This document shows positions 1 to 37,980 of a DNA stretch of 37,980 nt, piece by piece. Both the position numbers and the translations under genes were made by a program. Source of the DNA: Tannerellaceae bacterium (lineage in GTDB: Bacteria > Bacteroidota > Bacteroidia > Bacteroidales > Tannerellaceae); contig JAITGS010000081.1 of NCBI GenBank assembly GCA_031280435.1, positions 1 to 37,980 on the forward strand, read 5' to 3'. Numbering within the stretch: the first letter of the stretch is position 1; every line of letters begins with the position of its first letter. Below the pieces are notes generated by a model. The model saw nothing but the letters and a program-made list of their open reading frames with translations, searched no databases and had not been told where the DNA came from.

Positions 1-166
1 GGTCATTCCCGCGAAGGCGGGAATCTCCGATCGAAAAACGGGACGAATGTATTTGTATCATATAAAAACACATACAATCGTCCCAGCTCTCGATCGGAGA
101 TTGACTGCGTCGATTCTGACAAGCTTAAAAGCTTGTGAGAGAATTCCCGCCTTCGCGGGAATGACC
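1..166. repeat. Nested palindromic REP/MITE-like element
   Basis: The first 24 bases are exactly reverse-complemented at 143-166, giving terminal inverted repeats built on the core ATTCCCGCGAAGGCGGGAAT. Inside lies a second imperfect inverted repeat of about 30 bp (22-52 against about 72-102, with AATCTCCGATCG and GGGACGA in the arms), and a perfect 18-bp palindrome at 119-136. The whole piece could fold as nested hairpins and carries no convincing gene. Related ATTCCCGCG-type pieces recur at 24957-24978 and about 37768-37784. Similar cores are known as dispersed repeats in several bacterial groups; calling it a non-autonomous mobile element is inference. Confidence 0.7.
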
Positions 167-200
167 TATTTGGGCAGGCTGAATAACCTTTTGACCTCAT

Positions 201-230
201 AACGCAGAAAAAGCAATTAGTAGAAGTTCC
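201..230 (-). repeat. 30-bp remnant of the ~120-bp palindromic element
   Basis: These 30 bases are the exact reverse complement of 27291-27320, the left end of the complete palindromic element there. Only this terminal quarter is present. It ends at base 230, directly against the stop codon of the minus-strand gene at 231. Confidence 0.85.
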
Positions 231-1619
231 CTAAATTTTGATTTGGGGTTTATACATGTCTCCGGCAGTGATGCCGCATTCGTTTTTCATCCGTATGGCG
301 TATTCCAGCAGGCCGAGCTCGGCTCCGCCGTTGTTGGTGCCGAATGAGAATTTCACGCCGGCGGCTTTTGCTTTCTGTATGATGGCCTTATTCGGTATTT
401 TGTATCGAGCATTTATTTCGAGAACCTTCCCGCTTGCGGCTAAGGCGTCGACGAACTTGTTCATGCGCTCTTCGGTCCAGAAGTCGTCGTACCGGTCGGC
501 CATCTGTTCGGGCAGGAAGCAGGGGTTGACGTATATCTGCATGGGCTCTTGGAGGACGGAGCAGATGCGGTCTACAATCAGGTCCATGTACTGCTGCTCG
601 TCTTCAATCCAGGTTTCTTCGGGGATCCAGATGCGGCTGCGCCGTCCTTTGTTGTCGCTGAAGGTGAGGGCGTCGGTGAATACGTAGTCGAACTCGTCGC
701 GCACTCCCTGCGAGAAGGTTTCTATCCATTCGCGTCCCTCGGCCTGCATGGCGAGGATGAATGGCTGCGAGCGCATCTCGTCGAGGAAAGCCATCACGCC
801 GGCATCGTCGGTGATGGGGAATCCCACGCCGCAGTTCGGAGCGATGGCGTAGTTCACGCCTGTCTGTCGCGAGAGTGCGGCGGCATCCTCGGTGGTGAGG
901 CCTCCCTTGAGATGAACGTGATAGTCCAGCACGGGGAAGTCTTCCTGGTGGAGGCGGATGATGGGGTCGTTCTGCTCGTCTACTGCCGCTGCGGCAGGTA
1001 CGGCGGCCGGATCGGAGGGCAGCAGCGGTTCGAGCGTCATCTTGCGTATCAGGATCTCTCCCTGATCGGAGCCGGATGCGATTGCGAATGTTCCTTTGGA
1101 GAGCAGCGCCTTGGTGTTGGCTCCCGTGCGCCAGGGTTGAAGCGGCTCCGTGTATGCAACCACCGGACTGCCGTTGATGCTGACGGTAACGGCCTTGCCC
1201 TCCACCCGGACGCTCATCGTGTACCATTCTTCTTCCTTGACGAAGCTCTTGGTGAGGTTGCGGACGGAGAGCAGGCTGCCGCTCATCTTCCACCATTGCG
1301 GGTCGCTGCGATCGTTGTTGATAGCCACTGCGTAGCCTTTCGAGAGCGACGGATCGGTGTGGAACCACAGGGCTCCCTTGCCTCCCCGTCCGGTGCTAAG
1401 TTCCATGCTCAGCACAAAGTTTTCGTACTTCCCTCCCTTGAGAATCATCCGCGAATCATTGCCGTGGAGCGTAAACACGCCTTCCTCCGACTGAAACTCC
1501 CCGCTAATCGTCCACAGGGAAGCGTCGAGCAGATCGCCTCCGGCCGGCGCGGTCGAGCAGGAGAAACAAATCAGTGCCAAAGCGGATAGCGATACAAATA
1601 AAATAGAGATTTTCTTCAT
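231..1619 (-). CDS. Lipoprotein with DUF1080 (3-keto-disaccharide hydrolase-like) and PHP-like metal hydrolase domains
   Basis: A 462-residue protein. I start it at the ATG complementary to 1617-1619 because MKKISILFVSLSALALICFSC reads as a lipoprotein signal with the lipid-modified Cys near residue 21; an upstream in-frame Met at 1667 would put 16 residues in front of it. Residues about 30-200 resemble the DUF1080 jelly-roll fold, a family whose characterised members cleave 3-keto-glycosides. After a linker, residues about 230-460 begin with DYHVHLKGG, an HxH motif typical of PHP or amidohydrolase metal sites. The protein should face the periplasm or cell surface. It diverges from the isomerase/epimerase gene at 1767, a pairing that fits carbohydrate turnover through keto-sugar intermediates. 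Family placement is fairly sure; the substrate is unknown. Confidence 0.85.
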   Translation of the reverse strand: MKKISILFVSLSALALICFSCSTAPAGGDLLDASLWTISGEFQSEEGVFTLHGNDSRMILKGGKYENFVLSMELSTGRGGKGALWFHTDPSLSKGYAVAINNDRSDPQWWKMSGSLLSVRNLTKSFVKEEEWYTMSVRVEGKAVTVSINGSPVVAYTEPLQPWRTGANTKALLSKGTFAIASGSDQGEILIRKMTLEPLLPSDPAAVPAAAAVDEQNDPIIRLHQEDFPVLDYHVHLKGGLTTEDAAALSRQTGVNYAIAPNCGVGFPITDDAGVMAFLDEMRSQPFILAMQAEGREWIETFSQGVRDEFDYVFTDALTFSDNKGRRSRIWIPEETWIEDEQQYMDLIVDRICSVLQEPMQIYVNPCFLPEQMADRYDDFWTEERMNKFVDALAASGKVLEINARYKIPNKAIIQKAKAAGVKFSFGTNNGGAELGLLEYAIRMKNECGITAGDMYKPQIKI

Positions 1620-1664
1620 GATTGAATATAGTTTTAATTGATAATAGTATTTTTTTAGAGCGCT

Positions 1665-1672
1665 CAAAAATA
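1665..1672 (-). promoter_or_regulatory. Candidate Bacteroidetes -7 element for the DUF1080 gene
   Basis: On the minus strand this reads TATTTTTG, matching the Bacteroidetes -7 consensus TAnnTTTG, about 45 bases upstream of the chosen start. No convincing TTTG -33 element lies at the usual 19-21 base spacing, so the call rests on one hexamer-like match in AT-rich DNA. Confidence 0.4.
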
Positions 1673-1710
1673 ATATTTTTTTTGAGATGCGGGAGAACGG
1701 AATATAATTT

Positions 1711-1718
1711 TACTTTTG
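1711..1718 (+). promoter_or_regulatory. Candidate Bacteroidetes -7 element for the isomerase gene
   Basis: TACTTTTG matches TAnnTTTG and lies 48 bases before the ATG at 1767. A TTTG at 1681-1684 is upstream but spaced at 26 bases, longer than the usual 19-21. Together with the minus-strand element at 1665 it makes 1620-1766 a divergent promoter region. Confidence 0.5.
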
Positions 1719-1766
1719 CACTCACAATTCCAAACAGCTTTTAATACTTTTAATACTTAAAGAACT

Positions 1767-2651
1767 ATGCAGAACAGACGTGATTTTTTAAAGCAGGCAT
1801 CCTTCCTCCTCGCAGGAAGCATCGCAGTACCCTCAGTCCTCAGCTCATGCGGAGGAGGCAAGGCCGCAACGGCCAAGAAGAATATAGGGTTGCAACTCTA
1901 TTCGCTTCGCGAAATGGTGAAAGACGACGGCATACAGAAGGTGGTAGAAACCGTCGGCAAGATGGGATACAAAACCGTTGAGCTGGCCGGCTATGCCGAC
2001 GGCAAACTCTACAACATGGCTCCCACCGAGTTTAAGAAGCTGCTCGACGACAACGGACTTCGTTGCACCAGCTCTCACCTGAGCACATCGTACACAAAGG
2101 AAACCGAAGCCGAAGCCTTCCTGTATTGGGACAAGGCCATAGAGGCCCACAACGTTCTCGGCGCAAAGTACCTCATCCAGCCGTGGCTTACCGTAGGCGA
2201 GGCAACTCCTATGGACGAACTCAAGATGTACTGCGACTATTTTTCACTCGTCGGACAGAAAACCGCAGCCGCAAGCATAGCCTTCGGATACCACAACCAC
2301 GCCCACGAGTTCCAGAAAATAGACGGAAAGCCCATACTCGACATCATGCTCGACACCGTCAGCGCGAACCACGTGCTGTTTGAGCTCGACGTTTACTGGT
2401 GCATCAAGGGCGGCGCCGATCCGGTGGCCTACCTCAAGGAACGCTCCTCGCAAATCCGCGTCATACACATCAAAGACGAAAAAGAAATCGGGGCAAGCGG
2501 CGAAATCAACTTCCAGCCCATTTTCGAGCAGATGAAGGCCAACAACATCAAAGACTGGTACGTTGAAGTGGAAAAGTACACCAACAACAACCCCGTCGAA
2601 AGCGTACAGCAGAGCTACGACTATCTTGCCGCAGCCGACTACGTGTATTAA
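1767..2651 (+). CDS. Tat-exported lipoprotein, sugar phosphate isomerase/epimerase (xylose isomerase-like TIM barrel)
   Basis: A 294-residue protein opening with MQNRRDFLKQ, a canonical twin-arginine motif, followed by a hydrophobic stretch ending in LSSC, so it is probably exported folded and lipidated. Residues about 35-290 fit the AP-endonuclease-2/xylose isomerase-like TIM barrel: LQLYSLRE at strand 1, GYKTVELAGY, GYHNHAHEF carrying likely metal ligands, FELDVYW, and VIHIKDEK. Members isomerise or epimerise sugars using a divalent metal. A strong terminator follows at 2689. The divergent DUF1080 neighbour suggests a shared role in periplasmic keto-sugar metabolism (inference). The exact reaction cannot be read from sequence. 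Confidence 0.9.
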   Translation: MQNRRDFLKQASFLLAGSIAVPSVLSSCGGGKAATAKKNIGLQLYSLREMVKDDGIQKVVETVGKMGYKTVELAGYADGKLYNMAPTEFKKLLDDNGLRCTSSHLSTSYTKETEAEAFLYWDKAIEAHNVLGAKYLIQPWLTVGEATPMDELKMYCDYFSLVGQKTAAASIAFGYHNHAHEFQKIDGKPILDIMLDTVSANHVLFELDVYWCIKGGADPVAYLKERSSQIRVIHIKDEKEIGASGEINFQPIFEQMKANNIKDWYVEVEKYTNNNPVESVQQSYDYLAAADYVY

Positions 2652-2688
2652 ATTCCAAGCATACATTATAATTGGAATATCAAATCAA

Positions 2689-2722
2689 CCCCCTGTCTCG
2701 AGAAGGCAGGGGGATTTTTTTT
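2689..2722 (+). terminator. Rho-independent terminator after the isomerase gene
   Basis: CCCCCTG at 2689-2695 pairs with CAGGGGG at 2707-2713 around a short loop and is followed by eight T residues (2715-2722), about 40 bases after the stop codon. A smaller stem (ATTCCAA/TTGGAAT) lies just before it at about 2653-2679. Confidence 0.9.
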
Positions 2723-2775
2723 GCCCGAACACCAGGCAGCGCCGTCTGCAAAAATATCTTAAAAAAAATAGAACA

Positions 2776-3045
2776 TGGAGCCACTGCAACATATACTTTT
2801 TGGCTATGTAATTACATAGGCTCATTACATAGATGTAATGGCTCCTGCAATTTCAGGGCGCCGTTACAAGTTGTACGATTTCGTCCTGATATTTCAGGGC
2901 GCCGTTGCAAGGTGTCCGCTTTCGTCCTGATTTTTCAGGGCGCCGATGCAAGTTTTACATTGGCTTCCTTCAATTGCGGGAGGGAAATATTTTTTTGATA
3001 TGGCTCCAAATTTTTGCGGGAAATATTTTTCTGCCCTATGGCGCC
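2776..3045. repeat. Palindromic tandem array R1 (41-bp spacing) with degenerate flanks
   Basis: This gene-free stretch holds short palindromes: CTATGTAATTACATAG at 2804-2819, CATTACATAGATGTAATG at 2823-2840, and three CCTGN6TCAGG-type or near-match cores centred near 2850, 2891 and 2932, exactly 41 bp apart, each followed by GCGCCG. Degenerate units (TTGCGGG... then AAATATTTTT) continue to about 3040 with a 36-40 bp offset. The 16-bp palindrome at 2804 recurs exactly at 25052-25067. No coding potential was seen. Confidence 0.8.
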
Positions 3046-3166
3046 TTCCTGTTTTTATATAATATAGGTATATGCGGCCGGATGTTTTAAATATTTTGCG
3101 GGAAGTGAGCCGCAGAGGACAGTTTTTTTGAGCCGCCGGGATAAACTTTTTGTGCGGCCGTTGTCT

Positions 3167-3174
3167 TATCTTTG
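3167..3174 (+). promoter_or_regulatory. Candidate promoter of the propeller/redox gene run
   Basis: TATCTTTG followed by CAATC matches the Bacteroidetes -7 consensus TAnnTTTG well and lies 77 bases upstream of the first propeller gene. A TTTTTG at 3147-3152 is upstream but only 14 bases away, closer than the usual 19-21, so the -33 assignment is weak. Confidence 0.55.
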
Positions 3175-3250
3175 CAATCTGAAAATGCGATCAGTATTGC
3201 GAGAATCGTTACGGGAATATTAATCACTCAATAAAAAACTTTTTTACATT

Positions 3251-4579
3251 ATGAAGACTAATTGCTTTGTGGCTTTTGCCGCGTTTATTATCCTTTCTTT
3301 TCAAGCGGGCCTTGCGCAGGACTGGCCTCAGTATCTGGGGCCGAGCCGCGACAGCAAATCTCCGCAGAAGTCTCTGCTGAGGAGCTGGCCGGACAAGGGC
3401 CCTGATGTTTTATGGTCGGTCGGTACCGGCATAGGATACGGCGGCCCGGTGGTGAAAGCCGGCCGCGTTTATCTGCTCGACAGGGATGATGAGGCGGGCG
3501 ATGTGATGCGTTGCTTCAGCCTGCAAACTGGCGAGGAGCTCTGGCGGTTTGCTTACGAGGCTCCGGGGACGCTGCCCTTTCCGGGTTCGCGCAGCGTGCC
3601 TGTCGTAGACGACAGCCATGTTTATTCCTGCGGCCCTAACGGCGATTTGTATTGCATTGACCTCAAAACTCACCAGCCGGTCTGGAAACGGAATGTGTGG
3701 ACGGACTACGGCGGCGGGAAGCTGCCTACGTGGGGAATATCGCAGTGCCCGTTTATTTACGGCGAGCTGCTGCTTGTATCTTCTCAGGCTCCGCAGGCGG
3801 GGGTTGTGGCATACGATAAGAACACGGGCGAGGAGGTCTGGAAGACGGCCAACCTTGGCGGCGAGGCTTATGTCAGCCCCAAGGTGCTGAAGATTCACGG
3901 GCAGGATCATGTGGTGATTGTGACATCGTCTGCAAATAATTTCAGGAACTCGGGCGCGCCGGCTGTGAAGGGCAATGTGCTGGGGCTGGATCCGCGAACG
4001 GGCCGGACGCTGTGGATATATGCAGGATGGGAATGCCACATCTCGGTGCCCTGTCCGGTGGATGCGGGCGATAACAGGCTGCTGATTGCGGGGGGATACG
4101 AGCGCGGCGCTACTATGATTAGGGTGGACAAGAAGGCCGACGGCTCGTTTGACACCTCGGAACTTTTCACAACGACGGACTTCGGCGATCAAACCAAAAC
4201 GCCTCTTTTCCACAACGGATACTTTTATGCCATGTACCGCACTAACCAAAAACGAGACGGCATGGTGTGCATGGATACCAGCGGGAAAATAATGTGGAAG
4301 ACCGGGCGCAATCCAAACTTCGACCGCGGCAGCATGATACTGGCCGACGGCTTGCTGCTGGCCACCGACGGCCTTACGAGCCTGTACCTCATCGACCCCT
4401 CGCCCGAAGCTTTCCGGCAAATCTCCAAAGCGGATGTGCTGGCCGAAGGCGGCGTCAACACGGAGGGCATGACGAGCGCGGGAGGCAACACACAGAACTG
4501 GGCCCCCGTTGCGCTGGCCGACGGCAAGCTGCTCGTCCGGGATCAGTCGAAAATGGTGTGCGTAAAGGTGGCGCAATAA
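3251..4579 (+). CDS. Secreted PQQ-like beta-propeller protein (propeller 1)
   Basis: A 442-residue protein with a signal peptide (MKTNCFVAFAAFIILSFQAG, cleavage likely after GLAQ) followed by DWPQYLGPSRD, a mature N-terminus common in PQQ-like propeller proteins. Blade motifs with a closing Trp recur: GEELWRF, QPVWKRN, GEEVWKT, GRTLWIY, KIMWKTG. This fits a seven- or eight-bladed quinoprotein-like fold covering nearly the whole chain. I see no vicinal Cys pair or other clear feature of PQQ alcohol dehydrogenases, so the fold does not imply PQQ binding. It is the first gene after the promoter at 3167, and the AraC gene follows after 9 bases. It resembles the propellers at 5478 and 6705, suggesting duplication. 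Function unknown, probably a binding or scaffold protein in the periplasm. Confidence 0.88.
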   Translation: MKTNCFVAFAAFIILSFQAGLAQDWPQYLGPSRDSKSPQKSLLRSWPDKGPDVLWSVGTGIGYGGPVVKAGRVYLLDRDDEAGDVMRCFSLQTGEELWRFAYEAPGTLPFPGSRSVPVVDDSHVYSCGPNGDLYCIDLKTHQPVWKRNVWTDYGGGKLPTWGISQCPFIYGELLLVSSQAPQAGVVAYDKNTGEEVWKTANLGGEAYVSPKVLKIHGQDHVVIVTSSANNFRNSGAPAVKGNVLGLDPRTGRTLWIYAGWECHISVPCPVDAGDNRLLIAGGYERGATMIRVDKKADGSFDTSELFTTTDFGDQTKTPLFHNGYFYAMYRTNQKRDGMVCMDTSGKIMWKTGRNPNFDRGSMILADGLLLATDGLTSLYLIDPSPEAFRQISKADVLAEGGVNTEGMTSAGGNTQNWAPVALADGKLLVRDQSKMVCVKVAQ

Positions 4580-4588
4580 TTAAGACGG

Positions 4589-5398
4589 ATGGACGATACG
4601 AAAATCATCAACTATTCCAACGTATTCCTGTCTTGCTTTAGCGACGGCGGCACGAAACATGCCCGCATGGCCAAGGAGCACTACCTCTCCTACGTTTATG
4701 CCGGCGAGATGCAGCTGGAGGAGCGCGGGCGCCGGGTGAGGCTCTGCAAGGGCGAGTGCGCTTTCATCTGTAAGGACAACAGGATTCAGATATCTAAAAT
4801 GCCTGCCGGCGGCGAGCAGTTCAAATCCATAACGCTCTCCTTTCCGCGCGTCTTCCTGCGCGAATTTTATGATGCTATGGACAAGAGCCTGCTGCCTGCC
4901 GACGCCAGGCATCCGCAGTCGAGCGTCAACAAGCTCGTTATAGGGCCGGATATAATCAGCCTCTTCGAGTCGATGACGCCCTACTTCGATTCGCCGGTGG
5001 AGCCCACGCCGGAACTGATTCGGCTCAAGATGTACGAAGGCGTATACTGTATCCTCAATGCCGACATAAACTTTTGCACCGTCCTGTTCGACTTCTCCGA
5101 GCCCTGGCGAATCGACATCCTCGACTATCTGAACGAGAACTACATGTACGATCTTTCGGTGGGCGAGATAGCCAACTTCACCGGCCGCAGCCTGGCTACC
5201 TTCAAGCGCGACTTCAGGAAGGTCAGCAGCCTTCCTCCGCAGAAATGGATCATGCGCAAGCGGCTTCAGGAAGCGCACGACAGACTGTGCAGCGGCAACA
5301 GGAAGGTATCCGACGTGTGCTACGAGGTAGGCTTCAAGAGCCTCTCCCACTTCTCGCGGCTTTATAAGGAAACATTCGGCGATGCTCCTTCAAAATAA
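4589..5398 (+). CDS. AraC-family transcriptional regulator
   Basis: A 269-residue cytoplasmic protein. The N-terminal part (about 1-160) looks like a cupin-type sensor (YAGEMQLEERGRRVRLCKGE). Residues about 170-266 are a typical AraC double helix-turn-helix: DLSVGEIANFTGRSLATFKRDF, then VSDVCYEVGFKSLSHFSRLYKETFG. It sits between two propeller genes in the same direction, so it is the obvious candidate regulator of this gene run, possibly autoregulatory. The effector is unknown. The 79-base gap after it could hold a promoter for the following genes, but I saw no clear TAnnTTTG there. Confidence 0.93.
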   Translation: MDDTKIINYSNVFLSCFSDGGTKHARMAKEHYLSYVYAGEMQLEERGRRVRLCKGECAFICKDNRIQISKMPAGGEQFKSITLSFPRVFLREFYDAMDKSLLPADARHPQSSVNKLVIGPDIISLFESMTPYFDSPVEPTPELIRLKMYEGVYCILNADINFCTVLFDFSEPWRIDILDYLNENYMYDLSVGEIANFTGRSLATFKRDFRKVSSLPPQKWIMRKRLQEAHDRLCSGNRKVSDVCYEVGFKSLSHFSRLYKETFGDAPSK

Positions 5399-5477
5399 AA
5401 CGGCAGGGATTAAACTTTGGAGCAGGGGATACGTCCAAGTATCTATTCCGAATTTATTAACAACACAATTTTACAGT

Positions 5478-6701
5478 ATGAAAAAGCTAATCTTATCATT
5501 GATTGCATTGCTTGCGATGCTTCCGTTTGCGCGGCATGCGGAAGCGCAGAACACAGTACAGTGGCGCTACGACCGCACGGGGATTTACAAGGAGACCGGA
5601 CTGCTGAAGTCGTGGGCCGACGCCGGGCCCAAGATGCTCTGGCATTACGACGGGCTGGGCGAAGGACATTCGTCTGTTGCCGTATCCGCATCGGGCAAGA
5701 TGTACATCACGGGCATGACCGAAGGAAAAGGATACGTGTATGAACTCGATGCCTCCGGCAAGCTGCTCCGCCGTAAGGAGTACGGCCCCGAATGGGACAA
5801 GAGCTACAACGGCACACGAGGCACCATCACCCCGGACAACGGCAAGCTCTATCTTGTGACGGGCTACGGCGATGTGGTTTGCATGAACGAATCCGACCTC
5901 GGCATAGTATGGAAGAAAAGCCTGCTGAACGATTTCGGGGGCTCAAACATCACCTGGGGAATATGCGAATCGCCGCTCATAGCCGGCGACAAGCTCATAG
6001 CATCGCCCGGAGGAAAGCAGCACAACATCATTGCACTAAACAAGAACACAGGCGAACTGATATGGAGCTGCCCGGGCGACGGAGAGCTCTCGGCCTACTG
6101 CTCGCCCATACTCGTTGCCGACCGGCAAGTCCCGCAGATAGTCACAATGATGCAAAAGCATATAGTAGGCGTGGAGCTGGCAACAGGCAAGAAGCTATGG
6201 TCGTATGAGCATATCAACCAGCATGGAGTTCATCCAAACGTTCCGCTTTATGCCGACAACATGCTGCTCTGCACAAGCGGCTACGGCAAAGGCTCCGTGA
6301 TGCTCCGCCTGACCAACGGCGGCCGCGGCGTGGAGAAAGCATGGGAATCGAACCTGCCCGACTCTCGCATAGGAGCCATGGTGAAAATCGGTAACTATGC
6401 CTACGGCTCGGGCGACAAAAATCGCTTCTGGTTTTGCATCGACTGGCAAACGGGCGAGGTGAAGTACAAAGACAACGCCATAGGCATAGGCAATATCATC
6501 TCGGCCGACGGCATGCTCTACTGCTACTCCGAGAAAGGCGAGCTGGCACTTGTGAACATCAATCCCGACAAGTTCGACATCGTCGGCAAGAGTTCCGTTA
6601 CGCTCGGAACCGATCAGCACTGGGCACATCCCGTCATACACAAGGGAACGCTCTATCTGCGCCACGGAAACACGCTGATGGCGTATAACATCAAGAACTG
6701 A
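5478..6701 (+). CDS. Secreted PQQ-like beta-propeller protein (propeller 2)
   Basis: A 407-residue protein. I choose the ATG at 5478 because MKKLILSLIALLAMLPFARHAEAQ is a complete signal peptide, whereas the upstream in-frame ATG at 5382 lies within the AraC gene. The mature protein starts NTVQWRYDRTGIYKE and carries propeller blade motifs (LGIVWKKS, GELIWSCPG, GKKLWSYEH). ITWGICESPLIAGDKL aligns with PTWGISQCPFIYGELL of propeller 1, showing common ancestry. The next gene starts 3 bases after its stop, so the two are probably co-translated. A periplasmic location is inferred; no PQQ ligands or heme motif were seen. Confidence 0.87.
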   Translation: MKKLILSLIALLAMLPFARHAEAQNTVQWRYDRTGIYKETGLLKSWADAGPKMLWHYDGLGEGHSSVAVSASGKMYITGMTEGKGYVYELDASGKLLRRKEYGPEWDKSYNGTRGTITPDNGKLYLVTGYGDVVCMNESDLGIVWKKSLLNDFGGSNITWGICESPLIAGDKLIASPGGKQHNIIALNKNTGELIWSCPGDGELSAYCSPILVADRQVPQIVTMMQKHIVGVELATGKKLWSYEHINQHGVHPNVPLYADNMLLCTSGYGKGSVMLRLTNGGRGVEKAWESNLPDSRIGAMVKIGNYAYGSGDKNRFWFCIDWQTGEVKYKDNAIGIGNIISADGMLYCYSEKGELALVNINPDKFDIVGKSSVTLGTDQHWAHPVIHKGTLYLRHGNTLMAYNIKN

Positions 6702-6704
6702 TTC

Positions 6705-8120
6705 ATGAACCGGAGGATTACAGCCGTTACTGTTGCCACGGTCGTCGCCTACCTCGGCATCATCGTTATATGGCATGTATATTCTCCGGACAGGAATATA
6801 GAGCTGCAAAATCCCGGGGCGGACGAGCGTCCGCCCGAAACGGCTCGCAAGGCAAACGACGTGCGCATAGGCGAATTTTTCATGCGATACGAAGAAACAG
6901 CCTCCGGCCTCACCGGGCAATGGCCGCGCTTCCGCGGCGCAGCAGCATCGAACATACTGCAAACCTCCGCACCACTGTCCTTGCCGCAGGAAGACTATCC
7001 CGAACTTTGGGAAGTAAGCACAGGCGAAGGACATGCCGCTACCGTAATCCATAAGGGCTTCGTATACTTCCTCGACTACGACGAGAGCCTAAGCTCCGAC
7101 ATGCTGCGCTGCTTCTCGCTCGAGACCGGGCGGGAGCAGTGGCGCCGATGGTATCGCGTGCCGATGAAGCGCAATCACGGCTTCTCGCGCACGGTGCCCG
7201 TAGTGTCCGACGGATATATAATAACGATAGGCCCGCAGGCTCATCTGATGTGCTGCGACCCCGTGTCGGGCGATCTCCGGTGGGCCAAAGACATGCAGGC
7301 GGAGTACCGCACGGAAGTGCCCCCCTGGTATGCCGGACAGTGTCCGCACGTCGACAAGGACGTGCTGGTCGTAGCCCCGGCCGGCGAGGAGGTTCTGATG
7401 GCCGGAATAGATTGCCGCACGGGCGAGACGCTATGGCAAACGCCCAATACGCCCGGCTTCAAGATGTCGCACTCATCGGTTATGCAGATGACATTGCACG
7501 GCAAGTCCACCTACGTTTATATAGGCTTAGGCGGAGTGTGCGGAGTGTCGGCCGAGGAGGCCGACAGAGGAACCCTGCTCTGGAGCACGTCCAAGTGGCA
7601 GCCATCGGTTGTATCTCCTTCGCCGCTGCAACTATCGGCCGGCAGCATCTTCTTGGTTGCAGGCTACGGTTCGGGAGGAGCTCTGCTGACGCTCGACAGG
7701 CAAGGCTCCAAGTGGACGCCTACGATAGTGGAGCAATACAAAGCCAACGAAGGACTGTCGAGCGAGCAGCAGACCCCCATCCTGTACAACAACATGATCA
7801 TCACCGTCATCCCCAAAGACGGCGGCAGCATGCGAGGCAAGCTGGTAGCCTATCCTCCGTCGGATTTGCACAATCCTATATGGTCGTCGGCAGCCGACGA
7901 GCGATTCGGGCTGGGCCCATACTTTATACTGAACAATCACCTCTTCGTCTTTAAGGACGACGGCGAGCTGTACGTTTACGAAATAGGTTCGCGCAGCTTG
8001 CAGCTCCGTAAGAAGCAGCGCATCATGGACGGCGTAGACGCATGGGGCTCCATGGCCTACGCCGACGGCCGGCTTATCGTTCGCGATGCGCATCACATCA
8101 AATGCCTGCGGATAAACTGA
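6705..8120 (+). CDS. Membrane-anchored PQQ-like beta-propeller protein (propeller 3)
   Basis: A 471-residue protein with an uncleaved-looking N-terminal membrane segment (about residues 5-24, ITAVTVATVVAYLGIIVIW), then a linker and a propeller domain from about residue 68 (QWPRFRGAAASN). Blade motifs include REQWRRWY, GDLRWAKD, GETLWQT and GTLLWSTS. The section VPPWYAGQCPHVDKDVLVV corresponds to the conserved WGxxxCP region of propellers 1 and 2. It starts 3 bases after propeller 2 and is followed by the NHL-like protein after 26 bases. Anchoring on the periplasmic face of the inner membrane is likely. Catalytic function cannot be assigned. Confidence 0.85.
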   Translation: MNRRITAVTVATVVAYLGIIVIWHVYSPDRNIELQNPGADERPPETARKANDVRIGEFFMRYEETASGLTGQWPRFRGAAASNILQTSAPLSLPQEDYPELWEVSTGEGHAATVIHKGFVYFLDYDESLSSDMLRCFSLETGREQWRRWYRVPMKRNHGFSRTVPVVSDGYIITIGPQAHLMCCDPVSGDLRWAKDMQAEYRTEVPPWYAGQCPHVDKDVLVVAPAGEEVLMAGIDCRTGETLWQTPNTPGFKMSHSSVMQMTLHGKSTYVYIGLGGVCGVSAEEADRGTLLWSTSKWQPSVVSPSPLQLSAGSIFLVAGYGSGGALLTLDRQGSKWTPTIVEQYKANEGLSSEQQTPILYNNMIITVIPKDGGSMRGKLVAYPPSDLHNPIWSSAADERFGLGPYFILNNHLFVFKDDGELYVYEIGSRSLQLRKKQRIMDGVDAWGSMAYADGRLIVRDAHHIKCLRIN

Positions 8121-8146
8121 GGATGCAGCCGCTATAACCCCAAAGT

Positions 8147-9052
8147 ATGTCGAACCGCCTGCGCTTATTCCTTAATCTTCTTGTCCTGGCCCTTGTGGCA
8201 GGCTTCGTAGCCTATATGATAGTGTCGGTGGGCAGCTCCGAGACGGAGTACGGCGAGGCGCCGGCCGAGCAGGAAGCCTTTGTCGGTCCGTGCAGCGTAG
8301 AGGCCTCCTTTGCCGTGCCGCAAGGGGCGAGGCATATCAAGCTGGCCGGCGACACCCTCTTCCTGGCATCATCCGACTCGGTGTTCCTTTACGGAACCGA
8401 CGGCAGACGGCTCGGAAGCTTCGGCGCGCCGGAGGGCATTGCCGATATAGCCGTAGGCGGAGGCCTCATCTACCTGCTTTATCCGGCACGCATAACGGTG
8501 CTTGATGCCTCCGGGAATTTTGTCCGCGAGTGGGAGGCATGCAGCGATCGCTCGCTCTACATCTCCATAGCTTTGACAAGCCGATATGCTTTCGTAACCG
8601 ATGCCGAGAACAAGAACATCTGCCAGTATACGCTCGAAGGCGGCTTCGTTCGCTTCATCAGCAGTCCGCGCGGCTTCGTAGTTCCTATGCCGTCCTTCGC
8701 CGTCGAAAGCTATCGCGACACCGTTTACTGCGCTAATCCCGGACGGCATACGGTGGAGAGCTACTCCGAGGACGGAGCCTTCCTTGCCTCGTTCGGGATT
8801 CCGGGAAGCAAGCCGGGAGCCTTTTCGGGATGCAGCAATCCGGCCTTCATAGCCTTCACCGACAGCGGGCTGCTGCTCGCCTCCGAGAAAGGCAATCCGC
8901 GCGTATGCCTCTTTGAGCGAAGCGGACGCTTCGACCGCATGATGCTCAACGCCGGCATGCTCGGCGGAGGGCATGAGGCATACGAAATACAGTCCGCCGG
9001 CAACACAATCTATGTAGCCGGACGGGCTCAAATCATCGCTTACAAATTCTAA
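8147..9052 (+). CDS. Membrane-anchored NHL-like beta-propeller protein (propeller 4)
   Basis: A 301-residue protein with an N-terminal membrane anchor (about residues 5-28, LRLFLNLLVLALVAGFVAYM) and a domain of NHL/six-bladed propeller type with recurring units such as LYGTDGRRLGSFGAPEGIADIAV and SYSEDGAFLASFGIPGS. It is clearly paralogous to the next gene: ENKNICQYT and GRHTVESYSEDG here match NNNICQYT and GRHQVEIYSLKG there. It lacks the double-Cys CGCC and the C-terminal Cys cluster of that paralogue. Probably a periplasm-facing binding module; partner unknown. Confidence 0.8.
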   Translation: MSNRLRLFLNLLVLALVAGFVAYMIVSVGSSETEYGEAPAEQEAFVGPCSVEASFAVPQGARHIKLAGDTLFLASSDSVFLYGTDGRRLGSFGAPEGIADIAVGGGLIYLLYPARITVLDASGNFVREWEACSDRSLYISIALTSRYAFVTDAENKNICQYTLEGGFVRFISSPRGFVVPMPSFAVESYRDTVYCANPGRHTVESYSEDGAFLASFGIPGSKPGAFSGCSNPAFIAFTDSGLLLASEKGNPRVCLFERSGRFDRMMLNAGMLGGGHEAYEIQSAGNTIYVAGRAQIIAYKF

Positions 9053-9070
9053 AACATATCCTTTATAATC

Positions 9071-10069
9071 ATGGGAAACATATCTCGGAAAAAATTTTTC
9101 AGAACCGTGGGAACCATAGTGGCCGGAGGAGCAATAACCGGCGTATCCGCAGTTGTTGCGAGCAAGAGCCTGAACAAAGACGGCCCGGCTGCGGCATCCG
9201 GCGAGCGGCCCGAAGCCGACGCCTTTGTGTCGCCCTACAAGCCTACGGTTGTATTCACAGCCCAGGGAGGCATTGATGCCTTTGAACATCACGACGGCCG
9301 GCTCTATGTGGCCGGCGCAGGCCTGCTCACGGTAATGGACGACTACGGCAAGACGCTTTCGCGCTTAGCCATTGCCCCGGAATCCGTCCGCGACATTGCC
9401 GTTGATGCCGAGGGCATATACCTGCTGCGGCAGGCCTCCATAGCCGTTTATTCGCATGAGGGAAGGCCCTTGAGGGAGTGGGAGGCTTGCAGCAGCCTCT
9501 CCGATTACTGCTCGTTCGCTCTTGCCGAAGACTTTGTGTTCGTGACCGATCGCGACAACAACAACATCTGCCAATACACTCGCGGCGGCGATTTCGTCCG
9601 CTTCATAGACAGCCCCAACCGCTTCATCATCCCCAGCCCCACATTCGGCATCACCTACGCCAACGGCAAGCTCTATTGCTCCAATTCCGGACGGCATCAG
9701 GTCGAAATATATTCGCTCAAGGGAGAATACCTCGGCAAGTTCGGCGCAGCAGGAAGCGGACAGGGATATTTCTGCGGATGCTGCAACCCCGTTTATCTTG
9801 CCGCCACTCCCACGGGCGAGATTATCACCTCCGAAAAAGGCATACCGCGCATAAGCTGCTATGCAGCCGACGGAAGCTTCCGCTCCATGCTGCTCGACGG
9901 CAAGATGCAGGGCGAAGGCGGCACGGCGGCCGACAGGGTGAAGATAGCCGGCGCCAAGCTCTTTACGGCCGGCGCCGACCGGGTGAGGGTTTACGAGTAC
10001 GATCCGCAGCTTGCATCATCCGGCGCCTGTTCGGGCTGCGGAGTTGATTGCCGCCTAAGGAATGCATAA
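9071..10069 (+). CDS. Exported NHL-like beta-propeller with C-terminal Cys cluster (propeller 5)
   Basis: A 332-residue paralogue of the preceding gene. The N-terminus MGNISRKKFFRTVGTIVAGG resembles a Tat signal, but the twin arginine is RK, a conservative variant. The propeller region is followed by a C-terminal tail with CSGCGVDC (CxxCxxxC spacing), and FCGCCNP occurs near residue 238. These cysteines are absent from or reduced in the paralogue and could bind a metal or Fe-S cluster or form disulfides. It abuts a secreted ferredoxin gene bearing the same RK-type signal, so the two may be exported together (inference). Fold placement is good; the metal-binding idea is tentative. Confidence 0.8.
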   Translation: MGNISRKKFFRTVGTIVAGGAITGVSAVVASKSLNKDGPAAASGERPEADAFVSPYKPTVVFTAQGGIDAFEHHDGRLYVAGAGLLTVMDDYGKTLSRLAIAPESVRDIAVDAEGIYLLRQASIAVYSHEGRPLREWEACSSLSDYCSFALAEDFVFVTDRDNNNICQYTRGGDFVRFIDSPNRFIIPSPTFGITYANGKLYCSNSGRHQVEIYSLKGEYLGKFGAAGSGQGYFCGCCNPVYLAATPTGEIITSEKGIPRISCYAADGSFRSMLLDGKMQGEGGTAADRVKIAGAKLFTAGADRVRVYEYDPQLASSGACSGCGVDCRLRNA

Positions 10070-10085
10070 GGCCGTGGACAGGAAA

Positions 10086-10637
10086 ATGAGCGACCCCATA
10101 TCGCGCAAGCGCTTCCTGCGCCTCTGCGGCTCCATAACGGCAGGAGCGGCCGTAGCGGGCATATCCGGCCTGGCCCTCTCGAAGATTGGCAAGGAAGGCG
10201 GAACTTTCTGGCAGATAGATCCGGCCAAATGCACCTTCTGCGGACGCTGCGAAACCGACTGCGTCCTGGCAGTATCGGCCGTGAAATGCGTTCACGCCAA
10301 CCGCGTCTGCGGATACTGCGACCTATGCGGCGGATATTATCGCTCGAACGTGAAAGACCTCAACACTGCCGCCGAGAACCTGATGTGCCCCACCGGAGCC
10401 ATACAGCGCAAGTTCGTGGAGGATCCCTACTTTGAGTACAGCATAGACGAGAGCCTCTGCAACGGATGCGGCAAGTGCGCCAAGGGATGCAACTCCTTCG
10501 GCAACGGATCGCTTTATCTCCAGGTCAACCAAGAAATTTGCGAGGATTGCAACGAGTGCAAAATCTCAAGGGTATGCCCTTCGGGGGCAATACAGCGCGT
10601 CGCTGCCTCAAAGGCATATATTTTGAAGGACGGATGA
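10086..10637 (+). CDS. Exported four-cluster ferredoxin (NapG-like)
   Basis: A 183-residue protein from the ATG at 10086; an in-frame ATG at 10062 overlaps the previous stop and would add eight residues. I favour 10086 because it leaves a short, typical signal n-region, ISRKRFLRLCG, again RK rather than RR. Cys motifs follow: CTFCGRCETDC (from residue 49), CGYCDLC with a later CPTGA, CNGCGKCAKGC, and CEDCNECKISRVCPSGA. This is enough for about four [4Fe-4S] clusters, as in NapG and related electron-transfer subunits. It is separated by repeat array R2 from a NapH/NosR-like membrane polyferredoxin, the classical partner of such proteins. It probably relays electrons at the outer face of the inner membrane. 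Confidence 0.87.
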   Translation: MSDPISRKRFLRLCGSITAGAAVAGISGLALSKIGKEGGTFWQIDPAKCTFCGRCETDCVLAVSAVKCVHANRVCGYCDLCGGYYRSNVKDLNTAAENLMCPTGAIQRKFVEDPYFEYSIDESLCNGCGKCAKGCNSFGNGSLYLQVNQEICEDCNECKISRVCPSGAIQRVAASKAYILKDG

Positions 10638-11125
10638 AGGGCGAAGGGCTCAAAGTATTTCCCGCAAGCCGCTGCGACGCCGCAAAGGCCGGGATATTGC
10701 CGTCGGAAGCCTGCGCGAAATCGCATTTCGGCAAACCGAGCTTCCGCAAGGAAATGCGACATCGCATTTGGGCAAACCGAGCTTCCGCAAGGAAATGCGA
10801 CATCGCATTTGGGCAAACCGAGCTTCCGCAAGGAAATGCGACGTCGCATTTCGGCAAACCGAGCTTCCGCAAGGAAATACGACATCGCATTTGGGCAAAC
10901 CGAGCTTCCGCAAGGAAATGCGACATCGCATTTCGGCAAACCGAGCTTCCGCAAGGAAATGCGACGTCGCATTTCGGCAAAGGGAGCTTCCGCAAGGAAA
11001 TGCGACGTCGCATTTCGGCAAACCGAGCTTCCGCAAGGAAATGCGACGTCGCATTCCGGCAAACCGAGCTTCCGCAAGGAAATGCGACGTCGGAAGCCTT
11101 TGAGCCGGAAAAAATCAGGGTATAA
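10634..11125 (+). other. Open reading frame through repeat array R2, coding status doubtful
   Basis: An ATG at 10634 overlaps the ferredoxin stop as ATGA and opens a 163-codon frame to 11125 through the whole array. It would encode a 41-residue repeat (for example SHFGKPSFRKEMRHRIWANR at its start) because 41 bp read three times covers all frames. All six frames are open over most of the array, so openness alone is not evidence for a gene. The junction type matches those of real genes here, which is why it is recorded. Confidence 0.2.
10720..11099. repeat. Palindromic tandem array R2, nine 41-bp units
   Basis: GCAAACCGAG starts at 10731, 10772, 10813, 10854, 10895, 10936, (variant GCAAAGGGAG at 10977), 11018 and 11059, exactly 41 bp apart. 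Each unit joins a GCTTCCGCAAG segment to a palindromic core whose best form is the perfect 20-mer GAAATGCGACGTCGCATTTC; some copies have ATC instead of GTC at the centre. The 12-mer CGTCGGAAGCCT flanks the array at 10701-10712 and 11088-11099. The array interrupts the gene run between the ferredoxin and the membrane polyferredoxin. Confidence 0.95.
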
Positions 11126-11149
11126 ACTTTTTGTAGTACATATAATTAT

Positions 11150-12418
11150 ATGAGGAGAGAGAAAACAACGGTGATGTCGGCCTTAATCGCGGCGGCCTTG
11201 CCGGTTTCGGCCCAGAACAGGTTCCCGAAGCCCGATTTCGAGTCGGGCTACCGGTATCCCGACCTGCACTATGAGGTGCCGAACGAGGCGCTGTGGAGCG
11301 CGGTCGATATTATTCTGCTGGCGGGGATGATGCTGGTGGTTGCCTGGGCGACGCTGAAGCGGCGCCGGCGCGCTCCTGTGCTGATCGTATCCGTAGTGTC
11401 GGCTCTGTACTTCGGCTTCTTCAGGAGCGGATGCGTTTGCAGCATAGGCTCCGTACAGAACCTTGTGCTGGCCATGGTCGACAGCTCGTATGTGATGCCT
11501 TTGGCGGTCTTCCTGTTTTTCATACTGCCCATTGTGTTCACCTTCCTTTTCGGGCGGGTATTCTGTTCGGGCGTATGTCCTCTGGGAGCCTTGCAGGAGA
11601 TTGTCAACATAAGGAACTACCGGCTGTCCAAGGCCGTGTCGGCCGTTCTGGGCATAATTCCCTGGGTGTATCTGGCCTTCGCCCTGCTGTATGCCGCCAC
11701 GCGCAGCAGTTTCATCATCTGCCGCTTCGATCCTTTCATAGGTATCTTCAGGATGGGAGGAGATGTGGGGATGATAGTATTCGGAGGCTTGCTGCTGCTG
11801 GCAGCGGTTTTCACGGGCCGTCCGTTTTGCAGGTTCCTCTGTCCTTATGGGGCGCTGCTGAGCCTTTTTTCGCGAGTGTCCCTGCGGAATATGAGCATCA
11901 CGAAGGAGTGTATCAACTGCGATCTCTGCCTGAACGCATGCCCGGTAGATGCCATCCGCCCTCCCTTTGAGAACAGGGTGAAGGAAAGCCGTATGGATGG
12001 GGTAAGGCGATTGCTGGCCTATTTCGTTATGCTTCCGGTAGCGGTAGCGGCCGGAGCCTTCGGCATGAAAGCCCTCAGCCCCTCGCTTGCCGGCGCCAAC
12101 AAGGACGTGCGGCTATACGAACAGGTGATGCGCAACGAGGCCCATCCGCAAAACATTCAGCCGGTCGACGTCGAAGTATTCTTCGCACAGGGCGGCACCA
12201 TAGAGGAGCTCTCGGAGCGAAGGGCGGAGGTCGGCAGGCAGTTCGATGCCTATTCGGCCATTGCCGGCGGAGCGATAGGGCTCGTTGTAGGCCTCACCCT
12301 CATAGGCCTCTCGGTGAAGCGAACCCGCAAAACTTATGAGATAGACGGGGCAGCCTGCATCAATTGCGGCAGGTGCTTCGCCTACTGTCCGCAAAACAAA
12401 TTAAATACCACCACATGA
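11150..12418 (+). CDS. NapH/NosR-like membrane polyferredoxin
   Basis: A 422-residue integral membrane protein with several hydrophobic helices. Signature motifs are CxC at C95/C97 (SGCVCSIG), CSGVCPLGA (C139, C143) and CRFLCPYGA (C227, C231), the paired CPxGA loops of the NapH/NosR/RdxA group. [4Fe-4S] sites follow at CINCDLCLNACP (C254, 257, 260, 264) and, at the C-terminus after a further helix, CINCGRCFAYCP (C403, 406, 409, 413). Such proteins pass electrons across or along the inner membrane, often between quinol or cytoplasmic donors and a periplasmic ferredoxin. The following gene overlaps its stop (ATGA). Cluster context suggests it connects the NuoEF-like flavoprotein to the secreted ferredoxin (inference). 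Confidence 0.88.
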   Translation: MRREKTTVMSALIAAALPVSAQNRFPKPDFESGYRYPDLHYEVPNEALWSAVDIILLAGMMLVVAWATLKRRRRAPVLIVSVVSALYFGFFRSGCVCSIGSVQNLVLAMVDSSYVMPLAVFLFFILPIVFTFLFGRVFCSGVCPLGALQEIVNIRNYRLSKAVSAVLGIIPWVYLAFALLYAATRSSFIICRFDPFIGIFRMGGDVGMIVFGGLLLLAAVFTGRPFCRFLCPYGALLSLFSRVSLRNMSITKECINCDLCLNACPVDAIRPPFENRVKESRMDGVRRLLAYFVMLPVAVAAGAFGMKALSPSLAGANKDVRLYEQVMRNEAHPQNIQPVDVEVFFAQGGTIEELSERRAEVGRQFDAYSAIAGGAIGLVVGLTLIGLSVKRTRKTYEIDGAACINCGRCFAYCPQNKLNTTT

Positions 12419-14193
12419 ATCGCAAAATTGCAAGAAACGTAGCCATAGTATCGGCTGTTTTCATAGTCACATTCGCGGCTATGCTCATCACGAATTATTT
12501 TCAGGTGCGCGGCTTCAATCCGCTGCAAACCGAGGTTATAGAGACTTTGAAGCAGATAAACGACGCTAATGCGGATAACGCGGAGCTGCAGGAGCAGATT
12601 CGCCGGCTCGATTTGCTGGCCAGGCGGGCCTACTTCGTGAGGGTAGACCATCTGATGGCCGGGGTTGAGATACTGATAGGCATGCTGGTGGTCTTTGTAG
12701 TCGCTTCGCGCATATATTTCGCTAAGGAGAAGAACCTCCCCGGCAAGGAAATCGATCCTGTGGACGACTGGATATACAAGACTCGGGCCCGGAAGTACGT
12801 GCACTGGGCGGCGGGATTCGTGGCCGTCGCCGCCCTTGTCTTCGCCTTCCTGTCCTCTCCGTATCTGAGCGCGGAGAAAGGCAGCGGGAAGGAAGCCACG
12901 GAGGCAGCCCCTCAGTCCGAATCGCCTGCGGAGGACTATGCCGGGATGCCTCCCGCAGCCGATCTGCCGGCCGATAGCGCCGCTCAGCTCGCGGCCGAAG
13001 CGGAAGCCATCCCCGATTCCGTTGCCGCCCAGCCGGAAGCGCCCAAGGTGACGCACAACAGCTTCCGCGGCAACAATGCCGCCGCCGTATCATCGGCAGG
13101 CAACATTCCCACGCAGTGGAACCTCAGCACCGGAGAGAACATCGCATGGAAGAGCGACATCCCGCGGCACGGATACAACTCGCCGGTTGTCAACGGCAAC
13201 AATATCTTCATCACCGGAGCAGACGAGCAGGCCCGCGAGCTCTACTGCTACGACCTGCACAGCGGACAGATGCGCTGGAAGCTTGCAGCCGACAACATCC
13301 CCGGCTCGCCCTCGGCCATGCCCGAAACGACGCACGACACCGGCCTTGCAGCTTCCACCGTCACTACGAACGGGAAGCAAGTGGCGGCAATCTTCGCCAC
13401 CGGCGATTTGATCTGCGCCGACATGAACGGGCAGCGGCTATGGGCCAAAAACCTGGGAGTGCCTACCAACCATTACGGCTATGCCTCCTCGCTCATATCC
13501 TTTGGCAACACCCTGATAGTGCAATACGACAACAGCAACTCGCCCCGACTGCTGGCCTTGGACATGGCCACCGGAGCCGAACGCTGGAGCAAATCGCGAA
13601 CGGACAAAATAACCTGGAGCTCGCCCATCATAGCCTACATAGACCGCAAGCCGCAGCTCATACTGATGGGCAATCCCAACCTGACCTCCTACGACCCCGG
13701 CAGCGGCGCACAAAACTGGGCCGTACCATTCCTCAGCGGCGAGGTGGCCTCAAGCCCTTGCAGCGCCGGCGGACTTGTTTTCGGAGCCAGCGAATACGCA
13801 TCGCTGATAGCCGTCGACGCCCTTACGGGCGAGAAACGCTGGGAGGCCAACGACTACCTGCCCGAAGTGTCGTCGCCGGCCGCCACCGCCGACAACGTCT
13901 TCGTCGCAACCAGCTACGGCGTGCTTGCCAGCTACGACGCCAAAAGCGGAGAGCTCAAAACGGCTCACGAAACCAACACGGAGTTCTACTCCTCGCCCAT
14001 GATTGTCGAAGGCAAGCTCTATATCTTCAGCAACAGCGGCAAGGCCTTCATCTATGCAGCCAACGCCGAGCTCTCGCCCCTGAACTCCTTCGAAACCGGA
14101 CAGCGAACCTTCGCAACGCCGGCCTTCACCGACGGACGCATGATTGTCCGCTCCGACAGCCAGCTTTACTGCGTACAAAAAGCCGAGTCATGA
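12415..14193 (+). CDS. Polytopic membrane-anchored PQQ-like beta-propeller (propeller 6)
   Basis: A 592-residue protein; the ATG at 12415 overlaps the previous stop as ATGA, which decides the start. It has three predicted membrane segments (about residues 7-28, 78-101 and 125-146), with a short helical, possibly coiled section between the first two (ETLKQINDANADNAELQEQI). An Ala/Pro/Glu-rich linker spans about 150-205. From about 210 it is a PQQ-like propeller (QWNLSTGENIAWKSDI; blades GQMRWKL, AERWSKS, GEKRWEA). Three helices before a propeller is an unusual arrangement. Tight coupling to the polyferredoxin upstream and the NuoEF fusion downstream suggests it is a subunit of the same membrane complex. 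No redox-cofactor motif is visible in it. Confidence 0.85.
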   Translation: MNRKIARNVAIVSAVFIVTFAAMLITNYFQVRGFNPLQTEVIETLKQINDANADNAELQEQIRRLDLLARRAYFVRVDHLMAGVEILIGMLVVFVVASRIYFAKEKNLPGKEIDPVDDWIYKTRARKYVHWAAGFVAVAALVFAFLSSPYLSAEKGSGKEATEAAPQSESPAEDYAGMPPAADLPADSAAQLAAEAEAIPDSVAAQPEAPKVTHNSFRGNNAAAVSSAGNIPTQWNLSTGENIAWKSDIPRHGYNSPVVNGNNIFITGADEQARELYCYDLHSGQMRWKLAADNIPGSPSAMPETTHDTGLAASTVTTNGKQVAAIFATGDLICADMNGQRLWAKNLGVPTNHYGYASSLISFGNTLIVQYDNSNSPRLLALDMATGAERWSKSRTDKITWSSPIIAYIDRKPQLILMGNPNLTSYDPGSGAQNWAVPFLSGEVASSPCSAGGLVFGASEYASLIAVDALTGEKRWEANDYLPEVSSPAATADNVFVATSYGVLASYDAKSGELKTAHETNTEFYSSPMIVEGKLYIFSNSGKAFIYAANAELSPLNSFETGQRTFATPAFTDGRMIVRSDSQLYCVQKAES

Positions 14194-16595
14194 GCTGCAC
14201 CTGCAATAATCACGGCGAGCCAAACGACATAGCATCCCGCACCGACGCCATCATCGGCTCCGTAGGGACTTCGAGGAGCATGGTGATTCCGCTGCTGCAA
14301 GCCTTGCAGGCGGAGTTCGGATACCTTCCCTCCGATGCATTGAAGCGAGTGTATGAGCGGACGGAGATAGACGGCGCGCAGCTGGTCAGCGTATCTACCT
14401 TCTATACGCAGTTCCGCCACATTCCCCTGGGGAAGCATCAGATACGGGTATGCACCGGCACGGCCTGCCACGTGAAAGGCGCCGGCAATGTCTTCGATGC
14501 CTTCATCCGCCATCTGGAGATTCCGGAAGGAGAGATAAGCACCGCCGACAGGCTTTTCTCCGTCGAGAAGATAGCCTGCTTAGGCTGCTGCACCCTTGCG
14601 CCTGTTGTACAGATAGACGAAAAGATCTACGGCCATGTAGTTCCCGGCAGGGTGAAGGAAGTGGTAGACGACTTCCTGCAATCCCTCTCCGAAGAGGCAA
14701 AGGAGGAGAGCCGCAAAGCCAAGCGCCGGGCAGCCGGCGAAGTGCGTCTCGGCATGGGATCCTGCTGCATGGCCAGCGGCTCGGCCGACATCTACAAGGA
14801 GCTGCAAACGGCATCGGCCCAGCTCGGAGTAGAGATAGCCGTGAAGCCGGTGGGATGCGTAGGCGTATGCAACAAGGTTCCGCTCATAGACGTGGTGAGC
14901 GACGACGGCAGCATACATCGCTATCCTAACGTGAAGGCCATAGAGATAAAGGAAATACTGCACCGCCACTTCAAGCCGTCCGGCTACCTGAAGCGCATGC
15001 AAAACAATATACTCGGCCATATAGACATCTTCCATACGGACATCACCTGGAACAACGTCGTGTGGAAGTCGGAGCAGGAACGCACCGGCCTCGTAAGCCG
15101 CTTCCTCGCCGCCCAGAAGCATATCTCAACCGAAGGCTTCGGAGTGCTGGCCCCGCTGAACATAGACGAGTACATAGCCCACGGAGGATTCGAGGCCCTG
15201 CGGAAAGCCATAGCCTCGCCCGGAAGCGACATCATACGGACAATACTCCGCAGCGGCCTGCGCGGACGCGGCGGCGGAGGCTTCCCCACCGGCCGGAAGT
15301 GGGAGATAGTGGCATCGGTCGGCAGCCGTAGCAAGTACATGATCTGCAATGGCGACGAAGGCGATCCGGGAGCTTTCATGGACAGGATGATGCTCGAATC
15401 CTATCCCTTCCGCGTCATAGAAGGCATGCTGATAGCAGCCTGCGCCGTCGGAGCCGACCGGGGCATCTTCTATATCCGCAGCGAATATCCGCTTGCCGTT
15501 ACGCGGATACGTACAGCCGTGGAGCTCTGCCGCGAGCGGGGCTTTGTCGGAGCTAATATAGCCGGCAGCGATTTCTCCTTCGGCATATCCGTGTTCGAGG
15601 GAGCGGGAGCCTTTGTCTGCGGCGAAGAAACAGCCCTCATCGCATCCATTGAAGGCGACAGAGGATTCCCCCGGCAGCGGCCGCCCTATCCTGCCGTCAG
15701 CGGGCTGCACGGGCTGCCCACACTCGTCAACAACGTCGAAACCCTCAGCCAGGTGCCCTACATAGTGAAGCATGGCGCCGAGGCCTACGGCAGCGTAGGA
15801 ACCGAATCGAGCAAGGGCACCAAAGTCTTCGCCCTCGCCGGGAAGATCAATCACGGCGGACTGATAGAGGTTCCTATGGGCATCAGCCTGCGGCAAATCA
15901 TTGAAGACATAGGCGGAGGAGTGGAAGGCGGCCGCAAGCTCAAAGCGGTGCAGATAGGAGGGCCGTCGGGCGGATGCATACCGGCCGAGCTCTGCGACAG
16001 CCCCGTCGACTTCGACGCCCTTACGCAGCTCGGAGCCATGATGGGATCGGGAGGGCTGGTGGTGCTTAGCGAAGACGACTGCATGGTCGACGTGGCTCGC
16101 TACTTCCTCAGCTTCACCTGCGACCAGTCTTGCGGCAAATGCACCTTCTGCCGCGTAGGCACCCGCAGGATGCTCGACATACTGAACAAAATATGCAGCG
16201 GCAAGGGAACGGCCGCCGACATAGCCCTGCTCGAAGAGCTCGCCCTCAACGTGAAGCGCTCATCACTCTGCGGCCTGGGCAAAACCGCCCCCAACCCGGT
16301 GCTCACCACCCTGAAGTATTTCAGGCACGAGTACGAGGAGCATGCCGCAGGCCTGTGCCGCACCGGAACCTGCAAGGACATGGTGCGGTACGTAGTGACC
16401 CCGGACTGCATAGGCTGCACCAAGTGCGCCAAAGCATGCCCCGTCGACGCCATCCCGTACACGCCCTACGAGGTTCATACGATAGACGCGGAAGCCTGCG
16501 TGCGTTGCGGGCTCTGCATAGACGAATGTCGCTACCGGGCAATCCGGAAAACAGGCCTTAAGGAAAACATCAGTGAGTATGAATATTCAAATTAA
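14190..16595 (+). CDS. NuoE-NuoF (HydC-HydB-like) fusion, NADH-oxidising flavo-iron-sulfur subunit
   Basis: An 801-residue cytoplasmic protein; the ATG overlaps the previous stop (ATGA). Domains: NuoE-like thioredoxin fold with [2Fe-2S] ligands C88, C93, C130, C134; a second thioredoxin-like [2Fe-2S] domain (C192/193, C223, C227); a NuoF core with the NADH/FMN motif GRGGGGFPTG (about 358-367) and GDEGDPGAFMDR; an SLBB-like segment; the N3-type [4Fe-4S] site (C648, C651, C654, C694); and a C-terminal 2x[4Fe-4S] ferredoxin (C740-C750, C770-C780). This composition matches HydB plus HydC of NAD-dependent, including electron-bifurcating, hydrogenases, here in one chain. No hydrogenase catalytic subunit is in the window, so the electron acceptor must be something else. 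Confident on the NADH dehydrogenase module; bifurcation is conjecture. Confidence 0.93.
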   Translation: MSCTCNNHGEPNDIASRTDAIIGSVGTSRSMVIPLLQALQAEFGYLPSDALKRVYERTEIDGAQLVSVSTFYTQFRHIPLGKHQIRVCTGTACHVKGAGNVFDAFIRHLEIPEGEISTADRLFSVEKIACLGCCTLAPVVQIDEKIYGHVVPGRVKEVVDDFLQSLSEEAKEESRKAKRRAAGEVRLGMGSCCMASGSADIYKELQTASAQLGVEIAVKPVGCVGVCNKVPLIDVVSDDGSIHRYPNVKAIEIKEILHRHFKPSGYLKRMQNNILGHIDIFHTDITWNNVVWKSEQERTGLVSRFLAAQKHISTEGFGVLAPLNIDEYIAHGGFEALRKAIASPGSDIIRTILRSGLRGRGGGGFPTGRKWEIVASVGSRSKYMICNGDEGDPGAFMDRMMLESYPFRVIEGMLIAACAVGADRGIFYIRSEYPLAVTRIRTAVELCRERGFVGANIAGSDFSFGISVFEGAGAFVCGEETALIASIEGDRGFPRQRPPYPAVSGLHGLPTLVNNVETLSQVPYIVKHGAEAYGSVGTESSKGTKVFALAGKINHGGLIEVPMGISLRQIIEDIGGGVEGGRKLKAVQIGGPSGGCIPAELCDSPVDFDALTQLGAMMGSGGLVVLSEDDCMVDVARYFLSFTCDQSCGKCTFCRVGTRRMLDILNKICSGKGTAADIALLEELALNVKRSSLCGLGKTAPNPVLTTLKYFRHEYEEHAAGLCRTGTCKDMVRYVVTPDCIGCTKCAKACPVDAIPYTPYEVHTIDAEACVRCGLCIDECRYRAIRKTGLKENISEYEYSN

Positions 16596-17568
16596 CGATA
16601 CCCCCGTAGTCGCAGGCGAGAATGAAACGCTGATAGAGGCCGCTCGCCGAGCCGGCTTCGACATCCCTTCGCTATGCTATGCCAAGGGAGCCGCGCACAA
16701 GTCCTCCTGCATGATCTGCGCCGTGAAAGACTGCCGCACGGGTCAAATCATCCCCTCCTGCACCACCCTCCCCACCGAAGGCATGCGGATAGATACCTTA
16801 GGCGACGAGGTAGTCCAAACCCGCATGCTATCGCTCGAGCTGCTGCTGAGCGATCACCGGGCCGACTGCGAGGCTCCCTGCACCCTCGTATGCCCGCACG
16901 GGCTCGACGTGGAGCGTATGCTGTCCTGTTACGATGCAGGCCTCACGGAGGCAGCCCTCCGAATCATAGCCGCAGCCTTTCCGCTGCCCGACATCAAATG
17001 CATCTCCTGCAAAGCTCCCTGCGAGAAAGCCTGCCGGCGCGGAACCATAGACAGGGCCGTCGGCATCCGGGGCATCATCCGCGAGATATGCGAGCAGGGA
17101 GCTGATGCCGCAACCGACAGGCGGGAAGGAGAGGCAGCCGCATCCGGTCGAGCCGGGTTCCTCTCCCGCTTAGGCCGATTCACCGACGGCGAGAAGGACA
17201 GGCTGAAGGCATCCGTCGCAAGCCCGTCGCGCTGCCTGCATTGCGCCTGCGCCGGCCAGGGCGGCTGCAAGCTGAGGGAATATGCCGGACGGATGGGCAT
17301 CAAGCGCTCCCGCTACGAGGCCGCTTCGGTATCGCCCGCCATGAGCAGGCAATGCATAGGCGAGGGAATGTGGTTCGAGCCGGCCAAGTGTATCCGATGC
17401 GGCCTCTGCGTATATAACAGCGCGAACGGATTCACCTTCAGGAGCCGCGGCTTTGTGATGCAGGTGGTATTGCCCGACGAAAACCGTGCGAACATAGACG
17501 GCAGCCTTGCCGAGCTCTGTCCCACCGGCGCTATCTATCTCGATAAAAAGAAGGAAAAGGTTTTATGA
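16579..17568 (+). CDS. Iron-sulfur adaptor: NuoG-type [2Fe-2S] domain, GltD-N-type [4Fe-4S] domain and C-terminal cluster
   Basis: A 329-residue protein overlapping the fusion gene by 17 bases; a GTG at 16573 is a possible alternative start. Residues 1-75 are a plant-type [2Fe-2S] domain with C33-x10-C44-x2-C47-x13-C61, the NuoG/HydA spacing. A section with DHRADCEAPCTLVCPHG and then CISCKAPCEKACRRG...VGIRGIIR resembles the N-terminal Fe-S domain of GltD and dihydropyrimidine dehydrogenase (Fer4_20-like). A Cys-rich middle (CLHCACAGQGGC) and a C-terminal site with CIRCGLC and a distant ELCPTGAI follow. The FAD and NADPH domains of GltD and the H-cluster of HydA are both absent. It probably docks on the NuoEF-like fusion and hands electrons onward. 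Confidence 0.82.
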   Translation: MNIQINDTPVVAGENETLIEAARRAGFDIPSLCYAKGAAHKSSCMICAVKDCRTGQIIPSCTTLPTEGMRIDTLGDEVVQTRMLSLELLLSDHRADCEAPCTLVCPHGLDVERMLSCYDAGLTEAALRIIAAAFPLPDIKCISCKAPCEKACRRGTIDRAVGIRGIIREICEQGADAATDRREGEAAASGRAGFLSRLGRFTDGEKDRLKASVASPSRCLHCACAGQGGCKLREYAGRMGIKRSRYEAASVSPAMSRQCIGEGMWFEPAKCIRCGLCVYNSANGFTFRSRGFVMQVVLPDENRANIDGSLAELCPTGAIYLDKKKEKVL

Positions 17569-19166
17569 GAAATAATAAGAGAGGCGGTAAGGTGATAATG
17601 TCAAATTGTCCTTTTAAACATTTTTTGGCGCTGCAACGTCTATACATCCCCTTCCGTATGGCTTTTTCGGCACCTCCGGAACAGTTGGGGAGGCTCCAAA
17701 TTTTTTTTCCGGCGCCTCCGGAACAGTTTGTAGGCCCCAAATTTTTTCTACGGCGCCTCCGGAGCAGTCGGAAAAGCTCCAAATTTTTTTTCCGGCGCCT
17801 CCGGAACAGATTGGAGGCCCCCGATTTTTTTTCCGGCGCCTCCGGAACAGTCTGGAGGCCCCAAATTTTTTTTCCGGCGCCTCCGGAACAGTCTGGAGGC
17901 CCCAAATTTTTTCTACGGCGCCTCCGGAACAGTCTGGAGGCCCCAAATTTTTTCTACGGCGCCTCCGGAACAGTCGGAAAAGCTCCGTTTTTTTTCTCCG
18001 GCGCCTCCCCAATAGCCTTTATACCCTTAATATTAGCTCTGCTGATAGCTTTGCTGACCGGATGCGGCCGGGGGCGCGCAGGTGAACCTGCGGGTGGAGG
18101 AGCGGACAGCTGGCCGCTTTTCAGGGGCGATGCCGGCCTCAGCGGATACTCGGATGCGCGGCTGCCCGACAAGCCTGCCTTGCTGTGGGCGTACAAGAGC
18201 GGCGCCCGGACGGTATCATCACCGGTGATATACAAGCGGACGGCCTACTTTAGCGACAGGCGCGGACGCATCTACGGCATAGATGCCGAGGGCAAGCAGA
18301 GCTTCGACTACGACTTCGCCACGGCCGTGGAGGCCACTCCCATGATCAGCGATTCCGTCCTGTACATAGGCCGCATCGACGGATTCATGACGGCGCTGTC
18401 ATTATCCGGCGAGCTGCTCTGGAGCTTCGAGACCATGGGGCAGATATCCGCTTCGCCTAATATAGGAGTGTTCCGCGGACAGGAAGCCGTGGTTTTCGGC
18501 AGCTACGACAACTACCTCTATTGCCTGAACAAAAGCAGCGGCGAGGAGATCAGCCGCTTCGAGTCGGGATACTACATCAATGGAGCCGTAGCCGTGCAGG
18601 GCTCCGGCTTCTTTTCCGGCGGCTGCGACGCCTGGCTCCGTATACTCAACGGCGAGACGGGCCGCGTGTCCGATTCGCTTATGCTCGATACCTACATCCC
18701 GGCCTCGCCGGCTATATCCGGCCGCGACTGCTACATAGCCGACCATTCGGGCAATGTGTATGCCCTCACGGTAGAAGCCGGACGGATTAGCAGCCATCGC
18801 AAGGTTGTGGAGGCCACAAGCGAGAGCGCCTCCTTCGTATCCGTCCCCGCCCTGTCTTCATCCGCAGTATATATAATCGGCGACGACAGGTATCTGTATG
18901 CACTCGACAGGAAGACGGGCGAGCAGCTCTGGAGATACCTTCAGAAAGGAAGTTCGGGCGAGAGCTCTCCGCTGGTCTGCCGCGACAGGATTATCTGCTG
19001 CACCAAATCGGGAGTGATCTCTATCGTAGACGCCCGCAGCGGCTCTCTGCTCTGGGAATATGATACGGGCGAGCAGATCGTGGCCTCGCCGGCCGTGATC
19101 CGCGATCGCTTTTACATCCTTACGGCCAAGGGCACCTTGTTTTGCTTCGGCAATCAATCCGACTAA
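17565..19166 (+). CDS. PQQ-like beta-propeller lipoprotein (propeller 7) with repeat array inside its 5' end
   Basis: The frame starts with an ATG overlapping the previous stop (ATGA) and runs 533 codons. Residues about 35-149 are encoded by repeat array R3, read in three alternating frames (PAPPEQ, RRLRN, GASGTV). Only afterwards does a lipoprotein signal appear (IAFIPLILALLIALLTGC, Cys167), followed by a BamB-like propeller from about residue 180 (SWPLFRGDAGLSG; blades GELLWSFE, GEQLWRYL, GSLLWEYD). No ATG, GTG or TTG gives a normal signal peptide after the array. Either a roughly 150-residue leader is translated, a non-standard start is used, or the array has damaged export. The original gene probably joined MRNN... 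directly to the hydrophobic segment. Propeller call confident; expression uncertain. Confidence 0.8.
   Translation: MRNNKRGGKVIMSNCPFKHFLALQRLYIPFRMAFSAPPEQLGRLQIFFPAPPEQFVGPKFFLRRLRSSRKSSKFFFRRLRNRLEAPDFFSGASGTVWRPQIFFPAPPEQSGGPKFFLRRLRNSLEAPNFFYGASGTVGKAPFFFSGASPIAFIPLILALLIALLTGCGRGRAGEPAGGGADSWPLFRGDAGLSGYSDARLPDKPALLWAYKSGARTVSSPVIYKRTAYFSDRRGRIYGIDAEGKQSFDYDFATAVEATPMISDSVLYIGRIDGFMTALSLSGELLWSFETMGQISASPNIGVFRGQEAVVFGSYDNYLYCLNKSSGEEISRFESGYYINGAVAVQGSGFFSGGCDAWLRILNGETGRVSDSLMLDTYIPASPAISGRDCYIADHSGNVYALTVEAGRISSHRKVVEATSESASFVSVPALSSSAVYIIGDDRYLYALDRKTGEQLWRYLQKGSSGESSPLVCRDRIICCTKSGVISIVDARSGSLLWEYDTGEQIVASPAVIRDRFYILTAKGTLFCFGNQSD
17667..18012. repeat. Palindromic tandem array R3, nine 41-42-bp units
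   Basis: CCTCC cores start at 17673, 17715, 17756, 17798, 17839, 17880, 17921, 17962 and 18004, spaced 41 or 42 bp. In the best copies GCCTCC pairs with GGAGGC across a 10-base loop and is followed, after CCCAAA, by six to eight T residues, so each unit resembles an intrinsic terminator in the direction of the gene run. Unit length changes with the T-run. Individual units carry substitutions in the second stem arm. The array lies within the 5' part of propeller 7. Confidence 0.95.
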
Positions 19167-19192
19167 AAAGAAACAGATTAAATCATACAGCC

Positions 19193-19861
19193 ATGATCAG
19201 ATTAACAGGAATCACTAAAACATATCCCGACGGGAACAACAGCCTAAGGCAGGTTCTGCGCGGACTAAGCCTCAGCCTTGCCCGCGGAGAGTTCCTCGCC
19301 GTTATGGGCGCATCGGGCTCGGGCAAGACAACGCTGCTGTCCATACTCGGAGCTCTGATTGCCCCCGACGGAGGCGAATACCTGCTCGAGGGCCAATCCG
19401 TTTTCGACGGCCGCAGGACCGACCTTGCCGACCTGCGCAACCGGCGCATAGGCTTCGTGTTCCAGGAGCACAGGCTCATGCCGCAGCTGTGCCTGCGCGA
19501 CAACATACTGCTGCCCGTCCTGGCCGCACAGTCCAAGGCCACCGCAGAGCAGGCGGAGTACGCACAGCTATTGATGGAGCTAAGCGGCATAGCGCCGCTG
19601 GCCCGCCAATATCCCCGGCAGGTATCCGGAGGCGAAGCCGGACGCACGGCCCTCTGCCGGGCCTTAATCATGAAGCCGGCCCTGCTGCTGGCCGACGAGC
19701 CTACCGGTAGGCTCGACAGCCGGACGGCGTGCAATATCATGGAGCTGCTGCAACGGATAAACCGCGAGCTCGGAACCACCGTCGTCATGGTCAGCCATTC
19801 GGCCGACACCGCCTCGGCTGCCCAAAGGATACTAACTCTCGCAAACGGATTGCTGTCGTGA
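19193..19861 (+). CDS. ABC transporter ATP-binding protein (MacB/LolD type)
   Basis: A 222-residue cytoplasmic ATPase; the ATG at 19193 is chosen because MIRLTGITKTYPDG is the usual first strand. Walker A is GASGSGKTT (residues 39-47), the Q-loop region FVFQEHRLMPQL, the signature VSGGEAGR, Walker B ALLLADEPTG, and the H-loop MVSHSAD. The usual Q of LSGGQ is replaced by E. It overlaps the permease gene (GTGA), as expected for a two-gene MacB/FtsX-type transporter. Such transporters commonly handle lipoproteins, peptides or envelope stress rather than nutrients. Being 26 bases after the propeller 7 lipoprotein gene, it may act on that protein (inference). Confidence 0.95.
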   Translation: MIRLTGITKTYPDGNNSLRQVLRGLSLSLARGEFLAVMGASGSGKTTLLSILGALIAPDGGEYLLEGQSVFDGRRTDLADLRNRRIGFVFQEHRLMPQLCLRDNILLPVLAAQSKATAEQAEYAQLLMELSGIAPLARQYPRQVSGGEAGRTALCRALIMKPALLLADEPTGRLDSRTACNIMELLQRINRELGTTVVMVSHSADTASAAQRILTLANGLLS

Positions 19862-22821
19862 ACTTCAGCCTGCTTGTACGCGCCAACGCCGGGCGCTATC
19901 GCCGCTATTACCGCCTCATCGCAGCGGCATCCCTCATCGTTACGGCCCTTGTGTCGGGCAGCCTTATGACGGGCGACTCGGTTCGGCATACGCTGACGGA
20001 ACGGCTTAGCCGGCGGCTCGGAAATACGGAGACGCTCATCTTCTCCTCCAATTCCTTCTTCAGCGAAAGTCTGGCGGCCGAACCGGCTTTGGGAGGCAGC
20101 GCCCGTCCGGTACTGCTCAGCCAAGGCTTTATATCGCACGAAGGCCGTCTCATTCCCGTCATGGTATGGGGAACGGACGAGCCCGACATTCCGGCCGGAG
20201 CGGCAATGATTAACAGGCAGCTTGCCGGACAGCTTGCGGAGTCGGCGCCCTCCGACATAGTCCTCCGGCTGCCGGCTGCGGGGCTTGTGCCCTCCGGATC
20301 GCTCTTCGTGACCGATAATTATACAACATCGCTGCGACTTGCCCTTGCCGGAATACTGGAGGCGGCAAGCGGAGGCGATATCAGCCTCAAAAACGAGCAG
20401 ATAATACCCTGCAACATCTTCCTCCGTCGCGCCGAGCTGGCCTCGGCCATGGAAATAGAGGGGAAGGCAAACCTGATCCTGTCCGACAGCATAATCACAG
20501 CCGAGGCATTGGCGGCAGCCTGGCGGCCCGCTACCTCAGGCATCAGCCTACTACGGCTCGACGGCTCAACCGAGATCGGCTCCGACAGAGTCTTCCTGCA
20601 AACGGAGCTAGTAGACGCCATCGCTCGCGACAATCCCGGCGCCAATCGCCTGTTCTCCTACATGGCCAACTCCATCGAATCCGCGAGCGGAAGCCTGCCC
20701 TACTCCTTCGTTACGGCCATAGACGCTTACGCAGGCCTGGAGCCGGCCGACAACGAGATCGTCCTCTCCGATTATGCCGCCGCACGGCTCAAGGCAGGCC
20801 CGAACGACAGCATCAGCCTGACCTACTTCGTATCCTCCGACCTGAAAACCTTGCGCGAAGAGAGCATCAGCCTGCGGGTGGCAGGAATCCTGCCGCTTGA
20901 GCAACTGTCGGCCGACAAGACACTCAGCGCCGACTTCCCCGGACTGTCCGACGTGGAGAGATGCACCGACTGGGACAGCGACATGCCTATCAACATGGAT
21001 CGCATCACCAAAGAAGACGAGGACTACTGGACACTCTATCGCTCCACGCCCAAAGCTCTGGTGGCCTACCGCACTCTCGCACCGCGATGGAGCAATGCCT
21101 ACGGCTCGGCCACTGCCGTCCGAACCGCCGACGCCCCCGATCTCGGCGGGCTCAATCCCGCCATGCTCGGCCTGCGGATAGTTTATCCCAGGGCGATCGG
21201 GCTGGAGGCAGCCCGTGGCGGCATCGACTTTGCGTCGCTGTTCCTGTCGCTCGGCTTCCTCATAATTTTCTCGGCCGTGCTGTTGATGTTGCTGCCCTTG
21301 AGCGAGATGATTTTTGAGCGCCGAAGCGAGTTGGCTCTGCTGCGTGCCTTAGGCTTCGGCCCCGGGCGCATAGTGAAGCTGCTGCATCGCGAATCGCTGG
21401 CCGTCGTACTGCTTGCATCGCCTCTGGGAGTGCTGGCCGGGGCATGCTATACGGCGCTATCGCTCGCGCTGCTCAATACGCTGTGGAACGACGCCGTGCA
21501 TACCTCCGGATTCGCCTTTTTCCCAAGCCTCACAACAATATTTGCCGGATGGATAGCCGGCGCCGTCATAAGCCTGCTTACGCTGCTGCTGTCCGTATGG
21601 CGTGCGGCAGGCAGAGCAGAGAGACCCCTCGCCCTTAAGCCGCTGAAGCCGGCTCGGCTCGGAAGCTTCGACCGGCGGCGGCTCGTATGGGCCGGACTGC
21701 GCATGGACGGCAAGCGCGGCCTCACTTCATTCGTTGCATTAGCCTCAGGCGTGCTCATCGTCTTCTCCGTAGGGCTCAACAGGAGAGGCTTTGCCGACAG
21801 CTCTCAGCTTAGGAGCGGCACCGGAGGTTACTCGCTCTGGTGCGAAACAGGCGTCCCTGTCTACCACAGCATGAGCTCCGCCGAAGGACGCGCCAAGCTT
21901 GCGCTCACCGATCTTCCTCCCGGCGTCGAGGCCCTTCAGATACTAAGGTATGGAGCCGACGACGCCAGCTGCCTTAACCTGAACAAGGTGGTGCGGCCCA
22001 CCGTGCTCGGCGTCGACATGGAAAGATTGCAGGGCAGCGACTTCAGAATCCTCGGCAGCATATATAATAAGGAGGAGAATCCCTTCGACGCCCTCCGACT
22101 GGCCTCCGGCGATGTGTATCCGGCGGCGATAGACGAGACGACGCTGCTGTGGGGATTGCAGCGACGGCTCGGAGATACGCTGAGCTACGAAGCAGCCGAC
22201 GGTAGGCCCGTCCGAATCCTCTTGGCCGCCACATTGCCCAACACCATCTTCCAGGGAAACCTGCTGATGGACGGCAAGCACTTCGCAGCCGTATGGCCGG
22301 AGATTCGCGGCAGCGAGATCGCCCTCATACGCTCCGACGCATCCGTAGAGCCGCAGGTGAGGCAACTGCTGTCGCAGGCGCTGAGCGAGTACGGCCTGCG
22401 CCTCATGACTACCTCCGGGCGCTTGCGGGAGTTCAACTCCGTTACCGATACCTACCTGACGATCTTCCTGACGCTGGGAGGGCTCGGACTGCTGCTCGGG
22501 CTCGCCGCCTTCATCATCATCGTCCGTAAGAGCCTTGCCGCCCGCGGCGGGCAGATTGAGCTATACCGTGCGCTCGGATTCGCCGACAGCCGTATAGCAT
22601 CACTGCTGATTGCGGAGAACCGCCTGATACCCCTGGCCGCCATAATCTGCGGAGCCGGCCTCTCGCTGGCCGGTGTAAGCGGCAGCGCGGCGAATGTCGG
22701 TACTGGAGTATGGCTGACGGCCATACTGCTGATGGCGGCGCTCATGCTTGGAGCCTTAGGCTTCGTCAGGCGCGCGGTCGACAGGAAAATAAGAAACTCA
22801 AGCTATCAATTTAAATCATGA
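19858..22821 (+). CDS. Large FtsX-family ABC transporter permease
   Basis: A 987-residue membrane protein starting at GTG 19858, which overlaps the ATPase stop as GTGA; VNFSLLVRANAGRYRRYYRLI then leads into the first membrane helix. Two FtsX-like core regions are seen: one around residues 455-600 with EMIFERRSELALLRALGFGPGRI and several helices, the other at the C-terminus with GQIELYRALGFADSRI and following helices. Large extracytoplasmic domains lie before each. The length and duplicated FtsX core match the single-chain permeases sometimes paired with one LolD-like ATPase. The glycosyltransferase gene overlaps its stop (ATGA). Substrate unknown. Confidence 0.9.
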   Translation: MNFSLLVRANAGRYRRYYRLIAAASLIVTALVSGSLMTGDSVRHTLTERLSRRLGNTETLIFSSNSFFSESLAAEPALGGSARPVLLSQGFISHEGRLIPVMVWGTDEPDIPAGAAMINRQLAGQLAESAPSDIVLRLPAAGLVPSGSLFVTDNYTTSLRLALAGILEAASGGDISLKNEQIIPCNIFLRRAELASAMEIEGKANLILSDSIITAEALAAAWRPATSGISLLRLDGSTEIGSDRVFLQTELVDAIARDNPGANRLFSYMANSIESASGSLPYSFVTAIDAYAGLEPADNEIVLSDYAAARLKAGPNDSISLTYFVSSDLKTLREESISLRVAGILPLEQLSADKTLSADFPGLSDVERCTDWDSDMPINMDRITKEDEDYWTLYRSTPKALVAYRTLAPRWSNAYGSATAVRTADAPDLGGLNPAMLGLRIVYPRAIGLEAARGGIDFASLFLSLGFLIIFSAVLLMLLPLSEMIFERRSELALLRALGFGPGRIVKLLHRESLAVVLLASPLGVLAGACYTALSLALLNTLWNDAVHTSGFAFFPSLTTIFAGWIAGAVISLLTLLLSVWRAAGRAERPLALKPLKPARLGSFDRRRLVWAGLRMDGKRGLTSFVALASGVLIVFSVGLNRRGFADSSQLRSGTGGYSLWCETGVPVYHSMSSAEGRAKLALTDLPPGVEALQILRYGADDASCLNLNKVVRPTVLGVDMERLQGSDFRILGSIYNKEENPFDALRLASGDVYPAAIDETTLLWGLQRRLGDTLSYEAADGRPVRILLAATLPNTIFQGNLLMDGKHFAAVWPEIRGSEIALIRSDASVEPQVRQLLSQALSEYGLRLMTTSGRLREFNSVTDTYLTIFLTLGGLGLLLGLAAFIIIVRKSLAARGGQIELYRALGFADSRIASLLIAENRLIPLAAIICGAGLSLAGVSGSAANVGTGVWLTAILLMAALMLGALGFVRRAVDRKIRNSSYQFKS

Positions 22822-24095
22822 AGATCCTTTTTATTGTTCCGGGTTCGGGCGATGCATTCTACTGCGGCAACTGTTTCCGTGATAACCTCCATGCTTCGTC
22901 GTTGCGCAAAGCCGGACACGAGGTGGTGGTGATGCCCCTGTATCTGCCTCTCGACCCCGATTCGTTCCGGGCCGACGCTCCGCTCTTCTTCCCGGCCATT
23001 TCGCTTTATGTCTCACAGAAATATTACAGCCGAAAAGCCATGCCGGGCTGGATGGAGAAGATACTTAACTCTAAGCGATCGCTCAGTATGGCCGCATCCT
23101 TTTCGGGCAGCACATCTTCCCGCGGCTTAGAGGACATGACGCTGGCTATGATTAACGGCCGCGGTTCGGTCTTCGCACGGCATGCATCCGCCATGGTCGA
23201 CTGGATTCGGCAGCAGGAGCAGCCCGATGTTGTTCACCTCTCAAGCAGTCTTGTTATAGGCATAGCGAGGATGCTCAAAACCGAAATGGATGTACCAATA
23301 GTCTGCTCGCTCCAGGACGAAGAGATATGGATTAACCCCCTCGGCATCCATGCAGCCTCAGCCTGGCAAGGCATAGAGGACAACCTCGGCTACATAGACG
23401 CCTTCGTAGCCTCCAGCGAGTTCTACAAGGCCGAGTCGCTCAAGCGCTTCCCCGGTATAGCCGATCGCACCGAGGTTGTCTATCCCGGGCTTGCCCCGGA
23501 GCTATATTCGTCCGACAGCTACCCTGCCGACCCTACCCTGGGCTTCTTCTATCGCATGAGCGAGTCCGACGGGCTGCATATACTCGCCGAGGCCTTTGTC
23601 AAGGTCAAACGCACGGGCCGCATACCGCAGCTCCGGCTGCGCATAGGCGGAGGATTTTCGGGAGCCGACAAGAGCTTCCTGCGCCGCCTGCGCACAATCC
23701 TCCGGCCCTACCGCAGCGATGTAACCTGGCTCGAAACATACAGCCTTGCCGAGCATGCAGCTTTCTACCGCCAAACCTCAGCCGTTTGCGTGCCCATCAC
23801 CTTCAGCGAGGCCGTAGGGCTTTACGTTTGCGAATCATTTGCCGCCGGGAGGCCAGTCATAGAGCCGGCAAGCGGCTCATTCCCCGAAATAGTAGGCGGC
23901 GGAGGAATCCTGTACGAGAGCAACGACAGCGACTGCCTCGCCCGGGCCATCCTGAGCCTCTTCACCGACAGGGCGCTCTGGGAGAAATGCCGGGACGAGG
24001 CCGTAAGGCTCGGACGCAGCCGCTACTCCGACGCGGTGCAGGCACAGCGCCTCGGAGGCATCTACGGAAAAATTTTAAAGCAAGCTAAGCAATGA
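22818..24095 (+). CDS. GT4-like glycosyltransferase
   Basis: A 425-residue GT-B fold protein. The start MKILFIVPGSGDAFYCGNCFRDNLHA is typical of family 4-like transferases with a YCGNC motif near the N-terminus. The C-terminal half has PQLRLRIGGG and the retaining EX7E motif (E331 and E339, in FSEAVGLYVCESF), then AAGRPVIEPASGSFPEIV, which usually contacts the nucleotide-sugar donor. No signal peptide; probably cytoplasmic or membrane-associated. It overlaps both neighbours by ATGA. Its place inside the propeller/ABC run suggests a linked envelope or glycan role, but donor and acceptor cannot be read from sequence. Confidence 0.88.
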   Translation: MKILFIVPGSGDAFYCGNCFRDNLHASSLRKAGHEVVVMPLYLPLDPDSFRADAPLFFPAISLYVSQKYYSRKAMPGWMEKILNSKRSLSMAASFSGSTSSRGLEDMTLAMINGRGSVFARHASAMVDWIRQQEQPDVVHLSSSLVIGIARMLKTEMDVPIVCSLQDEEIWINPLGIHAASAWQGIEDNLGYIDAFVASSEFYKAESLKRFPGIADRTEVVYPGLAPELYSSDSYPADPTLGFFYRMSESDGLHILAEAFVKVKRTGRIPQLRLRIGGGFSGADKSFLRRLRTILRPYRSDVTWLETYSLAEHAAFYRQTSAVCVPITFSEAVGLYVCESFAAGRPVIEPASGSFPEIVGGGGILYESNDSDCLARAILSLFTDRALWEKCRDEAVRLGRSRYSDAVQAQRLGGIYGKILKQAKQ

Positions 24096-24886
24096 GCAGG
24101 CGCGAATTTACGGGCGAGATGCTCGGCACCTTCATCCTTACCTTCTTCGGATGCGGTTCGGTGGCCGTGGCCACATTGTTCGGCGAATACAGCGGGATTT
24201 TCCAGATAGGCTTAGTGTGGGGCGTTGCCGTAACGCTGGCCATCTACCTCACGCGCCACCTCTCCAATGCCCACCTTAATCCGGCCGTTACCCTGGCCAT
24301 GGTTGCGGCCGGGCGGATGCGGGGAGATAAGATTGGCCTGTACCTGGCCGCACAGTTCCTCGGCGCCTTTGCCGCAGGCTGGGCATTGCTTGCGCTTTTT
24401 TCGCCCTCCATAGAGATGTTCGAGAGTTCGCGCGGGATAATACGCGGAGAGGCCTCATCGGTTGTCACAGCCAAGATCTTCGGCGAGTTTTATCCCTCGC
24501 CCGGCAGCGGCGCCGTAGTCGGCATGCCGCTGGCCATGGCGGCCGAGTTCGTTGGCGCCTTCCTTCTGGTTTTAGCTATTATGGGCCTCACCGACGGCGC
24601 CAACGCAGGCCGTCCGAGCAGCTCCATAGCTCCGCTCTTCATAGGCCTCACGGTTTCGTCCGTCATCTGGCTGATAGCGCCCCTGACGCAGGCCGGCATC
24701 AATCCGGCACGCGATTTGGGCCCCCGGTTGGTTGCCGCCATGGCAGGCTGGGGCAGCGCCGCCTTCCCCGACGATTGCGGAGGCTTCCTGTGGGTGTACA
24801 TACTCGCCCCGGCGGCCGGCGGAATAGCCGCAGCCCTGCTCGAGCCTCTGATGAAAAAGGTAAACCGTCTAAGCTCTGAGGATTGA
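24092..24886 (+). CDS. MIP-family channel, GlpF-like aquaglyceroporin
   Basis: A 264-residue membrane protein with six predicted helices and both NPA half-helices: HLNPAVT near residue 68 and GINPARD near residue 209. Asp after the second NPAR is characteristic of glycerol facilitators as opposed to water-only aquaporins. The start overlaps the glycosyltransferase stop (ATGA), making this the last gene of the run before a repeat-filled gap. No glycerol kinase or dehydrogenase is nearby, so the physiological solute is uncertain. Confidence 0.92.
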   Translation: MSRREFTGEMLGTFILTFFGCGSVAVATLFGEYSGIFQIGLVWGVAVTLAIYLTRHLSNAHLNPAVTLAMVAAGRMRGDKIGLYLAAQFLGAFAAGWALLALFSPSIEMFESSRGIIRGEASSVVTAKIFGEFYPSPGSGAVVGMPLAMAAEFVGAFLLVLAIMGLTDGANAGRPSSSIAPLFIGLTVSSVIWLIAPLTQAGINPARDLGPRLVAAMAGWGSAAFPDDCGGFLWVYILAPAAGGIAAALLEPLMKKVNRLSSED

Positions 24887-24956
24887 ATGAAAACTTCGGC
24901 TGCAAACCCGGCATCGCCTGTAATCCCGGCAATTTTCTGCGCCTGCCCATACGGCT

Positions 24957-24978
24957 CATTCCCGCGGAGGCGGGAATG
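24957..24978. repeat. REP-like hairpin of the ATTCCCGCG family
   Basis: CATTCCCGCGGAGGCGGGAATG forms a short near-perfect hairpin and matches the terminal core of the element at 1-24 apart from a few bases. It lies about 70 bases after the channel gene and could end its transcript. Confidence 0.65.
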
Positions 24979-25007
24979 TGGCAAAAGCCCTTCACGCTCG
25001 AACAGTG

Positions 25008-25140
25008 GCTCCCTGCAATTGCAGGAGCAAAATGTTGCAGTTACAATGGGCCTATGTAATTACATAGACAAAATGTTGCAGTTACAGTGGCTCTCTGCAA
25101 TTGCAGGAGCAAATGTTGCAGTTACAGTGGCTCCCTGTTC
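25008..25140. repeat. Palindromic array R5 with interchangeable cores
   Basis: ATGTTGCAGTTACA starts at 25032, 25073 and 25113, and palindromic cores are centred near 25018, 25059 and 25100, exactly 41 bp apart. The first and third cores are CTGCAATTGCAG (25013-25024 and 25095-25106); the middle one is CTATGTAATTACATAG (25052-25067), identical to the palindrome at 2804-2819. The connecting sequence stays almost constant while the core changes. The rest of 24887-25293 is AT-rich leader without an evident gene. Confidence 0.85.
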
Positions 25141-25293
25141 TGTTTTTTTTTGCATATTTTTAATTTTAGCCGGCTCATATTTTTTCGGGGACAAAAACAT
25201 GGCTTGTGGCGGCTTCGGATTTTTTCCGCTTCAGAGGACAGGGGAAGATATAACATACAGAAAGAAATATACACTTAAATTATAGCGATATAG

Positions 25294-26385
25294 ATGAAAA
25301 CGAAAATTATTCCGGCCGGCGGATTCCTTGGAGCCGGCAAAACCACGCTGCTGATGAAAGCGGCGGAGATGCTCGCGGCTCGCAACATTCGCGCAGGCCT
25401 TATCACGAACGATCAGGCTCCGGAGCTTGTAGACAGCGCCCTGCTGCGGCATGAGGGCCTCCGGGTGGACGAGCTGAGCGGAAGCTGCTTCTGCTGCAAC
25501 TTCGGCGGCTTTGTTGAGGCCGCCATGAGGCTGCGTAAGGACGAAGGAGCCGAGGTTATCATTGCCGAAGCGGTGGGGAGCTGCACGGATTTGTCGGCCA
25601 CGGTGCTTCAGCCCCTTAAGGCTTATGCGGCCGACGACTTTGAGGTGGCGCCGCTGACGGTGCTGGCCGACCCGCTGCGCCTGAGCCGCATGCTGGACGG
25701 CCGTTCGACGGGATTTCATGCCGATGCCGACTACATCTATGCCAAACAGCCGGAAGAGGCCGATGTGATTCTTATCGGCAAGGCGGACATGTACTGGCCG
25801 GCCGCGGCGATACAGGAGCTGAGTGAGCGGGCTGCCGAAAGGTTCCCGTGGGCCGAGGTGTTTGTCGTAAGCTCCGTGACGGGGCTGGGGATGGACGAAT
25901 GGCTGGACTGTGTCCTCAGCGGAAAGGCCGGCGGGACGCGCATTGCGGAGGTGGACTACGACAGATACGCCAGAGGTGAGGCGGTGCTGGGATGGCTCAA
26001 CGCTACTCTCTTTTTGCAGTCCGATGCCATGGACTGGAACCGGCTGGCGCAATCGCTGATGCAAAGCCTTGCGGACAGCTTCGCGGAGAGGGATTACGGC
26101 ATCGGGCACCTGAAGCTCATCATGGATGATTGCGACGGCTACATTGCAGGCAACCTGACGGCGGCCGACGAGCTTGTCGACATGCGCGGAGCCCTTAAGG
26201 CCGGCCCCAGAGTAAGGCTGACCCTCAACCTGCGCGCGGAGGCCGAGCCGGAAGCCCTTGAGGCCGCCGTACGCGATGTGCTGAGGCCGATTGAGGCCGA
26301 CGGATGCGGCATGGAGCAGGTGGCATGGCGATGCCTGTCGCCCGGACGGCCGCAGCCCACGCATCGCTTCGCGAAAGTTGTATGA
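25294..26385 (+). CDS. COG0523-family G3E GTPase (CobW-like metallochaperone)
   Basis: A 363-residue cytoplasmic protein with Walker A GGFLGAGKTT (residues 9-18), the metal-binding motif C65-F-C67-C68 in GSCFCCNFGG, an EAVGSC switch region and a GKAD guanine-specificity motif. These define the G3E/COG0523 group, which uses GTP hydrolysis to deliver metals such as zinc or cobalt to target proteins. No His-rich metal loop was seen. The MBL hydrolase gene follows by 24 bases and a TonB receptor lies beyond, a setting compatible with metal acquisition or metalloenzyme loading. The metal is unknown. Confidence 0.88.
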   Translation: MKTKIIPAGGFLGAGKTTLLMKAAEMLAARNIRAGLITNDQAPELVDSALLRHEGLRVDELSGSCFCCNFGGFVEAAMRLRKDEGAEVIIAEAVGSCTDLSATVLQPLKAYAADDFEVAPLTVLADPLRLSRMLDGRSTGFHADADYIYAKQPEEADVILIGKADMYWPAAAIQELSERAAERFPWAEVFVVSSVTGLGMDEWLDCVLSGKAGGTRIAEVDYDRYARGEAVLGWLNATLFLQSDAMDWNRLAQSLMQSLADSFAERDYGIGHLKLIMDDCDGYIAGNLTAADELVDMRGALKAGPRVRLTLNLRAEAEPEALEAAVRDVLRPIEADGCGMEQVAWRCLSPGRPQPTHRFAKVV

Positions 26386-26409
26386 CATACATATTATTAT
26401 ATAGACACA

Positions 26410-27288
26410 ATGAAAAGACTTGTTTTGATATGCCTCGCGGCCGCATTGATGCTAAGGGCGGCTGCGCAGGATGAGGCTGCGGTGATTACATATACCGCAG
26501 GCGATTTTTTCGTGAGCATACTGTCCGAAGGCGGCTCAACGGCAAGCGCCGGACTGCTCAAAGGGGCTTCGGCCGGGCAGCTGACGGAGTTTGTGCCGGA
26601 CGGAACCTTTATGCTGGAAACGCAGGTTTTCCTGCTGCGGGCCAAGGGGAAGAACATACTGATCGATACCGGTTACGGCCGCCATCTGTTCGACAACCTG
26701 CTAAAGCCGGGCCTTGCAAGGGAGCAGATCGATGCCGTGATGCTCACCCACCTGCATCCCGACCATACGGGCGGCTTGCTGCTCAAGGGCGAGGCTGCCT
26801 TCCCGAACGCCAAGCTGTATCTGTCGGCGGCGGAATACGGCTACCGCATGGCGCTCTATGAGTCCTCCGCCCTGCGCGCTGCAATCGAAGCCTACGGCGA
26901 CAGGCTCGTACTCTTCGAGCCGGAGGCCATAGACGCTACTGCGGAGGAGCTGCTGCCGGGAATAAGGGCGGTGAAGGCCTACGGACATACTCCCGGACAC
27001 TGCGGATACCTGATAAGCTCCGAGGAGGAGCGCTGGCTGATATGGGGCGACCTTGTACATGCCATGACGATTCAAATGCCTTGCCCCGAAGTGGGCATAG
27101 CCTTCGATGCGGATTCGGAACAGGCGGCGGACAGCCGCAAGGCCATTCTGGAGTATGCGGCAAAGAATAGGATTACGGTCGGAGGCATGCACGTTCCCTT
27201 TCCGGCCGTCGGGACGGTATCCGCGGGCAAGGCGGGCCAGGACGGCGCATTTGTGTTCACGCCTTTGTGTTTATGCGAAGGCTTTTAA
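26410..27288 (+). CDS. Secreted MBL-fold metallo-hydrolase
   Basis: A 292-residue protein with a signal peptide (MKRLVLICLAAALMLRAAAQ). The metallo-beta-lactamase motif HLHPDH has H114, H116, D118 and H119 placed to bind two metals, followed by GHTPGHCGY and WGDLVHAM carrying further ligands. The fold resembles the lactonase-like hydrolase branch rather than true beta-lactamases, but the substrate cannot be inferred. It probably forms an operon with the G3E GTPase upstream, which could metallate a zinc enzyme before export (speculative). Its stop codon is 2 bases from the palindromic element at 27291. Confidence 0.9.
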   Translation: MKRLVLICLAAALMLRAAAQDEAAVITYTAGDFFVSILSEGGSTASAGLLKGASAGQLTEFVPDGTFMLETQVFLLRAKGKNILIDTGYGRHLFDNLLKPGLAREQIDAVMLTHLHPDHTGGLLLKGEAAFPNAKLYLSAAEYGYRMALYESSALRAAIEAYGDRLVLFEPEAIDATAEELLPGIRAVKAYGHTPGHCGYLISSEEERWLIWGDLVHAMTIQMPCPEVGIAFDADSEQAADSRKAILEYAAKNRITVGGMHVPFPAVGTVSAGKAGQDGAFVFTPLCLCEGF

Positions 27289-27290
27289 TC

Positions 27291-27410
27291 GGAACTTCTA
27301 CTAATTGCTTTTTCTGCGTTTCGCTCCGTCGGCAAAATGCTCATGTACTAAAGTACACTCCGCTTTTGCCGCCGTCGCAAGCCTTGAAAAAGCTAATTAT
27401 TAGAAGTGCC
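27291..27410. repeat. Complete ~120-bp palindromic element, copy 2
   Basis: The ends GGAACTTCTACTAATTGC and CTAATTATTAGAAGTGCC are inverted repeats. The middle, GGCAAAATGCTCATGTACT and its partner ending CTTTTGCC, is also palindromic, so the whole element can fold into one long interrupted hairpin. It is about 80-90% identical by eye to 30274-30395. It starts 2 bases after the MBL gene stop and ends 26 bases before the TonB receptor start. Confidence 0.92.
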
Positions 27411-27436
27411 TTAAACTTTTAAACTATTGATAAATT

Positions 27437-29755
27437 ATGAAGAGAATGATTTTTTTACTTGCAGCGCTTACAGGCCTGCACACTACTGCCCAGAATTCGG
27501 GCACACTGCCGACGGACTCGGTTGAGCAAACCGTAAGCCTGGGCAACGTTGTCGTTACAGCTCAGCAGCGCGAGCAGCAGCTGCTCGACGTTCCTGCGGC
27601 TATATCCTCCGTAGGCTCCGCCTTGCTGGAGAATACGCATACAACTACGATGGAGCAGCTCGCTGCCTTCGTTCCCGGCCTTAATGTTAACGTACAGACG
27701 CCGCATCGTCCGTCGCTGTCTATTCGCGGCCTCACAAGCGACGAGGTGAGCCCAACCGCACAGCCGCGGGTGTCTGTCTATTATAACGGAGTGCCTACAA
27801 GCCGTGCGAGCATGGCGCTGGCCGAACTCTACGACATGGACAGGATTGAGGTGCTCAAAGGCCCGCAGGGGACGCTCTTCGGGCGAGGCGCTCAGATTGG
27901 GGCTATCAGCTTGGTGACCAAAAAGCCTGTGTCGGCCTTCGGAGGCTATGTTGCCGCCGGCCTTGGCAACTATGCGGCTAAGGAAACGGAGGCTGCGATT
28001 AATCTGCCGCTGATAAGCAACAAGCTGATGCTCCGCGTAGCCGGCATTTACAGCGCTCACGACGGCTACGTTACTAACCTCTCCGGCGGGAAGCTGAACG
28101 GCAAAAATACGGTTGGCGGAAGGCTGTCGGCCACATGGCTGCCATCGGATAAGCTGAGCGTCGGCCTCGTTGTGAATTATCAGTCGGACGACAATCCGGG
28201 CACGGCCTTCATGTCGAAGAGGTATCCCAACTCTAAGGGCGAGACGGACATCTTTAAGTATGAGGCTTCGCTCGACGCCGGCAAGGAGTGGTTCAACAAA
28301 AGGTCGGTTGCAGGCAGCTCGCTCACGCTCAAATATGCCTTCAGCGAGCTTTACAGCCTTTCGAGCATCACCTCTTATTATAACAACCTCGTGGACCATC
28401 GCTGGGATGGCGACGGATCGGTTGCGCCTGCCATAGACATGGCCGAGTATCTGGATGCAAGCCAGTTTACGCAGGAGCTCAGATTCTCCTTCAGGCCAAA
28501 CGACCGCCTGGAGGGCTTCGTTGGCGCCGGATACTGGAGCGAGGACGTGAGGCAGAAGTACTGGTTCGGCCCGAACGAGCAATACATGGCTTACCTTATC
28601 TTCCAAATGCCGGAGTACATGATAGGCTCCGACGGCGTCCTGGGATTTCCGATGCCGGCCATCCCGGCCGATCCTCAGCTCGGCCCGCTTGCCGGATTAC
28701 CGCTGCCGATCGATCATGAGGAGGAGAGCATAGACGGAGCCCGCAACCGGGCGGCAGACGTCTTCGCGGATTTCACCTACGGCATACTGCCGCAACTGAA
28801 GCTCACGGCCGGAATCCGGGCGACCTACGAGAGCTTCTCCACCTCGCGCGAGGCCTATATGCTGGGCTCAACGCCGTCCATGCTCGGAAACTTGCTGGGC
28901 AGCGCGCCCAACTTCTTCTTTGCGCCTACGCCATACACCGAGATTCAAAAAAGCTTCTGGTCGGGAACATACCGTGCGAATCTGCTCTACGAAATCTGTT
29001 CGAGCTCCAATGTTTTTGCCGGCTATGCCCGCGGACGCCGTCCGAACGTCCTGCAATTCAATTCGGCCGGCCAAAGCGAAACCATGAGCTCCGAAAGCGT
29101 TCACAGCTTCGACCTCGGCTACAAATGGTCCAGGCCGAACAGCCTCTGGCTGGATGCAAACCTCTTCTATCATCTCTACAATAATTTTCAGACGAGCAAA
29201 TGGGACGGCGCCAACTATCTGATTGCCGATGCCGGCAAGGCCACTTCCTACGGCCTGGAGCTAAGCGCCAAGGCGGCCCTCTCCGACTTCCTGGAGCTAT
29301 TCGGAAACTATGCCTGGATACATGCCCGCTTTGACGACACCGACAGCAAGGGCGACCCTCAGGAGTACGCCGGCAAAACCTTCCGCCTCACCCCGGAGCA
29401 TAGCTTCTCGATAGGCCTCAGCGCAAAGGCGCGGCTGTCGAACAGCTTACGGCTCTCCTTCACGCCCACCTACTCCTGGAAGAGCCACATCTGGTTTGAG
29501 GATGCCAACGACCTCCAGCCGGCCGATCCCTCTCTCGCCCGCTTAGAGCAAAACGCCTACGGCCTACTCGGCGCCAACCTCGCCCTGAAGTACGTCCCGC
29601 AGAACATCACCCTCTCCGTCTTCGCCCATAACGCCCTCGGCGAGCAGTACCTCATAGGAGCCGGCAATACCGGCATGATGTTCGGCGTGCCCACCTACGT
29701 CCCCGGCTCGCCGAGGATGATAGGAGCCAGGCTGAGATGGGTCTTCGGTAGCTGA
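27437..29755 (+). CDS. TonB-dependent outer-membrane receptor
   Basis: A 772-residue outer-membrane barrel. A signal peptide (MKRMIFLLAALTGLHTTAQ) is followed by a TonB-box-like stretch (SLGNVVVTAQQREQQ), then a plug domain with DVPAAISSVGS, LSIRGLTSDEV, VYYNGVP, and DRIEVLKGPQGTLFGRGA, and a 22-strand-type barrel ending in an aromatic-rich terminus (PRMIGARLRWVFGS). The length and lack of an N-terminal CarboxypepD-like domain place it with siderophore- or small-ligand receptors rather than SusC. No SusD follows. The neighbouring G3E GTPase hints at metal uptake, but the ligand is not evident. It is preceded by a palindromic element and followed by array R4. Confidence 0.94.
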   Translation: MKRMIFLLAALTGLHTTAQNSGTLPTDSVEQTVSLGNVVVTAQQREQQLLDVPAAISSVGSALLENTHTTTMEQLAAFVPGLNVNVQTPHRPSLSIRGLTSDEVSPTAQPRVSVYYNGVPTSRASMALAELYDMDRIEVLKGPQGTLFGRGAQIGAISLVTKKPVSAFGGYVAAGLGNYAAKETEAAINLPLISNKLMLRVAGIYSAHDGYVTNLSGGKLNGKNTVGGRLSATWLPSDKLSVGLVVNYQSDDNPGTAFMSKRYPNSKGETDIFKYEASLDAGKEWFNKRSVAGSSLTLKYAFSELYSLSSITSYYNNLVDHRWDGDGSVAPAIDMAEYLDASQFTQELRFSFRPNDRLEGFVGAGYWSEDVRQKYWFGPNEQYMAYLIFQMPEYMIGSDGVLGFPMPAIPADPQLGPLAGLPLPIDHEEESIDGARNRAADVFADFTYGILPQLKLTAGIRATYESFSTSREAYMLGSTPSMLGNLLGSAPNFFFAPTPYTEIQKSFWSGTYRANLLYEICSSSNVFAGYARGRRPNVLQFNSAGQSETMSSESVHSFDLGYKWSRPNSLWLDANLFYHLYNNFQTSKWDGANYLIADAGKATSYGLELSAKAALSDFLELFGNYAWIHARFDDTDSKGDPQEYAGKTFRLTPEHSFSIGLSAKARLSNSLRLSFTPTYSWKSHIWFEDANDLQPADPSLARLEQNAYGLLGANLALKYVPQNITLSVFAHNALGEQYLIGAGNTGMMFGVPTYVPGSPRMIGARLRWVFGS

Positions 29756-29800
29756 GGCGCTCCCGGCAAAGAGATTTGCCTGCGAAAAAGGTCGAGATCC

Positions 29801-29994
29801 GGAGCCGGAACATCGATGTTCCGGCTCCGGAAAAAAAATCTGAGAGCGGAACATCGATGTTCCGGCGTCCGGAAAAAAAATCCGGGAGCGGAACATCGAT
29901 GTTCCGGCGTCCGGAAAAAAAATCCGGGAGCAGAACATCGATGTTCCGGCGTCCGGAAAAAAAATCCGGGAGCGGAACATCGATGTTCCGGGGC
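29801..29994. repeat. Palindromic tandem array R4, five 41-42-bp units
   Basis: ACATCGATGT starts at 29810, 29851, 29893, 29935 and 29977. Each core is the perfect palindrome CGGAACATCGATGTTCCG or a one-base variant, joined by GTCCGG, eight A residues and a CCGGGAGC segment. Read on the minus strand, each unit is a hairpin followed by a T-run, so the array could stop transcription from the giant minus-strand gene. It contains no stop codon in the frame opened at 29776, but I do not regard that as a gene. Confidence 0.95.
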
Positions 29995-30173
29995 AAAAAA
30001 GGGACAATTATTGGTGCATATATGCCGAACTGCTCAAAATAGTGCGGAATCGTGAAGCTTATTGGTAATTGCGGCTCTGTGCGGAGAGCTCCCGGCATAG
30101 AGGAATCCGCCGGGCGCCTCAGGCTGCAGCCGGCCGCCGTAAAAGATGTTTTGGGGGGACGGAATATAGCCTA
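29995..30173. other. Gene-free spacer with no recognised feature
   Basis: Between array R4 and the terminator at 30177 I see no convincing gene, promoter or structured RNA. Short GC-rich partial inverted repeats (for example CCGGC around 30092 and GCCGGGC around 30110) are the only visible structure. Confidence 0.5.
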
Positions 30174-30176
30174 CAT

Positions 30177-30216
30177 AAAAAAAGAGCCGGAGGCTGTTTG
30201 CTATTCCCTCCGGCTC
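30177..30216 (-). terminator. Rho-independent terminator of the giant secreted gene
   Basis: On the minus strand GAGCCGGAGG (complement of 30207-30216) pairs perfectly with CCTCCGGCTC (complement of 30184-30193) across a 13-base loop, followed by seven U residues (complement of 30177-30183). It lies about 160 bases beyond the giant gene's stop codon, with the palindromic element in between. Confidence 0.9.
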
Positions 30217-30273
30217 GCTAACTAACACATAGGTAAGTTGGCGTTAAGTATGCGTTTAAGACTATTTTACTAT

Positions 30274-30395
30274 GGAACTTCTACTAATTGCTTTTCCTGC
30301 CTTATAGCTCGGTCGGCAAAATGCTCATGTACTAAAAGTACACTCCGCTTTTGCCTCCGTCGCAGGCCTTGAAAAATCTAATGATTAGAAGTTCC
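30274..30395. repeat. Complete ~120-bp palindromic element, copy 3
   Basis: Same architecture as 27291-27410, with ends GGAACTTCTACTAATTGC and TCTAATGATTAGAAGTTCC and the same GGCAAAATGCTCATGTACT centre. The right 18 bases lie inside the giant minus-strand gene and encode its last five residues (GTSNH) and the TAG stop. Confidence 0.92.
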
Positions 30396-33300
30396 CACTA
30401 CTATTTTTTCCACTTTCAAATCCCCATTCACCATGGCTTTAACGATGTATACATTCCGTCCGGGAAGGCTTAGGCTGTGCCGCGCGTCGCCAACGTTGGG
30501 GTGGTCGTAAATCAGGGCTCCGACGGCATTGTATACCTGAAGCGAGCCTATTGTCCCAGAGGCGGAGCGCAGCTGCAGGGTTTCGCCGTTGACGGCCACA
30601 AAGAAATCGGCTTCCGGCGCCTCCTCCGTCGTCGAGTTGATGCCTGCACCGGTGTAGGAGAATCGCAGGGCGAAACGGTCGGGGAGGTAGATGCTTCCGC
30701 TTGTTCCGGCCGGCCGGCTGAGGCTGAAGGTATATGATGCTGTTTTGCCGAGCTCGATTTGCTTATGGTTTTGCTGCTTGTCGATAAGGATTACATCGTA
30801 TCCGAAGGAATGCAGGCCGGAGAAGTCCAGTACGTATTCGCCCGGATCCTTCACAATCATGGCGAGGCTCACGGTTGTCATGCCGAACTTGCTGCTGTTG
30901 ATGACGAGCGGGACGTTGTCGGCCGAGAGCGTGTATAGCGACAGCGGCATGTCGCCCTCATAATTGTAGGTGACCATAGGCATGTCGTGCCTGTCGTTAG
31001 CGGAATCGTAGGCGCCGGGATGATGCATAAGGGCCGCGTGAGCGCTACGGTTGCCGTTCGAGAGCCTGATGTTAAGAACTCCGCCGGATTTGACCGTCTC
31101 TGCGGCTCTGAGTGAATAGGAGGAAACCGGCGCGGTGGTTGTCCAGTTGGGCGACATCCTTATGTTGGCTATGCCGGCGCCTGCATTCAGTTTCGCCATG
31201 AAGAAGGATTGCAGAGGCGGAATGTACCGCGAGAGGGGCTGCCCGTTGGGCGTGAAGTTGAGAGCGTCGGGATTGTTCACCACAAGCCTGTTGTTTGCGT
31301 CGAGCGCACTGACGATTACGTCGGCCCCCACTTCGCCGTTCCAGATGTAATAGCCGCTATTGAAGATTGTGTTGTTGTTGGCCACGAAGGAATCTATGCT
31401 GAGATAAGCCATGTAGGGATTGACCAACTGTATGAGCCTGTTGTTCGCTCCGCCGGGCTTGTCGCCATAGAAGGGCAGGTTGAAGGTTCCTCCGGCCGAA
31501 AGGCTTGTTCCGTGCGTGATGAACTTCTTGCTGTTTGCCGCACGCGGAGTAGAGGCGGCGGGCGTAGCCGTCGGGTAGGATGTGGAGGTGATGGGGAAGC
31601 GGAGCAGGCTGTCGACCGTCACCGAGTTTTTAGGCACCTTGAGGTTGAACGCCTGTCCGAGAGGCAGCGGCACTCCGGCGTTGGCCGTGGTTGCGGAGAA
31701 TCGGTTCACCGCCGCGGTGTTATCGGGATTATACTGGAAGAAGCTCATGAAGGTCGCTCCCCAGTTAATCACTCCGGAGCTGCTGTAATGATAGTCGCCG
31801 GAGTACATGCTTCCGAGAGGAGCCGACCACATCAGGAAGCGATTGAGCTCGGAGGGCTTGAGCTTTATCTCAACCGATGCATCGTTGTAGGCAAGCATGT
31901 GAGGATTCTTGAGCATGGCCCGGTCTTTCATCTCTATATTGCGGCAGATGGCCGGATCGCTTAGCTCCGGGAAGTTGTTGACGCCGGAGGGAGATGGAAT
32001 CACAACGTCGGTGCATGCTGCGGGGATGAAGCTCACGGGCGATTCGTAGTCCTTTCCTCCTCCGTTGCGCACCATCACCCAGTTGCGCGGGTCGTGCCAT
32101 TTGGTATTGGCAACGCCTGTCCATCGCATCTTCACCGTCGACGTAGGAGTGCTGTTGACAAGTCCGACGGTGAGCTTCCCGCGCGGGAAGTTCATGGCCT
32201 TGTACTTGGCCAGGTCGGTAGCCGAAACTCCGGGCGTGGTGCTGATGTTCTTGGTGACCGGCTTGAGCCAGTAAATAGAGTCGGCGTACATTTCGCCTGT
32301 TACTCGGCTGAGGCCGTCGACCTGAATGGAATCGGGCCAGACCTCATCGTCGTACCATTTGAAAGATACACCGACGGGAATGTTAGGCAGCGATATGGTT
32401 GTTGTTGCTCCGTAGCATCCGGAGAATCCTCCGGCTGAACTTTTGAGGATAAATATATAGACGGTAGCAGTATCATGAACGATGTCGGGCACAGGCAGCG
32501 AGGGGTCGAAATAATCGAGTACGTAGCGGAAAGAGTCTATGTTGGCTGCAAGAGGAGCCCGGTCGTCGTGGTGGTAAACGATTCGGCTGCCGGAACCGGC
32601 CAGGCCGTTGAAGCTGAGGAATCCGCTCACGGGCTGCTTGGATATGTGCGCCGCCGAGAGGGTGAGGTTGTCGAGGAAATAAGGAGTAGACGGAGTGTTA
32701 TAATTCGGGATCATATCATTTCCGAGTACGTCGAGGCTGAGGCTGGTAAATTCCTGGACGGTGAAGTAGTCGTGGTGCGAGTTGAATAGTCCGGCCCTGA
32801 CGGTTTGGTCGCACCAGTCGCAGTCGCGGAAGGCCTTGGCCGATTCGCCCAGCCCCTGTGCGAATTCGGGGCAGGGAAAGGATGTGCCGTACTTGCCGCC
32901 GTTGTATCCGAAGCGCCATGTCTGCACGCCTTCTATCATCTTGCTGTCGTCGCCCAGGCGCACTATGTAGGCATCGTTCAGGTCGGGCACCTGTATCCAG
33001 ATGGTTGTATCCACTCCCGGACGTACTATGAAAGAGTTGCCCAGCGGCAAGGTCGTTCCTATCACGGCATTGGGCGGATACATGGCAGCGAGCGGCTTCG
33101 AGATGATACGGTTCTCGTGCGTGATGGCGCTGTTCTTGTATACGGCAATGGGAGTCTGTCCCGATACGGCCGCTTCGGCGGTAGGCTTGTTTCCTATACG
33201 GATTTCTATGAAGTGATTGCCTCCCTGGCTGCGCATCTTGGGCATGTAGTTCAGGTCGGAGTTGGGCCATATGTAGGCTTCGGTGAGGAAGACGATAGGC

Positions 33301-36300
33301 TCGTAGTTGGGGAAGGCGGCGCTGTCGATACGGGTAGCCTGTATGAGCGTCCCGTTGAAGGGATTATAGTTGTCGATAATCTCCACAATGTTGCCTATGC
33401 TGTCTCGAATCTCGCGGGTGAAGAGGAAGGAGGGGTCGAGGCGGTTCGGAGCCTTCCCGATAGGCGTTTGCAGCGTAACGGGGTCAATCTTGAACGGATC
33501 GTACATGTACTGGTTCCATACGGGCCATGCCGGAGCGAACTTGTCGCCGCTGCCGTTACCCACGTTGAATATGTATCCGAAGGCCTGGTCGGGGTCTATC
33601 GTAGGGGAGCCGCCAACGGTGTTTGAGTATCTGTTGTACGATATGGTGAGCATCTCGGCGGAGGCATCGCGGTCGACGTCGGCTATAACCGGGTACTCGA
33701 ATCCGGTACGCGAGCCCACGTCGCGTTTAAAGATGATCGCTCCGTTGGAGTTGGTTTCATCTTCGGCTATGCCTATGTACGGCTTAATGGGTTTGATGAT
33801 ACGCAGGGTATGCTCGTCTCGATAGCAAACCTCGTTTATACCGTCGTTGTCGAAGTCGAACATGGTGAAGCCCGTGTTTGCCGAGCGGTCGTTGTGCTGC
33901 ATCAGGAAGGAGAGCTTGAGCCTTGTCTGCGGAGTTGTTGCGGCTGCATCCCAGGTCACGGCAACCAAAGCGCCCGATACGCCCGTAGCCTCCGAATTGC
34001 CGCTTGTTCTCAGCCCGCCGTCGGCGAGAGCTATTCCGCTTACGTTCGGATGTATGTTGGTATTATAGTCGTACGGGCCGGACATGACTGCTATTTCGGG
34101 CAGCCTGTATGACTTGGCCACTCCGCCTTCCATCACAACCTGCTCGCGTCCGTCTATATCGCCAATGAATACGTACGAGTTGGAGCCGTTGTTGATGCCC
34201 GGATACCTGTGCGGCGAATCATACTGTGCGAGAATCTTTGCGGCCGCCGTAACATTAGTAAAATGGCTGGGAGCTGTGCTGTTCCTGCCGTTCGCATCCG
34301 GAGTATAGTTCGGGACTACGTTACCGTTGGCATCGTGCTTGAGGAATCCCGGATTCCATACATGTATCCTTATGTATGAAGGATTGGGGTCGCGGTTTTG
34401 CCTGTGGAGCACAACAACGTCCGGGATACCGTCGCCGTTCACATCGGCCACTCCGGTGCGTCCGTCGCCAATATCCGCAAGTCCGGCATGCGGCGCATCG
34501 TTTATATTGAGAACCTTGTATCTCGCAGTCGAAGTCGGGTCTGTGCTTCTCGAAACATCCAAGTCGTAATAAATCTTGCCTCCGGCAATAATTTCGTACC
34601 TGCCGTCGAGGTCCATATCATATACGTAAGCAAAAGGAATGTATCCGTTGCTGCCGTAATAGGTCACATTGGCCGCCACATGATCGGTTCCGAAGTGCGC
34701 CGTGTTGGGATCGGCTGATGTTATGGTCAGGTAGCCGTCGCCAACGTCGTCGAGCTGAAACTTAAGGCTGCCGTCTACTGCGCTGTATATCTTGTTCAGC
34801 ACATATATTTCCGGTTCTCCGTCGCCCTCGATGTCTACAATCTGCACCAAGGGTACGTCTATATTGTTATTGACACGGGCATTGGAGGGAGAGCCTTGAA
34901 TCCCCGGATCCGTATTGCTGTCCGGACTGGAATTGGTTCCGCCTTTGCGGTAGCGGGTCGTAAACCTTGGGAAGAGTGTGGCCGGCGGATTATCAACATT
35001 GTTGGTCCATTTGGGGTTGAGCGATATGGAATAGTGGCAGGGATACTGTGCGCTGGCATTGTGCACCTCGTTTTGCTTCTTTATAGTATTATTGATATTG
35101 GAGGTTGCCGGGGTATCCAGCTTTTTCAGCACGTAGGATACCACCCTGGAGCGGTACGGAAATATGATACTGCCGCCGCCGTCGTCGTAGGGATAGGCGA
35201 TGACGGCTTCTTTGTAGCCGTCGCGGTCGGAATCTACAATAGCCAGGGTGCCGGGGCTGTGATGCCATCCTCCGTTATAAGTTTCTCCGTTGCCCAACAG
35301 CATGTCGAGATTAAACTTGGCCAGCTGCTTTCCGGTCTGGCCGTCGTAGATATAGAGGTAGCGTATGCGCGCCCTGTAACTTTCGCCGTCGCCTGAGGGG
35401 AAGGGATAGTCGCGCCGTCCGAGAGCTATGACTTCCGGATAGCCGTCGCCGTCGAGGTCGGCCACGCAGGAAATGGCATAGCCGTACAGATGGTTTGTGT
35501 TGGGAGCTAAGGGAGGCGACTGAGTGGCGGGCAGGCCCGATACCGGATCGTTCGCTCCCATGTAGCTCGTTACGTATCTGTAACCCGATGTGAAATCAAT
35601 CGACCCCATGTAATCGTAGCAGGTATTATAGTCGTCGAGGTTCTCCATGCCCGGCACATTAAAGACATCCGAGGTAGTGAGGCGCATGCCTACCGTACCC
35701 GTGCTCGAATATGGGGGCTGCCCCACCTGATAGTTGAAATACTGAAGGCCGCTGCCTCCGCCGTAGTTGGGCGTAAGGGTGGCCAGGCCGGTAGAGCCGT
35801 TGAGCGCCATGTTTCCGCGGGGGGCTGTCGCGGTCGGAGGCGTGTACGTCAGCGAACCGGTTCCGGGCAGGTTGGCAATGTAAAGCGAGAGATCTACGTT
35901 CTTTGGCACCACGTCCGGATTGATGAAGATGCTCACCGGAACGTGCTTCAGCTCCAGATGCCTGTCGTAGGCGCCGAGCGTGAAGGGAGTTTGCCTGGCG
36001 GTTTCAATCTGGTCGTCGACGAAGGAGAAGCCGTACATGGAAACATTTATGCCCCGGCTGATGCTCCAGTAGTTGAGCTGCATGTTCTGCAAGGCATGAT
36101 ACTGCCTGCCCGGATCCGGATTGGAAACGGTGAGGCCTGTCTCGAATATGTAGGCGAAGGTGTTGGTCAGCTCGTCGCTGGGCGAATTGCCCGCATCGCA
36201 GTAGAAGATATTGTTGCCGACGTTGATGATGTTGCGATAAAGGTAGATGTCGTTGCCTACGGTCGGCAGCCCCCTGAGGCCGTTTGCCGGCATGCGGTTC

Positions 36301-37205
36301 ACGGCTATGTTGTTGATGAACACCGTGCGCAGGCGTCCCGATATGTTCCCGGCAAGGTTCACTTCGCCGGACTCATAAAAAGTATTGTTGGCAATATTCT
36401 GCACCTGGCAGGCGAGATATATGTATCGTTCCTGGGTGGTATTGTTCGAGAAGGTATTGTTGAAGATAAACAATCCGCCCGTTCCGCGCAGGCCTTCGAG
36501 GCGCAGGAGATAGAGGCCCGTATGGTTATTGTAAACGCTGCAATGGCTGATGGTCATCTGCGACTCGGATGCGCCGTCGGAGCGGAAGATGCGGTTCACG
36601 CGGCAGTTGCGGATAGTGGAGTGCTTCACTTCCAGCCGCTTCCTGGCCGTGCCGGTGGCGTTGAATCCGAGCAGGTATCCCTCCGCCCGTATGTTGTTCG
36701 AGAGGGCTCCTTCTATTATCACATAGTCAAAAACCACGGAAGTGTTGGAATTAGCCGTGGCGGCTCCCATAGAAACTATGAGGCCGCTCGAACCGCTTCC
36801 TTTGAAGTTTCGGAAGGTTAGGCGGTTAAGGTTAACAATGGCCGTGGCGGCGCCGTAACTGATTGACAGAAACTGCCCCGACGAATTGTTGCGTCCGTCT
36901 ATAACCGGCTTGTCGGTTGCCGCCGTGCGTGTTACTTCCAGGTTTGTCAGTGCGGCCGGCACCGTAATGCCTGCGCTGATCGAATAAGTACCGCCGGCCA
37001 TGTGCAGAACCGCCGTTCCCGAATATCCGGAGAAGATGTTGGCCGTTAAAGCCCTTGGCGTTGCCGCCGTTCCTGTTCCGCTTGTAGCGCTCGCCGTGGG
37101 CGATACGTAGAAGTGGGTCTGCGCCGATAACTGTTTTGCAGCAAAGAAAGCAAGCAGTATCAGGCAAACTAATTTTGTGTTCAGAGAATTACCTATGCTA
37201 TACAT
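30378..37205 (-). CDS. Giant secreted protein: parallel beta-helix, FG-GAP/VCBS repeats, Ig-like regions and T9SS-like C-terminus
   Basis: A 2275-residue protein with a signal peptide (LVCLILLAFFAAKQLSAQ, residues about 11-28). Residues about 30-390 look like a right-handed parallel beta-helix with Asn-rich turns (NNTFSNNTT, NIANNTFYESG). From about 580 to 1270 there are many FG-GAP/VCBS-type calcium-binding motifs: DLDGDGYPEV, DSDRDGYKEA, DIEGDGEPEI, DMDLDGRYEI, DVNGDGIPDV. A later part has an Ig-like section (LDVLGNDMIPN). The last ~80 residues (LQLRSASGTIGSLQVYNAVG and GRNVYIVKAM) resemble a type IX secretion sorting domain. The final GTSNH comes from the palindromic element. It is probably a cell-surface or released adhesin or polymer-binding protein; no catalytic motif was recognised. 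Confidence 0.88.
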   Translation of the reverse strand: MYSIGNSLNTKLVCLILLAFFAAKQLSAQTHFYVSPTASATSGTGTAATPRALTANIFSGYSGTAVLHMAGGTYSISAGITVPAALTNLEVTRTAATDKPVIDGRNNSSGQFLSISYGAATAIVNLNRLTFRNFKGSGSSGLIVSMGAATANSNTSVVFDYVIIEGALSNNIRAEGYLLGFNATGTARKRLEVKHSTIRNCRVNRIFRSDGASESQMTISHCSVYNNHTGLYLLRLEGLRGTGGLFIFNNTFSNNTTQERYIYLACQVQNIANNTFYESGEVNLAGNISGRLRTVFINNIAVNRMPANGLRGLPTVGNDIYLYRNIINVGNNIFYCDAGNSPSDELTNTFAYIFETGLTVSNPDPGRQYHALQNMQLNYWSISRGINVSMYGFSFVDDQIETARQTPFTLGAYDRHLELKHVPVSIFINPDVVPKNVDLSLYIANLPGTGSLTYTPPTATAPRGNMALNGSTGLATLTPNYGGGSGLQYFNYQVGQPPYSSTGTVGMRLTTSDVFNVPGMENLDDYNTCYDYMGSIDFTSGYRYVTSYMGANDPVSGLPATQSPPLAPNTNHLYGYAISCVADLDGDGYPEVIALGRRDYPFPSGDGESYRARIRYLYIYDGQTGKQLAKFNLDMLLGNGETYNGGWHHSPGTLAIVDSDRDGYKEAVIAYPYDDGGGSIIFPYRSRVVSYVLKKLDTPATSNINNTIKKQNEVHNASAQYPCHYSISLNPKWTNNVDNPPATLFPRFTTRYRKGGTNSSPDSNTDPGIQGSPSNARVNNNIDVPLVQIVDIEGDGEPEIYVLNKIYSAVDGSLKFQLDDVGDGYLTITSADPNTAHFGTDHVAANVTYYGSNGYIPFAYVYDMDLDGRYEIIAGGKIYYDLDVSRSTDPTSTARYKVLNINDAPHAGLADIGDGRTGVADVNGDGIPDVVVLHRQNRDPNPSYIRIHVWNPGFLKHDANGNVVPNYTPDANGRNSTAPSHFTNVTAAAKILAQYDSPHRYPGINNGSNSYVFIGDIDGREQVVMEGGVAKSYRLPEIAVMSGPYDYNTNIHPNVSGIALADGGLRTSGNSEATGVSGALVAVTWDAAATTPQTRLKLSFLMQHNDRSANTGFTMFDFDNDGINEVCYRDEHTLRIIKPIKPYIGIAEDETNSNGAIIFKRDVGSRTGFEYPVIADVDRDASAEMLTISYNRYSNTVGGSPTIDPDQAFGYIFNVGNGSGDKFAPAWPVWNQYMYDPFKIDPVTLQTPIGKAPNRLDPSFLFTREIRDSIGNIVEIIDNYNPFNGTLIQATRIDSAAFPNYEPIVFLTEAYIWPNSDLNYMPKMRSQGGNHFIEIRIGNKPTAEAAVSGQTPIAVYKNSAITHENRIISKPLAAMYPPNAVIGTTLPLGNSFIVRPGVDTTIWIQVPDLNDAYIVRLGDDSKMIEGVQTWRFGYNGGKYGTSFPCPEFAQGLGESAKAFRDCDWCDQTVRAGLFNSHHDYFTVQEFTSLSLDVLGNDMIPNYNTPSTPYFLDNLTLSAAHISKQPVSGFLSFNGLAGSGSRIVYHHDDRAPLAANIDSFRYVLDYFDPSLPVPDIVHDTATVYIFILKSSAGGFSGCYGATTTISLPNIPVGVSFKWYDDEVWPDSIQVDGLSRVTGEMYADSIYWLKPVTKNISTTPGVSATDLAKYKAMNFPRGKLTVGLVNSTPTSTVKMRWTGVANTKWHDPRNWVMVRNGGGKDYESPVSFIPAACTDVVIPSPSGVNNFPELSDPAICRNIEMKDRAMLKNPHMLAYNDASVEIKLKPSELNRFLMWSAPLGSMYSGDYHYSSSGVINWGATFMSFFQYNPDNTAAVNRFSATTANAGVPLPLGQAFNLKVPKNSVTVDSLLRFPITSTSYPTATPAASTPRAANSKKFITHGTSLSAGGTFNLPFYGDKPGGANNRLIQLVNPYMAYLSIDSFVANNNTIFNSGYYIWNGEVGADVIVSALDANNRLVVNNPDALNFTPNGQPLSRYIPPLQSFFMAKLNAGAGIANIRMSPNWTTTAPVSSYSLRAAETVKSGGVLNIRLSNGNRSAHAALMHHPGAYDSANDRHDMPMVTYNYEGDMPLSLYTLSADNVPLVINSSKFGMTTVSLAMIVKDPGEYVLDFSGLHSFGYDVILIDKQQNHKQIELGKTASYTFSLSRPAGTSGSIYLPDRFALRFSYTGAGINSTTEEAPEADFFVAVNGETLQLRSASGTIGSLQVYNAVGALIYDHPNVGDARHSLSLPGRNVYIVKAMVNGDLKVEKIVVGTSNH

Positions 37206-37347
37206 ACCAAATTAATTATGAGTTATAAAGAGAGAAATAAATTTGTTGTCGTCTTGTCTATTTTCATTTGAATAGTCTATTGTGTTTTCATTTGAATCGT
37301 TCTTGTGTTTATGTACCAGCCGTAGAAAGTCAGGTAAATGACGGCAG
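37206..37347 (-). other. 5' leader of the giant gene with short direct repeat
   Basis: About 140 bases separate the giant gene from its candidate -7 element. The leader is AT-rich and holds TTTTCATTTGAAT twice (37261 and 37285, 24 bp apart). No gene or known riboswitch was recognised. Confidence 0.4.
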
Positions 37348-37355
37348 CAAAGTAA
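37348..37355 (-). promoter_or_regulatory. Candidate -7 element for the giant gene
   Basis: On the minus strand this reads TTACTTTG followed by CTGCC, close to the Bacteroidetes TAnnTTTG element (first base pair TT instead of TA). No clear -33 TTTG was found at the right distance, so confidence is limited. Confidence 0.35.
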
Positions 37356-37726
37356 AATATAAGTTTTCCGTGATTTTCACCCGTAACAGCCCGGCAATGA
37401 CCCGTCCAATGCAATGTTTTTCAGAAAAACACTGTCATTGCTCCGGCCCGCAGCAAAGCGAAAGCCGGCGCAACCGAATCTTTGTCCCTCATAAACAGCA
37501 GGAAACGGGCATTTGTCGCCAACAAATCTCCGTCGGAATCCAGGCAGCCGTTCCGGACAAAAGCCGTGTAGCCGGCCGGATTTATATATATGGTTTGCAA
37601 CATATCATTTAAATTTCATGAAAGTGGAAGCAAATCACGCGCAAAAAAAGCCCGGAAAAGCAGCTTAGGAACAGAGAAGAAGGCCGGAGAATGATGGATG
37701 AGGAATGGGGGAAGTGTATGCTTTTC

Positions 37727-37758
37727 GTGTAGAGACGCGATTAATCGCGCCTCTACAC
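37727..37758. repeat. 32-bp near-perfect palindrome
   Basis: GTGTAGAG, A, CGCGATTAATCGCG, C, CTCTACAC is palindromic except for one mismatched pair (positions 37735 and 37750). It lies in a gene-free stretch and is followed by a half copy of the ATTCCCGCG-type repeat at about 37768-37784. Similar GTAGAGACGCGATTAATCGCG palindromes are, to my recollection, widespread in unrelated bacteria. Confidence 0.75.
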
Positions 37759-37893
37759 ATCGCAGGCCGCCTTCGCGGGAATGAGCTGCTTAGACAGGCG
37801 GGCATGCCTCTTTTAACCCACCGCCACCTCCCGCAGCAATACAGCCCAATGCAGGGCCCGTATCCCGCCCACCGGAAAAAAGCACACAAAGTA

Positions 37894-37922
37894 TTGCACA
37901 TCTCAAACTTTCACTATATTTG
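37894..37922 (+). promoter_or_regulatory. Promoter for the gene entering at the right edge
   Basis: TATATTTG at 37915-37922 matches TAnnTTTG exactly, and TTG at 37894-37896 lies 18 bases upstream, close to the expected -33 spacing. The following ATG codons at 37928 and 37952 fit a short leader. Confidence 0.6.
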
Positions 37923-37951
37923 CGCCAATGCAAAGCAAATCCAATTCACCG

Positions 37952-37980
37952 ATGAAATCTCAAAGTATAAATCCCAACAC
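37952..37980 (+). CDS. Start of a gene cut by the window edge, possibly an aldehyde dehydrogenase
   Basis: Only MKSQSINPN plus a partial codon is visible; an in-frame ATG at 37928 would add eight residues but would be almost leaderless relative to the promoter at 37894-37922. The sequence QSINPN resembles the N-terminus of Bacteroidetes succinate-semialdehyde dehydrogenase-type proteins, which commonly begin with SINPxT. With so few residues this is only a suggestion. Confidence 0.35.

Follow-up and report, generated by a model that had tools for sequence, protein, structure and literature searches.

What does an NADH/Fe-S electron-transfer module do amid beta-propeller genes when no conventional terminal enzyme lies beside it? 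This question is raised by a locus of a Tannerellaceae bacterium (contig JAITGS010000081.1), for which the window, i.e., the whole stretch of DNA analysed (37,980 nucleotides), revealed the following features:

3251..4579, + strand: PQQ1, exported BamB/PQQ-like propeller (Pfam PQQ_2, E 1e-20)
4589..5398, + strand: AraC-family regulator, ExsA_N and HTH_18 (Pfam)
5478..6701, + strand: PQQ2, exported PQQ-like propeller (Pfam)
6705..8120, + strand: PQQ3, N-terminally anchored propeller (Pfam, conservation, predicted model)
8147..9052, + strand: NHL1, anchored NHL-like propeller (DUF4934 under cut-off; homologues in relatives)
9071..10069, + strand: NHL2, NHL-like propeller with Tat-like leader (conservation, predicted model)
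10086..10637, + strand: Fdx, exported ferredoxin with Tat-like leader (Pfam, conserved Cys)
10715..11092, + strand: 41-base tandem array in the Fdx-NapH gap
11150..12418, + strand: NapH-like membrane polyferredoxin (profile matches, conserved Cys)
12415..14193, + strand: PQQ4, N-terminal membrane domain and propeller (Pfam for the propeller)
14190..16595, + strand: NuoEF, putative BfuC-BfuB fusion (Pfam, ligands, tree)
16579..17568, + strand: NuoG-like protein, resembling a stripped Bfu A-subunit (Pfam, alignment)
17565..19166, + strand: PQQ5, lipoprotein-type propeller (Pfam)
19193..19861, + strand: ABC ATPase, MacB/LolD type judging from position and partner (Pfam)
19858..22821, + strand: FtsX-type permease (Pfam)
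22818..24095, + strand: glycosyltransferase (GT), group 1 (Pfam)
24092..24886, + strand: MIP, aquaporin/glycerol-facilitator family (Pfam)
25294..26385, + strand: CobW-type GTPase, possible accessory (Pfam)
26410..27288, + strand: exported MBL-fold protein (Pfam)

The first-pass annotation had described 15 co-directional genes between 3251 and 24886; the common direction stood, but 16 genes were counted. Its tight spacing was borne out, with 13 of the 15 junctions being gaps of 3–26 bases or overlaps of 4–17 bases at the chosen starts. The wider junctions lie upstream of PQQ2 (79 bases) and of NapH (512 bases), the latter holding the 41-base tandem array. The gene content proposed earlier was directly seen in profile matches, namely the NuoE-NuoF fusion, the NuoG/GltD-type adaptor, the NapH-like polyferredoxin, and the exported Fe-S protein, together with the AraC regulator, the ABC ATPase and FtsX permease, the glycosyltransferase, and the MIP-family channel. 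Scans resulted in 7 promoter-like sites (8.5 in shuffles) and 26 terminator-like sites (16.3 in shuffles, sd 4.9), the latter not used as evidence, and Rfam and tRNA scans gave no match.

For comparison, we used loci from the best 80 of 532 relatives (79 for per-gene counts, PQQ4 not being called in L070), 23 loci from other families of Bacteroidales, a set of 60 relatives, and a set of 393 genomes. The order PQQ2-PQQ3-NHL-Fdx-NapH-PQQ4-NuoEF-NuoG-PQQ5, usually closed by ABC/FtsX/GT, was found in most of the best 80 of 532 loci and in most of the 23 other-family loci, and its carriers belong to many families of gut, rumen, and marine Bacteroidales. NapH was present in 15 of the 60 relatives, all of which also harbored the NuoEF fusion, in 14 cases no more than about 5 kb away on one contig. 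Linkage of propellers and Fe-S genes, set beforehand as a test, thus held in these three samples. The Fisher values obtained (3e-13 and 3e-6) ignore kinship between genomes and therefore overstate certainty; in the underlying counts, G055, whose genes are unfused, was entered among the fusion genomes, whereas G022, with a partial NuoEF match, was omitted. Since this arrangement is shared between families of the order, the gene block is a conserved system, far beyond chance linkage. Every part stems from a broad family, as expected if separate envelope and redox genes merely adjoined by chance, but with an arrangement kept across distant families and NapH accompanied by the fusion in 15/15 genomes, such an ordinary neighbourhood is highly improbable.

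Fdx and NuoEF were the best conserved proteins of the set, with a median identity for Fdx of 69% in the best 80 of 532 loci and 56% in distant loci. Relatives carry between one and four copies of PQQ2, as labelled by best match. Within the 79 loci from the best 80 of 532 relatives, PQQ1 was the best match of a gene in seven, exceeding 60% identity only in L035 and L042, and a PQQ1 homologue of 57% in genome G538 adjoins an HK-LytTR pair and the terpenoid operon described below. The AraC regulator was identified in one of these loci, an HK-LytTR pair taking its place in four, and MIP in five. The CobW-type GTPase appeared in one locus (a 29% homologue adjoins the core in G681), and an MBL-fold homologue, 40–46% identical, was located between NuoEF and NuoG in eight.

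NuoEF displayed a 2Fe-2S thioredoxin-like domain, a NuoF FMN domain, SLBB (20 bits, under the curated cut-off of 27), NADH_4Fe-4S, and a C-terminal 4Fe-4S domain, i.e., the Pfam set of BfuC and BfuB, which we take to map to the InterPro entries of the Bfu set. FMN and six Fe-S clusters are its predicted cofactors. Conservation of the ligands was directly visible: Cys of B3 and B4 were present in 88/88 sequences and those of B1, B3, B4, B5, and C1 in 87–88/88, with clusters tentatively assigned by motif. At the putative B2 site, His718, Cys631, Cys723, and Cys728 were found in 88/88 sequences, and position 669 was Cys in 56, Thr in 19, and Ser in 7 (82/88). In the Bfu survey (Schut et al. 2022, PMC9304861), the B2 cluster is liganded by three Cys, one Cys/Thr, and one His, and a near-constant numbering offset suggests that our residues match that site. 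The closest solved relative was a chain named NfnB (703 bits), and 25 sampled fusions formed one clade with a support of 100/100. These sequence features identify NuoEF as BfuC and BfuB joined in one chain, which together form the core of the electron-bifurcating Bfu (HydABC) family. Given the full Bfu ligand set, its substrates probably include ferredoxin as well as NADH, and electron flow may be reversible. The NADH/Fe-S role proposed earlier was retained, with ferredoxin as a probable addition to NADH. As far as the survey was covered (PMC9304861), Bfu enzymes, Nfn-Bfu in particular, share the core Fe-S ligands, the FMN domain, the thioredoxin-like [2Fe-2S] domains, and the C-terminal two-cluster domain; in contrast, BfuC and BfuB are fused here, the window's BfuA lacks FAD, NADP, or any other catalytic domain, and the portion covered names neither NapH nor an exported ferredoxin nor propellers as partners.

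The NuoG-like protein consists of Fer2, a DPYD-type Fe-S domain, and a C-terminal Fe-S domain, and neither Pfam nor alignment revealed FAD, NADP, or molybdopterin/catalytic domains. The BfuA A1/A2 feature is present as a Fer2_4 domain (Pfam), and Cys 35/46/49/63, His95, and Cys 99/103/107 (numbered from 16573), presumably ligands of clusters A1 and A2, are conserved in 67 sequences. A-subunits ranged from 1230 aa, with FAD/NADP as well as molybdopterin domains, through 517 aa, with an FAD-type match, to 329 aa, with neither, a series drawing on one neighbour-clade protein (L032) and one distant-family protein (L030), from which we infer a loss of catalytic domains. The domain type of the earlier NuoG/GltD-type assignment therefore held, and its plain NuoG identity did not; a catalytic NuoG was rejected, as the protein has no catalytic domain and its alignment with a longer A-subunit covers the N-terminal and central Fe-S regions of the latter. 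It thus resembles a Bfu A-subunit that lacks the molybdopterin, NADP, and FAD domains. Without catalytic domains, the adaptor needs another electron partner. No known third-substrate module of Bfu enzymes (hydrogenase, formate dehydrogenase, or other) was found among the Pfam matches of the cluster. Consistent with the earlier reading, the 16 genes contained zero CxxCH motifs and their Pfam matches neither a hydrogenase nor a molybdoenzyme domain. Within the cluster, conserved candidates for this partner comprise NapH, the propellers, and the exported ferredoxin.

NapH contains a pair of CX3CP motifs and a pair of four-Cys ferredoxin motifs (C139/143, C227/231, C254-264, and C403-413 conserved in 87 sequences), along with three more invariant Cys, and is multi-TM by eye. 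It scored 59.4 bits against the curated NapH/MauN model (TIGR02163, cut-off 213), and its match to the NosR model covered only 435–647 of 680 positions (55 vs. 1000 bits), short of whole length. Fdx revealed 17 conserved Cys, giving room for four [4Fe-4S] clusters, and scored 23.7 bits against the NapG/MauM model (cut-off 178.85). With scores this far below the curated cut-offs, orientation and role of both proteins are suggested by analogy. NapGH, MauMN, and NosR relays likewise combine a membrane protein with CX3CP and two ferredoxin motifs with an adjoining exported multi-cluster ferredoxin, and NosR and MauMN likewise serve beta-propeller enzymes. Apart from the low scores, our cluster differs in that no FMN-binding domain was among its Pfam matches and no NosZ, MauAB, or NapA was seen in it. 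Since NapH in NapGH is thought to be a quinone reductase/quinol oxidase, the family resemblance could also point to the menaquinone pool as third partner, fed or drained by the Bfu core, with structural or regulatory propellers. We consider this unlikely, as the high conservation of the exported multi-cluster ferredoxin agrees better with an electron target in the periplasm than with a quinone.

Each of the five PQQ-like propellers exceeded the Pfam PQQ_2 cut-off, in agreement with the first-pass annotation. Of its two NHL-like propellers, NHL2 was upheld by a predicted propeller model that, among solved structures, matched NHL domains best; by sequence, both are weak and under the Pfam cut-off (NHL2: NHL, E 0.006; NHL1: only DUF4934, E 0.007, and no NHL match). 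NHL2 also displayed an invariant Cys-Cys pair (237/238) and a C-terminal CxxCxxxC in 78% of 69 sequences. PQQ3 is the best conserved propeller and has many invariant polar residues. Its model shares Pfam PQQ_2 and the fold of BamB, tetrathionate hydrolase, and PQQ dehydrogenases, including alcohol dehydrogenases, though at only 10–18% identity among the 50 matches listed. Fold searches with PQQ3 and NHL2 returned generic propeller neighbours only, so that no active site was named, and no propeller cofactor was identified. The propellers could act as a scaffold. PQQ4 has three apparent TM helices by eye in its N-terminal domain, for which Pfam at a lax threshold gave nothing credible. The only propeller run on the curated library, PQQ4 scored 43.8 against the PQQ enzyme model TIGR03075 (cut-off 480) and also remained below the BamB model. 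The gene pqqC was detected in 0/60 relatives, the family being silent in control genomes as well (0/14). In PQQ5, about 150 residues precede the lipoprotein signal, about 114 of them from a 41-base repeat array (17668–18008), so that the true start is uncertain.

PQQ-like propellers recall periplasmic dehydrogenases, so flow might run in reverse, with an envelope substrate oxidised at a propeller and electrons bifurcated to NAD+ and ferredoxin. A PQQ donor is, however, too positive to reduce NAD+, and PQQ4 lies far below the PQQ dehydrogenase model. Even though the Bfu mechanism is described as fully reversible (PMC9304861), we regard this direction as improbable.

Many relatives harbor a five-gene terpenoid operon, located next to the cluster or at another site in the genome. 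Near the core, it encodes a cyclase with DXDD, a DUF116-prenyl synthase fusion carrying two DDxxD motifs, a toroid protein, and a radical SAM protein. In the 393 genomes (G562 and G590 dropped from the core set, their matches covering the propeller part only), the core was present in 13 of 15 genomes with the cyclase (Fisher 2.9e-9, kinship ignored and certainty thus overstated), and 54 of 67 core genomes had no cyclase match. Among the 60 relatives, ten revealed a cyclase, two of them weak or partial (49 residues in G005; in G022, 33% along a portion of the protein). For the genome of the window itself, no cyclase was found. The terpenoid was thus rejected as an obligatory partner, and the operon would be a partner in a subset of lineages. 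It shares families of the squalene-hopene type, including the DXDD motif and a radical SAM protein distantly like HpnH, but the cyclase scored only 76 bits (hopene cyclase cut-off 431), the DUF116-prenyl synthase fusion sets it apart, and the operon is absent from the window. Its co-travelling suggests an undescribed lipid. Conceivably, the core delivers low-potential electrons for making or maturing an envelope lipid or cofactor, with the operon as precursor source; the adjoining operon, the 13/15 overlap, and the glycosyltransferase and exporter-type ABC/FtsX within the cluster would fit. With no cyclase found in most core genomes or in that of the window, the terpenoid is unlikely as a general product, and we give this biosynthetic role little credence.

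The reading we prefer, and to which we assign an even chance, is one membrane-spanning electron-transfer machine of anaerobic Bacteroidales, in which a Bfu-type enzyme exchanges low-potential electrons with envelope propellers. On the cytoplasmic side, the fused NuoE-NuoF core would exchange electrons with both NADH and ferredoxin, the stripped A-subunit would pass them to the Fe-S domains of NapH, and NapH would carry them across the membrane to the exported ferredoxin. The latter would serve the propellers of the periplasm, beginning with PQQ3 and NHL2 and continuing with PQQ4, PQQ2, and the lipoprotein PQQ5. Since the A-subunit without a catalytic domain would hand electrons outward via NapH and Fdx, the third substrate should lie in the envelope. 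We favour outward flow, with NADH and reduced ferredoxin in and mid-to-low-potential electrons out, the machine acting as a sink for electrons or as a reductase in the envelope. Its envelope part would probably be built or loaded by ABC/FtsX and the glycosyltransferase, and in a subset of lineages the terpenoid operon may supply a lipid as substrate, anchor, or carrier. A bolder version, a categorically new envelope respiration in which a bifurcating enzyme pushes low-potential electrons from the cytoplasm to a propeller complex reducing an extracytoplasmic substrate, and in which many lineages employ a new cyclised terpenoid from the partner operon as lipid carrier or substrate wiring the propellers, appears doubtful.

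Low-potential electron delivery outside the cell membrane is unusual. In line with the earlier claim of an undescribed NADH/Fe-S/propeller module without a conventional terminal enzyme, no description was found in titles and abstract openings of the open-licence literature. The 2022 survey lists 17 BfuB clades without assigned function (Schut et al. 2022, PMC9304861); here, a BfuB clade of Bacteroidales is joined by a fixed set of partners that point outside the cell membrane. Since gut, rumen, and marine Bacteroidales carry the system, it may represent an unrecognised route for the disposal of fermentation electrons. It is open to testing, as cultured carriers exist according to their record titles, namely several Parabacteroides strains, Mangrovibacterium marinum, and Carboxylicivirga linearis.

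The region 3251-24886 of the window revealed 16 genes on the same strand, in the order PQQ1, AraC, PQQ2, PQQ3, NHL1, NHL2, Fdx, NapH, PQQ4, NuoEF, NuoG, PQQ5, ABC, FtsX, GT, and MIP. Here, PQQ1-5 and NHL1/NHL2 are PQQ-like and NHL-like beta-propellers (PQQ4 with an N-terminal membrane domain, PQQ5 of lipoprotein type), Fdx is an exported multi-cluster ferredoxin, NapH a NapH-like membrane polyferredoxin, NuoEF a fused BfuC-BfuB flavoprotein, NuoG a NuoG-like adaptor, GT a glycosyltransferase, and MIP a channel of the aquaporin/glycerol-facilitator family. Domains were assigned with Pfam and, for Fdx, NapH, PQQ4, NuoEF, and NuoG, additionally with NCBIfam. Short gaps or overlaps make up 13 of the 15 junctions, the other two measuring 79 and 512 bases; the first-pass annotation had correctly described a co-directional group with mostly short junctions, its count of 15 genes being one too low. 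A sequence scan of the 16 genes detected no CxxCH motif, in line with its statement that a CxxCH cytochrome is missing. Genes for CobW, an MBL-fold protein, and a TonB receptor follow downstream. At 231-2651, divergently oriented genes encode a protein with a 3-keto-disaccharide hydrolase domain and a TIM barrel protein of sugar-isomerase type, neither seen in the core, i.e., the conserved Fe-S/propeller gene set around PQQ4. A probable surface protein is encoded on the minus strand at 30378-37205, where a reading frame of 2275 aa matches FG-GAP. The genome carrying the window comprises 3.06 Mb (83% complete), and the closest named record among the best 80 of 532 PQQ4 relatives was Tannerellaceae MAG Pc512_bin80 (PQQ4 identity 89%).

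Judged from its sequence, the flavoprotein NuoEF is the core of an electron-bifurcating (Bfu, HydABC-type) enzyme. Its best solved relative was a chain named NfnB (703 bits), followed by HydB-type and related subunits (560-661 bits), while NuoF chains reached at most 347 bits. According to Schut et al. 2022 (PMC9304861), the Bfu family is defined by a set of clusters, five in BfuB and one in BfuC, and the His of the unusual B2 cluster of BfuB is absent from non-bifurcating HydB homologues. In an alignment of 88 sequences, His718, Cys631, Cys723, and Cys728 of NuoEF were invariant, position 669 was occupied by C (56), T (19), or S (7), and the remaining cluster cysteines were kept in 87 or 88 sequences. 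In a 47-row tree, 25 propeller-linked fusions formed one clade (support 100/100) that excluded the remaining 22 rows, which were other BfuB/NuoF proteins from the order. The NuoEF matches listed for the window's genome included no further full NuoF/HydB. A second genome of the same genus (G007, locus L031) carries a separate FeFe-hydrogenase-type Bfu locus, so that the two Bfu systems coexist there.

The adaptor NuoG resembles a shortened A-subunit (BfuA). For the neighbouring BfuB clade, the A-subunit was taken from one of five members (G055, locus L032); it comprises 1230 residues, and its domains are Fer2, DPYD-type Fe-S, FAD/NADP, and molybdopterin. When the propeller-linked A-subunit of a distant family (517 aa, from L030) was aligned with this form, it covered residues 5-290 and 450-693 of the latter, lacking the intervening segment and the molybdopterin part and retaining matches to FAD-type Rossmann families. 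In the window, NuoG is 329 aa long; it can be aligned with the 517-aa form at both Fe-S ends, the FAD part being missing. This series suggests a stepwise loss, in this order, of the old third-substrate domains; electrons would therefore have to exit via another protein.

The first-pass annotation had proposed searching for co-occurrence of the Fe-S genes with propellers, and this search confirmed their linkage. NuoEF and NapH were each searched in one set of 60 relatives. NapH (E at most 1e-40) was present in 15, all of which also harbored the NuoE-NuoF fusion, both genes lying within about 5 kb on one contig in 14 genomes and on separate contigs in G051. A scan of genome contigs with the PQQ4 alignment yielded 532 relatives, the best 80 of which were fetched; they were titled Bacteroidota (gut, rumen, termite, marine) apart from one Eubacteriales record. 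PQQ4 was called in 79 loci. When each gene was scored only in those of them whose flank on the respective side was long enough, we found NapH in 73/77, NuoEF in 68/72, NHL in 60/72, PQQ3 in 55/64, Fdx in 58/73, PQQ2 in 47/62, NuoG in 50/65, PQQ5 in 50/63, FtsX in 43/54, ABC in 42/60, and GT in 20/51. These counts are taken as lower bounds, since the greedy ORF caller at times called an opposite-strand frame in the expected place of Fdx or ABC (clusters C0 and C1) and some loci are rearranged. Of 393 genomes from Bacteroidales, the order assigned on the basis of named relatives, 69 had a PQQ4 match (67 without two propeller-only matches); in a 395-genome sample of the phylum, the window's own genome was the only one to match. 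In 23 loci of other families, several of them short or rearranged, NuoEF (22), PQQ4 (22), NapH (21), NuoG (20), Fdx (19), PQQ5 (18), PQQ3 (17), GT (15), PQQ2 (14), ABC (13), and FtsX (12) were identified. The Eubacteriales record (L053) carries the cluster, its genes match other loci, and its terpenoid genes are 95-98% like those of G027; its title probably reflects misbinning or misnaming. The regulator varies by lineage: AraC is present in the window and in sister locus L035, and a histidine kinase-LytTR pair in others (noted for the window, L021, L040, L048, L055, L056, L120, and L192).

With regard to the envelope proteins, C95, C97, C139, C143, C191, C227, and C231 of NapH and its two four-Cys ferredoxin motifs were kept in at least 99% of 87 sequences, and 17 cysteines of Fdx in at least 96% of 80. 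By sequence reading, NHL2 and Fdx have Tat-like leaders. In 69 NHL2 sequences, C237-C238 was invariant and a C-terminal CxxCxxxC occurred in 78%. PQQ3 showed the largest number of invariant columns among the propellers compared, and its predicted model (pLDDT 84.6) had BamB as nearest fold, followed by tetrathionate hydrolase and PQQ dehydrogenases. In the mechanism we consider most likely, NADH and ferredoxin would meet at the Bfu core, and the stripped A-subunit would hand electrons to NapH, which would pass them to exported Fdx and the propellers. We prefer outward flow on two grounds: a Bfu enzyme can combine electrons from NADH and ferredoxin at a middle potential, and fermenters need sinks.

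In relatives, a terpenoid block sits upstream of PQQ2, encoding a ferredoxin-like protein, a radical SAM protein (CxxxCxxC kept, 6 aligned), a DUF116-prenyl synthase fusion (two DDxxD motifs kept, 10 aligned), a 290-aa toroid protein, and a squalene-hopene-type cyclase (DXDD kept, 16 aligned). Among 55 loci with sufficient flank, 37 carry the cyclase next to the core; the 12 most window-like of the 55 (PQQ4 identity 64-89%) all lack it there. The cyclase occurred in 15 of the 393 genomes of the order, 13 of them with the core (exceptions G590 and G592), and in 10 of the 60 relatives, nine with NapH and the tenth (G022) with a partial NuoEF. The five genes stay grouped in distant families, adjoining the core in G681 and PQQ1 plus the HK-LytTR pair in G538, and lying in G691, G622, and G527 on contigs other than that of PQQ4, without core neighbours. 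Within the window's genus, G002 holds most of the full cluster, divided between two contigs. A search of the window's 83% complete genome found no cyclase and only weak, generic radical SAM and prenyl synthase matches. The terpenoid operon, being coupled to the system only in a subset of cases, is regarded as a partner and not as part of the core.

Titles and abstract beginnings in the open-licence literature yielded no published description of this system. As far as these searches go, the wiring to the envelope is undescribed, in line with the first-pass annotation, and so is the terpenoid partner. The core enzyme itself is of a known kind (Bfu).

Five tandem arrays, mostly intergenic and differing in unit sequence, were detected in the window:

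Tandem arrays of period 41 (one 42)
2843-2958, tandem array
10715-11092, tandem array
17668-18008, tandem array
25002-25137, tandem array
29797-29991, tandem array

Loci L013, L016, L035, L043, L046, L047, L070, and L118 likewise contain arrays with a period of 41-43; some of these loci represent one contig that was fetched twice. At 17565-18070, the array preceding PQQ5 continues in frame into this gene, with no ATG between the array and the lipoprotein signal. Of five sister loci inspected, four have a normal, short PQQ5 leader.
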